Below are positions 1-48,336 of a stretch of DNA of 48,336 nucleotides, in pieces. The stretch's first letter is position 1. Each line of letters opens with the position of its first letter. The position numbers and the translations under genes are program-made. This DNA is from Ktedonobacterales bacterium (GTDB lineage: Bacteria > Chloroflexota > Ktedonobacteria > Ktedonobacterales > JADMIN01), in assembly GCA_025935195.1 (NCBI GenBank), contig JAICVS010000016.1, positions 1 through 48,336 on the forward strand, given 5' to 3'. The notes under the pieces are model-generated. The model was not told the DNA's origin, searched no databases, and was given only the letters and a program-made list of their open reading frames with translations.

Positions 1-25
1 ATGCTCGTGCCCCGTCCCACTCCCT

Positions 26-55
26 TTGACACATCCCATCCGCCGCGCCTATGCT
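26..55 (+). promoter_or_regulatory. Candidate sigma70-type promoter of murA
   Basis: TTGACA at 26-31 is followed after 18 bases by TATGCT at 50-55. This would start transcription near position 62 and give murA a leader of about 150 bases. Seen by eye; no experimental support. Confidence 0.5.
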
Positions 56-215
56 GACGGCGCGTGCATGCGCGCCCGTGGACTGCGGCGCGCGTCAATC
101 TCCTGTCTCCCGTTGCTCTCAATCGCGACGGAATTGCGACGGCAGACAGACCAGGGAGGGGGACTCCGTGCGGCAGCAGCGCCGGCTCAAGAAGACACCC
201 ATTCAGGAGGGCGAC

Positions 216-1577
216 GTGGAGCATACGCCTGAGACCTGGGAACCTGGCGGCCGCACCGTCTACCTGATCGAAGGCGGCGTCCCTCTGCGTGGCGAGGTGC
301 GCCTCAGCGGCGCCAAGAACGCCGTCACCAAGCTCATGGTCGCCTCCCTGCTCACCGACGACCCCTGCCGCCTGCGCAACGTCCCGCGCGAGCTGGGCGA
401 CGTCACCATCACCGAGAAGGTGCTGCGCGCGCTCGGCGCCCAGGTGGACTGGCCCGCGGACGATACCGTCACGCTGCGCACCCCCGAGATCACCAACACC
501 GTCATCCCACTCGAGCTGGGCCGCAAGAACCGCCTCGCCGTCCTCACCGCTGGCCCCGTCCTGCATCGCGCCGGCCACGCCGTCATCCCCACCCCCGGCG
601 GCGACCGCATCGGCCCTCGCCCCATCAACTACCACCTCGCCGGCCTCGAACAGATGGGCGCCGTCGTCGAGGAGCGCGATGGCCTCTACCACCTGCGCAC
701 TAGCGGCCTCACCGGCGCCACCATCGAGCTGCCCTTCCCCAGCGTCATGGCGACCGAAACTCTGCTTATCGCCGCCACCCTCGCCAAAGGCATCACCATC
801 ATCCAGAACGCCGCCATCGAGCCGGAGATCCTCGACCTCGTCAAATTCCTGCAAAAGATGGGCGCCATCATCGAGCAGCGCGTGGACCGCAAGATCGTCG
901 TCGAGGGCGTGGACCGCCTCCACGGCGCCGAGCATGCCGTCCTCTGCGACCGCAACGAGGCCGTCTCCCTCGCCATCGCCGCCTACCTGACCAAAGGCGA
1001 CGTGCGCCTGCTCGGCGCCGACCAGGGCACCCTGCTCACCTTCCTCAACACTCTCTACCGTGTCGGTCTGGACTTCGCCGTCGAAGACGACGGCATCCGC
1101 TTCTTCGGCGCCGACCAGCCCCCACGGCCCATCGCGCTGGAGACCGACGTCCACCCCGGCTTCATGACCGACTGGCAGCAGCCATTCACCGTCCTGCTCA
1201 CCCAGGCGCGCGGCATGTCCGTCATCCACGAGACCATCTTCGACGACCGCTTCGGCTACACCTACGAGCTGAACCGCATGGGTGCCGACACCGCCCTCTT
1301 CCACAAGTGCCTGGGCGAGCTGGAGTGCCGCTTCAAGGAGCGCCACATCCTGCACTCCTGCATCGTGCGCGGCCCCACCCCGCTGCGCGCCGCCGACCTC
1401 GTCATGCCCGACATTCGCGCCGGCGCATCCTATCTGCTCGCCGCGCTCTGCGCTCAGGGCATCTCGCGGGTGCGCGGCATCGAGCACATCGAGCGCGGCT
1501 ACGATCGCCTCCATGCGAAGCTGAAAAGCCTCGGCGCGCGCATCGAGCGCATCGAGCCAGATGAGCCCGCTGAGTAG
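216..1577 (+). CDS. murA: UDP-N-acetylglucosamine 1-carboxyvinyltransferase (MurA)
   Basis: Cytoplasmic enzyme that transfers enolpyruvate from PEP to UDP-GlcNAc, the first committed step of peptidoglycan synthesis. The 453-residue product has the family hallmarks: LSGAKNAVTK near residue 30 (the Lys-Asn pair that binds substrate), the active-site loop PGGDRIGPRPIN near 127-138, and the C-terminal DIRAGASYLL and ERGYDRL motifs. The loop residue that is the catalytic Cys in E. coli MurA is Asp (residue 130, codon 603-605), the form found in fosfomycin-insensitive MurA of mycobacteria and chlamydiae. The GTG at 216 is chosen because AGGAGG lies five bases upstream (205-210) and it gives a normal MurA length. 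Upstream in-frame starts at 168 (GTG) and 51 (ATG) would add an arginine-rich stretch unlike the family. The gene stands alone here, followed by a repeat-containing gap. Confidence 0.95.
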   Translation: MEHTPETWEPGGRTVYLIEGGVPLRGEVRLSGAKNAVTKLMVASLLTDDPCRLRNVPRELGDVTITEKVLRALGAQVDWPADDTVTLRTPEITNTVIPLELGRKNRLAVLTAGPVLHRAGHAVIPTPGGDRIGPRPINYHLAGLEQMGAVVEERDGLYHLRTSGLTGATIELPFPSVMATETLLIAATLAKGITIIQNAAIEPEILDLVKFLQKMGAIIEQRVDRKIVVEGVDRLHGAEHAVLCDRNEAVSLAIAAYLTKGDVRLLGADQGTLLTFLNTLYRVGLDFAVEDDGIRFFGADQPPRPIALETDVHPGFMTDWQQPFTVLLTQARGMSVIHETIFDDRFGYTYELNRMGADTALFHKCLGELECRFKERHILHSCIVRGPTPLRAADLVMPDIRAGASYLLAALCAQGISRVRGIEHIERGYDRLHAKLKSLGARIERIEPDEPAE

Positions 1578-2012
1578 AACGAGTCCCCGCACACAATCGG
1601 GCGCTGGCGTCGTCGCTCTGCCCCCCTCGCCGCGCGGCGAGGGGCTGGGGGTGAGGATACCCCGCACGGGGCATATCACGAGACGAGGCAAAAGACAAGA
1701 AAGAGGATAGACGGACGCCGGAACGGGGAGTTCAAAGAGCGCCGCCTATCCCCACACGCCTGCCGTGCTACGCATCCCGCGTGCCGGCTCGTACAGAGCA
1801 CATACCGTTCCAAGTGCGGTTCAAAGAGCGGCTGAAGTGAGTGTGCCGGGTTCCCTCACCCGTTGTTCGTTTCCCGCGCCTCATTGCCGGCGCATCGTGG
1901 TCGCTGTGTCATGCGCGGTGAGCCTCCGCGCCTCGCGGGGGAGGGGAGCGCCGCCCCATTGGCGGAACGGCGCCCCCACCCGCGAACTATCGCGGGACGC
2001 GATGGGCCGCTA
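1578..2012. other. Intergenic region between murA and the multicopper oxidase
   Basis: No credible gene is seen. The two flanking genes converge here. The stretch holds a two-hairpin REP-like repeat (1623-1664) and a 12-base direct repeat (GTTCAAAGAGCG at 1730-1741 and 1819-1830). The REP-like hairpins could act as a bidirectional terminator, but no T-run follows them. Confidence 0.5.
1623..1664 (+). repeat. REP-like two-hairpin repeat, copy 1
   Basis: The first stem is CCCCTCGCC / GGCGAGGGG with loop GCGC (1623-1644). The second is GGGGT / ACCCC around GAGGAT (to about 1664). The same architecture with different stem bases recurs at 23011-23055, which suggests structural conservation of a short interspersed repeat. 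Confidence 0.55.
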
Positions 2013-5000
2013 CTAGCAGCTCAACCCGTCCAGCGGCTTGACCGGACACCCGCTGCCCGTCTTGGGATAGACGCGCATCAGGCCCCACATGCCGGCAACC
2101 GTGAACGACCGCCGGATGTCGCCGTAGAAGTAGTCACCCGGCGCCTGCGCATAGCCGCCCGCGCCGTTGGCGATCATCGCGTCAATACCCGCGGCGGGCA
2201 CGACCGCGCGCGTGCTGAACATCTGCGAGTTCGGGATGTTGATGTCGGACGGGAACGCCTGGCCGCCCAGGTTGAACTGATGCGGCTGATCGCTGCCCGG
2301 CGAGACTAATGCGTGGACGAACACCGGATCACCGGCGTACGCCTTCAAGATCGGTGTTGCCGGATCGCCATGCACCACCGAGCTGAGCATCTGCGCGTCG
2401 TCGTTACGCGCGCCCGCCGTAGCGTAGTTGATCGTCGCCACGCCCTGCACATGGTCGGGGTACGGCATGTGGCTCTGGCCGATCTCCGGGTCGGAATCGC
2501 CCATGATCTCGGTGAAGTCACGATACCCCTTGGTGCCAGGCACATGCACAATCACCTGCGAGCCGATATCCTTCGCCGCGCCCGTTACCGGGTCGGTGAA
2601 GGTCGCGCCCGCCGGCGAGACGACCACGCCGCCATACAGACCGATCGTGCCGGTGTTGTCGCCGCCGAAGTCCGAGAGGACGCCCGCGGTCTCCTTGGAG
2701 GTGTCGGCGTAGTAGACGTACGTCCGCGACTGCCCCGACGCCACCGACTGCTCCGAGCTGAAGCCGATGTCAATGCCGCTCGACGCCGGCGTGCTCGTCA
2801 GCTCACTGCCCGCGTGGAACGACGCGCGCGCGCCGTTGCGCTGGTTGGTGAAGTTGACCGTCACGCACTGGCCCTGCGCCACGTGCAGCACCAGCGGCTC
2901 CAGCGCCTTCTTGCCAGAGGTGATGGCGCTCACGTCGCTCGTCGGCACGAACGCCGCATGGATGCCGTTGTCGTTGGCCCGCTGGCCGCCGACCAGCACC
3001 ACGCTGCTGCCCACGTCAATCGCCGTCACGTTGAACGTGTGCGCGGGAGCGCCCGCCGGGCAGGGGTTGCCCGGATTGGTCGTCGCCGGGATGGACCCAT
3101 TGCCGCCGGAACCACCGGAACCACCGGAACCACCGGAACCACCGGAGAGGTTCGCGCTCGGCGTATTCGGCGTGCTTGGCGCCTTCGGCGTCGCATGCAC
3201 TGCCGCGCCACCCGAGCACGACGGCACGCTCGAGCCAGGCAGGGCTTCCGGCCCACTCGCGGACTGGCAGCCCAGCACGCGGACGATGCCCCATGCGCCC
3301 TGCGCGAAGCGGTAGTTCATCGTGTTGTTGTAGAGGTAGTCACCCGGTGAGTGGGTGAGACCTCCCGCCCCGCCCTGTAAGATCAGGGTGTAGCGTTCCG
3401 ACACGCCATATTCGAGCGTATCCGTCGCCGTCGAGAGCAGGTTGCCGTTCGCGTCGACGAAGCGGTTCTCGTAGAAGAACTTCGCCCCGTCCACGTGCAG
3501 GCTATCCACCTGTTCGCTGACGTTGATCGTTCTGATCACGAACGAGTCGCCCGCATACCCCACCGGCAGCGGCGTGATCGGGTCGCCGTACGTGTACGAG
3601 CTGAAGCGCTGCGACGGATCCCCACTGGAGCGATCCGAGAACGGCGCCGCGCGCAGGTTCAGCGACGAATCGGTGGTCGGGGTGTCGTCAATCGTCCAGA
3701 GCGCCAGCTCGCGGAAGCTCCCGTTCACGCCGAGCGCCGGCGCCAGCGGGTTGGACGTGACGATATCCATGATCGTGCCCTGAAGCACCGGCTGGCCGGT
3801 CTTCGGGTCGAGGTACTGCGACCCCTTCGGCTCGATGATCAGCTGGCCGACCTGCCCATGACCCCACGAGTGGATGCCGTCCACGTGGTCATGGAAGAAG
3901 ATGTTGTCCAGCTCGACATCCGGATACCAGCGATATTGCACGAACTCGACGCCCGTGCCCTCACCCGACGCGTGCGTGTTGGTGAGCGGCTTGGTCAGCG
4001 TCAGGTTGTTGCCCGCCGCGTCAATGGAAGCGATCTGGTGAATCTCGATGCTGTCTTTGCCTTCGCCCACGGCGATAAACGCACCGAGGTGGAACTTCGA
4101 GACGCTGGTCAGGTGAATGACCGTGTCGCCCGGATTGGCCGCCGACGCGAGGTTCGGATCCTCGAGCTGGTGCGGCCGGACTGACATCTCATACTCGAAG
4201 CCGGTGATCACGCCGTCCGACGCCTCGGTGTCGAACTGCACGTGGTGGATGTGGATGTTGACCTTGGTGAAGGGCATCTCGTTGGTATCTTGCGTCTCGT
4301 TGGTCAACGTGACGGCGATACAATCGCCCACATTGGCGCGGATGGCCAGCGGGTCCGCCGGCATCTGGCCGGCCAGAATCTGGTCCTTGTACTGCGCCAG
4401 CGTGTAGATGCGGCCTTCCTGATCCGTGCGCGCCGGGCTCGATGTCACCTGGATCGGCAGCTGGATCGCCACGATGTTGTAGTGGCGCACCGGCGCGTTC
4501 GCCGGGCAGAGGCCGTCAGGCCGGCCGGCGTACGGGTCCACCGTGCTGGTGGGCGCCGCGTCCACCGTCTCGCCCAGATACGGGGCGCCGGTGTGGCCGA
4601 GGCCGGAGAACGGCGGCCGGAAGCCGACGTGCGTGCGCGTCAGCGGCCAGGAGATGCGGCCGTTATCAGGATCGAAGAGAATCTGCGGGCGGTTGCCCTC
4701 GAAGACGTCGCCAAGCTCGCCGCTGGGGTGGCCGGGGATGACGTCGGGGAAGTCGGGCCAGGTGGTGTTCGTATCCTCTGGCTCGTTCAGATAGATCGGG
4801 GCCGCCGAATTGCTGTTGTCCACGGTCCAGTTCAGGACCGAGGCATCCATGTCGTCGGTGCGCACGCCCGGTGGCGGCAGCTGCGGACGAATCCACTGGT
4901 CGAGGTTCTGCGCCGTGATCGTCACGCCATTGTAGGTGTGGCCGATCAGGCCCGCGGAATTAACGGCCGCCGGGTATGCCGCGCGATCCGGCAGCACCGC

Positions 5001-6872
5001 CAGATCTGGCTGCAGCGTGTTGTAGACACGCCAGAAACTCCACATGCCGGAGATGTAGTGCTTGGCGATGTGGCAGTGGAAGAGGAACTCGCCCACGCCC
5101 GCCTGCACGCCGCCCGCGCCATCCTCAGGATCCAGCTCATACGCCTCGCCGGGGCCGAAGGCCTGCGAGTCGAGCCGCTGCGAGTCCGAAAGGTTGGTCT
5201 CCGGAACCTTGTCCAGCCCGGTCTTCTGGTAGTCGAAGGTCGGGTCGGCCAGCGGGTTGTAACGCCAGCGGATGCCGCCACCATGCAGGTGGAAAACGTG
5301 CATCAGCTCCGCGCCCATGTGGATGAGGCGGATCTTGGTCGGGTCGCCCTGGTAGCCGCGCGGCATCGGCGTGGCCGGGTCGCCAAACGTGTAGCTGCCG
5401 TAGCCCTGCGCCTCTTGCTCAGGCGCTGCGGACAGGCGATCGAAGAACGGCTCGGAGCGGTAGTTCATCGCGCGCGAGCCGGGGCGATAGCTGTCCGTGA
5501 ACGGATCGACGCGCGGCAGCGGGCTGCCGTTGCGGTCGAAGACGTCCTCGTTCTCGTTGCCGACTTCGTGGAAGCCCAGCACGTACTCGCGGAACGACTT
5601 CGCGCCGGTACCCGGCACGATGGTGGCGGACCAGCCGCTCGCCATCGGCTGGCCGGTCAGATTGGAGAGATAGGTCGAGTTCGGCGGCTCAACTTCCAGC
5701 GCCCCGAAGAGGCCGTGGTCCACCGCTGCGCGGTCGCCCGGTCCGGGGTGCAGGTAGTGCGAGCCTTCCAGCGTCGGGTCGTTCGGCACGTAGTACACGT
5801 ACGAGATCGAGTTCCCGTTCGACACGTCGGACTCAGGGTTGTTGCCAACGTCGTCGCCCGAGGAGCCCATCTGAAACGCCAGCCCGTCAATGTGGATGCC
5901 GACGTTGCCGACGTTCGAGTGATTGGTGAGCGTGATGTGGACACAATCGCCCTCGTTGGCGCGAATCACCAGCGGCTGGATTGCATCATCACCCTTCTCA
6001 CCGATGGAGACCTGCTGGCTCGCCTCTTCGGCGCGCACCGCGTTCACCATCGAGGAGAGCACGAACATGTGGCCGTTCGGGTCATTGTCGCCGAAGCGGT
6101 TCAGCGGAATCTTGAGGTCAATCGCCTGAACGTCGAAGCTCTTCACCTGCGCCGTCGCCGGGCAGGGATTGCCGGGATCGACCGAGGCCGCGCGCGCCAG
6201 CGGATTGAGGCCGAAGGTCTGCAACCCGACCGGCACCGCCACCAGCAGCGCCAGTGCGCCGCCGATGATCGCGCGCATGCGGTGCTGCTGCTTCGTCTTG
6301 CCCAGCACCATCTGCCGGATCTCATCCGCCCGCGTCGGCGCCGCCGCCGCGACCGCCGCGCTCGGTCGGTTCGCCTCGACGAGCCGCGCGCGCAGCAGCC
6401 AGGTGGCGCCCAGCGCCAGCGCGAAGGTCGCCGTCGCCAGCAGCGCGCCGTCGTGCAGCATCGCCAACAGCAACGGCTGCTTGCCGCGCGCCGTCTCACC
6501 GAACATCTGCCCGATCGCCGGGTAGGCGACGGCGAGCAGGACACTCGTGAGCAGTGCGGCCAGCGCGGCCAGCGTGATCGCCACGCTCGTCACGCTCATA
6601 TCCTGGCGTGAGCGCGCCAGGAAACGCGAGGTCAAGAGCAACGCCGCCCAGACCGCCAGCACCGCCAGCGGCAGGGTCAGCGAGGCGTCCCGCAACCAGC
6701 TCACCCACAGAGGTGAAGCCTGGCGCGCGGTCAGACCTTCGACGCCGTGCAGCAGCTGCAGCCACAACCCGCCACCAAAGGCGAGCGCCACAGCCAGCAC
6801 AACGACGAGGTCCGGCCGCGCCTGCAAGGACGACATTCGGCGCGAAGGTGTGCCTGGATGTTCGTCATGCAT
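2013..6872 (-). CDS. Giant membrane-anchored multicopper oxidase, six cupredoxin-like domains
   Basis: Predicted copper-dependent oxidase of about 1619 residues, far longer than usual laccases (about 500). The N-terminus has five hydrophobic segments (roughly 22-42, 64-86, 96-118, 133-160, 200-220), so the oxidase part should lie outside the membrane. Three two-domain modules follow, each opening with a (G)NPCPA or LCPANAP motif. Copper motifs occur once each: HVFHLHGGG (525-533) and HCHIAKHYISGMW (599-611, type 1 Cys600 and Met610) in module 1, then HIHH (874-877) and FFHDH (992-996) in module 2. Module 3 lacks them. A Gly-Gly-Ser linker (about 1240-1258) joins modules 2 and 3. The ATG at 6872 is chosen because it directly precedes the hydrophobic N-terminus and AAGGGG lies upstream. 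It is the last gene of a same-strand run with two DUF4352-like genes. Substrate is unknown; Mn(II) or organic substrates are possible by analogy with other large multicopper oxidases. Confidence 0.88.
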   Translation of the reverse strand: MHDEHPGTPSRRMSSLQARPDLVVVLAVALAFGGGLWLQLLHGVEGLTARQASPLWVSWLRDASLTLPLAVLAVWAALLLTSRFLARSRQDMSVTSVAITLAALAALLTSVLLAVAYPAIGQMFGETARGKQPLLLAMLHDGALLATATFALALGATWLLRARLVEANRPSAAVAAAAPTRADEIRQMVLGKTKQQHRMRAIIGGALALLVAVPVGLQTFGLNPLARAASVDPGNPCPATAQVKSFDVQAIDLKIPLNRFGDNDPNGHMFVLSSMVNAVRAEEASQQVSIGEKGDDAIQPLVIRANEGDCVHITLTNHSNVGNVGIHIDGLAFQMGSSGDDVGNNPESDVSNGNSISYVYYVPNDPTLEGSHYLHPGPGDRAAVDHGLFGALEVEPPNSTYLSNLTGQPMASGWSATIVPGTGAKSFREYVLGFHEVGNENEDVFDRNGSPLPRVDPFTDSYRPGSRAMNYRSEPFFDRLSAAPEQEAQGYGSYTFGDPATPMPRGYQGDPTKIRLIHMGAELMHVFHLHGGGIRWRYNPLADPTFDYQKTGLDKVPETNLSDSQRLDSQAFGPGEAYELDPEDGAGGVQAGVGEFLFHCHIAKHYISGMWSFWRVYNTLQPDLAVLPDRAAYPAAVNSAGLIGHTYNGVTITAQNLDQWIRPQLPPPGVRTDDMDASVLNWTVDNSNSAAPIYLNEPEDTNTTWPDFPDVIPGHPSGELGDVFEGNRPQILFDPDNGRISWPLTRTHVGFRPPFSGLGHTGAPYLGETVDAAPTSTVDPYAGRPDGLCPANAPVRHYNIVAIQLPIQVTSSPARTDQEGRIYTLAQYKDQILAGQMPADPLAIRANVGDCIAVTLTNETQDTNEMPFTKVNIHIHHVQFDTEASDGVITGFEYEMSVRPHQLEDPNLASAANPGDTVIHLTSVSKFHLGAFIAVGEGKDSIEIHQIASIDAAGNNLTLTKPLTNTHASGEGTGVEFVQYRWYPDVELDNIFFHDHVDGIHSWGHGQVGQLIIEPKGSQYLDPKTGQPVLQGTIMDIVTSNPLAPALGVNGSFRELALWTIDDTPTTDSSLNLRAAPFSDRSSGDPSQRFSSYTYGDPITPLPVGYAGDSFVIRTINVSEQVDSLHVDGAKFFYENRFVDANGNLLSTATDTLEYGVSERYTLILQGGAGGLTHSPGDYLYNNTMNYRFAQGAWGIVRVLGCQSASGPEALPGSSVPSCSGGAAVHATPKAPSTPNTPSANLSGGSGGSGGSGGSGGNGSIPATTNPGNPCPAGAPAHTFNVTAIDVGSSVVLVGGQRANDNGIHAAFVPTSDVSAITSGKKALEPLVLHVAQGQCVTVNFTNQRNGARASFHAGSELTSTPASSGIDIGFSSEQSVASGQSRTYVYYADTSKETAGVLSDFGGDNTGTIGLYGGVVVSPAGATFTDPVTGAAKDIGSQVIVHVPGTKGYRDFTEIMGDSDPEIGQSHMPYPDHVQGVATINYATAGARNDDAQMLSSVVHGDPATPILKAYAGDPVFVHALVSPGSDQPHQFNLGGQAFPSDINIPNSQMFSTRAVVPAAGIDAMIANGAGGYAQAPGDYFYGDIRRSFTVAGMWGLMRVYPKTGSGCPVKPLDGLSC
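3104..3147 (-). repeat. 9-bp tandem repeat encoding a Gly-Gly-Ser linker
   Basis: Four to five units of the 9-base sequence CCACCGGAA (plus strand) lie inside the multicopper oxidase gene and encode a flexible Gly-Gly-Ser linker between modules 2 and 3. Unit number could vary by slippage between strains. Confidence 0.8.
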
Positions 6873-7143
6873 AAACGTTTGGGTCCCCTTGTTCCAATCA
6901 ACTTGCCAGCGCGGGCTGGTCCTGCTATTGCCCTCGTCTCCAGCTCGCTCCGGCACGCCGCGATGTGTTTGTTCCGACCCCGACCCCCGCAAAACAGGCT
7001 TGCCCTGTACCTGGGCGCGGCACACAGCAAACTGAGGAGCGCGTCGGACGGCGAATCGAACGATGACCCGCCATCCAGCCGCCGCGGATCGCGCCGCGGC
7101 GGCGGAACAGACAAACTGCTACCGCTGGATAAAGCCTCGGTCG

Positions 7144-7755
7144 CTACTGGGTCACGATGATCTCAGGCTTGCCCAGGTCGATCACGACCGGCTGCCCAAT
7201 GACCAGATCCGTGTAGCGGAGCAGCAGCTTCTTCGCCTCGATCGATGTGATGAAGGTGAGCGTTCCCTCCACACGCGAATGAGGCGCCAGCACCGTGGAG
7301 GTGAAGCTCGAGCTGTTCACCTGCACCGCCTGCTTGTCGGTATCGGTCACCAGCTCGAACTGGTCAGGACCGTACGTAATCGCCGCATCCGTCGTGTTCG
7401 ACAGAACCGCGATCACTTCCACCTGCACCTGGTCGGGGCCGACATTGTTCTGAATACCGTGCGTCACGCCGGAGAGCTGTTCAGCCGTCAGGCCCTGGCT
7501 GCGCTCCGCACTCTCCACCGCCACGCTCCCGAAACTAATCGGGACGTTTTGATTGATGGCATAGAGTTGTGTCTTCCCCGCGGCGCCATTACCCGCTCCC
7601 GATGCGAACGCCCCGGCCGCGACGATGCCCCCGGCCAACGCCGCGAACACCATCACCCCCAGAACGATCACCACCGGACCCGGAACGCCCCGGGCATCCA
7701 TCCCGCCGCGCAGGCGGCGGCCCGCCCCGCGCAGAGACCGCGCGAGACGGCGCAT
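7144..7755 (-). CDS. Membrane-anchored DUF4352-like protein (paralogue A)
   Basis: Small protein of about 203 residues. It has a basic N-terminus, one hydrophobic anchor (PGPVVIVLGVMVFAALAGG, about 25-45) and an outside beta-rich domain. That domain carries ISFGSVAVESAE, a QVEVIAVLSNTTD strand and YGPDQFELVTD, the pattern of DUF4352-type immunoglobulin-like extracellular domains. It is a clear paralogue of the next gene upstream (8081-8665), which shares TSFGVVAAESME and YSPDEFTLLSD. The ATG at 7755 is chosen because the upstream in-frame extension (to 8055) is low-complexity and basic. A start at 7701 is also possible. It lies between its paralogue and the multicopper oxidase on the same strand, with gaps of about 325 and 271 bases. 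Function unknown. Confidence 0.7.
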   Translation of the reverse strand: MRRLARSLRGAGRRLRGGMDARGVPGPVVIVLGVMVFAALAGGIVAAGAFASGAGNGAAGKTQLYAINQNVPISFGSVAVESAERSQGLTAEQLSGVTHGIQNNVGPDQVQVEVIAVLSNTTDAAITYGPDQFELVTDTDKQAVQVNSSSFTSTVLAPHSRVEGTLTFITSIEAKKLLLRYTDLVIGQPVVIDLGKPEIIVTQ

Positions 7756-8080
7756 GGCCGGCAATCCTATTCCGCCCGCGTGCCTGCGCGCGGGCGCTTT
7801 CCCCCCCTCTCCTTTCCATTCGTCATAGTCATCATGTGTGTCGCCTGGTCGTATGCGAGCGGACACACGCCTGCCGTTCCTGGCGCTCGGCGCCTGGGCA
7901 GCCGCGGCGTGTGATCCGCGCGTACGCTGAGTTGTCGTTCCCGCCCGAGCGGCGGCGGCCGGCATCTCACCGGCGCGCGTTCGCGTCTCGCGGGGCGTCT
8001 CCAGCACCTTCAATGTCCTTCCCCCTTTTCCGCCGTTGTTCCGCCGTTGCCGCATCTGGGCCGGCCGCGCGCGAGCCGGG
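7756..8080. other. Gap between the two DUF4352-like genes
   Basis: About 325 GC-rich bases with no convincing gene. An open frame runs through part of it on the minus strand as an N-terminal extension of paralogue A, but its composition (Arg/Ala/Gly rich, no conserved pattern) looks non-coding. No clear terminator or promoter seen. Confidence 0.35.
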
Positions 8081-8665
8081 CTAGTAATGCAGCTCGATCA
8101 GAATGGGCTGCGACCGGCCGGGGTCGGCGAAGCGGAGCGTGAAGCTCTTCGCGCCCGCCGGCGCGACGAACAACAGACTGCCCGCGATGTTCGCCCGCGA
8201 CAGGAGGGTGGCGTTCTTCAGGCTCGTGGCCGACACCTTGATCGGCGTCGCGCTCTTGTCGCTGAGCAGCGTGAATTCATCAGGGGAGTACGTCACCGGC
8301 GATGACTGCTCATTCGTGATCGCCACCACCACGCGCACCTGCACCTGCGTCGGCGAGACCGAGACCTTGCCCACCTGCGAGACGTTATCTGGTCCCGTGT
8401 GGGTCTCCATGCTCTCCGCCGCCACCACGCCAAAGCTCGTCCTCACATCCTGCGTGAGATGAAAGGCGCTGGACCCACCGGCTCCCCCGCGCAACCCGAC
8501 CAGATCCCCAACCGCGAGGATGCCGCCGGCCAGCGCGAGCACCGTGATGACTCCTATCAGCGCCAGCAGCGGCGTGTTGCGCTTGCGCGGCGATCCACCG
8601 AGACCCTCACCCGCGCCGGTGTCCCGTCCCGGCTCAGTCGTCGAGACCGGAGTGTTGGTTGCCAT
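8081..8665 (-). CDS. Membrane-anchored DUF4352-like protein (paralogue B)
   Basis: A 194-residue protein with a cytoplasmic Gly/Pro/Arg-rich head, one transmembrane segment (about 31-53, LLALIGVITVLALAGGILAV) and a DUF4352-like outer domain (TSFGVVAAESME, VQVRVVVAITN, YSPDEFTLLSD). The ATG at 8665 has GTAGGTGA about eight bases upstream. It is the first gene of the same-strand run leading through paralogue A to the multicopper oxidase, so the three may be co-expressed. The order suggests accessory surface proteins for the oxidase, which is inference only. Confidence 0.75.
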   Translation of the reverse strand: MATNTPVSTTEPGRDTGAGEGLGGSPRKRNTPLLALIGVITVLALAGGILAVGDLVGLRGGAGGSSAFHLTQDVRTSFGVVAAESMETHTGPDNVSQVGKVSVSPTQVQVRVVVAITNEQSSPVTYSPDEFTLLSDKSATPIKVSATSLKNATLLSRANIAGSLLFVAPAGAKSFTLRFADPGRSQPILIELHY

Positions 8666-9278
8666 GCGTCACCTACTCCCCTTCCCTGTGCTCGACACAG
8701 CGCGCGGCCGCGTCACCAACGCCGTCACCACGCCGCCATGTCCCTGTCATACTGAAAATGCCCTGACGCCATCAGCCCATCGAACGCTGCCGGCTGCCCG
8801 GCTCGCCACACAGGTGTTCCTTCGGTATCCCGGCCCACCCGCGTGACAAATCAAGCGTATAGGGCTGGTACATCTGCCTGGTAGCCATACTCAGGTATGT
8901 AGGGTGGCGTATTTTTCCCACCGGTAAGTGTTAGCATTGTGTAAAAGAATGGCCGGCGCGTTCCCCCATGAGCGCGGCCATCAACCGGGCGCGGACGCCT
9001 GCGATTCCCCAATTCATCGTGCTTCGGCATCGCGGCGTGACATAGATAGGTGGAGCGGGCAACGAGCGCAAGCAGACTCACCTACTTGCCAGCAATGGTA
9101 GACTAGAGCGCGTAAGTGGAAAGGCGTAGACCCGCGCGGGGCCGGGTGACGCGGCCCGTAGGCGTGGTGTCTCACATGCTCCGACCGACGACCTTTGGAT
9201 GGATGTCCAGATCGCCTCTGGAAGCATCGGAGCCGGGCATCAGGAATTTTTAGAACGGGGAGCGAGGAGGACCGGCAC
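8666..9278. other. Divergent intergenic region upstream of the DUF4352 and Rep-like genes
   Basis: About 610 bases between divergently oriented genes, with an AT-richer core near 8905-8955. GGTGG...CCACC (8904-8923) forms a weak five-base hairpin around a T-run. No gene or recognised RNA is seen. It probably holds promoters for both directions, but no hexamer pair stands out. Confidence 0.3.
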
Positions 9279-10220
9279 GTGGGCTTTCGTATCGTCAACG
9301 ACAGCATTGACGCCTGGACACTATCGGCCTTCGGCGCTATGCCTCCCGATGTGGCGGCGCGACTCGACGCGCTCAAGCAGCGCGCCACGCGCGCCCAGCG
9401 CGACGCCGAGACTCCCTGGAGGTACGCCGGCGAGCCGTTGCGCATCGAGCAGGCCGGCATGCGCCGCCGCGGCGGCAAAGCCTGGAACTGGGTGCTCTCC
9501 AACCGCTTCCTGCGCGCCGATCTCTGTGACGGCGCGGGCGACGACCTCATCGCGCAACTCCAGCCAGACCCCGAAAGCATGTACATCCACAGCGCCGCCG
9601 CCGTCCTCTCCATGTCGCGAGCGCTCCTGGCCGATCTGCTCGGCGCCGCGTCACGGCTGGAGGTCGCCGAGGCCACCCTCTGCGGCAGCCTGGCCGGCTG
9701 GGCCTGCACCCCCATCGAGATGCAGCACTTCATCCTCCGCCGCCACCAGCAGGTGCCCCGCCTGTACGGCCCCATCCGCAGCCCCGGCGTCCCCGGCGCC
9801 TGGCAGCCCCTCTACACGCGCGCGCATGAGCGATCGGTCAGCGGCTTCCTCGAGCATGTCTTCGAGTGGGACGCCCCTGGCCGCTGCCGCATCTACAACA
9901 AAAAAGCCGACATTGATAAGAAGATCAAAGCCCGGCGTGAGTACCTCTACGACCACTGGCGCCAGCGCGGCTGGAACGGCAAAGAGCCCGTCATCCGCGT
10001 CGAGCTGACCTACGATCGCGCCTGCCTGGCCGGCATGGGCCTCGCCGAGCCGGACGTCCTCCTCGATCAGCTCCCGACCCTCTGGGCCTACGTGACCCAC
10101 GACGTGCTGCGCCACATCGAGCCGATCCCCGGCGTGCCGTACGACCAGTTGCCCATCTCCCCCCCCTGGCGCATACTGCAAGCCGCGTTCGCCGATCGAG
10201 CCGTCGCTCAGGCCACCTGA
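9279..10220 (+). CDS. Rep-like protein resembling plasmid/phage replication initiation factors
   Basis: The 313-residue product has a C-terminal half (about 205-275) with CRIYNKKADIDKK, then WRQRGWNGKEPVIRVELTYDR, then LWAYVTHDVLRH. This is the arrangement of Rep_trans / replication-initiation-factor proteins of rolling-circle plasmids and filamentous phages, where a YNK motif precedes an 'RVE' strand. The match is by eye, so the family call is tentative. The GTG at 9279 is chosen because GAGGAGG ends eight bases upstream (9264-9270). The ATG at 9195 lacks a ribosome site. No other plasmid or phage gene is adjacent, so it may be a relic or a domesticated copy. If functional it would bind and nick DNA in the cytoplasm. 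Confidence 0.55.
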   Translation: MGFRIVNDSIDAWTLSAFGAMPPDVAARLDALKQRATRAQRDAETPWRYAGEPLRIEQAGMRRRGGKAWNWVLSNRFLRADLCDGAGDDLIAQLQPDPESMYIHSAAAVLSMSRALLADLLGAASRLEVAEATLCGSLAGWACTPIEMQHFILRRHQQVPRLYGPIRSPGVPGAWQPLYTRAHERSVSGFLEHVFEWDAPGRCRIYNKKADIDKKIKARREYLYDHWRQRGWNGKEPVIRVELTYDRACLAGMGLAEPDVLLDQLPTLWAYVTHDVLRHIEPIPGVPYDQLPISPPWRILQAAFADRAVAQAT

Positions 10221-10404
10221 GCCGCCCGCCTCACCTCCCCACGCAGCGCGCGACTGGCATCCCCCCTCCCACCGCTGTTGAGCCGCGGCACACATTCTGC
10301 GCTTGACAGAACAGCAACGCCGTGCCCATGTGCGGGCGGGCGGAGGGAACCCGCGGCCTGGTCGCCGCCACACGTCCCACATCGCCCCACGGGAGGTGAG
10401 TATC

Positions 10405-11142
10405 ATGCGCGCCTTTGGCACCTTCATCCTAGGCATACTCGTCGCCATCGCCGCCATCATCCTGGTGATCTTTGCCGTCGAGAACACCCGCACCGAGCAA
10501 TTTTCCTTCCTCGGCGGCACCTTCACCGCCGACCTCTGGCTGATCGCCGTCATCCCCGCCATCGTCGGCTTCATCCTCGCCCTGCTGCTGACCACCCCCG
10601 CCCGCGCCGCGCTGGACTCACAGCATCGCGCGCTCGGCCGCCGCTACCGCGACCTGGACCGCCAATACGGCTCCATCCGCCAGCAGCACGAATCGCTCAT
10701 GTCTCAGCACGCCGCGCTGCAATCCGAGCGCGACGCCATGCGCGAGGAGCACAGCCGCCTGCTCGCCTCGCACGACGACCTCCGCTCCCGCATGGCCGCC
10801 ATGTCATCCGAACGCCCCACTGAGCGCGTCACCCGTGAGCGCGTCACCGAACCCGTCACCGAGCGCATGGATGAGCGCGCCCCCGAGCCGGTCGTCGAGC
10901 GCGTGGATGCCCGACCGCGCGACCGCACGGACCGCACGGACCGCACGGACCACCGCCGCGAAGATGAGACCGTCGAGGAGCGCACCGCGCCTGACGGCGC
11001 CGCTGGCGAAGAGCGCGAGGTCGTCCGCGAGACCGCACCCCAGCACCGCCCATCCCTGGGCGAGCGCGTGCGCGGCTGGCTGCGCCCCGAGCGCCCCGCC
11101 GAGCAAGACTATCCCAACGGCCCCCTCGCCCCCACCGCCTAG
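10405..11142 (+). CDS. LapA-domain membrane protein with coiled-coil tail
   Basis: A 245-residue protein starting at an ATG behind GGGAGGTGAG. Two transmembrane segments (about 4-26 and 40-64) flank ENTRTEQFSFLGGTF, the pattern of the LapA/DUF1049 domain. A charged helical stretch follows (about 70-130, DSQHRALGRRYRDLDRQYGS onward) that should form a coiled coil. A highly charged, repetitive C-terminus (ERVT/EPVTER and DRTDRTDRTD) ends the protein. Canonical LapA is about 100 residues; this one more than doubles it with the tail. LapA works in lipopolysaccharide assembly in Proteobacteria, but that role cannot be assumed here. Confidence 0.75.
   Translation: MRAFGTFILGILVAIAAIILVIFAVENTRTEQFSFLGGTFTADLWLIAVIPAIVGFILALLLTTPARAALDSQHRALGRRYRDLDRQYGSIRQQHESLMSQHAALQSERDAMREEHSRLLASHDDLRSRMAAMSSERPTERVTRERVTEPVTERMDERAPEPVVERVDARPRDRTDRTDRTDHRREDETVEERTAPDGAAGEEREVVRETAPQHRPSLGERVRGWLRPERPAEQDYPNGPLAPTA
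10921..10953 (+). repeat. 9-bp tandem repeat in the LapA-like gene
   Basis: Three and a half units of GACCGCACG encode Asp-Arg-Thr repeats in the charged C-terminal tail of the LapA-like protein. Confidence 0.75.
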
Positions 11143-11264
11143 CGCTCAGAGGCGCCGCACGCGAACAGGCGCGGGATAGGCTCCCTGCCGCCCACCCGCG
11201 CCCCTGTCTCGCCCGTGTGTTATCTCAGCATCCATTGGCCCCGCGTATCCACCGTGCGGCCGGC

Positions 11265-12827
11265 CTACGCCAGCTCCAGCAGCGGGAACGCCCGCCGCTG
11301 GCGTGGCGGCACCAAGAAGTTCTGCCGTCGCGTCGCCGTGATGAACCGCTCCAGGCCGTTGTCCTCCTCCGCCACCCCATACTTCTCGACCAGATCCAGC
11401 GACGCCTGGTTCTTGCGCATCGTGTTGAAGAAATCCCCCGTCGGCACGAACGCCGTGAACTGCAGCTTCGGCTGATTCGAGCCGTCCGGCACGTCCAGGT
11501 TGTCGTATCCCGCACCGTCCATACGAATGTGGACCGGCGTGCCATCCTGCGCCCGCGACGAGCGCTGCAGTGCCGGCAGATGGCCCATGCGATGCTCGCC
11601 GCCGAACGTGTTCAGCCCCTCCGCGTTGCGCAGCGCATCGTCCGTTCCCTGGAAGACATTCTCCAGGAACGCCGGCCCGCCACCGTTCGCGAACTGATCC
11701 GCGTTGCCCGTCGCGGGGATCGGGTTGGAGCGGAACATATACTGGCAGCGCTCCGTGAACGGCTCATCCGGGTTCGCGTAGAACTGCGCCAGATCCTGGA
11801 TGTCGTGTGAGAGGTGCTGAATCGCCCCATTGGCGAAGTAATCGCCCGCTCGCGCCGTTGTGAAGCGCGCCGACGCGTTCCCCTGGAACGTCACAATCGA
11901 CGCTGGCCCCGCTCCTGAGACCTGCTGATCCGCGAAGCCCATCCACATCGGCGACTGTGGGTTGATCGTCCGCGCGTACGGCAGCCCCACCGAGTCCGCC
12001 AGCAGCCGCGGCAGCCCGTTCTGCTGGAACATGATCCGGCTCGACGTGACATGGAACAGCCCCGCGAAGGCCGGCGAGGGCACGCGGCGCCCGTTCAGCC
12101 GGTCGCTGCCTCGCAGCCAGAGCAGCACATCGAGAATGTTCCCCGGCACGTCGCTGCGCAGTGTCAGCAGCAGATCATTCGCCTCGATCCGCACCGGCAC
12201 AGTAAAGGTCTTCTTCGCGATCCCCGGATTCGCCGGATGCACGTCCGTCGGCGCGGGTATCGCCTCCTCCAGCGCGTAACGCCCGTGATCGGCCAGCAGC
12301 CGTGGCATGTAGCGCGCCACCAGCGGCCCATGCATTCCGCCTGGCAGCCGCTTGAAATAGGGGATGCCATACGCGACGAACGTGAACACACCGCTGGGGT
12401 TGAAGGCGTAATGCGCCTCAATTGTCTCCAGCGCGTGCGCCAGTGTGTGCTGGTCCGCCTTTGTCGGCGTCCGCCGCAGCGCCAGCGTCGTGAACGTCGT
12501 GAACACCGGACCGAAGCGCACCAGCACGCCGTCCATCGTCTGCGCCGGCGCGATGTAGTTGCCGATGTCGAACTGCACATCCGGCAGTGCCACCGCCCGC
12601 GCCTGCGCCACGCGCCGCGGCTGCCAGGCCAGCGCCCCCACCAGGCCGAGCGTTGCCGCGGCTCCGGCCCCCCTCGCGCCGAGCTGGAGCGCCCGCCGCC
12701 GGCTGATCGGCCGCCGCGCGAGCGCTGTCGCCCGCTCATCCTCAGCCGTGGCCCCGCCCGTGTGCGCCGGGCAGGTGGATGTCTGCGTGGACGGATGCAT
12801 GCGATCGGTCGCCTCGAAATCGCCCAT
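11265..12827 (-). CDS. Tat-exported DyP-type-peroxidase-like protein
   Basis: A 520-residue protein with a twin-arginine signal (PISRRRALQLGARG followed by a hydrophobic Ala/Gly/Leu stretch, about 40-70), so it is expected to be exported folded. The body has a dimeric ferredoxin-like pattern (VLVRFGPVFTTFTTLAL), a MGFADQQ segment where DyP peroxidases carry GxxDG, and near the C-terminus KLQFTAFVPTGDFF, similar to the last strand of DyP peroxidases. It resembles the DUF7405-type relatives of DyP. The canonical GxxDG catalytic Asp is not evident, so peroxidase activity is uncertain. The ATG at 12827 follows GGAGAAGACGAC. It converges with the LapA-like gene, about 120 bases away. Confidence 0.6.
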   Translation of the reverse strand: MGDFEATDRMHPSTQTSTCPAHTGGATAEDERATALARRPISRRRALQLGARGAGAAATLGLVGALAWQPRRVAQARAVALPDVQFDIGNYIAPAQTMDGVLVRFGPVFTTFTTLALRRTPTKADQHTLAHALETIEAHYAFNPSGVFTFVAYGIPYFKRLPGGMHGPLVARYMPRLLADHGRYALEEAIPAPTDVHPANPGIAKKTFTVPVRIEANDLLLTLRSDVPGNILDVLLWLRGSDRLNGRRVPSPAFAGLFHVTSSRIMFQQNGLPRLLADSVGLPYARTINPQSPMWMGFADQQVSGAGPASIVTFQGNASARFTTARAGDYFANGAIQHLSHDIQDLAQFYANPDEPFTERCQYMFRSNPIPATGNADQFANGGGPAFLENVFQGTDDALRNAEGLNTFGGEHRMGHLPALQRSSRAQDGTPVHIRMDGAGYDNLDVPDGSNQPKLQFTAFVPTGDFFNTMRKNQASLDLVEKYGVAEEDNGLERFITATRRQNFLVPPRQRRAFPLLELA

Positions 12828-13558
12828 GTCGTCTTCTCCACCGCGTGTGATCGGACCGCGTGAAGCCCCCATCGCTGGAGCGCTTCACCCCCCAAAACCG
12901 CCGCACTACGAACCTGTAAAGAGCGTGTCCGGCCGGCGCGGCAGGGATGAGCGCACCGCCGGGCCTCTTCACGTCGCTGCATGTTCGGGACGCCGAGATA
13001 CGGGCGATGATGGCGTCCCCAGTCGCCGTCTATCGCTATCGCTCTGCATGAGATCGCCGGATCACCCGGCGGGATGCGCTTCGCCTGGTGTGTCTGGGTA
13101 GCTGTCCGGATGTATCGTGACGCGGCACGGCGGCGCGTCTATCACATCGCCCGCGGCCGTTGATCCGTGTGATCCATGTGTAGGAAGGCTGAACCTACCT
13201 GGGCTGGGCTGGGCTGGATGCGTTGCGGGGTCGGGACCGATGTCAAGGGATCCTTCTCACCATCACCCGATGGGGAGGCGCAGCCGGCAGCGGGAGGAAC
13301 GCCACCATCCCGCCATGCTCACACATGACCAGTCCGACTGCTAACGCGACAATTCTACCTTTCAGTAGTTTTTTCGTCAACCTTCATGACCCGGATGGGT
13401 GACACCGCGTCAGCCACGCACCGCGGCCGCTCCCATCTCTCTTGTCAACCTGTGCCCTCGCGGCATCCGCTTGACATCCCGCCTCACCCCTCGCTACAGT
13501 GATCGCCGCGCGAGCCGCGCCCGGAGCGTCGCCAGCGTTGCCATCAAGGAGGGTATGC
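12828..13558. other. Divergent intergenic region before rmuC
   Basis: About 730 bases with no credible gene. Visible items are a short tandem GGGCT run near 13200-13216, a degenerate direct repeat ATCCGTGTGATCCATGTG near 13163-13180, an AT-rich patch with a T-run near 13350-13378, and the rmuC promoter at 13471-13500. Confidence 0.35.
13471..13500 (+). promoter_or_regulatory. Candidate sigma70-type promoter of rmuC
   Basis: TTGACA (13471-13476), an 18-base spacer and TACAGT (13495-13500) lie about 58 bases before the chosen rmuC start. The predicted leader is about 50 bases. Confidence 0.6.
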
Positions 13559-14725
13559 GTGACGACCGACCAGCTTCTCATCGCCGCGCTCGCCGGCGCC
13601 GTCATCCTGCTGCTCGGCCTGCTCATCGGCCTGCTTGCCGGCCGTCGCGCCCGCCCTGTCACCGCCCCCTCCGCCAAGCCGGACCTCGTTCCGCTCGCCA
13701 CTGCCCCCGCTACCGCTCCTCCCACTCTGGCCGGTCCGGACACTCTCCAGCCCGTCGTCGCCGACCTGCGCGACCGGCTCGCCGGCCTGCGCGACGACGT
13801 GCGCACCCTCCAAGCCGCCACCGCCGCCGCCGCGGCCCGTCGCGGCCCCGAAGACCAGGCCTGGCAGTCCATCCAGCGCGTCGAGCGCGCCCTCGCCTCC
13901 CTTGCGTCACTCCCCCAACAGCAGCAATCCCTCCAGGACCAGCTCGGCGGCGCCCTGCGCGACATCGCCGCCGTCAAAGAGCTGCAAGCCGAGCATCGCC
14001 AGCGCTGGTCGCGCGAAGATGTCGCCTTCACCTCGCTCCAGCGCCTCACCGCCGTGATGCTCGGCTCCGCCCGCGCCGGCGCCGCCGGCGAGCGCCTCGT
14101 GCAAGAGACCCTCGCCAACCTCCCCGCCCAGTGGCGCGCCGCCAACCACGATGTCGCCGGCAAGCAGGTCGAATTCGCCGTCCGCCTCCCCGACGGCCTC
14201 ATCCTGCCAATTGACAGCAAGGTCGTCGCCCAGGCCGACCTCGACGCCCTTGACCAGCAGACCGACCCGTCCCAGCGCGAGCGCCTGGAGCGCGCCATCC
14301 GCGCCACCCTGCGCCAGCGCGCCGCCGAAGTGCGCCAGTACGTCGATCAGCGCACCCCCGGCTTCGCCATCCTCGCCGTTCCCGACGCCGCCTACCACCT
14401 CTCCGGCCCCATCCTGCCCGACGTCTATCACGATCACCGCGCCCTGCTCGTCCCCTACAGCCTGCTTGGCCCCTTCATCCTCATGGTCTACGAACAGCAC
14501 CAGCGCAACGGCATTGACCTTGAAAGCGCCCGCGTCGCTCATGCCCTCGCCGACGCCCAAGCCCACGTCGAGACCGCTCTACGCGAGAGCGAAGGCCGCC
14601 TCAGCGACGCCCTCACCCGCCTCACCAACGGCCGCGACACCCTGCGCCACGAGCTTGCCGACGCCACCCAGGCGCTCATCCTGCTCCGCCACGCCGCCAG
14701 CCGCGACAGCCATCCCTCAACGTAA
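13559..14725 (+). CDS. rmuC: RmuC-family DNA recombination protein
   Basis: A 388-residue protein with one N-terminal transmembrane segment (about 5-26), an Ala/Gln-rich helical region (about 60-160) and the RmuC nuclease-like domain. That domain shows GSARAGAAGERLVQETLANLP, then VEFAVRLPDGLILPIDSKV (the conserved P-(I/V)-D-S-K core of the PD-(D/E)xK-like fold), then GPFILMVYEQHQ. RmuC limits inversions at short inverted repeats in E. coli. The GTG at 13559 is preceded by AAGGAGGG with six bases spacing, and a strong promoter lies just upstream. It is followed by a convergent BRO-N gene after about 60 bases. Confidence 0.88.
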   Translation: MTTDQLLIAALAGAVILLLGLLIGLLAGRRARPVTAPSAKPDLVPLATAPATAPPTLAGPDTLQPVVADLRDRLAGLRDDVRTLQAATAAAAARRGPEDQAWQSIQRVERALASLASLPQQQQSLQDQLGGALRDIAAVKELQAEHRQRWSREDVAFTSLQRLTAVMLGSARAGAAGERLVQETLANLPAQWRAANHDVAGKQVEFAVRLPDGLILPIDSKVVAQADLDALDQQTDPSQRERLERAIRATLRQRAAEVRQYVDQRTPGFAILAVPDAAYHLSGPILPDVYHDHRALLVPYSLLGPFILMVYEQHQRNGIDLESARVAHALADAQAHVETALRESEGRLSDALTRLTNGRDTLRHELADATQALILLRHAASRDSHPST

Positions 14726-14786
14726 GCGAATCGCTATTCCGTGCAATCGCGCATGCACATTGCTCCATCAAGCTGCCTCCGGCGAC

Positions 14787-15746
14787 TCAGAAATCGGTAT
14801 CCTCATCGAACAAGCCGATCTGACTAGACAGGCGCCGGACACCGTTCCCCTCTTCGTCTTCACTCTCCTCATCCTCCAACTCGCCAGCCGCCCCTTGTTC
14901 AATAGCGGGAACCACCAATGGAGCTGAAATCCCAAGATAATTCTCCGCGCTCACTACGGGCCGGCCTGTCTGCGCCTCGATGTCGCGCCGTGTCCGCCCC
15001 GCCACGTCGCCCGCGTCGCGCGCATCTCCAGCCAGCCGGGTGAAGCCCTGAGTATCACGCGCCTGATGAATCGCCGTCGCTGTCGCCTCCCCCACCATCG
15101 TAATCACCAACTCCAGCGGCGTCATATGGTCGCGGAGGTTCTCATGCCGCAAACCCTTGGTTGCTTTGTGTTCCCCGATGTCCACATCGAACGATGCGCG
15201 GGCGATCTCGTTCGTCAGGATGGCATATTCGATCCCTTCCCGCGCACCTCGTTCCCTCCACTCCGCCGTCAACTCATTGCGGATCGCGATACCACGCATC
15301 CGCGCCTCGATCCAGTTCTTCGGATACCCCTTCGCCTCGTAGAGCGCACGCTGCCGCTCTGCCAACAGCTCCGGATTGTCAATCTCCTCCAATCGCTGCG
15401 CACCCACCTCGGCCAACCATCGCTTGAACGGCTCCGCGTTCGGTGAGGGGATGGACTGGATGATGCGCAGCAGCGTCGCCGCATCCGCCGCATCCGTCAG
15501 CCGCATCTTGCCATCAGGCGCTTCCATCTTCAACTGTCCCATATTTTGGGACACTTCAACATAGCCCTCGAAGATGAGCTTGGTCTTGAGCGCATTCCAG
15601 TACTTGCGCGGCCGCGGGCTTTCAGTCAGCACCGCGATCACGTCAATTACCGAGAAGAACCAGCGCTCCTCGTGCCACACCCGGCGCACGGTCTTCTCCT
15701 GGAACAGCGCGACACTCATCTCCGGCGCCTTCTTCGATCTCGGCAT
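14787..15746 (-). CDS. BRO-N domain protein, phage antirepressor / DinD-like
   Basis: The 319-residue protein begins with a Bro-N type domain (about 10-110: VRRVWHEERWFFSVIDVIAV, KYWNALKTKL, RLTDAADAATLLRII). Next comes the conserved middle of the BRO/DinD-like family: PKNWIEARMRGIAIRNELT, EYAILTNEIARASF, KGLRHENLRDHMTPLEL, then GRPVVSAENYL. The C-terminus is acidic (EDEESEDEE). Relatives are prophage antirepressors or SOS-linked proteins that bind DNA or block a repressor. The ATG at 15746 is chosen because GAGGAGG lies about ten bases upstream; the ATG at 15764 overlaps that site. It is divergent from an XRE regulator across 198 bases. Confidence 0.78.
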   Translation of the reverse strand: MPRSKKAPEMSVALFQEKTVRRVWHEERWFFSVIDVIAVLTESPRPRKYWNALKTKLIFEGYVEVSQNMGQLKMEAPDGKMRLTDAADAATLLRIIQSIPSPNAEPFKRWLAEVGAQRLEEIDNPELLAERQRALYEAKGYPKNWIEARMRGIAIRNELTAEWRERGAREGIEYAILTNEIARASFDVDIGEHKATKGLRHENLRDHMTPLELVITMVGEATATAIHQARDTQGFTRLAGDARDAGDVAGRTRRDIEAQTGRPVVSAENYLGISAPLVVPAIEQGAAGELEDEESEDEEGNGVRRLSSQIGLFDEDTDF

Positions 15747-15835
15747 GTTGCCCTGCCTCCTCATGTCACATCAACGATCCTAATACCAGCAAGATACCTG
15801 GGGCGGAAACGACAGCGGAACACCCGATACGGATC

Positions 15836-15870
15836 GTCTGTCTACTCATTGTCTGTAGACTGATAATATG
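15836..15870. promoter_or_regulatory. Palindromic operator candidate between BRO-N and XRE genes
   Basis: GTCTAC (15840-15845) and GTAGAC (15855-15860) form an inverted repeat. GTCTGT also occurs twice as a direct repeat, at 15836-15841 and 15851-15856. TGATAATATG follows at 15861-15870 and can serve as a -10 region. The site lies about 75-110 bases before both divergent starts and is a natural target for the XRE protein. Confidence 0.5.
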
Positions 15871-15944
15871 CCGGCGACGGATACTTGTCAACCAGAGAAC
15901 TCTCGCACCCTGTAGGCTCCCATCCTATCGCGCTGAGGTGAGGC

Positions 15945-16163
15945 ATGGCTTCCGCGTCATCAATCGAAGTGCGCTTCGGCCGCCGGGTGCGCCAGCTACG
16001 GACCGAACAACACTGGTCCCAGGAGGATTTGGCAGATCGCTCTGGATTGCATCGCACCTACATCAGCTCGCTCGAGCGTGGCGAGCGCAACGTCAGCCTC
16101 CGCGCCGTCCAGCGCATTGCCGACGCCTTCGGCATCTCCGTTCAGATACTTATGGACGTGTAG
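15945..16163 (+). CDS. XRE-family helix-turn-helix regulator
   Basis: A 72-residue single-domain DNA-binding protein. The pattern FGRRVRQLRTEQHWSQEDLADRSGLHRTYISSLERGERNVSLRAVQRIADAFGI fits the HTH_3/cro-cI fold, with the recognition helix around residues 31-45. The ATG at 15945 follows GAGGTGAGG. It is divergent from the BRO-N antirepressor gene and probably autoregulates through the palindrome between them. The pair resembles a phage repressor/antirepressor switch, but could also be a toxin-antitoxin-like pair. Confidence 0.88.
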   Translation: MASASSIEVRFGRRVRQLRTEQHWSQEDLADRSGLHRTYISSLERGERNVSLRAVQRIADAFGISVQILMDV

Positions 16164-16426
16164 CCCCAACGATTCCAGATCTCCAAGTGTCTCGATATTA
16201 GCTTCTCAACCATATCGCCACCCATTTCCACCACATCTCCATCACATCGTGACCATACTGTGACCACACGCCCGCATCCTGTGATGATGCTGCGCCCGGC
16301 GCGGCCTATGCTTTGCTCGTCTTCACAGCAAACGAATTGCGTCGAGCGGCCATACGTTCGCTCACGCTTCTCACCACCCTTCGTCTCTTCGTCGCGCCGG
16401 CCGCTCTACCAGCAAGGAGCTTTCCT

Positions 16427-16993
16427 ATGACCACCCGTGCGCAGGCTCTGGCGGATCGCTTCATGGACGCCGCGGGCAGCGTTATGCTCGCCGTCGGCCT
16501 CTGCCCTGAAGAGGTCTGGCGCGCCCCCCGCTATGACGGCCGCTCCCTCGCCGATCTCACCTATCGCTTTACCCGGCGCCTGCGCGACCACGGCGCCGCC
16601 ATCGCCGCCCTCATCGCCTCCGGCGACGGACCATCAAGCCCATCCCCCGCCCCCGATTCCGCGCATGATGCCCGCGAATCCCTCGCCGCACCCGCTGACC
16701 GCACACAACAGGATCTGCTCGATCTCCTGCGTCAGACGGCCGATGAGATCGCGCGCGCCATCGCCGGCCTGACCGACCAGCAGCTTGCCCGGCGCGTCGC
16801 CGACCTCAGCGATCCCACACAGCGCATCACCTTTGAGGACGCCATCAAGAGCCGCCTCATCGTGCCCACACGCCGGCACTTCCGCCGCTACGTCGCCCTC
16901 TGGGAGCGCCGCCCCGCCATGTTCCCCTCCGCCACTCCATCTTCATCCGCATCCGTCCACGCCGCCCTTCGCTACATCGAATCCACCCGCTGA
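16427..16993 (+). CDS. DinB-like helical protein
   Basis: A 188-residue all-helical protein. ADRFMDAAGSVMLAVGLCPEEVWRAP followed by YDGRSLADLTYRFTRRLRDH and a later helix ending RHFRRYVALW resembles the DinB / maleylpyruvate-isomerase-like fold. The usual metal-binding His after 'SLADL' is not obvious, so it may lack metal. The ATG at 16427 has AAGGAG nine bases upstream; a longer frame from 16313 lacks such a site. Function unknown. Confidence 0.55.
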   Translation: MTTRAQALADRFMDAAGSVMLAVGLCPEEVWRAPRYDGRSLADLTYRFTRRLRDHGAAIAALIASGDGPSSPSPAPDSAHDARESLAAPADRTQQDLLDLLRQTADEIARAIAGLTDQQLARRVADLSDPTQRITFEDAIKSRLIVPTRRHFRRYVALWERRPAMFPSATPSSSASVHAALRYIESTR

Positions 16994-17083
16994 TCGCTGC
17001 TATCCCTCTTCTCCGCTGCCCTCAGCGCCATCCGCACGCAATGCGCACGCCCAAATGGACACGGCAGCCGCGGCGCCAGACGC

Positions 17084-17112
17084 TTGATTTCCCAACGTCC
17101 GCATGGTATAAC
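17084..17112 (+). promoter_or_regulatory. Candidate sigma70-type promoter
   Basis: TTGATT (17084-17089), a 17-base spacer and TATAAC (17107-17112). It would drive the small gene at 17271 with a leader of about 150 bases. Confidence 0.5.
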
Positions 17113-17270
17113 TTGCCGCGGATGCCCAGAGCTATTTCGCAACAACCTGATGCTATGCGAGCCGCGCGTCATGGACACTGGGAAGCGGGCGCGACGGATC
17201 GCGGCTGGGCGGGCGCAACGAGCGCGCCCGACCCTTGCTTCGCGTAAGGAACTGGAAGGAGTTGGTATCC

Positions 17271-17486
17271 ATGGCGACGCGCGTCCTTCGTACCTATCAG
17301 GCGCTGCTTACACGACCCGAAAGCTTCGCGCGCGTGTACAACGCCCAGCGCGTCATCGAGCGCGCCGGTGGCAAGATTCGTCTTGCGCCCACCGCCACAC
17401 CCGGCATCGTGACGGCCGTCCTCGAGCTGCCCCCGCCCGCGCAGCCTGGCGACTTCCTGCCAGGCCTCCCCTTCTACCCCGCCTAA
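17271..17486 (+). CDS. Small conserved-looking hypothetical protein
   Basis: A 71-residue product, MATRVLRTYQALLTRPESFA followed by a short basic helix, then VTAVLELPPPAQPGD near the end. No family is recognised. It looks real because AAGGAG sits about ten bases before the ATG, a promoter lies 160 bases upstream, and codon use matches the neighbours. No membrane segment or Cys motif. It precedes a methyltransferase gene by 110 bases on the same strand and may be co-transcribed. Confidence 0.6.
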   Translation: MATRVLRTYQALLTRPESFARVYNAQRVIERAGGKIRLAPTATPGIVTAVLELPPPAQPGDFLPGLPFYPA

Positions 17487-17596
17487 CCACGAGCGCCGCG
17501 CATCCTCGTCATACGCCCTTTCCGCGCGGGATACGCGGTACCCGCTCCCACGCCCACAGCTAGCCAGAGGATCAGCCTCAGGAAAGGATAGAGCTC

Positions 17597-18505
17597 ATGC
17601 CGACCTTGCTCCGCCGGCGCCGCACCGTCGTCGTCGATCCCAGCGAGGATCGCCGTTTCTGGGTCTTCGGCGGCCGCCGCCACCTCGCCGCCATGCCCTA
17701 CCCGCTGCCCAAAGACACTGGCGAGATCAACCGCCTCGACTTCCAGCACTTCCTGCTGCGCACCGGCTTCCGCGGCAACTACGCCGCGCCGCTCGATCAC
17801 CCGCGCGACATCCTCGATGTCGGCTGCGGCTCCGGCCGCTGGGCGATGGAGCTGGCCGCCCACTTCCCCCAGGCCCACGTCGTCGGCCTCGACGTCGTTC
17901 CCCCGCCCGCCGACGACAGCCGCACGCTCGGCAACGGCCTTGATCAACGGCCGCCCAACTACACTTTCACCCCTGGCAACGTGCTGGAGGGCCTGCCCTT
18001 CCCCGATAACAGCTTCGATTTCGTCCACCAGCGCCTGCTCATCACCGCCATCCCCGCCGAGCGTTGGCCGGCCGTCATCCGCGAGCTGGCCCGTGTGACA
18101 CGGCCGGGCGGTTGGGTCGAGCTGGCCGAGTGCGGTGTCCCCGAACACGCTGGACCTGGCCTCACCGGCCTCTGGGGCACCTGGATCGAGCTATGCGCGA
18201 AGCGCAATGTGGACTTCACGATGGGCCACACCATCGGCCAGTTGCTCAGCGATGGCGGTCTGGCCCACGTCCAGCGCCACCATCTGTATTTCCCCATGGG
18301 CGCCTGGGGCGGCCACGTCGGCCGCATGTCCGCCACCGATTGCCTCGCCGTCGGCCAGGCTTTGCGCGCCGGTGTCACCGCCGCCGGCATCCTCCCGCCA
18401 GCGGACTACGACAAGCTCTACGCCCTCACCCAGACCGAGCTGAGCGCCCCCAAGGGCCACGGCATCCTCCCCTTCTACCTCGCCTACGGCCAGCGCGCCC
18501 TCTAG
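17597..18505 (+). CDS. Class I SAM-dependent methyltransferase
   Basis: A 302-residue protein with the Rossmann-type SAM motif DILDVGCGSGRW (71-82), the acidic strand-2 end VVGLDV and the motif IV region FPDNSFDFVHQRLLI, followed by RVTRPGGWVELAE. The substrate is not predictable; methyltransferases of this type modify small molecules or lipids. The ATG at 17597 follows AGGAAAGGATAGAG. It converges with the quinone oxidoreductase, and the gap holds two hairpins. Confidence 0.85.
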   Translation: MPTLLRRRRTVVVDPSEDRRFWVFGGRRHLAAMPYPLPKDTGEINRLDFQHFLLRTGFRGNYAAPLDHPRDILDVGCGSGRWAMELAAHFPQAHVVGLDVVPPPADDSRTLGNGLDQRPPNYTFTPGNVLEGLPFPDNSFDFVHQRLLITAIPAERWPAVIRELARVTRPGGWVELAECGVPEHAGPGLTGLWGTWIELCAKRNVDFTMGHTIGQLLSDGGLAHVQRHHLYFPMGAWGGHVGRMSATDCLAVGQALRAGVTAAGILPPADYDKLYALTQTELSAPKGHGILPFYLAYGQRAL

Positions 18506-18814
18506 CGCCCACACCCCATCGGGCGCCGCTCCACACGGCGGCGCCCCCTCTCAATCCTCCTCCGTTTACAACCCACTCACGGCCCCACTCCCACCCCACA
18601 TCCCTCCGTGAACCTCCGCTTCCTCCATGTTCGTTCTCATACTGGTTCGTTCTGGATTGTTGTCATTGCCACGACCGGTTTGAAGACCGGGATTACCCCT
18701 GGCATTCATGCCAGGAGGCCAACAAACGACAACAGCTCAGCACGAAGCAGTATCATCTCTCTCTCCTCCGACCTCCGCTCCTTCCCTTCCCTCCGTGTTC
18801 GTTCTCGTTCTTCC
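18506..18814. other. Convergent intergenic region with hairpins and a direct repeat
   Basis: No gene is seen. Two stem-loops lie at 18675-18715. Flanking them, similar CT-rich sequences (ACCTCCGCT...CTCC(A/G)TGTTCGTTCTC) occur at about 18611-18638 and 18771-18808 as an imperfect direct repeat. Confidence 0.5.
18675..18715. terminator. Tandem stem-loops between convergent genes
   Basis: CCGGT/ACCGG (18675-18690) is followed by CCTGGCAT/ATGCCAGG with a two-base centre (18698-18715). The second is a strong eight-base stem. There is no T-run, so a bidirectional, protein-assisted or attenuating terminator is likelier than a classic Rho-independent one. Confidence 0.4.
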
Positions 18815-19783
18815 TCACGGGATGAGCAGCACTTTGCCCTTCGTCTGGCGATCCTCCAGATAGCGATGCGCTTCCGCCGCCTGCGCCAGTGGGAACGTTC
18901 GGTCAATGCGCACCGTCAGGCTCCCATCCCGCATCCAGCGAAACAGCTCATCCGACCGCCACACCAGCTCCTCACGCGACGCGATATAGTTCGCCAGCGT
19001 CGGCCGTGTCAGGAACAGCGACCCCTTCGCGTTCAGCGCCTGCGGATCGAACGGCCCCACCGGACCGCTCGACTGCCCGAACAGCACCAGATACCCCCGC
19101 GGCCGCAGACTGTCCAGGCTCCCCGCGAACGTCTCCTTCCCCACCGAGTCGTACACCACATCCACCCCCTGCCCATCTGTCAGCCGCCGCGCCTCCTGCG
19201 CAAAATCTACCGCGCGGTACCCGATCACCTCATCCGCCCCCGCCGCGCGCGCCAGCCGCAGCTTCTCCTCCGACCCCGCCGTGCCGATCACCCGCGCCCC
19301 CAGCCGCTTCGCGATCTGCACCAGCAATTGCCCGACCCCGCCGCCCGCCGCGTGAACCAGCGCCGTCTGCCCCGCCCGCAGCGGAAACGTGCTATGCGTC
19401 AAATAGTGCGCCGTCATCCCTTGCAGCATCACCGCCGCCGCCTGCTCCAGCCCGATCCCCTCCGGCACCAGCACCACCCGCGCCGGATCGACGATCACAT
19501 ACTGCGCGTCCGACCCCGGCTGCTGCGCCCATGCCACCCGGTCGCCCACCTTCAGCGCATCCGTCCCCGGCCCTAGCGCATCCACCACTCCCGCGCCCTC
19601 GGACCCCGGCGTGTAGGGCAGCGCCATCTTATACTGCCCCTTGCGCTGGTACACCTCGATGAAGTTCACCCCCGCCGCCGCCACCTTCACCCGCGCCTGC
19701 CCCGGCCCCGGCTCCGGCGTCGCCACCTCCTCCAGGCGCAACACCTCCGGCCCACCCAGCTCATGCACGCGGATCGCCTTCAT
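18815..19783 (-). CDS. Zinc-independent quinone oxidoreductase (MDR superfamily)
   Basis: A 322-residue, cytoplasmic NADPH:quinone reductase-like enzyme. It shows the N-terminal GroES-like domain ([24 protein letters not shown]), the nucleotide-binding AAGGGVG motif (145-151) and [10 protein letters not shown] at the C-terminus. It has none of the zinc ligands of alcohol dehydrogenases. Length matches the QOR family (about 325). The ATG at 19783 or the adjacent one at 19786 follows GGAGGGG. Physiological substrate unknown. Confidence 0.9.
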
Positions 19784-19982
19784 CATGCCCCTCCGTTCTC
19801 CGTGCGCTTCCACGCACGATCAGCATTCCCTGGATTCCCCGCCGGCACCGCCCCGCACGCTTCGCCGCCCCTATTGTACCCGTTGCGCCTGCCGCACCCC
19901 AATGTGCCGCTCCGCATCCTCTTATCTCCCTGGCGCGCACAGGCTTGTGAAGGCTCGATTCCGGCGGCTGGAGCGCATCCGA

Positions 19983-20040
19983 TTCCACGCAGGTGGACTT
20001 CGCGGCCGCGGGCCCTCCAGGCGCGATTTCAATCGCCAGT
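19983..20040 (-). repeat. Three-hairpin interspersed repeat, copy R1
   Basis: Read on the minus strand: GCGATT-GA-AATCGC, then GCGCCTGGAGGGCC with stem GGCC-CGC-GGCC, then stem TCCAC-CTGC-GTGGA. Stem bases differ from copies R2 and R3 in a compensating way. Confidence 0.75.
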
Positions 20041-20220
20041 CCGCTTGCATACCTGGCCCGCCATGTGCTTTCTCTGTCCAGTGTCCCAGTGGCGCCCCAG
20101 CGGCGCGCAACCCGCGCCGCCCGTGAAGCGTCTTGTATCATAGCGAGTTCTCAGGAGAAACCGACCGGACAGCAGTTCCCGCACACGCACGACGACCCGT
20201 GGCACGAAGATTCACCTCTT

Positions 20221-20260
20221 CACATCTCCTCTGCGTCCTCTGCGTCATCCGCGGTGAATA
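20221..20260 (+). repeat. GCGTCCTC-type interspersed repeat, copy C1
   Basis: CT-rich sequence with tandem CTGCGTC-like units ending GCGGTGA. It is similar to segments at 26389-26414 and 39303-39352. Such sequences are common low-complexity intergenic repeats in several bacterial groups. Confidence 0.55.
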
Positions 20261-20296
20261 TTCCTTGATCTCCAAGGACGGCAGGAGGCAGCGCGC

Positions 20297-22504
20297 GTGA
20301 GCAGCAACGACCGCCGGAGCGTCCCCACGCGCCCCGTCCCCGACAACTCGCACCTGCCCCCCGTCTCCGGCTTCTACGGCCCGCCCTCCGCCCCCATCCG
20401 TCCCGGCCGGCCCGGCGAATGGGAACGCGCCGCCGGCTGGAAGCCGCCCCGGCCCGCGCGCCCCTCGCTGGCGGGCCGTCTCCCCCGCGGCGTGCTTCTC
20501 GCCCTCGTCGCCCTCAGCCTCATCCTCGGCTTCGCCAGCGCCACCGCCATCACCCGCCTCGCCGACCTCGGCCTCGCCACCACCGACGCCGGCCTCCAGC
20601 TCGCCTACCTCAAGAGCGAGGTCTCCGGCGGCTCCATCCTCCAGACCGACCGCCTCGTCTCCACCAAAGCCCACCTCCAGCAGCTCGACAGCGACCTCGC
20701 GCGCATCCAGGCCGAGCTCCCCAACACCGCCTCACCCGACATGCGCAGCGTCGTCCACCTGCTGCGCATGGGCCGCGACTTCACCCAGGCCGGCATCGAA
20801 GGCATAGACGTGCCCATCGCCCTGCTGCCCGCCCTCAAAGGCATGCTCTCCGGCCTCGGCGGCTCCTCCGGCGCCTCCACGCCCACCGCCGCCGCGCCGC
20901 CGCTCACCACCGCCCAGATCGACGTCCTCGCCGCCAAGACCGACCGCGCCGCCGCGCTGGTGGAGCGCGGCCTCGCGGAGCGCGCCCAGGTTCACGACGC
21001 CGATCTCCAGCGCCTGCACCTCGGCGCGCTCGTCCCCACCCTGCAAAAGCTCGACGCCCAGACGCCCAAGCTCCGCGCCTACCTGGCCGACGCCAGCGGC
21101 GCCGTGCGCGCTCTGCCCGATCTGCTCGGCCTCAGCGCCCCCGCGCACTACCTGCTCTTCGGCATGGACTCCGACGAGCTGCGCCCCACCGGCGGCTTCT
21201 ACGGCAACTACGCCGTCGTCACCCTCGCCGGCGCCCACCTCCAGGGCGGTGTCCACCTGCGCGACATCTACGAGCTCGACTGCCCCACCGGCCTCGATAG
21301 CTGCTCCAACAACGGCATCCCCAACAAATTCGCCTGGTTCGACTTCCAGCACGTCCACCTCACCGACTCGATCAACCTGCGCGACTCCAACCTCGACCCC
21401 GACGTGCCCACCTCCGCGCAGTCCTCCGAACAGTACGCTGTGCAAGAGGGCCTGCCCCAGGCCAGCGGCGTCTTCGCTTTCACCCCCGCCCTGATGGAGC
21501 GCATCCTCACCCTCACCGGCCCCATCCGCGTGGACGCCTTCAACCGCACCGTCACCGCCGACAACCTGCGCGACACCATCCACTACTTCCACATCCTCAA
21601 CGCCTTCTGTGCCTCCGACAACCACCCCAACGACCCGCGCTGCGCCGAGCTGAAAGGCGCCAACACCAGCAACCTCAACACCTCGGACCGCAAGGCCTTC
21701 GACGCCGCCCTCGGCGCCACCCTCTTCCACACCATCGGCGCGCTGCCCGCCTCCGACCAGGGCAAGCTCTTCCGCACCGTCCTCGAAGCCCTCCAGACCA
21801 AAGACCTCGTCCTCTACTTCAACGACCAGCGCCTCGAAACGCTGCTGACCACCCTCACCTTCGACGGCGCCGTGCAGACACCGCCCGGCGACAGCCTCTT
21901 CCTGGTAGACACCAACGTCGGCGCATCCTACGTCAACGGCGACGTGCGCGAGCGCGCCCAGGATGTCGTCACCCTCGGCGCCGACGGCTCCGCCACCCAC
22001 GACCTCACCCTCACCTACGACTACCCCGTCGTCCCGCACACCTGGAACGACATCTACCTCCCCTCCGGCGGCAACTGGCGCTACCACGACTTCGTGCGCG
22101 CCCTCGTCCCCACCAGCGCCTCTACCAATGCCATCAACGGCTGCGACCCCTTCCCCGCCGCGCAGGAGCAGAGCGCCGTCCTCTCCTGCTACTTCTTCCT
22201 CACCCGCGCCGACACCCCGCGCTACTGCGACGCCGACTCCTGCCAATCCGCCACCCTCACCCTCCACATACAATGGACCGTTCCCAGCGCCGTCACCTCC
22301 GCCAACGGCGCGACGCAATACCCCCTGTTCATCCAGAAGCAGCCCGGCACCACCAACGCCTGGGACATCACCATCGTCCCGCCCAACGGCGCAGCGCTCG
22401 CCCTGCCCGACGGCTCCCCGCTCACCCTGGACGGCAACGGCCACGCCCACTACTCCAGCGTCCTCACCCGCGACCTCCCGCTCCTCGTCACCCTCTACTC
22501 CTGA
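20297..22504 (+). CDS. DUF4012-domain membrane-anchored protein
   Basis: A 735-residue protein with a proline-rich cytoplasmic head, one transmembrane segment (about 62-85, RGVLLALVALSLILGFASAT) and a large outer region. The hallmark of DUF4012 is DELRPTGGFYGNYAVV (about 294-310). Several paired Cys residues downstream (DCPTGLDSC, CDPF, CYFF, CDADSC) suggest disulfides outside the cell. DUF4012 proteins are often linked to exopolysaccharide or cell-surface assembly; the exact role is unknown. The GTG at 20297 follows GGCAGGAGG. A long opposite-strand open frame here is a codon-bias shadow. Confidence 0.85.
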   Translation: MSSNDRRSVPTRPVPDNSHLPPVSGFYGPPSAPIRPGRPGEWERAAGWKPPRPARPSLAGRLPRGVLLALVALSLILGFASATAITRLADLGLATTDAGLQLAYLKSEVSGGSILQTDRLVSTKAHLQQLDSDLARIQAELPNTASPDMRSVVHLLRMGRDFTQAGIEGIDVPIALLPALKGMLSGLGGSSGASTPTAAAPPLTTAQIDVLAAKTDRAAALVERGLAERAQVHDADLQRLHLGALVPTLQKLDAQTPKLRAYLADASGAVRALPDLLGLSAPAHYLLFGMDSDELRPTGGFYGNYAVVTLAGAHLQGGVHLRDIYELDCPTGLDSCSNNGIPNKFAWFDFQHVHLTDSINLRDSNLDPDVPTSAQSSEQYAVQEGLPQASGVFAFTPALMERILTLTGPIRVDAFNRTVTADNLRDTIHYFHILNAFCASDNHPNDPRCAELKGANTSNLNTSDRKAFDAALGATLFHTIGALPASDQGKLFRTVLEALQTKDLVLYFNDQRLETLLTTLTFDGAVQTPPGDSLFLVDTNVGASYVNGDVRERAQDVVTLGADGSATHDLTLTYDYPVVPHTWNDIYLPSGGNWRYHDFVRALVPTSASTNAINGCDPFPAAQEQSAVLSCYFFLTRADTPRYCDADSCQSATLTLHIQWTVPSAVTSANGATQYPLFIQKQPGTTNAWDITIVPPNGAALALPDGSPLTLDGNGHAHYSSVLTRDLPLLVTLYS

Positions 22505-22651
22505 GCCGTCCCATTCCCCACCATCACGCTCGGATATGGACTGTCAGTGCGCGGCATGCCGCACCCGCTCTCAACCGCCATTCCCACCGCGCGCACCAGC
22601 GCACGCGCCCCGGCAATCCGTAGCCATCACCCTTGATAATCATCGCAATTA

Positions 22652-22990
22652 GTGGTAAATCAGTTCTATTCACGCGGCGCCACCCAACGCCGCCAGCACC
22701 TTACCAACCGCATAAACCCGCAAACACGGCAATCTCATCCGCTGGTAGCCGTACGCCAGACAGCCTGGATGCGGCCGCTATCCATCCGAACCTTGCCACT
22801 TTTGCCACCCACCGTGCCACTTCTTGCCGTTTCTTGCCGCGATCGTGCCGCGTTTGCCACCCAGAACGCGCACTGTCACGTTGCCGGATCGCGCAAACCG
22901 GCTTGAATGCTGCATCCACGAGGAGAACGTGTCCGACACGAAATGAAAAAGCGGCAAAAACGGCAATGTTGACCATCGCGGTCAACATCA
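22652..22990 (-). repeat. Long interspersed element, copy A (inverted relative to copy B)
   Basis: About 339 bases, similar along its whole length to 36361-36686 in reverse orientation. Shared blocks include AACATTGCCGTTTTTGCCGC, ATTCAAGCCGGTTTGC, GCGGCACGATCGCGGCAA, TATGCGGTTG, GGGTGGCGCCGC and AGAACT-ATTTACCAC, all in the same order. The end near 22990 forms a hairpin (TGTTGACC / GGTCAACA). The element is lower in GC than its surroundings. A short open frame (22701-22991, minus) is shared with copy B only in part. Confidence 0.85.
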
Positions 22991-23010
22991 TCCACCCGCC
23001 CGCCGCTCCG

Positions 23011-23055
23011 CCTCTCCTCGCAAGGAGAGGGGGCCGGGGGGTGAGGACACCTCGC
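23011..23055 (+). repeat. REP-like two-hairpin repeat, copy 2
   Basis: Stem CCTCTCCT / AGGAGAGG with loop CGCA (23011-23030), then a G-run and GGTG-AGGA-CACC. This matches the architecture of 1623-1664 but with different paired bases. Confidence 0.6.
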
Positions 23056-23146
23056 CGCGGTACACATCCTGCCGACTTCGATCCGCATATCGCGCCCGCG
23101 CCGAACGCCGCCCCTGATCCAGCCCATCGAGAAAGGAGCCACCAAC

Positions 23147-24361
23147 ATGTCTGGCTCGCTACACGTCGCCACCATCGCCGGCATCCGCATCAACATCAAC
23201 TACACCTGGCTGATCGTGCTCGTCCTGCTCACCTTCTCGCTCGCCGTCGGCTGGTTCCCCTTCGCCGCGCCCGGCCTCTCCACCGGCGCCTACTACCTGC
23301 TCGGCTTCATCGCCGCCATCCTCCTCTTCGTCTCCGTCCTGCTCCACGAGCTCGCCCACTCCATCGTCGCCCGTGCCCGTGGCCTGCCCGTCAGCAGCAT
23401 CTCGCTCTTCATCTTCGGCGGCGTCTCCAACATCGAGCAAGAGCCGCGCAGCCCCGGCGTCGAGTTCCAGATGGCAATCGTCGGCCCCGTCACCAGCCTC
23501 ATCCTCGGCGGCATCTCCTGGCTGCTCGCCCAGGCCGTCGGCAGCGCCAGCCGCCCCGTCACCGCCGTGCTGCTCTACCTCGCCGTCGCCAACGTCCTGC
23601 TCGGCCTCTTCAACCTCATCCCCGGCTTCCCGCTCGACGGCGGCCGCGTGCTGCGCTCGATCATCTGGCGGGCCAGCGGCAGCCTGCGCACCGCCACCCA
23701 CTGGGCCGCGCGCGTCGGTCAGGTCGTCGCCTTCCTCTTCATCATCTGGGGCATCATCCAGGTCTTCACCGGCAACCTCGTCGGCGGCATCTGGATCGGC
23801 TTCATCGGCTGGTTCCTGCTCCAGGCCGCCCAGAGCGCCAACACCCAGGTCATGCTCGAAGCGCTGCTGCGCGGCGTCACCGTCCGCGACGTGATGCGCC
23901 CCGTCGCCGCCGCCGTCCCGCCCGACCTCACCCTCAGCCAGATGGTGAACGGCTATATGCTGCCGCTCGGTCTGCGCGCCGTACCCGTCACCCGCGACGA
24001 CCAGCTCGCCGGCCTCATCACCCTCGCCGACGTGCGCCACGTCCCGCGTGACGAATGGGATCAGACGCCGGTCGGTCGCGTGATGATCCCGCTGGAGCGG
24101 CTGCACGCTGTCGGCCCCACCCAGAGCCTCAACGACGTGCTGCCCCTCATGGCCCACCAGGACGTCAACCAGCTCCCCGTCGTCGCGGCGGACGGCCGCC
24201 TCCTCGGCATGGTCACACGCGAAGCCGTCGTCCACTTCCTCGAAGTGCGCCGCGGCCTGGGAGTGAATGAGGCCGAGCGCCGCACCAATACACGCCTGCC
24301 CGCCGCGCCTGCTTCTCCTGTCCCGCCCGCCCCGCCACACGCGACCGGCGCCCCCTCCTAG
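23147..24361 (+). CDS. Site-2 protease family metalloprotease with CBS domains
   Basis: A 404-residue intramembrane zinc protease. HELAH at 67-71 gives two zinc His and the catalytic Glu. NLIPGFPLDGGR at 156-167 gives the third ligand (Asp164). About five to six transmembrane segments lie in the first 230 residues, followed by two CBS domains (about 240-375: TVRDVMRP, LAGLITLADVRH, QLPVVAADGRLLGMVTREAV) that probably sense adenine nucleotides. The C-terminus is a Pro/Ala tail. This is the SpoIVFB-like, CBS-bearing subgroup. Its substrate, perhaps an anti-sigma factor or other membrane protein, is not in the neighbourhood. The ATG at 23147 follows AAAGGAG. Confidence 0.92.
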   Translation: MSGSLHVATIAGIRININYTWLIVLVLLTFSLAVGWFPFAAPGLSTGAYYLLGFIAAILLFVSVLLHELAHSIVARARGLPVSSISLFIFGGVSNIEQEPRSPGVEFQMAIVGPVTSLILGGISWLLAQAVGSASRPVTAVLLYLAVANVLLGLFNLIPGFPLDGGRVLRSIIWRASGSLRTATHWAARVGQVVAFLFIIWGIIQVFTGNLVGGIWIGFIGWFLLQAAQSANTQVMLEALLRGVTVRDVMRPVAAAVPPDLTLSQMVNGYMLPLGLRAVPVTRDDQLAGLITLADVRHVPRDEWDQTPVGRVMIPLERLHAVGPTQSLNDVLPLMAHQDVNQLPVVAADGRLLGMVTREAVVHFLEVRRGLGVNEAERRTNTRLPAAPASPVPPAPPHATGAPS

Positions 24362-24470
24362 CCCGCATCGGCACGGCTCGTGCGGCTTGCCCATCACGCA
24401 CGTGCGGCCGTATCTCCCGCCTATTGGTATGTGCCTCACACGGCGCTACATGACGAAGGAGCCAACCACC

Positions 24471-25046
24471 ATGACCACCCCGCAGGCTGAGCCGCTGTTA
24501 CAGGCATACGCTCAGGGCCAGCGCGCCTTCCATGGCCGCAACATGAGCGACATCGAGCTTCCCGGCGCGGACCTTTCCGGCGCCGACTTCACTGGCGCCG
24601 TCGCCGAGCGCGCGGACTTCACCAACGCCAACCTCGCGCAGGCGATCTTCAAGGAAGCCGATCTCGAAGGCGCGGACCTCGCCGGCGCCAACCTCTCGGA
24701 CGCCGACTTCACCGGCGCGAATCTGACCAAGGCGACGTTCTCCGGCGCCAACCTGACCGGCGCGATCCTGCGCGAGGCCACCCTCGCCGGCGCGGACCTC
24801 GCCGGCGCCCAGCTCGAGAACGCTGACCTCACCCTCACCATCCTCGAAGGCACCGACCTCGACCGCGCGGACCTACGCGACGCCAGCCTGCGTGCCGCCG
24901 ATCTCTCAGACGCCACGCTCCAGGGCGCAGACCTCGCCGACGCCAACCTGGCCGACGCCACGCGCGCGCCCGACGATCTCGCCCAGGCGTTTGGTATTGA
25001 CGAAAACGTGCGAGATACCAACGCCCAGCCCGGCGGCCCGGCCTAG
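24471..25046 (+). CDS. Pentapeptide-repeat protein
   Basis: A 191-residue protein dominated by A(D/N)Lxx repeats from about residue 27 to 165 (GADLSGADFTGA, RADFTNANLAQA, GADLAGANLSDADF and so on). These should form a right-handed quadrilateral beta-helix of about 28 repeats. No transmembrane segment. Such proteins can mimic DNA (gyrase protection) or act as scaffolds; nothing here chooses between these. The ATG at 24471 follows AAGGAG with ten bases spacing; an upstream in-frame extension looks non-coding. Confidence 0.88.
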   Translation: MTTPQAEPLLQAYAQGQRAFHGRNMSDIELPGADLSGADFTGAVAERADFTNANLAQAIFKEADLEGADLAGANLSDADFTGANLTKATFSGANLTGAILREATLAGADLAGAQLENADLTLTILEGTDLDRADLRDASLRAADLSDATLQGADLADANLADATRAPDDLAQAFGIDENVRDTNAQPGGPA

Positions 25047-25142
25047 CGGTCGCGCCGATGGTCCCTCGGTTTGGCATACCAGGTGCTTCACTCTCTGCCG
25101 GTCGGCGTTGGATGCTCGGCGCCGCACCGGAAGGAGCGAAGC

Positions 25143-25796
25143 ATGACCATCGGCCCGGTGCAATTCTACCTTTTGATCGTCGCCTTCACCGCCGTCGCCG
25201 GCTGGCGGCGCGGCTGGGTGCGTGAAGTCATCACCTGCACCATCATCCTTGCTACCCTGCTCTTCCTCACACTCGGCGGCGCGGACATCCTTGCCAACCT
25301 GCTCGGCGGCCACGGCCTCGCCCTCGTTCCCACGGCATCCGCGCACCCGCTGTACCCCGCCGGCGGCGGCAATCCCAGTGGCGGCGGCCTCCCCGGCCAG
25401 CCACCCGCGCCCGGCACGAGCGGCAGCGTCTCCGCCTCCACCGCCTGCCCGACCAACGTCAGCGCCCAGGCGCTCGGCACGCTGATCTTCGCCGGCATGA
25501 CCTGGTTCGCGTACCGTATGGGCACGCGGTTCGGCTCGCCACCGTCCAGTCGCGGCCAGCGCTGGGCCGGCGTCATCCCCGGCGCGGTCAACGGCGGCGC
25601 TATCGCCTACTGGGTCAGTCGTACCTTGCTGCCCGGCCAGCAGATCATCGTGCAAAGCCCCAGCTCCGGCGTCACCGTCGCGCTGCTGCCGCTCGTCTTC
25701 GGCTTCGGCCTGCTCGCCCTGCTCGCCATCCTCTTCATCGCCAGCCAGACCAGCAAGGGCGCCAAGCCCGGCGGTGGAGGCAGCGGCGGCAAGTAA
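25143..25796 (+). CDS. CvpA-family membrane protein
   Basis: A 217-residue integral membrane protein. The first segment FYLLIVAFTAVAGWRRGWVREVITCTIILATLLFL matches the CvpA pattern (helix, G-x-x-R-G, helix). A Gly/Pro/Ser-rich extracytoplasmic loop follows (about 60-110), then helices near 112-130, 150-170 and 182-205, and a Gly/Lys tail. CvpA relatives are tied to colicin V production and envelope stress. The ATG at 25143 follows GGAAGGAGCG. It sits 96 bases after the pentapeptide gene on the same strand. Confidence 0.7.
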   Translation: MTIGPVQFYLLIVAFTAVAGWRRGWVREVITCTIILATLLFLTLGGADILANLLGGHGLALVPTASAHPLYPAGGGNPSGGGLPGQPPAPGTSGSVSASTACPTNVSAQALGTLIFAGMTWFAYRMGTRFGSPPSSRGQRWAGVIPGAVNGGAIAYWVSRTLLPGQQIIVQSPSSGVTVALLPLVFGFGLLALLAILFIASQTSKGAKPGGGGSGGK

Positions 25797-25826
25797 GAGG
25801 GAGAAGGCGAATCCACACCGGCTCAC

Positions 25827-25855
25827 TTGACAAACCAGAATTCCTGTTCTATCCT
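25827..25855 (+). promoter_or_regulatory. Candidate sigma70-type promoter of the HIT gene
   Basis: TTGACA (25827-25832), 17-base spacer, TATCCT (25850-25855). This is a near-consensus promoter with a predicted leader of about 48 bases to the ATG at 25910. Confidence 0.65.
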
Positions 25856-25909
25856 ATCCGTGGTATCGCATAGTGTGCGAACGCGGCATGGGAACAGGAG
25901 CGGCTCGCC

Positions 25910-26413
25910 ATGGACTGCCTACTTTGCCATCCCCTGCCCGGCTACGAGGTCTGGGAGCGCGCGCATTGGCGGCTCGCCGTCAATTACAATCAGAACACGC
26001 TCGGCAAGTGCTTCCTCATCCTCAAGCGCCACGACGAGGACATCTGCGACCTCACGTCAGACGAGCTGACCGATCTGTGGACTGCCATCCGCCGCGTCCG
26101 CGACGCCTTGCGCACTCGCTTCCAGCCCGACCGCTTCAACTACTCATTCCTGATGAACCAGGATCGCCACGTCCACCTGCACGTCATCCCGCGCTACGAC
26201 GCGCCGCGCGCCTTCGCCGGCTTGGACTTTCTCGACCGCGACCCCATCCCACCGTTCTCCATCCCCGATCCCATTCGCGATCAGCTCGTCATGACATTGC
26301 GTGAGGCGCTGGATGAGCAACCTCCCGTGATCATCCCGCATCCGCTACCACACAACGCCGTGGATCAAGACACCGCTTTCTTCCCTCAGCGTCCTCAGCG
26401 TCCTCAGCGGTGA
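25910..26413 (+). CDS. HIT-family nucleotide hydrolase
   Basis: A 167-residue cytoplasmic protein. The histidine triad HVHLHVIPRY (87-96) contains the nucleophilic second-last His, and CLLC at the N-terminus could join a structural zinc site. The core (residues 1-100) matches the HIT fold of nucleotidyl hydrolases and transferases such as Ap4A hydrolase. The last residues, FFPQRPQRPQR, are encoded by a copy of an intergenic repeat, which also supplies the stop. The ATG at 25910 follows AGGAG and a strong promoter. Confidence 0.9.
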   Translation: MDCLLCHPLPGYEVWERAHWRLAVNYNQNTLGKCFLILKRHDEDICDLTSDELTDLWTAIRRVRDALRTRFQPDRFNYSFLMNQDRHVHLHVIPRYDAPRAFAGLDFLDRDPIPPFSIPDPIRDQLVMTLREALDEQPPVIIPHPLPHNAVDQDTAFFPQRPQRPQR

Positions 26414-26414
26414 T
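26389..26414 (+). repeat. GCGTCCTC-type interspersed repeat, copy C2, in the HIT gene end
   Basis: Three tandem units of (C)AGCGTCCT ending GCGGTGA. It encodes the Pro-Gln-Arg repeats at the HIT C-terminus and its stop codon. Confidence 0.6.
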
Positions 26415-26508
26415 GTATCCGTCCTTGACGGATCGCCGCCGCTGCCGTACAACCGTGGGGACGACCGCCAGCCAATACGCCGGCCTGATCATCAGGGGGA
26501 GGACATGT

Positions 26509-27297
26509 ATGGGGATGCCAGGCGCGAATATCACGATTGACGTCTCCCGCGTCGTGCCAGAGGCGCGTGAGGCCGTCGAATGGGCCGGCCGCGTCTACTA
26601 CGAGCACACGCGCCCATGGTTCGTCGGCCTCGTGCTGCACGGCTCCGCCGTCAAGGGCGGCTTCATCCCACGTTGCAGCGACATAGACTTCCAGCTCTAT
26701 CTCGGCCCCGCCGCCTTCACCCCAGAGGGCTACCTGCCCTTCGCTACGAGCGCCGCCATCCAGCGCAACCTCGCCTGGATCGACCCCAAGCCCTTTGCCT
26801 ACCTCCAGTGCTACGCCTATCCCGGCACGCTCGCCGAAGGCCAGATCGGCCCCGTTCCCGGAGCGTATGCGCTGCTGGCCGGAGAGCTGCCCGTCCCAGA
26901 GGCCACCGCCGAGCAACTCCGCGAATCCGCCCGCCGCGCGCTCGATGCGCTGGACCCCGTTCCCGGCGCGCTCAAGACCGGCCTACTCGAACATGGCGAC
27001 GGGAAACTCGAGCGCATGGTGCGCTTGCTCTGCACGGACGTCTGGCCCGTCGTCTACCAGATCGTCGCCATCCAGCACGACGAGCCGATCCGCGCCTGGA
27101 ACCTGCGCAAAGACGCCGCCATCGCCCTGCTGCCCAAAGACGGTGAGCTCCACGCCCACGCCTCCAGCTTCCACCGCACCGTCCGCGCCTACTACCCCTC
27201 GCGCCACGCCCACGACGCCGCCGTCACGCTGCTCGAACACGGCGTCAACTTCCTCACCACCGCCAAAGCCTGGTGGCAGCAGCGCCGCGACGCATGA
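26509..27297 (+). CDS. Nucleotidyltransferase-domain protein
   Basis: A 262-residue protein of the polymerase-beta-like nucleotidyltransferase fold. GLVLHGSAVKGGF (40-52) gives the G-S motif and SDIDFQLYL (57-65) the metal-binding Asp pair. The rest is helical and may form a substrate-binding domain, as in aminoglycoside nucleotidyltransferases. The actual substrate is unknown. The ATG at 26509 is preceded by GGGGGAGGA at 6 bases. It overlaps the next gene by ATGA, so the Nudix protein is translationally coupled. Confidence 0.78.
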   Translation: MGMPGANITIDVSRVVPEAREAVEWAGRVYYEHTRPWFVGLVLHGSAVKGGFIPRCSDIDFQLYLGPAAFTPEGYLPFATSAAIQRNLAWIDPKPFAYLQCYAYPGTLAEGQIGPVPGAYALLAGELPVPEATAEQLRESARRALDALDPVPGALKTGLLEHGDGKLERMVRLLCTDVWPVVYQIVAIQHDEPIRAWNLRKDAAIALLPKDGELHAHASSFHRTVRAYYPSRHAHDAAVTLLEHGVNFLTTAKAWWQQRRDA

Positions 27298-27827
27298 GCC
27301 AGTCAATGAACCACGAGATCGTCGCCGCCCTCATCCGCCGCGACGACGGCGCCATTCTGCTCGTGTGCCAGCAAGGCTCGGACGACCCGGAACCGGCGTG
27401 GGCGTTGCCGGGCGGCGTGGCCGAGCCAGGTGAGCTGCTTGACGAGGCCCTTACCCGCGAGGTACGCGAAGAGACCGGCCTGGATGTCACCGCCCTCGGC
27501 CCGCTGCTCTACGTCACCCAGTTCCATAACCCCGCCAGGCGCCTGCGCGGCGACTGGTCCGACCGTCCCGCCGGCTACTCCGCCACCGCCTTCATCTTCG
27601 CCGTCGCCGTGCGCGCAGGCGAGATCGCCGTTGCCGACCCGGACGCCTTCGTCTCCGCCGCCCGTTTCGTCCCGCTCCCCGAAGCTATTGCCCTGCTCGA
27701 AGCGCATCCCCTGCGCGTCATGCGCGAGCCGGTCGTGGCGTACCTGCGTGGCGAGGCCGCGGCCGGCGCCGTCTGGCTCTACCGCCGTTTGCCCGACGGC
27801 AGGGATGCCCTGCTCGCCCGCCTGTGA
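27294..27827 (+). CDS. Nudix hydrolase
   Basis: A 177-residue enzyme with a perfect Nudix box, G-x5-E-x7-REVREETGL (residues 41-63), that binds Mg2+ and cleaves nucleoside diphosphates linked to another moiety. The start overlaps the stop of the nucleotidyltransferase gene (ATGA, 27294-27297). A second Met four codons later is an alternative. Coupling suggests a joint role in nucleotide or modified-nucleotide handling, which is inference. Ends 6 bases before a convergent gene. Confidence 0.93.
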   Translation: MSQSMNHEIVAALIRRDDGAILLVCQQGSDDPEPAWALPGGVAEPGELLDEALTREVREETGLDVTALGPLLYVTQFHNPARRLRGDWSDRPAGYSATAFIFAVAVRAGEIAVADPDAFVSAARFVPLPEAIALLEAHPLRVMREPVVAYLRGEAAAGAVWLYRRLPDGRDALLARL

Positions 27828-27833
27828 TCACCC

Positions 27834-28163
27834 TCAGTCGCCCCGCGAATGCTCGACTGCCTTGACGCCGTGCTCGATCAGGTTGCCCGTGCTGAGCGCC
27901 TCCTTCTCCGCGAACTTCGCGGTCTTGAGCAGCGCGCGCACGCCCTCGCCCATCAGCACGGTAATCGCGCAGGCGTAGCCCGCCAGCCCGGCAATGGCAA
28001 TCGCCGTGATCTCCGTCAGCCGCGTGGGCGGCCACTGCTGCGTCTGCGTGTAGCTCACCAGCAGTGTCACCCCCGCGCCGAGCGCCGCGGCCAGCACGAA
28101 CGTGAACAGAATGCGGAAGAATGCCCGGAACGCCGTGCCGATCAGATGTCCGATCACTGCCAT
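27834..28163 (-). CDS. Small two-helix membrane protein of unknown function
   Basis: A 109-residue product with two transmembrane segments (about 15-36, FRILFTFVLAAALGAGVTLLVS, and 47-69, EITAIAIAGLAGYACAITVLMG) and an amphipathic basic/acidic tail ending KAVEHSRGD. No family recognised. The ATG at 28163 follows GGAGGGG with nine bases spacing. It converges with the Nudix gene. Confidence 0.65.
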   Translation of the reverse strand: MAVIGHLIGTAFRAFFRILFTFVLAAALGAGVTLLVSYTQTQQWPPTRLTEITAIAIAGLAGYACAITVLMGEGVRALLKTAKFAEKEALSTGNLIEHGVKAVEHSRGD

Positions 28164-28351
28164 CGAATGTAACCCCTCCCGTGCTAGCGCTAACCGTGGG
28201 CCACATGCCCGGTTGCCGGCCAATACCTAGCAAGTGCGATGCCGGGTGAGCGAGCATGCCGCCGAGGTGACAGGCTATGCTATGCTGGCCTCACCCAACT
28301 GTGCGACTCATGTCTTGTTCCTTGTGACTATTCGCCCGGAGCCGTTTGCCG

Positions 28352-28933
28352 ATGCACGCTCAACCCCACGGCATCGTCGTCTATCCCAACCGCCTCAAGC
28401 TGCTGGGCTTGGCGGCGCTCAGTGCAGTATTTGTCGTGCCAGTTCTCCTCCTCAGAAACTCGGCAAGCGCCCAAGCCGATCCACGCACCCCGCTCGTGAC
28501 GTTCTGTGGTGTGCCGCTCTTCGGCATAGCGATGATCTTCTTCCTCGCTCGCGCGCTACGGCCAAGCCCTTCTCTGGTGATCAACGACGAGGGCATTGTG
28601 GATGGCGTCTCCGGCGTCTGGCCCAACGGACATCTGGTGCCTTGGAGCTACATTGCAGGGCTTGTTGCCGTCACCACCAAACAGGCTTTCTGGAAGCAGC
28701 GCCGCCTGTATATCTTCCCGCATGATTTAACTCCCGAAAGCAGGGTATTTCTCGCGCGCTCGCGGTGGCGCCGCACCACCGCTGGCAAGATGGTACACAT
28801 GACTGGCAGACCGCACTTGCTCATTATACAGGCCTGCCTCTCCATGCCCATCCCTGATCTTCTCCACGAGATCGAGCGCCACTACCCCGCCCAACTGCAC
28901 GAGCACGGCATCATCGTAGTCGCCGACGGCTGA
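28352..28933 (+). CDS. STM3941-like membrane protein
   Basis: A 193-residue protein with two N-terminal transmembrane segments (about 17-34 and 51-67) separated by a short loop. Next comes LVINDEGIVDGVSGVWPNGHLVPWSYI, the pattern of STM3941/PH-like membrane proteins where a beta strand domain follows two helices. The ATG at 28352 is chosen; a TTG six bases earlier (28346) lies closer to GGAG and is possible. Lower GC and less biased codon use than neighbours hint at a different history. Function unknown. Confidence 0.55.
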   Translation: MHAQPHGIVVYPNRLKLLGLAALSAVFVVPVLLLRNSASAQADPRTPLVTFCGVPLFGIAMIFFLARALRPSPSLVINDEGIVDGVSGVWPNGHLVPWSYIAGLVAVTTKQAFWKQRRLYIFPHDLTPESRVFLARSRWRRTTAGKMVHMTGRPHLLIIQACLSMPIPDLLHEIERHYPAQLHEHGIIVVADG

Positions 28934-29016
28934 TCGCATCTCGTGTCTCGGCGTATACTGAGGGCCACCGCACCACCGCCGATCTCGTTCCCAGCCAGAC
29001 AGAAAGGATCGCCCTC

Positions 29017-30444
29017 ATGCCCGGCACGAACGGCAGCCACGATCACGACCACGACCACGATCACAGCCATGCGCACGACGGCCAACATGCCCACGAGACA
29101 CAACCCGTCCCGCTCGCGCTCCAGCCCTATCGCGGCCTCACTGGCAGCGGCGCCCCCTTCGATGGACCCGTCGCCATCGTCGGCGCGCGGCTGATTGACG
29201 GCAGCGGCGCCGATCCGGTGGATGACGCCGTGCTCGTCTTCGAGGGCGAGCGCATCACCGCCACCGGCCATCGCGACACCGTCGCCATCCCGCGCGACGC
29301 CGCGATCCTGGATGCCGCCGGTAAGACGCTGCTCCCTGGCCTGATTGACTGCCACGTCCACTTCCGCGGCGCGTGGGGCTACGACCTGCTGCGCTCGCTC
29401 GTCACCCCGCCCTCGCTCGGCACGCTCTACGCCGTTCCCAACGCCCGCGCCACCCTCGAAGCCGGCATCACCACTGTCCGCGATGCCGGCGGCACCCCCG
29501 CCGCCGTCAAGCAGGCGATAGACCGCGGCCTTTTCCCCGGCCCGCGCATGCTCGTCGCCGTCTCACTCCTTTCGCAGACCGGCGGCCACGGCGACAGCTT
29601 CATGCCCTGCTGCATCGATCTGCGCGACAACGGTCCTGTTGACGTGCCGAAGGGGGTCGTGGATGGCACGGACGAGATGCGCCACAAGGTGCGCGAGATC
29701 CTGCGAGCCGGCGCCGACTGGATCAAGCTTTGCACCAGCGGCGGTGTCCTCTCCGCCGCCGACGCGCCTGAGTCCGCCCAGTTCACCGTGGAGGAGATCG
29801 CCGTCGCCGTCTATGAGGCAGCCGCTCAGGATAAGCGCTGTATGGCGCACGCGCAGTCCACTCGTGGCATCAAGAACGCGCTGGCGGCCGGCATCGCCAG
29901 CATCGAACACGGCATCTACCTGGACGACGAGGCGATCCAGATGATGCTCGATCGCGGCGTCTATCTGGTGCCCACGCTCGTCGCCCCGCAGGACGTGATC
30001 GAGCTTGCCGAGGCCCGCCCCGGCCTGCTCCCCGCCTACGCCATCGAGAAAGCTCGTCATGTGATTGATGCCCACCGCGCCAGCTTCCGCCGCGCCGTCC
30101 AGGCCGGCGTCAAGGTTGCCATGGGCACGGACTCGGGCGTCGGCCCGCACGGCGGCAACGCCCGCGAGCTGGGGCTGATGGTCGAGCATGGCGGCATGAC
30201 TCCCATGCAGGCCATCGTCGCCACCACACGCTCCGCCGCCGAGCTGTTGCGGCTGGACGCCGACCTCGGCACGCTCGCTCCCGGCAAATATGCCGACCTG
30301 CTCATGGTGGACGGCGACCCGCTGGCGGATGTACGTGTGCTGGCGGACCCCGCGCGCATTGCCTTCGTCGCCAAGGGCGGCGCCGCTGTCCGCTCCACCC
30401 TCACGGCGGCGAAGCGGCCGGTTCCCACAGCCGCGGCGCACTGA
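29017..30444 (+). CDS. Amidohydrolase-family metal-dependent hydrolase with His-rich N-terminus
   Basis: A 475-residue member of the imidazolonepropionase-like branch. Metal and catalytic sites visible are DCHVHF (about 111-116), WIKLCTSGG (candidate carboxylated Lys), MAHAQS, SIEHG and GTDSG, followed by APGKYADLLMVDGDP. This is typical of Xaa-Pro or other cyclic amidohydrolases; substrate unknown. The first 27 residues contain an unusual run of about ten His alternating with Asp, Ala and Ser (HDHDHDHDHSHAHDGQHAH), which may bind or store zinc or other divalent metal. The ATG at 29017 follows AGAAAGGATCG. It ends before a hairpin shared with the convergent TetR gene. Confidence 0.88.
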   Translation: MPGTNGSHDHDHDHDHSHAHDGQHAHETQPVPLALQPYRGLTGSGAPFDGPVAIVGARLIDGSGADPVDDAVLVFEGERITATGHRDTVAIPRDAAILDAAGKTLLPGLIDCHVHFRGAWGYDLLRSLVTPPSLGTLYAVPNARATLEAGITTVRDAGGTPAAVKQAIDRGLFPGPRMLVAVSLLSQTGGHGDSFMPCCIDLRDNGPVDVPKGVVDGTDEMRHKVREILRAGADWIKLCTSGGVLSAADAPESAQFTVEEIAVAVYEAAAQDKRCMAHAQSTRGIKNALAAGIASIEHGIYLDDEAIQMMLDRGVYLVPTLVAPQDVIELAEARPGLLPAYAIEKARHVIDAHRASFRRAVQAGVKVAMGTDSGVGPHGGNARELGLMVEHGGMTPMQAIVATTRSAAELLRLDADLGTLAPGKYADLLMVDGDPLADVRVLADPARIAFVAKGGAAVRSTLTAAKRPVPTAAAH

Positions 30445-30465
30445 CGGGCGCAGTGGGGAAATCAC

Positions 30466-30492
30466 ATGGGGCTGGCTCGCTGCCGGCCCCAT
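30466..30492. terminator. Hairpin between convergent amidohydrolase and TetR genes
   Basis: ATGGGGCTGGC / GCCGGCCCCAT with loop TCGCT: an 11-base stem including one G-T pair, 21 bases after the amidohydrolase stop. There is no U-run on either strand, so termination strength is uncertain. Confidence 0.55.
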
Positions 30493-30580
30493 CACGTTCG
30501 TACACGCACACAGCCCACGTTGCCGGCACTGAGCCAGCTAACGGTCCCAATGCCCGCGCATCCGAAAGTCTCCGGCCCGC

Positions 30581-31177
30581 TCAGCGGCTCCCCACGCGCT
30601 GCCGCTTCCCGGACTCCGCTTCCGCCTCCGTATCGCCCGCCAGCCGCAGCAGCGTCCGCACGACGGTGTCGCGCCGCGAGCCTGCCGGCGGCGCGATGCC
30701 CAGCAGATCGCCCAGCCAGAGTCCATCCGCCGCCAGCCGCAATGCCGTCGCCAGCCCTGGCTCCAGCCCGTCGCGCTCCGCCCGCTCCTCCCAGATCGTG
30801 TAGGCCTCGCGCATCGGCTCTAGCAGCGCCGGATTGGTCGCCACCGCCGCCAGCAGCTCGCTCACGGTCTCCGCCTCCACCGGCGTTGGTGACTTCGCCG
30901 CGGCGTGAATATACGCGCGTACCCAACGGCCGACCGTCGGCTGGCGCGTCAGCTCGCGTGTCAGCGCCCGCTCCAGCTCCCGCTCGAACCCATGCAACCG
31001 GTGTTCGATTATGCCCGCGATCAGCTCGTCCTTGCTGCGGAAGTAGTAGAGCACGCCGCCCTTGCTCAGCCCAGCTTCCGCCGCCGCACCGTCCAGCGTC
31101 AGGCGCGCGACCCCCTCGCGCCGCACCAGCGCGTTCGCCGCCGTCAATATGCGTTCGCGTGTTCCCTTATCTGCCAT
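30581..31177 (-). CDS. TetR-family transcriptional regulator
   Basis: A 198-residue regulator. The N-terminal HTH shows TRERILTAANALVRREGVARLTLDGAAAEAGLSKGGVLYYFRSKDELI (about 6-53), the classic TetR pattern. The C-terminal helical ligand domain is of TetR_C type (PTVGRWVRAYIHAA, LLAAVATNPALLEPMREAY). The ATG at 31177 lies only six bases after a consensus -10 box and has no Shine-Dalgarno site, so translation is probably leaderless. A palindrome in its own promoter suggests autorepression. Target genes are unknown. Confidence 0.9.
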   Translation of the reverse strand: MADKGTRERILTAANALVRREGVARLTLDGAAAEAGLSKGGVLYYFRSKDELIAGIIEHRLHGFERELERALTRELTRQPTVGRWVRAYIHAAAKSPTPVEAETVSELLAAVATNPALLEPMREAYTIWEERAERDGLEPGLATALRLAADGLWLGDLLGIAPPAGSRRDTVVRTLLRLAGDTEAEAESGKRQRVGSR

Positions 31178-31183
31178 GTTTGT

Positions 31184-31213
31184 ACTATACTGTCCAGACG
31201 GTACAGCCGTCAA
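31184..31213 (-). promoter_or_regulatory. Promoter and operator of the TetR gene, leaderless
   Basis: On the minus strand, TTGACG (31213-31208), 18-base spacer and TATAGT (31189-31184) lie directly before the ATG. The palindrome ACCGTC-TG-GACAGT (31202-31189) fills the spacer and overlaps the -10 box, as expected for an autorepressor site. Confidence 0.7.
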
Positions 31214-31243
31214 GACGACCTTTCTCCCTACTCCAGCGTGCCG

Positions 31244-31588
31244 CTAGTATGCTCCCGCTGCACGCCCTAAGCCCTCGATCAACACCGGACCGCGTGTCAC
31301 ATGCGGCGCCAGAATCACGAACATGGTGATCCCGCCGTCCCAGTGGCGCAAGATCTCCAGATGCGGCCAGTTGTTCACCGCCGCATCACCCCAATCGCGC
31401 TCGAAGCCCTGATCTTCCCAATATTCTGGTGTGAAGTGGACGCAATAGCGCCCATCCGGCGCCATCTCGGGGCCGTTCGTGCGATCCCCTGCGGATGTAC
31501 CGCTCGTTCTCGTCGCGAGCTGTGTCCCGATCGTTCTCCGCCACTGTCGTGCCTCCGATTGGGAATAGGTGGTTGTCGCGCCTGAGCG
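31244..31588 (-). CDS. Hypothetical protein upstream of the TetR gene
   Basis: A 114-residue frame. The second half, DGRYCVHFTPEYWEDQGFER through NNWPHLEILRHWDGGI and MFVILAPHVTRG, looks like a real, compact protein with balanced composition. No other gene explains this stretch. The start is uncertain: ATG at 31588 or GTG at 31630, with no clear ribosome site for either. No family recognised. Confidence 0.45.
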   Translation of the reverse strand, partial: RSGATTTYSQSEARQWRRTIGTQLATRTSGTSAGDRTNGPEMAPDGRYCVHFTPEYWEDQGFERDWGDAAVNNWPHLEILRHWDGGITMFVILAPHVTRGPVLIEGLGRAAGAY

Positions 31589-31633
31589 CATGTCCCGTGC
31601 CGTTTGTTTTGTTCTGTCTTTATGGCTCACATC

Positions 31634-31680
31634 TGGAAGCCATCCGACAGTAATACAACGGATGTACTATACTTCCATCC
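31634..31680 (+). promoter_or_regulatory. Promoter with nested inverted repeats before the O-methyltransferase
   Basis: CCGACA (31644-31649), 18-base spacer and TATACT (31668-31673) form a candidate promoter. Around it TGGAAG (31634-31639) pairs with CTTCCA (31672-31677), and CATCCG (31641-31646) pairs with CGGATG (31659-31664). This may be an operator for an unknown regulator. Confidence 0.5.
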
Positions 31681-31851
31681 AAAGGACATTTTCCAACTCT
31701 GCGGTTCATTCTCTGCTCCCCCTGGTGCCGATCATGCATACAAGCCATCCAGCGCATCAGGATGGATCGCAAGTTCAGCGCATTCCCGTCCAACAACCAC
31801 ACACTGGCCTTTCACGACCACGAGATCGCTCCACAACACGGAACCAGCACA

Positions 31852-32991
31852 ATGAAGCTCTCTGCCGTTCCCGAAAACGCGCTCGAATGGCTCGCACGCG
31901 CCGCCGGCGCCGTCCCCACGCCCATCCTCGACACCCTGATCGCCCTGCTGCTCGCCCGTTCCGTCATGGTCGCCACCCGGCTGGACATCTTCGAGGCGCT
32001 CGCGGGCGGCCCGCTGCCCCCCGACGAGGTCGCCGCTCGCTGTGGCACTGATCCCTCTGCCACGGCAAAGCTGCTTTCCGCCCTCGCCGGCGCCGACTAC
32101 CTCACCTACGACGCCGGCCGCTACGGCCTCGCCCCCGTCGCGCGCAAGTGGCTGCTCAAAGACAGCCCCCACTCGCTGCGTGACGCCATCCTGCTCCAAC
32201 TGCTGGACGCCCGCTTCATCGAACACCTCGACGATTTCGTACGGAGCGGCGAGCCGGTCCACATGCATGAGGGCCTTACCACCGATGAGTGGGCGCTCTA
32301 CATGCGCGGCATGCGCTCTGGGGCCACGCTCGCCGCGAGCGAGCTGGTCCGCCGCGTTCCCGTTCCTTCCGGCGCACGTGCCATGCTCGACATCGGCGGC
32401 GCCCACGGCTACTACTCTGTCGCTCTCTGCCGCCGCCACCTCGATCTGCGCTCCACCATCCTCGATCTGCCCGAGGCATGCGCCGCCGCCGCGCCGCTGC
32501 TCGCCGCCGAGGGCATGGGCGACCGTGTGGTCTACCAGCCCGGCAACGCCCTCACCACCGATCTCGGCGTCGAGACGTACGACCTCGTACTCATCGCCAA
32601 CCTCGCCCACCACTTCAGCGCCGGCGCCAACCGCGCGCTGGTCCGTCGCATCGCCCGCGCGCTGCGCCCCGGTGGCGCGCTCGTCTTCGCTGAGGTGATG
32701 CGCCCGCGCACCCCTGGCGACGCCGGCCAGGCCGGCGCGCTCGCCGATCTCTACTTCGCCCTCACCAGCGAATCCGGCGCATGGTCGTTCGAGGAGATGG
32801 CCGCCTGGCAGCGCGAGGCCGGCCTGATCCCCAGGAAGCCCATGCGCCTGCTCACCGCGCCGGGCGGCGGCCTCCAGATCGCCACCCGTCCGCGCGTCCG
32901 CTCCACTCGCTTCACTACCGACCCCATGGCGCACCCATCGGCCCATCGCGATCGCGATACTCATCTCGCGTCCAGCCTCACTCCCACCTGA
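31852..32991 (+). CDS. SAM-dependent O-methyltransferase with winged-helix dimerisation domain
   Basis: A 379-residue enzyme. The N-terminal helical and winged-helix domain (residues 10-105: RSVMVATRLDIFEALAGGPL, LLSALAGADYLTYDAGRYGL) is followed by the SAM-binding DIGGAHGYYSVALC (180-193), a second acidic strand (STILDLPEAC) and LRPGGALVFAEVM. This is the plan of O-methyltransferases of the acetylserotonin / hydroxyneurosporene (CrtF-like) type. Substrate unknown. The ATG at 31852 is chosen because the earlier in-frame ATG at 31762 lies in a low-confidence leader. The ribosome site is weak (GGAACC). Confidence 0.85.
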   Translation: MKLSAVPENALEWLARAAGAVPTPILDTLIALLLARSVMVATRLDIFEALAGGPLPPDEVAARCGTDPSATAKLLSALAGADYLTYDAGRYGLAPVARKWLLKDSPHSLRDAILLQLLDARFIEHLDDFVRSGEPVHMHEGLTTDEWALYMRGMRSGATLAASELVRRVPVPSGARAMLDIGGAHGYYSVALCRRHLDLRSTILDLPEACAAAAPLLAAEGMGDRVVYQPGNALTTDLGVETYDLVLIANLAHHFSAGANRALVRRIARALRPGGALVFAEVMRPRTPGDAGQAGALADLYFALTSESGAWSFEEMAAWQREAGLIPRKPMRLLTAPGGGLQIATRPRVRSTRFTTDPMAHPSAHRDRDTHLASSLTPT

Positions 32992-33089
32992 TCCCGCCAC
33001 CAATATGACATGCGATGTCGTCTATTCTCACGCATACTCCCCCTGTGGGCATCACACTTGCTGCCCATACGTCCACAACACAGCCAGCC

Positions 33090-33145
33090 GGCGATTGAAA
33101 CCGCGCCTAGATGGCCGTTGGCCGCGACGTCCGCCATCGCGGACT
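33090..33145 (+). repeat. Three-hairpin interspersed repeat, copy R2
   Basis: GCGATTGAAACCGC (one mismatch in stem 1), CGCGCCTAGATGGCC with stem GGCC-GTT-GGCC, then GTCCGC-CATC-GCGGAC at 33129-33144. It aligns base for base with copy R3 over most of its length. Confidence 0.75.
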
Positions 33146-33232
33146 GGAGCAGCGGCGAGAGTCCGCATCTCTGTGTCCAACCGCATCAGTGCCGCGATCC
33201 AGCCGTGATTCCCACAAAGGAGCACCCACCCC

Positions 33233-34108
33233 ATGCGCTATGGTTTCGTCATCCCCGGTGGTGATGTCCGCGCATTTCCGGCGCTCGCCCGCGAGGCCGA
33301 GGCTGCCGGCTGGGAGGCCGTCTTCCTGCCCGACTGCATCTCGATAGACGCGGCGGTCGATCCCGCCTCCGGCATTGGCTTCGATCCGTGGGTGGCCCTC
33401 ACCGCCATCGCCGCCGCCACTGAGCGCATCCGCCTTGGCACCATGATCACCCCGCTCTCGCGCCGCCGCCCCTGGAAGGTCGCCCGCGAGACCGCTACCC
33501 TCGACATCCTCTCCGGTGGCCGTCTCATCCTGCCCGTCGGCCTCGGCGCGCTCGATGACCAGGGCTTCGCCGGCGTCGGCGAGCCGACCGACCGCGCCAC
33601 CCGCGCCCAGCTCCTCGATGAATCGCTCGCCATCCTCGCCGGCCTGTGGAGCGGCGAGCCATTCAGCTATGCTGGCCGTCACTATCATCTCGACACGATG
33701 ACCTTTCGCCCTACGCCCATCCAGCGGCCGCGCATCCCCGTCTGGGTCGTCGGCGCCTGGCCGCGTGAGAAGTCTATGGCCCGCGTGTCGCACTGGGACG
33801 GCCTGCTGCCCAACACGCTCGGCGACGACGGCTCCCACCAGCCCACCACCCCCGCCGACCTCGCCGCCATGCGGGCCTACATCGCCGCGCATCGCACCGC
33901 CTCCACTCCCTTCGACATCGTCATGGAAGGCGAGACTCCCGGCGAGGATCCCGCGCGCACCGCTGAGATCGTCAGCCCGCTGGCCGAGGCCGGCGCGACG
34001 TGGTGGCTCGAATCGTTCTGGACGCCGCGACCTACCCGCGAGGGCTACGCCGATCCGCTCGACGCCGTGCGCGCGCGCATCAGTGCCGGGCCGCCGCGCA
34101 TTGATTGA
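33233..34108 (+). CDS. LLM-class flavin-dependent oxidoreductase
   Basis: A 291-residue TIM-barrel enzyme of the bacterial luciferase-like family, probably using F420 or FMN. Patterns include MRYGFVIPGGDVR, ALAREAEAAGWEAVFLPD, AATERIRLGTMITPLSRRRPWKVARETATLDILSGGRLILPVGLG and a C-terminal PLAEAGATWWLES. F420 versus FMN use cannot be told by eye. The ATG at 33233 follows AAAGGAG. It is followed directly by a ROK-like gene. Confidence 0.88.
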   Translation: MRYGFVIPGGDVRAFPALAREAEAAGWEAVFLPDCISIDAAVDPASGIGFDPWVALTAIAAATERIRLGTMITPLSRRRPWKVARETATLDILSGGRLILPVGLGALDDQGFAGVGEPTDRATRAQLLDESLAILAGLWSGEPFSYAGRHYHLDTMTFRPTPIQRPRIPVWVVGAWPREKSMARVSHWDGLLPNTLGDDGSHQPTTPADLAAMRAYIAAHRTASTPFDIVMEGETPGEDPARTAEIVSPLAEAGATWWLESFWTPRPTREGYADPLDAVRARISAGPPRID

Positions 34109-34114
34109 GAGCTG

Positions 34115-35317
34115 TTGGGGCGTGGGCATGCGATACTGAGCGCGAGCGGTATTCAGTTCAATCACCTCGTTGAGTGGAAACAGCCCAAGCCCGATCCTCT
34201 TGACCCCGCGCGCCTCACCCCCACTGCCTCGCTCAACCGGGCGCGTATCGTAGACCTGCCCGGCCTCGCCCTCGATCCCGATGTGCGCGGCCGGACCGGC
34301 TCCGAGCTGCTTTCGGCCCAGGCGCTCGCCGCCGCCATCCGCCCGCACGCCGCCGCGCTCGCGCTCACAGCCGAGGAGCAATCGGATGACATGCTTCTGC
34401 TCCCCGCCTTCGACCGTTCTCTCGCATCCCGCGACCCGGCCGTTCGCGCCGTCGCCCGCGATCTTGCCCGTCGCTTCGGCCGCTCTCTCGGCTATCTCCT
34501 GCTCACGCTCAGGCGCGGCGATCTGGTGAATCGCCAGGCGCGCGGCGAGTGGGACGACACCTACTGGTCTCACTGGGCTGGCATCCGCGCCATCTGGCTC
34601 GGCGGCGGGCTTGTCCGCGGTCGGCTCGGCCGCCACATCCGTCGCCATGCCACCGATCTGCTTGCCGCCAGCGGCGCATCCGATCTCGCCCTGCGCATCT
34701 CTATGTCTCCAACCTTGCTGCCGATCATCGGCGCCGCCCGCACCGTCCCACCCTCGATGCACCGCGCGGCGCTCGTCCTCGACTTCGGCGGCAGCGCCGT
34801 CAAGCGCGTCCTCGCCCGCTACGACGATGCTGGCGCCCTGGCCGCGCTCCATCCGTTCCCATCGCTGCCAGCCCCACGACTTGCCGGCGATATCACGTCC
34901 GATCCCACTCCTGAGCAGGCCCGCTCGCTCGCCGCTGAGATGGCCTGCGTGATCGCATGCTCCTGGCGCGAAGCCTCCACTGCTCATCCTGATCACCCCC
35001 TCAATCCATCCATTCCCATCAGCCTCGCCGCCTACGTGCGCAACGGCCATCCGCTGCCGCGCCAGATTGGCACCTACGCCGCCCCGCGCGCCCTCCCCGA
35101 AAACGCCGCATCGGTCCTCTCCCAGCGTGTGAGCGCGCTGGTGGATCGCCTTCTCGATGTCTCGCTCATCCACGATGGCAGCGCCGCCGCTCGTGCCCGC
35201 GCCGGCACTCCCCATGCCGCCGTCATCCTGCTCGGCACCGCCCTCGGCGTTGGCTTCATCCCGCCCACCGCGGCATCACTCCGGCCTCTTGCGACGGGCT
35301 TCACTGTTGCCCTATGA
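34115..35317 (+). CDS. ROK/ASKHA-like protein of unknown specificity
   Basis: A frame of about 400 residues, open directly after the LLM-oxidoreductase stop. The middle shows ALVLDFGGSAVKRVLARYDD (about 216-236), the phosphate-1 type loop of ASKHA nucleotide-binding proteins. The end shows VILLGTALGVGFIPP, like the GTGxGxG loop of ROK sugar kinases. The N-terminal 150 residues are unlike ordinary ROK proteins. No ATG lies near the 5' end: TTG at 34115 is used here, and the first ATG would remove about 90 residues. Start and function are therefore uncertain. A long opposite-strand frame is rejected as a shadow. Confidence 0.5.
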   Translation: MGRGHAILSASGIQFNHLVEWKQPKPDPLDPARLTPTASLNRARIVDLPGLALDPDVRGRTGSELLSAQALAAAIRPHAAALALTAEEQSDDMLLLPAFDRSLASRDPAVRAVARDLARRFGRSLGYLLLTLRRGDLVNRQARGEWDDTYWSHWAGIRAIWLGGGLVRGRLGRHIRRHATDLLAASGASDLALRISMSPTLLPIIGAARTVPPSMHRAALVLDFGGSAVKRVLARYDDAGALAALHPFPSLPAPRLAGDITSDPTPEQARSLAAEMACVIACSWREASTAHPDHPLNPSIPISLAAYVRNGHPLPRQIGTYAAPRALPENAASVLSQRVSALVDRLLDVSLIHDGSAAARARAGTPHAAVILLGTALGVGFIPPTAASLRPLATGFTVAL

Positions 35318-35469
35318 CCACCGCGCGACAAGGTCGCCCAGCGCTCTGGCGCGATGGGGCGGCGCTGGCACACAATAGGTGCGGAACGAAGCGCCCGCCC
35401 GTCTCGAACTTCGGCTTGTGGCTGTCGTGCATTGATACCGCACCTTTCATGAGGAGACCTCCATCACTT

Positions 35470-36264
35470 ATGAGCAGCTCGCGCACCTATGGCCGCGCGC
35501 CCTTCGCCGTCGCCGTCTTGCACGGCGGCCCCGGCGCGCTCGGCTCCATGGCCGCCGTCGCCCGCACGCTCGCCGCCGAATGGGGTGTGCTGGAGCCGCT
35601 GCAAGACGCGCTCTCCATCGGCGCCCAGGTGGAGGAGCTGCGCGCGATGCTCGACCAGCACGCCGATCCGCCCGTCACGGTTGTCGGCTCGTCCTGGGGC
35701 GCCATGCTCGGTCTGATCTTCGCGGCCCAGCATCCCGCGCTCGTGCGCAAGCTCATATTGGTTGGCTCCGGCCCGCTCGACGCGCGCTACGCGGCCGGCA
35801 TCAGCGAGACACGCCTTGGGCGTCTCAGCGATGACGAGCGCGGCCGGCTCAACGCTCTCGCCGCCGCTCTCGACGATCCGGCCGTGGCGGACAAGAGCGC
35901 GACGCTCGCCGCTATTGGCGCCCTCTCCGCCCGCGCTGACACCTACGATCCCTTTCCCAGCGATGCCGGGGAGACGGAGGAGACGGACGTTCGCTACGAG
36001 GTGTTCCAGCGCGTCTGGGCGGAAGCCGAAGCGCTGCGGGCACGCGGCGGATTCCTGGAGCTGGCGCGGCGGGTGGAATGCCCTGTCGTCGCCATCCACG
36101 GCGACTACGATCCGCATCCCGCCGCGGGCGTCCGCGACCCGCTCGCCGCCATCCTGCCGGACTTCCGCTTCATCCCGCTCGAACGCTGCGGCCACGAGCC
36201 GTGGATCGAGCGGCATGCTCGCGATGCGTTCTATCGCATCCTCCAGGCTGAATTGCGGGCTTGA
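35470..36264 (+). CDS. Alpha/beta-fold hydrolase
   Basis: A 264-residue cytoplasmic hydrolase. HGGPG (18-22) forms the oxyanion hole region, GSSWG (73-77) carries nucleophile Ser75, and HGDYDPHP and CGHEPWIERHAR give the likely acid and catalytic His. This suits esterase/proline-iminopeptidase-like enzymes; substrate unknown. The ATG at 35470 is chosen because GAGGAGACC lies about 13 bases upstream. An upstream in-frame stretch from 35314 looks non-coding. Confidence 0.87.
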   Translation: MSSSRTYGRAPFAVAVLHGGPGALGSMAAVARTLAAEWGVLEPLQDALSIGAQVEELRAMLDQHADPPVTVVGSSWGAMLGLIFAAQHPALVRKLILVGSGPLDARYAAGISETRLGRLSDDERGRLNALAAALDDPAVADKSATLAAIGALSARADTYDPFPSDAGETEETDVRYEVFQRVWAEAEALRARGGFLELARRVECPVVAIHGDYDPHPAAGVRDPLAAILPDFRFIPLERCGHEPWIERHARDAFYRILQAELRA

Positions 36265-36285
36265 TGACTGATAGTCAGTGGGCCG

Positions 36286-36322
36286 GCGGTCGCAACCGCG
36301 CCGGGATGGTCCGCGACGCCTG
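36286..36322 (+). repeat. Three-hairpin interspersed repeat, degenerate copy R4
   Basis: Stem 1 is intact (GCGGT-CGCA-ACCGC). The rest, CGCCGGGATGGTCCGCGACG, is shortened relative to copies R2 and R3. Confidence 0.5.
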
Positions 36323-36360
36323 GCTTGGCCTTGGCCGGACTGAATTGAGCCGCGGGCGGC

Positions 36361-36686
36361 AATGTTGACTGGCGTGGTGAACATTGCCGTTTTTGCCGCT
36401 TTTTGGCCGCGTGTCGGGGATGACTTGCGCCCGAATGCCGAATTCAAGCCGGTTTGCCGGGATCGGGAACTTGACGTTTCGTGTTATGGGCGGCAAAAGC
36501 GGCACGATCGCGGCAAAAACGGCAAGGCGAGTGGCACGGTTTTGACCGATTCCGGCACGATCTGGTACGTCCACGGCGCGGTGTATGACGTGGCTGGGCA
36601 GGGATGACCGGGATTCGCCTCGATATGCGGTTGTTCAGGTGCTAGCGGCGCGGGGTGGCGCCGCAACAGTAGAACTAATTTACCAC
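36361..36686 (+). repeat. Long interspersed element, copy B
   Basis: About 326 bases, homologous in reverse orientation to 22652-22990, with the same ordered conserved blocks. Its left end can form a hairpin (AATGTTGAC / GTGAACATT with one mismatch). The two copies lie about 13.4 kb apart as inverted repeats, flanking the site-2 protease to hydrolase region. Confidence 0.85.
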
Positions 36687-36811
36687 AAAGAGATCGGGCT
36701 GTCAAGGGGATGGCCGTGATTGTGCATCCCGTACGCGATCATGGCGCACGATCACGGCGCGTTCCCACGTGCGGCGGCGATCCAGTCCATTCGCGAGGTT
36801 CTGTTCATCCT

Positions 36812-37498
36812 ATGCCCCACATCAGCGGCCACGACATTACGGTCTTGATCCAGACCTACGGCTATTGGGCCGTGCTGTTGTTCGTCGCGGTCGAGAGCAC
36901 CGGCATCCCATTCCCTGGCGAAACGATGCTGCTGGCCGCCGCCATCTACGCCGGCGCGACACACCAGCTTGCCCTCCCTTTGGTCATCGCCGCCGCCGCC
37001 GCGGGCGCCATCTTCGGCGACAACCTGGGCTTCTTCGTTGGGCGCGAGGGCGGCTATCGCCTGCTGCGCCGCTTCGGCCACATCATCCACCTGGACGCGC
37101 GCCGCCTCAAGCTCGGCCAATATCTCTTTTTGCGCCACGGCGGCAAGATCGTCTTCTTCGGGCGCTTTGTCGCCGTCTTGCGCGCCTGGGCCGCGTTCCT
37201 GGCCGGCGCCAACCGCATGCGCTGGAGCCGCTTCCTCCTGTTCAACGCGGCGGGCGGCATTCTCTGGGCCGCGCTCTATGGCGCCGGCGGCTACCTCCTT
37301 GGCGACACGGTGCATCATCTCAGCGGACCAATTGGCATCGTCGCGCTCATCCTCGCCGCCGCCGCGACACTCGCCGGCTTCCTCTTCATCCACCGCAACG
37401 AGCGCCGCCTTGCCGACGAGGCCGACCGCGCTATTGCTGACGATCCGCTGGCGCGCTCGCCGCGCCCGCCTCGGCCTCAAACTCCGGCCACTCCCTGA
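36812..37498 (+). CDS. DedA-family membrane protein
   Basis: A 228-residue membrane protein of the DedA/VTT family, linked to phospholipid scrambling and membrane homeostasis. Hallmarks: VAVESTGIPFPGETMLLAAAIYAG, GDNLGFFVGREGGYRLL, then VFFGRFVAVLRAWAAFLAGANRMRWSRFL, with the conserved F-x-R-x3-R core. About five hydrophobic segments. The ATG at 36812 is chosen by homology to the family start; the ribosome site is weak (GCGAGGTT). Confidence 0.92.
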   Translation: MPHISGHDITVLIQTYGYWAVLLFVAVESTGIPFPGETMLLAAAIYAGATHQLALPLVIAAAAAGAIFGDNLGFFVGREGGYRLLRRFGHIIHLDARRLKLGQYLFLRHGGKIVFFGRFVAVLRAWAAFLAGANRMRWSRFLLFNAAGGILWAALYGAGGYLLGDTVHHLSGPIGIVALILAAAATLAGFLFIHRNERRLADEADRAIADDPLARSPRPPRPQTPATP

Positions 37499-37506
37499 GT
37501 GAGCCA

Positions 37507-37560
37507 GCGGTTCAAACCGCGCCTGGAGGGCCCGCGGCCGCCACGTCCGCCGCCGCGGAC
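37507..37560 (+). repeat. Three-hairpin interspersed repeat, copy R3
   Basis: GCGGTT-CA-AACCGC, then CGCCTGGAGGGCC with stem GGCC-CGC-GGCC, then GTCCGC-CGCC-GCGGAC. All three stems are perfect here. Confidence 0.8.
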
Positions 37561-37603
37561 GGGGAGATGGGGAGATGGGGAGAGGGGGGAGACGGGGAGA
37601 CGC
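37559..37603 (+). repeat. G-rich tandem array, quadruplex-prone
   Basis: Five or more G-runs of at least four bases separated by AGAT or AGAC-like spacers directly follow repeat R3. The plus strand satisfies the usual G-quadruplex pattern. It lies about 160 bases before the MOSC gene. Confidence 0.65.
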
Positions 37604-37656
37604 CCTGCGCGGATGGGGAACGGCACGCGCCCTGAATATCCATCCTCCCGCTTGTC

Positions 37657-37685
37657 TTGTAACGCATCCGGCATCCCGATACACT
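37657..37685 (+). promoter_or_regulatory. Candidate sigma70-type promoter of the MOSC gene
   Basis: TTGTAA (37657-37662), 17-base spacer, TACACT (37680-37685), about 76 bases before the GTG start. Confidence 0.45.
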
Positions 37686-37761
37686 CTCTAGCGGCGCGGG
37701 CACGAGGCCGACCGCCGAGCATCACGTTTGGCCCATTCCCTCTCGCCTCAGGAGAAGCCTT

Positions 37762-38454
37762 GTGTCCCAGCTCGCCTCCATGCGCATCGTCTCCGTCAAC
37801 GTCGGGCTCCCGCGCACCGTCGAATCCCACGGTCGCGCCGTGCGCACCGCGATCTTCAAGTCCGCCGTCGCCGGGCCCACCGCCATCCGCCACCTCAATC
37901 TCGACGGCGACCGCCAGGCGGACCTCTCCGTGCATGGCGGCCCCGACAAGGCCGTCTATGCCTACGCTGCCGAGCATTACGACGCCTGGCGCGCAGAGCT
38001 GCCGGAGGTGGACTTTCCCTTCGGCGCTTTCGGCGAGAACCTGACGATCGTGGGCCTGCGCGAAGATGACCTTGCCATCGGCGACCGCCTGCGCGCGGGC
38101 ACGGCTGAGCTGATCGTGCGCCAGCCGCGCATTCCCTGCTACAAGCTCGGCGTTCGCTTGGGCCGCGACGACATCCTCAAACGCTTCCTGAATAGCGACC
38201 GCAGCGGCGTCTATTTCGCGGTCGCGCGCGAGGGAGTGGTGGAGGCCGGCGACGCCGTCACCGTGCTGGAGCGCGACCCAGATGGCGTCCGCGTCGCGGC
38301 GATCAACCGCCTCTACCGCGACCGCCGGTCGCGCCTGCCCACGCGTCTCTCCGCGCTCCAGCGCGCCGCCGATCTGCCATCGCTCCCTGAATCCTGGCGT
38401 ACGTACTTTCGCGAGCGCGCCGCCCGGCTCAGCGCGTCGTCGCCGGCAGAGTGA
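37762..38454 (+). CDS. MOSC-domain protein
   Basis: A 230-residue protein of the MOSC (molybdenum cofactor sulfurase C-terminal) superfamily, similar to YiiM. Patterns: LSVHGGPDKAVYAYAAEHYDAW, FGENLTIVGL, IGDRLRAGTAELIVRQPRIPCYKLG (the conserved Cys for sulfur or metal handling) and GVYFAVAREGVVEAGDAV. A C-terminal helical stretch follows. The GTG at 37762 has GGAG seven bases upstream. YiiM relatives reduce hydroxylated compounds with molybdenum cofactor; the exact role is not known. Confidence 0.88.
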   Translation: MSQLASMRIVSVNVGLPRTVESHGRAVRTAIFKSAVAGPTAIRHLNLDGDRQADLSVHGGPDKAVYAYAAEHYDAWRAELPEVDFPFGAFGENLTIVGLREDDLAIGDRLRAGTAELIVRQPRIPCYKLGVRLGRDDILKRFLNSDRSGVYFAVAREGVVEAGDAVTVLERDPDGVRVAAINRLYRDRRSRLPTRLSALQRAADLPSLPESWRTYFRERAARLSASSPAE

Positions 38455-38640
38455 CCGGCATCGCCACCTGCTCCTCGTCGGCGAAGATCGTCACGCCGCC
38501 CGACGCGAAGTTGGCGAGATCAGCGGTTGCCGCCTGACCCTCCGGCGACCCCAACGCGCTCTGGGCTGCCCGCTGATCGCAAAGTACAGGCTGGCGACGC
38601 GGTGGTACGGCGCGCTCGCACGTAGAACATGCGGTTCATA
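38429..38640 (-). pseudogene. EthD-family pseudogene, C-terminal remnant with frameshifts
   Basis: On the minus strand three pieces of one EthD-like protein lie in different frames: RMFYVRA, then APYHRVASLYF, then DQRAAQSALGSPEGQ and ADLANFASGGVTIFADEEQ, ending in a stop at 38431-38429. Frame changes fall near 38610 and 38577. The N-terminal half is missing. EthD-like proteins are small dimeric alpha/beta barrels tied to ether or aromatic degradation. The end overlaps the convergent MOSC gene by 26 bases. A sequencing error could explain one frameshift but not the missing N-terminus. Confidence 0.7.
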
Positions 38641-38788
38641 GGGGTTCCATGAATCATGCGGATTCGGCGTCAATCATCCAACACACCGGCGGGTGCAACG
38701 TAGATCAGGAAATGGGGGAGTGCCGGCGCTCTGGCGGCATGTGTCAGGCCCGCCATGTGCATGAGGATGACGCAAAGGAGTGTTCGCC

Positions 38789-39262
38789 ATGCAGAACAAT
38801 CCGCCTGTGGAGAGCGACGCGCCGACCTGGCCCGCGCACGCGCCGCCATCGCCTCAGCCATACGCGCAGCCGTATCCGCCGGCAGACGCGCAGCCGTATC
38901 CCCAGCCGCGACCGGTGCCTATGCGGGCGCCACCGTCGCGCGGCGCGCGCCGATCCACCTTTCAGGCGGATCGGGTCGCGCGGGCCCTCATCCAGCTCAT
39001 CTCCCTGGCGCTCGGCATCCTCGAATCGCTGCTGCTCGTGCGTATCGTGCTGCTGCTGCTCGCCGCCAGCCCGAATGCCGGCTTCTCGCGCTTCGTCTAC
39101 GGCGTGACGGCCCAGTTCGTCGCGCCCTTCCAGGGCGTCTTCCCCAACCCGTTCAGCCTCGGCGGCGCCACACTGGACGAGGCTGCCATCCTCGCCATGA
39201 TCGTCTACGCCCTCGCCGCGCGCCTCCTCAAAATGGCCGTGCGCATGATCTCGCACCTCTGA
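38789..39262 (+). CDS. YggT-family membrane protein
   Basis: A 157-residue protein. The first 60 residues are Pro/Gln/Ala rich with PYAQPYPPADAQPYPQP repeats, likely disordered. YggT-type helices follow (about 66-90, ALIQLISLALGILESLLLVRIVLLLLAA, and 125-150), with the typical FVAPFQGVFPN between them. The family is tied to cell division or turgor. The ATG at 38789 follows AAAGGAGTG. Confidence 0.82.
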   Translation: MQNNPPVESDAPTWPAHAPPSPQPYAQPYPPADAQPYPQPRPVPMRAPPSRGARRSTFQADRVARALIQLISLALGILESLLLVRIVLLLLAASPNAGFSRFVYGVTAQFVAPFQGVFPNPFSLGGATLDEAAILAMIVYALAARLLKMAVRMISHL

Positions 39263-39588
39263 ACCGCGCGAGGCAGCGGACCACCAGTTGCAACCGCACC
39301 TGTATTTCTCCTGATTTCTCCTGATTTCTCCTCCATGTCCTCGGCGGTGAGCTCTCCGCGCAAACTTCCCCCTATCCTTGCGGACCGTCTGCATGTATCA
39401 TATACGGGGCCTGTCTCCGGCTGTGCGGTTGCTCCGCGCCGGGCATCTGGTCCGTTATAGACATACACGATACGCGCAGCCCATCGCGTCGGCTGGGCGC
39501 TCGCCACCCGCGAGACGCGGCACGGTTTGGGGCAGCGGCCGCGCCGGTACGCGCTGTTCCCGCTACCGGCCCACGAGAGGAGAGACCC
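39263..39588. other. Intergenic region with partial repeats
   Basis: No gene seen. It holds a partial three-hairpin repeat (39284-39303), a GCGTCCTC-type repeat (39303-39352) and a weak promoter candidate (TTGCGG 39378-39383, 17 bases, TATACG 39401-39406) for the membrane-protein pair. Confidence 0.4.
39284..39352 (+). repeat. Adjoining partial R-type and GCGTCCTC-type repeats (R5 and C3)
   Basis: GTTGCAACCGCACC resembles stem 1 of the three-hairpin repeat. It runs directly into CTGATTTCTC tandem units and a TCCTCGGCGGTGA end, as in copies C1 and C2. Confidence 0.45.
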
Positions 39589-41253
39589 ATGCGGCAAGCG
39601 CCTGCCGGCGGCCCCAGCGGCCCCCGTCGCGCCATCACCGACCTCTACGACGAGGAGCGGCGCACGTTCCTCGTGCAATATCCCGTCCTGCTCGTGATCG
39701 CGCTCGGCCTCACCGGCGTCGCCGCCTTCGCCATCACCGGCTTCTTCGGCCGCGACGGCTGGGCGCGCGCCATCACCCCGACCGCGCTGGATGACACCTT
39801 CCGCCAGCCCTGGGTGCTCTACCTCTGGTTCTGCGCCCTGATGCTCACCCTGCTCGCCTCGATCTTCCGCGACAAGTCATTGCGCGGCCGGCTGATCGCG
39901 ACCATCGTCGTCGCGCTGCTCGCCGTCATCGTCGTCGCCATCCTCAAGTTCAGCGATTCGCTGCCCGACTTCATCCAGCAGTTGCTGCGCGGCCATCGGC
40001 TGCTCGCCGCGTTGACCCAGAGCGCGGCGACCTACAACGTCATCAACTTCGGCATCATCGCCGTCTTCTGGGCCGATACCATGCGCCGCTGGGTGCGCCG
40101 CGCGCGCGGCCTGCCGCCCAACCCGTCCGTCAATCTCGGTCTGGGCGACCCGGCGGACTCGGCCGAGCGCGACCCGCGCGACATGCCCACGCTCCAGGAG
40201 CTGATCTCCGGCGACCTCGTAGCCGCCGCCGTGCTCACCGCCTTGCTCGCCGTCGTCTTCCAGCTCCACGTCCTGGGCAGCGTCGTGCATCCCATCACGC
40301 CCACCGGCGCACCCGCCGCGCCGCTGACGGACTGTCAGCTCTCCTGGCTCGTCGGCAACTGCCCTGGAGTCGCCGGCACGGGCACGGGCGCCAGCCTCCA
40401 CGATCCACCGACGCTCACCTTCATTGACCTCATCCAGTCGCTGGTCTTCCTGCCGCTCGGCCTGATCATCCTCGCGCTCTCCGCCACCCTCAGCGGCCTC
40501 GGCGCCGTCGGCGGCGTGGATGACGCCGCGCTCGCGGCCACGCTGCCCGCCACGGCCACCGGCGAAGGCTCCAGCACCGTGCCCATCGCCGTGGATGTCT
40601 CCACCACCATCCTCAAGACGCTGCAAAGCGCGCTCGACCGCCGCCTGCGCGTGCTCGCCAACAACGCCATCCTCTCGATCCGCACCGTCGGCTGGCCCGC
40701 GCTGCTCGTCTTCGCCACCTTCGGCCTCGCCAACCTCTCCAGCGGCATCCAGCTCTACCTGCATAGCCTGCGCGGCGGGCAGGACGCGCTCAACCTGCTG
40801 CCCGGCCTCGGCTGGGGGCTGGTCGCGCTGCTCAGCCTCGTCTTCTCCGCCACACTGCTCGTCTTCCGCTGGCGTGTCGCCGAGAACACGCTGCGCTTCC
40901 TCGGCCTGGTCGGCTTCCTCGTGCTGATCATCCTCTGGATCTTCGCCCTCGCCCTCTTCGGCATCAACAAGCTGGTGCTGGTCCTCGCCAACGCCGGCTT
41001 CGACCGCCGCCCCTTCGACCCGCCCAGCTTCGCCACCTACCTCTCAGCGGCGGCGCTCGTCCTCGCCGGCGTCTACTTCATTGGCCTGCGCCGCCTGCGC
41101 CCCACCGCGCGCCCCACCCCCGCACCCGCCGCGGCCACATCCCCCGCGCTCGTGAGCGCCGCCGTGCGCGCCAGCGCGGACCCCGGCGCCACCAGCCCGC
41201 GCACTCCCATGCCATCCACCACGGAGACGACCCTGCCGCCTCGCGCCGACTGA
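39589..41253 (+). CDS. Polytopic membrane protein of unknown family, paralogue 1
   Basis: A 554-residue integral membrane protein with about nine hydrophobic segments. No known family is recognised. Motifs shared with the next gene: (A/T)DLYDE-RR-FLVQYPV near residue 17, PW-LYLWFCAL, NFGIIA-FW--T-RRW-RRA, D-IQ-LV-LPLGL--LALSA, and FRWRVAEN-LRFLGLVGF. The C-terminus is an Ala/Pro-rich cytoplasmic tail. The ATG at 39589 follows GAGAGGAGAGA. It is 37 bases upstream of its paralogue, so the two are surely co-expressed. Confidence 0.75.
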   Translation: MRQAPAGGPSGPRRAITDLYDEERRTFLVQYPVLLVIALGLTGVAAFAITGFFGRDGWARAITPTALDDTFRQPWVLYLWFCALMLTLLASIFRDKSLRGRLIATIVVALLAVIVVAILKFSDSLPDFIQQLLRGHRLLAALTQSAATYNVINFGIIAVFWADTMRRWVRRARGLPPNPSVNLGLGDPADSAERDPRDMPTLQELISGDLVAAAVLTALLAVVFQLHVLGSVVHPITPTGAPAAPLTDCQLSWLVGNCPGVAGTGTGASLHDPPTLTFIDLIQSLVFLPLGLIILALSATLSGLGAVGGVDDAALAATLPATATGEGSSTVPIAVDVSTTILKTLQSALDRRLRVLANNAILSIRTVGWPALLVFATFGLANLSSGIQLYLHSLRGGQDALNLLPGLGWGLVALLSLVFSATLLVFRWRVAENTLRFLGLVGFLVLIILWIFALALFGINKLVLVLANAGFDRRPFDPPSFATYLSAAALVLAGVYFIGLRRLRPTARPTPAPAAATSPALVSAAVRASADPGATSPRTPMPSTTETTLPPRAD

Positions 41254-41290
41254 CCTCGCGCCGGCCGGCACCACAGAGGAGGTATCCCTC

Positions 41291-42838
41291 ATGCGCGCCA
41301 TGCTGAATCGTCCCAGCAATCGCCAACACGCCTATACCGACCTGTACGACGAGAGCCGCCGCGCCTTCCTGGTCCAGTATCCCGTCGGGCTGATCATCGG
41401 CCTGGGGCTGGCCGGCGTCGCCGTCTTCATGCTCACCGGCTTCCTCGGCTTCCGCGACCCGCTCGAACCCGACCTCACCGCCACCATCTTCAAGGAGCCC
41501 TGGGCGCTCTACCTCTGGTTCTGCGCCCTGATCATCGCGCTGCAATGCTCCATCCTGCGCCACCCCTCGCTGCGGCCCCAGCTCGTCGCCACGCTCGCCG
41601 TCACCATCACCTGCATCATTCTCGTCGGCGTGATCTACTACTACAATCGCGACCTCACCCGCTTTCTGCAGGATTTCTTGCAGAACCTCGGTCTGCGCAT
41701 CCCGCAGATCGGTCAGAGCGCGCTCACCTACACCGTGCTCAATTTCGGCATCATCGCCATCTTCTGGCTCTCGACCATCCGCCGCTGGGCCCGCCGTGCG
41801 ATGAATAAGCCACTGCGCGTCTCGGCCAATATCGGCCTCGACGAGACCGTTGATCTGGCTGCCACCGAGCCGGAGCTGCCGCAGCTCGTCGCCGGCGACC
41901 TGATCGCCGGCACCATCATCGTGCTGGTGCTCGGCTTGCTCTTCCAGGCCAACGTCATCAACGCGCTCTCGAACCTGCTGCAGACGGGTGTCACCATTGA
42001 CACCTGCGCCGTCACCTTCCCCGGCACCGGCTGCGTCAGTCCCGGCGACCTAGCCGCACATTCCACGCTCAACTTCCTCGATATCATCCAGGCGCTCGTC
42101 TACCTGCCGCTTGGCCTGCTGACGCTCGCGCTCTCCGCTGTCATCAAGGGCCTCGGCCAGCAGGTGGACGCGGACGACACCAGCTCGATCTACGAGCGCG
42201 TCGTCCGTGAGCTGATCAACACCGTGCGCGCCGCGCTCAATCGCCGCGTCGGCATCGCCTTCAACCTCGCCCTCGGCCTGCGCACCGTGGCCTGGCCGGC
42301 GCTGATCCTGCTCGGCACCATCGCCGTCGCCGCCGCATCCCGCGGCATCCAGGGCTACCTGCACCTGCTCAGTGACCAGCGCACCTGCGCCGACGCCGGC
42401 TATACCGTCGCCGCCTGCGGCAGCGAACAGGTCGCCGATTTCGTCCGCACCAACCTCGCCAACTTCGCGCAGTACCAGAACGTCGGCCTCGCGCTGCTGT
42501 GGGGCGTGATCGCCGTGCTCTCCATCGTCTTCTCCGCCGCGCTGCTGCTCTTCCGCTGGCGCGTGGCCGAGAACTCGCTGCGCTTCCTGGGCCTGGTCGG
42601 CTTCACCGTGCTGCTGACCTTCTGGATCTTCTCGCTGGCGCTCTCCGGCTTCAACGGCCTGTTCTCGCTCACGCACCTCTCGGACCGCGTGCCCTTCCCG
42701 CAGCCCGGCACGGCGACCATCGCCTCTTTCGCCGCGCTGCTGCTCTTCGGCGGCTACTACCTGCTCCAACGCCTGCGCCGCCCGCGCGCCGGCACGCCGG
42801 AGCCAGCCCCGGTCGCCTCGCAGCGATCCCAACAGTGA
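41291..42838 (+). CDS. Polytopic membrane protein of unknown family, paralogue 2
   Basis: A 515-residue membrane protein, homologous along its length to the gene before it (same N-terminal TDLYDE-RR-FLVQYPV, PWALYLWFCAL, NFGIIAIFWLSTIRRWARRA and LFRWRVAENSLRFLGLVGF). Two Cys-containing loops between helices (CAVTFPGTGC and CADAGYTVAAC) are likely disulfide-bonded outside the membrane. The ATG at 41291 follows GGAGGTATCC. The tandem probably arose by duplication and may form a heteromer. Function unknown. Confidence 0.75.
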   Translation: MRAMLNRPSNRQHAYTDLYDESRRAFLVQYPVGLIIGLGLAGVAVFMLTGFLGFRDPLEPDLTATIFKEPWALYLWFCALIIALQCSILRHPSLRPQLVATLAVTITCIILVGVIYYYNRDLTRFLQDFLQNLGLRIPQIGQSALTYTVLNFGIIAIFWLSTIRRWARRAMNKPLRVSANIGLDETVDLAATEPELPQLVAGDLIAGTIIVLVLGLLFQANVINALSNLLQTGVTIDTCAVTFPGTGCVSPGDLAAHSTLNFLDIIQALVYLPLGLLTLALSAVIKGLGQQVDADDTSSIYERVVRELINTVRAALNRRVGIAFNLALGLRTVAWPALILLGTIAVAAASRGIQGYLHLLSDQRTCADAGYTVAACGSEQVADFVRTNLANFAQYQNVGLALLWGVIAVLSIVFSAALLLFRWRVAENSLRFLGLVGFTVLLTFWIFSLALSGFNGLFSLTHLSDRVPFPQPGTATIASFAALLLFGGYYLLQRLRRPRAGTPEPAPVASQRSQQ

Positions 42839-42848
42839 TAACGAAGCA

Positions 42849-43388
42849 GTGACATTCGCTCCCATCGAGGGCAGCGGCACGGCGGAGGTGGCGGTTCCGC
42901 CCGCCGCCGCCTTCGCGTACCTCGCCGACCCGCGCCACGCACCGGAGTGGTTCGCCGGCGCCGCCTTCGCCACAGCGCCGGAAGGGGCGCCACGGCTGGG
43001 GCAAAGCTGGTCTTTCGCGCGCACGCGCGGCACCCGTCGCGTGCTGCCCGTCGAGATCGCCGCCTTCGCGCCGCCGCGCCACTTTCTCTGGCAGACGACG
43101 CTCGGCCCGCGCCGCGACAACAACGCCTGGGATGTCGAGTGCGTGCCCACTGAAGCCGGTGGTGCCACCCGCCTCATCGTCACCATCCGCCTCATTCCCG
43201 GCCCGCTCGGCTGGCTCAGCATCCTGCTGTACCGGCCGCTTGTACGCGGTGCGCTGCGTGAGCGTGCCCAGCGCGCTGCCAATCGCGCGCGTGACGCGCT
43301 ACTCGCCCATGCCGCCTCAGCTCCACCATCCGCGCGCCCGCGTCCGCATCCCCGTGCCGGTCGCAAGCCGCGCCGGCCGCGCCGTTGA
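42849..43388 (+). CDS. SRPBCC-fold protein (polyketide cyclase/dehydrase-like)
   Basis: A 179-residue protein. SGTAEVAVPPAAAFAYLADPRHAPEW at the N-terminus and the TTLGPRRDNNAWDVECVP and TRLIVTIRLIPGPLGWLSILLYRPL strands fit the START/SRPBCC lipid-binding fold. The C-terminal 35 residues are basic and disordered. The GTG at 42849 lies ten bases after the membrane-protein stop, so it is co-transcribed with that pair. It could bind a hydrophobic ligand. Confidence 0.7.
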   Translation: MTFAPIEGSGTAEVAVPPAAAFAYLADPRHAPEWFAGAAFATAPEGAPRLGQSWSFARTRGTRRVLPVEIAAFAPPRHFLWQTTLGPRRDNNAWDVECVPTEAGGATRLIVTIRLIPGPLGWLSILLYRPLVRGALRERAQRAANRARDALLAHAASAPPSARPRPHPRAGRKPRRPRR

Positions 43389-43414
43389 CTGGCCCGTCCA
43401 TCCTGTGCTACACT
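43385..43414 (+). promoter_or_regulatory. Candidate sigma70-type promoter over the SRPBCC stop codon
   Basis: TTGACT (43385-43390) overlaps the stop of the SRPBCC gene. An 18-base spacer leads to TACACT (43409-43414). It would transcribe the membrane-anchored unknown at 43536. Confidence 0.55.
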
Positions 43415-43535
43415 ACGCCGCGACCCTGCTTCCCTCCGCTCCTGGAGGCCGGCCAGCAAGGCGCGTCCGAACGGGATCAGGCGGCCACGCGGAAACGGCC
43501 GGCCCTGCTCCCGCACAGTGCGGGAGGCGATTCCC

Positions 43536-44453
43536 ATGGCTCCGCTGCTCTTCGCCGCCGCCGTCGGGCTGCCGGGGTTGCTGGCAGCGCTGCTGTTCCT
43601 CCGCTGGCGTGCCGCCGAATCTCGTCCTCCCCACACCAGCGCGCCACCAGCCGATATCGCGGCGCCGGCACTGGTCCGCATGCCTACCCCAGTACCCGTA
43701 GTACCTGTCCGTGCGCCGTCCGCGTCCGCTCCCCTCCACAACCGCGACATGCCGCCAGCCGCCGAGTGGCGGGCCTGGCTCTGGACGTACGCCTGGGATG
43801 GAGCCACCAGCCCGATGCTCCCCGCCGTGACGGCCACACCCGAAGCGCCCGCATCCACCATGCTCGGCGCGTCCGTCCCCACCGTAGCGGAGGCGCCGGA
43901 GCCGCCCATGGTCGCGTCCGCCGCGCCGCCGTCTAGCATGGGATCGCTGGACGAGCGCACTCTCGCCATCCTCACCCAGGTCTATCGCGAGGCCATCCAG
44001 GTCGCCTATGATGCGTCGCTGCCCGCGCTCTGCGTCAGCTTCACCGCTTGCCCGGTGCGTACGCCCGACGAGGTCGTGCTCGCCTTCAGCACGCTCCACA
44101 CCAAGGCGCGCTTGCTGCTGGGCGGCGAGGCCGGCCGGAGCGCCCTGCTGCTGGATGTGACCGGCCTCGAAGTCGCTCCGTCCGTTCAGGCGGAGTGGGA
44201 CGCCGCGTTCGAGACCTTCCTGGCCCGTGTCTGCGCGGAGGGCCGGCCCGGCGCGTATTTGCTCGCTCGCTTCTCCGCGACGCCCGCCGCGCTCGCCGCC
44301 ACGCTCCCTCGCGTGCCCACGCCCGCGCTGGCGCGTGCCGCATCTGGCGCTTTCGCGGACATCAACCTCTCGCCCTCCGCTGTCTTCCGCTCGCGCGGGG
44401 AGGCCGTGCGCTACCTCACCGATCTGCGCCGCCGACCGCACCTGAGGGAGTGA
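43536..44453 (+). CDS. Membrane-anchored protein of unknown function
   Basis: A 305-residue protein with one N-terminal transmembrane segment (about 1-22), a long Pro/Ala/Thr-rich linker (about 30-140) and a C-terminal folded domain of about 160 residues (LDERTLAILTQVYREAIQVAYD, SALLLDVTGLEVAPSVQAEWDAAFETFLARV). No family recognised. The ATG at 43536 follows GGGAGGCGA at 8 bases. The linker suggests a domain held away from the membrane. Confidence 0.65.
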   Translation: MAPLLFAAAVGLPGLLAALLFLRWRAAESRPPHTSAPPADIAAPALVRMPTPVPVVPVRAPSASAPLHNRDMPPAAEWRAWLWTYAWDGATSPMLPAVTATPEAPASTMLGASVPTVAEAPEPPMVASAAPPSSMGSLDERTLAILTQVYREAIQVAYDASLPALCVSFTACPVRTPDEVVLAFSTLHTKARLLLGGEAGRSALLLDVTGLEVAPSVQAEWDAAFETFLARVCAEGRPGAYLLARFSATPAALAATLPRVPTPALARAASGAFADINLSPSAVFRSRGEAVRYLTDLRRRPHLRE

Positions 44454-44628
44454 GACGAGCGGCAGGGCGTATTGCGCAAACCGGTTGATTCGAGCCTCGC
44501 CCTGGACACCTCGCCGCCGTGCTGGTACGATGAGCGGGTGTATCCTCTTCGGATGGCCTTGCTCAACGGCGGCGCCTCACTTCCGCGTCCGCCCAGCCCC
44601 TCACTCCACGCGAAACGAGGTTGTTGCT

Positions 44629-46164
44629 ATGTCCAGCACTACCACCCAGAGCGACGCCGCCCTCGCTTACGTTGATGCCCACCGCCAGCCGTTCCTCGAC
44701 GGCCTGCTCGACCTGCTGCGCATCCCCAGCATCAGCACGCTGCCCAAGCACAAGAAGGACATCCGGCGCGCGGCGAAGTACATCGCCGACGAGCTGGAGC
44801 GCATCGGCCTCAAGAAGGTGAAGGTGATCAAGACCGAGGGCCATCCGCTCGTCTATGGCGAGTGGCTCGAAGCCACCGGCAAGCCGACCGTCCTCATCTA
44901 CGGCCACTACGACGTGCAGCCGGTGGACCCGATCGACCTCTGGAAGTCTGACCCGTTCGAGCCGGCGATCCGCGACGAGAACATCTACGCGCGCGGCGCG
45001 GTGGACGACAAGGGGCAGATGTACGCGCTGGTCAAGGCGCTGGAGGCGCTGATGCGGGCCGGCGGCGCGCTGCCCGTCAACGTCAAGCTGCTGATCGAGG
45101 GCGAGGAGGAGGCGGGAGGTGAGTCCATCGAGGCGTATGTCAAGGCGCACCCGAAGCGGCTGGCCGCCGACGTGGCGCTGGTCGCGGACACGGGCATGCC
45201 GGCGCCCGGTGTGCCGGCGCTGGTCTACGGCCTGCGCGGCATCCTCTACACCGAGATTCATGCCCAGGGCGCGCGCCACGATCTGCACTCCGGCGAGTAC
45301 GGCGGCGTCGGCCCCAACCCTATCCATGCGCTGGCGCTCGTGCTTGCCGGCTTGAAAGGCCCCGACGGGCGCATCACCATTCCTGAGCTGTACGAGCGCA
45401 TCCAGCCCGTCAGCGATGCGGAGCGCACGCTGTGGGATCGCAATCCCGTGGATGTGGCCGCGCTGCTGAAACAGGAGATGGGCGTGGACGTGCTGCCCGG
45501 CGAGCAGGAGTACGACCCGCGCGAGCGCCAGACGGCGCGGCCGACGCTGGAGGTCCACGGCATCCGCGGCGGCTTCGTGGAGGAGGGCGCCAAGACGGTG
45601 ATCCCCGCCGAGGCGACGGCCAAGGTAAGCCTGCGGCTGCCGCCGGGGCTACGGCCGGCGGATGTGCTGCCGCTCTTGGAGCGGCGCGTGGCCGCGCTCT
45701 GTCCGCCAGGGGTGACGATGACGGTGCGCCTCGTCCACGGCGGCGACGCGGTGCTGGTGCCGCTGGACAACGTCTTCATGCGCGCGGCGGAGAAGGCGCT
45801 GGAGCAGGAGTGGGACCGGCCGCCGGTCTTCGAGCGCTCCGGCGGGTCGATTCCGGTCGGCGCGCTGTTCGACAGCGAGCTGCACGTGCCGATCATCTTT
45901 ATGGGCACGGGCCTGCCCGATGACAACATCCACGCACCCAACGAGAAATATCACCTGCCCAACTTCTACCACCTCATCCGCCAGGCGATTCGCTTCCTGG
46001 AGATCATCGGCGGCGACCCGGCCATCGTCGCGCGCCCCGGCTCCGCCGCCGCCAGCGGACGCGCGAACGGCCGCAAGCGTGCCGCGCCCACTGGAACCGC
46101 GCCGGCGACGGTCGGCAAGGCGGACGTGACAGAGGAGACCGGAGCGGAGGCAGTGCAGCGATGA
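44629..46164 (+). CDS. M20-family dipeptidase
   Basis: A 511-residue zinc peptidase of the M20 dipeptidase type. Zinc and catalytic sites are visible: YGHYDVQPVD (His and catalytic Asp), ARGAVDDKGQ (bridging Asp), EGEEEAGGES (general base Glu pair), VADTGMP (Asp) and DDNIHAPNE (last His). The insertion between them is the dimerisation domain (HSGEYGGVGPNPIHAL). A basic Ala-rich C-terminus ends the protein. The ATG at 44629 follows ACGAGG. Its last codons overlap the start of the aldolase gene (ATGA at 46161), so the two are coupled. Confidence 0.92.
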   Translation: MSSTTTQSDAALAYVDAHRQPFLDGLLDLLRIPSISTLPKHKKDIRRAAKYIADELERIGLKKVKVIKTEGHPLVYGEWLEATGKPTVLIYGHYDVQPVDPIDLWKSDPFEPAIRDENIYARGAVDDKGQMYALVKALEALMRAGGALPVNVKLLIEGEEEAGGESIEAYVKAHPKRLAADVALVADTGMPAPGVPALVYGLRGILYTEIHAQGARHDLHSGEYGGVGPNPIHALALVLAGLKGPDGRITIPELYERIQPVSDAERTLWDRNPVDVAALLKQEMGVDVLPGEQEYDPRERQTARPTLEVHGIRGGFVEEGAKTVIPAEATAKVSLRLPPGLRPADVLPLLERRVAALCPPGVTMTVRLVHGGDAVLVPLDNVFMRAAEKALEQEWDRPPVFERSGGSIPVGALFDSELHVPIIFMGTGLPDDNIHAPNEKYHLPNFYHLIRQAIRFLEIIGGDPAIVARPGSAAASGRANGRKRAAPTGTAPATVGKADVTEETGAEAVQR

Positions 46165-47078
46165 GCACATCCCTTGATATCGCCGGCATCTACCCGCCGC
46201 TGCCAACGTTCTTCGCGGAGAACGAGGATCTCGACCAGGCGACGCTGCGCGAGCACGTGACACGCCTGCGCGACCACGGCATCACGCGTTTTGTGGCGCT
46301 CGGCTCCAATGGCGAGGCGGTTCACCTCGACCACGACGAGCGGCGGGCGGTGATCGCGGCGGTGCGCGCGGCGGCCGGGGCGGACGCGCAGGTGCTGGGT
46401 GGGGCGGGCGCGCTCTCCACCCGCGAGACGATCACGCTCTGCCGGCTGGCCGCGGAGTCCGGCGCGGATGTGGCGCTCGTGCTGCCGCCGCACCACTATC
46501 GCGCCCACATGACGCCAGCCGCCTTGCGCGCGCACTACCTCGCCGTCGCGGACGCCAGCCCCATTCCCGTGCTGCTTTACAACATGCCGGGCAACGCGGC
46601 GGGGGTGGACCTGGATGCGGAGACGGTGATCGCGCTCTCCGCCCATGCCAACATCGCCGGCATGAAGGATAGCTCCGGCAACGTGGCGAAGCTGACTGAG
46701 GTGGTTGCCGGCGCGCGGGAAGGGTTCGCCGTGCTGGCGGGGAGCGCGGGCTTCCTGCTGCCGGCGCTGGTGGTCGGTGGGCGCGGGGCCATCGCGGCGC
46801 TCGCCAACATCGCGCCGCGTGAATGCCTGCGACTGATAGATCTGTACCGTGAGGGGAAGCTCGACGAGGCGCGTGCGCTGCAAGCGCGGCTGGTGCCGAT
46901 CAATACCGCCGTGACGTCGGGGTATGGCGTGGCGGGGCTGAAGGCGGCGCTCCAGTTCGTCGCGCACTATGGCGGCGTGCCGCGCCGGCCGCTGGCGCCG
47001 CTGGGCGAGGATGGCCGCGTGCGCCTGCGCGCGCTGCTCGCTGAAGCGGACCTGCTCAAGGGACTGCGACCGCGATAG
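46161..47078 (+). CDS. DHDPS-family aldolase, 4-hydroxy-2-oxoglutarate aldolase-like
   Basis: A 305-residue class I (Schiff base) aldolase. Lys169 in AGMKDSSG is the Schiff-base residue and Tyr140 in LLYNMPG is the catalytic Tyr. GSNGEA near 48 binds the keto acid. The dihydrodipicolinate synthase signature Arg after the tyrosine loop is absent (NMPGNAAG). Residues after it (FAVLAGSAGFLLPALVVGG, NIAPRECLRLIDLYREGKLDEA, INTAVTSGYGVAGLKAALQF, YGGVPRRPL) follow the pattern of animal HOGA1-type aldolases. It is therefore unlikely to be lysine-pathway DapA. Substrate is inferred. It overlaps the M20 dipeptidase gene (ATGA). Confidence 0.82.
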   Translation: MSTSLDIAGIYPPLPTFFAENEDLDQATLREHVTRLRDHGITRFVALGSNGEAVHLDHDERRAVIAAVRAAAGADAQVLGGAGALSTRETITLCRLAAESGADVALVLPPHHYRAHMTPAALRAHYLAVADASPIPVLLYNMPGNAAGVDLDAETVIALSAHANIAGMKDSSGNVAKLTEVVAGAREGFAVLAGSAGFLLPALVVGGRGAIAALANIAPRECLRLIDLYREGKLDEARALQARLVPINTAVTSGYGVAGLKAALQFVAHYGGVPRRPLAPLGEDGRVRLRALLAEADLLKGLRPR

Positions 47079-47113
47079 TGGACGCGCGGACGGGGCGTGG
47101 ATGATGGAAAAAA

Positions 47114-47139
47114 GGGATGCGCCGCATCTGGCGCATCCC
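47114..47139 (-). terminator. Rho-independent terminator between convergent genes
   Basis: Perfect 10-base stem GGGATGCGCC / GGCGCATCCC with a six-base loop. For minus-strand transcription it is followed by a run of six T (plus-strand A-run at 47108-47113), so it terminates the gene at 47178. It lies about 36 bases after the aldolase stop and could also stop that transcript. Confidence 0.85.
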
Positions 47140-47177
47140 CTTGTCCGTCAGGTATTCGTCGCGGGCGCTCGTGCCAT

Positions 47178-47630
47178 CTATGGCTGATCGTTTGCCGGAA
47201 AGAGCACATGCGCCGAAATCTCGTGGTCGGAGGCCTCATGGAGCATGCCTGCCAGCACGTCCCACTGGCGCGACAGCGCGATCTCGCGCTCCATCAGCTC
47301 GCGTGTGAGGAGCGAGAAGCGCTGCTCTTCCGGGACGGTGCGCTCGTGGCGCTGCAGGGTCAGCCACTCGCGCAGCTGGCGCATCACCGCATCGGACGCC
47401 TGCTCAAAGTCGTCCATGCCCTCGCCCGCCAGTTGGCGCAGGCGATCCGCCTGGGCGCGGTGGTCGCGCGCGAGCCGGGCGCGCTGCCGGCCAATGCGCT
47501 CCGCGGTCTCCGGCGAGATCAGCCGAATCGTCCGCATGCGGGTAATGTCTAGAGCGGGATCGCCGGCCGGCGCTGGCTGCTCGGAGGCACCATCCGCGCC
47601 GGCCGGGCCATAGGAGTCGTCGCGCTGCAT
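47178..47630 (-). CDS. Small helical hypothetical protein
   Basis: A 150-residue, charged, mostly alpha-helical protein (about 35-140: ETAERIGRQRARLARDHRAQ, EQASDAVMRQLREWLTLQRH, LLTRELMEREIALSRQWDVL). It could form a coiled coil. No transmembrane segment or motif; no family recognised. The ATG at 47630 has GGGTGG nine bases upstream, and a clear terminator lies after the stop. Confidence 0.65.
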   Translation of the reverse strand: MQRDDSYGPAGADGASEQPAPAGDPALDITRMRTIRLISPETAERIGRQRARLARDHRAQADRLRQLAGEGMDDFEQASDAVMRQLREWLTLQRHERTVPEEQRFSLLTRELMEREIALSRQWDVLAGMLHEASDHEISAHVLFPANDQP

Positions 47631-47793
47631 GATCGCGCCACCCTTTCAGACGATCTCTGGCGATCTCTGGTCCTTATTACGTAGGACGAATGACGCACGC
47701 GCGCGGTAAGTGCAGATATCTCAACCACAGCACAGCGCATGCCAACTTCGCCAAGGCGCCGGCATGCGGCGGCGCCAGCACGTCCAACGACAA

Positions 47794-48336
47794 TCAATCC
47801 AGCAAAGCGAGCGCCGCGTCGAGGTCGGGGAGGTCGCCTGCGTGCGCCGGGATGTGCCGCCAGCGCACGATGCCATCCTTGTCCAGCGCGAAGGTGCCGG
47901 CCGTCTGCCAGCGCGTGCCGCTGGGGTGACGATTGCGGATGCCGTTGGCCGCCAGGCGCGCGACGGCCGCGAGCGAACGCGCGCCGAGGAAATGCCCCGC
48001 GCTCGTCAATCCCAATCCCCAGGCGGCGTACAGGGTCCGGTCTGTGTCTATAACGACACGCACATGCGTCGCGCCGTCTAGCATAGCGCACCAGGATGCG
48101 GTCGCATCCGCTGTAGCGTGGCTCACAGCAATGAACTCGACGTCAGGGTATGCTTGGCTGAGCGGCGCGAGCCGGCGGAAGGTGGCCTCGGCAAACGGGC
48201 AGCCGACGTGCCGCAGAAAAGCGACGATGCACGGCCGGCCGGACGCGACAGCCAGCCCCGGCGCGGTGGGTGCGGGCGTTCCCAGCGCCGGTATCGGCTG
48301 GAGCGGAATCGCTTCCGGACGGATGAACGTGCGGAG
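47794..48336 (-). CDS. AhpC/TSA-like peroxiredoxin-fold protein, 5' end outside the window
   Basis: At least 180 residues; the frame is open to the window edge, so the start is missing. The thioredoxin-like fold is shown by CIVAFLRHVGCPFAEATFRRL, VEFIAVSHA, and TAGTFALDKDGIVRWRHIP near the end. The motif Cys-Pro-Phe-Ala has one Cys rather than the CxxC of thioredoxin, fitting peroxiredoxin-like (PRXL2/AhpC-TSA_2) proteins. The second redox Cys, if any, is not obvious. Likely cytoplasmic redox protein. Confidence 0.78.
   Translation of the reverse strand, partial: LRTFIRPEAIPLQPIPALGTPAPTAPGLAVASGRPCIVAFLRHVGCPFAEATFRRLAPLSQAYPDVEFIAVSHATADATASWCAMLDGATHVRVVIDTDRTLYAAWGLGLTSAGHFLGARSLAAVARLAANGIRNRHPSGTRWQTAGTFALDKDGIVRWRHIPAHAGDLPDLDAALALLD

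Follow-up and report, generated by a model that had tools for sequence, protein, structure and literature searches.

The short intergenic repeats scattered through the genome of a soil Ktedonobacterales bacterium (Chloroflexota; assembly GCA_025935195.1), four of which lie in the 48,336-nt stretch analysed here (contig JAICVS010000016.1; hereafter, the window), are best explained as REP-like, non-autonomous transposable units of single-stranded DNA that are spread by a cognate HUH/Y1 transposase bearing the signature of TnpA-Y1 subclass 1.2; we put the probability of this reading at roughly 0.83. How REP repeats spread is still an open question (PMC8266576), and the subclass 1.2 proteins, for which no DNA partner was given when they were reported in 2018 (PMC6006769), gain a candidate partner. 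Set against the open-access literature, where the repeat sequences searched as words returned unrelated papers only, the host genome holds a new version of the REP/RAYT-type system, one that is multi-hairpin and GTAG-less.

Three of the window's copies are full three-hairpin units. R1 (19973..20042, minus strand; 75.7 bits with our covariance model) has as neighbours an ADH_zinc_N gene (18815-19813, minus) and a DUF4012 gene (20297-22504, plus), R2 (33085..33154, plus; 78.8 bits) has an O-methyltransferase gene on one side and a luciferase-like monooxygenase gene on the other, and R3 (37501..37570, plus; 80.0 bits) starts 3 nt past the stop codon of a VTT-domain gene, with a MOSC-domain gene beyond. 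The hairpins of R3, all on the plus strand, are HP1 (GCGGTTCAAACCGC; 37507..37520), HP2 (GGCC-CGC-GGCC; 37529..37539) and HP3 (GTCCGC ... GCGGAC; 37545..37560), and each is an aligned stem with changes on both sides. R4 (36280..36345, plus; 37.6 bits) is a decayed unit in which HP1 is intact; a repeat of ~370 nt (36345-36720) abuts it. These four agree with the first-pass annotation of this DNA, which had listed R1, R2 and R3 as copies and R4 as a shortened one. The fifth copy that it proposed (R5, 39284-39303, taken as partial) has to be dropped: it lacks a model match, and its likeness to the HP1 core, with 6 of 21 positions different, is at chance level, being equalled at five places in the window. 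The HP1 core pattern itself matches four times in the window versus a shuffle mean of 0.04.

Beyond the window, a DNA search of the host genome (a draft of 4.74 Mb in 277 contigs) gave at least 40 matches, and 35 aligned copies yielded the three-hairpin scheme on which the covariance model is based: HP1 is GCGRT-TNAA-AYCGC, HP2 is GGCC-nnn-GGCC and HP3 is (A)GTCCGC-CnnC-GCGGAC(T). The model search that had been suggested alongside the original observation then found copies in the host genome and in its relatives, and with at least 150 of them in the host the possibility that there are no further copies falls away. In a sample of 128 copies (1.02 Mb of stretches picked for containing copies, plus the window), the unit is ~70 nt long, runs in the order HP1-HP2-HP3 and has sharp ends: information content is at background ~3 nt before model position 1 and ~10 nt past HP3, and the flanks of different copies are unrelated to one another. 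The earlier statement that all copies are intergenic holds for 127 of the 128, the remaining one lying inside a predicted gene (as counted with a home-made gene caller, coding fraction 0.785). No two of these copies are identical and their median pairwise identity is 70%; since all sampled copies differ, most are probably old.

The stems pair, and they do so through change on both sides. Specifically, the 128 copies contain 234 both-side-changed cells versus 66 in shuffles and at most 15 in slid controls, counts that kinship among the copies inflates and that therefore indicate pairing, not a number of events. The covariation noticed in the window thus held up once more copies were aligned, and the paired changes quoted for R1 and R3 are there as described, but stem 1 of R2 carries an A.C mismatch (GCGATT/AACCGC). 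Whether such changes imply selection on structure, as had been concluded, is another matter: the pairing is strong, but template switching in quasi-palindromes is also able to produce paired changes, so these are not by themselves proof of selection. The imperfect pairs bear on the kind of helix. Because each G.U pair reads as A.C on the opposite strand, selection for an RNA helix should favour one of the two; we counted 31 G.U and 26 A.C (a tally that omits the poorly paired outermost HP3 pair), i.e., no wobble preference on either strand, and this near-equality speaks for a DNA hairpin, or for quasi-palindromes corrected by template switching. We caution that the source of compensatory changes in bacterial repeats can be DNA hairpins rather than RNA, and the G.U versus A.C count offers a cheap test between DNA and RNA.

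This evidence weighs directly on the reading of the repeats as a structured RNA family (terminators, mRNA stabilisers or small RNAs) that selection maintains at the transcript level. Strong stem covariation is what such a family would show, and so is the placement of the copies between genes, at a median of 66 nt from gene 3' ends as against 194 nt from 5' ends. Yet G.U is no commoner than A.C; the copies are not oriented consistently with respect to the genes beside them (45 run against them, 25 with them, 26 lie between divergent and 23 between convergent genes); Rfam has no match in the window, nor around R4 at E-values up to 1; and the unit flanks one clade of transposases in three phyla. 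We consider an RNA family very improbable, and a role as RNA regulator in particular is disfavoured by the G.U/A.C symmetry together with the gene-orientation counts. The first-pass annotation had left the choice between RNA and a mobile DNA hairpin unmade; the absence of wobble bias, the sharp ends and the transposase flanks favour the latter.

Orientation tracks local GC skew rather than the direction of genes. Neighbouring copies no more than 20 kb apart share a strand in 61 of 67 cases, and across 55 host stretches repeat orientation agrees with GC3 skew in 42 (rho 0.53, p=2e-5), with gene strand in only 25. In the complete genome of one relative (G003), 18 of 20 sections picked for copies of uniform strand agree with skew (rho 0.83, p=7e-6), versus 8 with gene strand. 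Within our window, R1 agrees with the local skew whereas R2, R3 and R4 run counter to it. Two simple replichore arms could not be read from repeat strand in G003, where strands alternate in blocks, and for that reason local skew was used; because the GC skew of this chromosome also changes sign many times along its length, inversions probably moved repeats and skew together. Insertion into one replication strand is documented for IS200/IS605 elements (PMC6006769), and the skew-linked orientation of the repeat fits such insertion at replication forks. From the genomic side, if indirectly, the bias speaks for a REP-like repeat that enters a single strand there.

Selection on orientation could produce the same agreement with skew if the repeat were a polar, chromosome-organising sequence (of the orienting or Chi type) whose orientation is under selection for a host function, whatever its origin. 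The strength with which orientation follows GC skew in two genomes speaks for this idea. However, whole related families lack the repeat, most copies are diverged, units flank transposase genes, and an insertion bias accounts for the same pattern; the two ideas are compatible, and as the source of the orientation we give selection just as slim a chance as the RNA family.

The transposable-unit reading also draws on the company that the repeat keeps. Y1_Tnp genes were gathered from the host and its relatives, and their surroundings were scanned with two models. All 17 distinct genes of one clade (clade I), which come from Ktedonobacterales, Cyanobacteria and one Armatimonadota MAG (i.e., three phyla), have the repeat within 500 nt; 16 of them are flanked on both sides, the remaining gene on one. 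Genes flanked on both sides include those of the host (L032), of its relatives (L222, L223 and L232), of cyanobacteria (L248, L250 and L272) and of the Armatimonadota MAG (L266), and the outermost copies around clade I genes are usually inverted to each other. The host's clade I gene is intact and lies outside the window (G000:C274:22238-22657, minus). Among the 17 are the nine high-scoring genes that an alignment-based search of 194 cyanobacterial genomes brought up (one of them L272, already in the set), all of which adjoin a repeat, and a gene from a Ktedonobacterales relative (L277) that has the repeat alongside too. As a rule there are one or two clade I or sister genes per genome, and at most three.

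The plan of the unit extends to a sister clade of lower-scoring cyanobacterial transposases, beside which we found repeats built in the same way from other stems (e.g., CCGCCGGGGATTGAAATCCCCGTCTCATAGCGAAAGTCGGTTTTAACCGACT). A structure-only scan, which relies on loop and CT features, uses no stem sequence and misses many of the clade I copies found by the models, picked up a unit in the vicinity of 14 of 20 sister-clade genes versus 0 of 28 control genes. Clade I and the sister clade group together in the tree (100/99 support), apart from IS200 and HUH-less proteins. In alignment the clade I proteins have the motifs DHVH (HUH), WQ and Y---Q--HH, which, together with the separation from IS200 proteins in the tree, mark them as putative members of TnpA-Y1 subclass 1.2. 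Their best matches among solved structures are IS200-type transposases; NCBIfam NF033573 scores above its cut-off and REP_Tyr_transpos, at 28 bits, below its cut-off of 80. Four further subclass-1.2-like genes (two from an unclassified MAG, two from the Armatimonadota MAG) have no clear flanking unit, and an HUH-less host gene with a repeat nearby (L034) was judged a chance neighbour, its orthologues being unflanked. That an ordinary IS200/IS605 TnpA of subclass 1.1 moves the repeat, the subclass 1.2 link being secondary (e.g., autoregulation of the gene), is the least credible reading of all, as such genes do exist in the host genome and its relatives but the unit stands on both sides of none of 18 IS200-type genes and on one side of a single one (L228), and the 1.2-type sister clade comes with a repeat version of its own.

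We therefore favour spread by the subclass-1.2-type enzyme, in a sequence of steps that is conditional throughout. TnpA would recognise both HP1 and HP3 on a single exposed DNA strand and cut beside each of them, the unit would be joined into single-stranded DNA at replication forks, and intergenic units with a common orientation with respect to replication would so accumulate. Cleavage of single-stranded DNA, strand choice and copying are here presumed to proceed as in the IS200/IS605 family.

The distribution of the repeat among genomes is patchy. Model matches occur in 20 of the 61 genomes searched (host included), among them all 10 relatives of the same family, one of which (G005) has a single weak match. 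Loci in common with named records mark several of the relatives as Ktedonobacterales/Chloroflexi MAGs. Another family of the same order, with large genomes, gave one marginal match in total, and its members without the repeat are likewise without a subclass-1.2-type transposase. The complete relative G003 lacks a clade I transposase and still has 83 copies, so repeats persist in the absence of the gene. In named genomes, a gapped HP1+HP3 pattern recovered at least 117 stretches, most of them from Oscillatoriales cyanobacteria and the others from Ktedonobacteria, one Armatimonadaceae MAG and one unclassified MAG. Cyanobacterial units have two hairpins, without HP2 and with a linker that is typically GNCTACACAAACNAA, versus three hairpins in Ktedonobacterales units; the cyanobacterial consensus had no match in either the plasmid or the phage collection searched. 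Elhai and colleagues reportedly described, in 2008, short, mobile-looking dispersed repeats in filamentous cyanobacteria, and some of our cyanobacterial copies may overlap with their families.

Signs of mobility come from the arrangement of copies and from the comparison of loci. Many copies in one genus (g3) are abutting inverted doublets, an arrangement known in other bacteria as a REPIN (PMC3116915). Such doublets are common in this genus and in cyanobacteria and rare in the host genome, where neighbours share strand. Two congeners (G002 and G010) differ at one orthologous intergenic site, where only one of them has a doublet, with junctions too diverged to define a clean empty site; a comparison of all loci with one another yielded one tandem amplification of HP1 and indels that lacked the core unit, and again no clean empty site. 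We infer that units have probably moved.

The closest known parallel is the REP/RAYT system, in which high-copy intergenic palindromes likewise flank, and co-diverge with, a low-copy HUH/Y1 gene (PMC3116915, PMC2817692, PMC3733652, PMC8266576); inverted doublets occur in some genomes here as well. Unlike a REP, which is a single palindrome of 20-40 nt, the present unit of ~70 nt links two or three different hairpins. Canonical REPs also carry a GTAG/GTGG tag at the foot of the palindrome, whereas GTAG stands beside HP1 (complementary strand) in 0 of 128 host copies; among 45 aligned copies from non-Chloroflexota, cyanobacteria included, 25 have it. RAYTs, moreover, are class 2 proteins (Y---NP) and the present transposase is class 1 (Y---Q--HH). 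The repeats thus act like a REP/RAYT system, but because the GTAG tag, the single hairpin and the class 2 transposase all fail we do not file them as REPs. To IS200/IS605 elements they are tied by the fold family of the enzyme, hairpins at the ends and the replication-strand bias (here via GC skew), and they differ from these elements and their non-autonomous derivatives in the gene-free unit, the old and divergent copies and the unflanked subclass 1.1 genes.

Subclass 1.2 as published comprises low-copy genes, mostly of Cyanobacteria and Bacteroidetes, for which no REP is listed and IS200-type ends are generally absent (Quentin et al., 2018; PMC6006769). The present proteins resemble it in motifs (DHVH, DH[IV]H in the subclass; WQ; Y---Q--HH), length (131-156 aa), low copy number and occurrence in Cyanobacteria and Bacteroidota, and depart from it in being repeat-flanked and in extending to Chloroflexota and Armatimonadota. 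For these proteins a candidate substrate is now defined that is amenable to testing in vitro, including one from a sequenced cyanobacterial strain. A wider reading, on which the evidence leaves us evenly divided, is that subclass 1.2 is a general system of single-stranded-DNA transposition in at least four phyla, whose substrate would be two different linked hairpins with a third optional (a minimal left-end/right-end module of constant plan, with stem sequences that turn over) and whose orientation would record the direction of replication. Two relatives of the transposase from Bacteroidota, both on plasmids, have inverted palindromic repeats around the gene; that of Bernardetia was found only beside its gene, and that of Persicobacter is present at nine sites of its plasmid and at one site of another replicon.

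Besides the three-hairpin unit, the window holds a second dispersed repeat family, about 370 nt long and with copies 70–85% alike, represented at 36345-36720 (plus strand) and 22615-22995 (minus strand). No Rfam family matched around the plus-strand copy. Across a sample of about 1.06 Mb we counted 42 copies. For 19 of these, a three-hairpin unit lay no more than 150 nt away; 17 of the 19 shared its strand, and nine abutted it.

Some three-hairpin copies are themselves seemingly broken up (sampled loci L005, about 480-550; L003, near 129; and L013, near 1551). In one of them the apparent interrupting sequence begins GGTTCTGTTGACATTT; two others, at contig ends, share a single interrupting sequence (GCAATACCG...). 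It is as if insertion sequences used the repeat as a target.

At L308 (38-1475), adjoining a cyanobacterial clade I (HUH/Y1) transposase gene, units inverted in alternation form a long array that repeats every 164 nt or so, an arrangement that resembles BIMEs. At L169 (508-634), a 27-nt piece with HP1 as its only hairpin is amplified in tandem in one Microcoleus-type genome, whereas the amplification is absent from a relative (L108).

Ktedonobacterales also encode a well-supported group of IS200-like proteins that have lost the HUH motif (the own-genome gene L034, together with L224, L225, L233, L234, L235, L237, L239, L240, and L241). These proteins read PDRVYLA where the motif was lost and end C-terminally in an AT-hook-like RRPRGRPRK; the group appears to be a transposase that has been domesticated and is no longer catalytically active.

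In the complete relative genome G003, an arc of roughly 1.2 Mb (about 4.75–5.07 plus 0–0.94 Mb) contains only one of the 83 repeat copies. Elsewhere on that chromosome, a 20-kb stretch (G003:C1:3136000-3155999; L404) has a G+C content of 25.5%, against 60–65% or nearly so outside it, and is possibly an acquired island.
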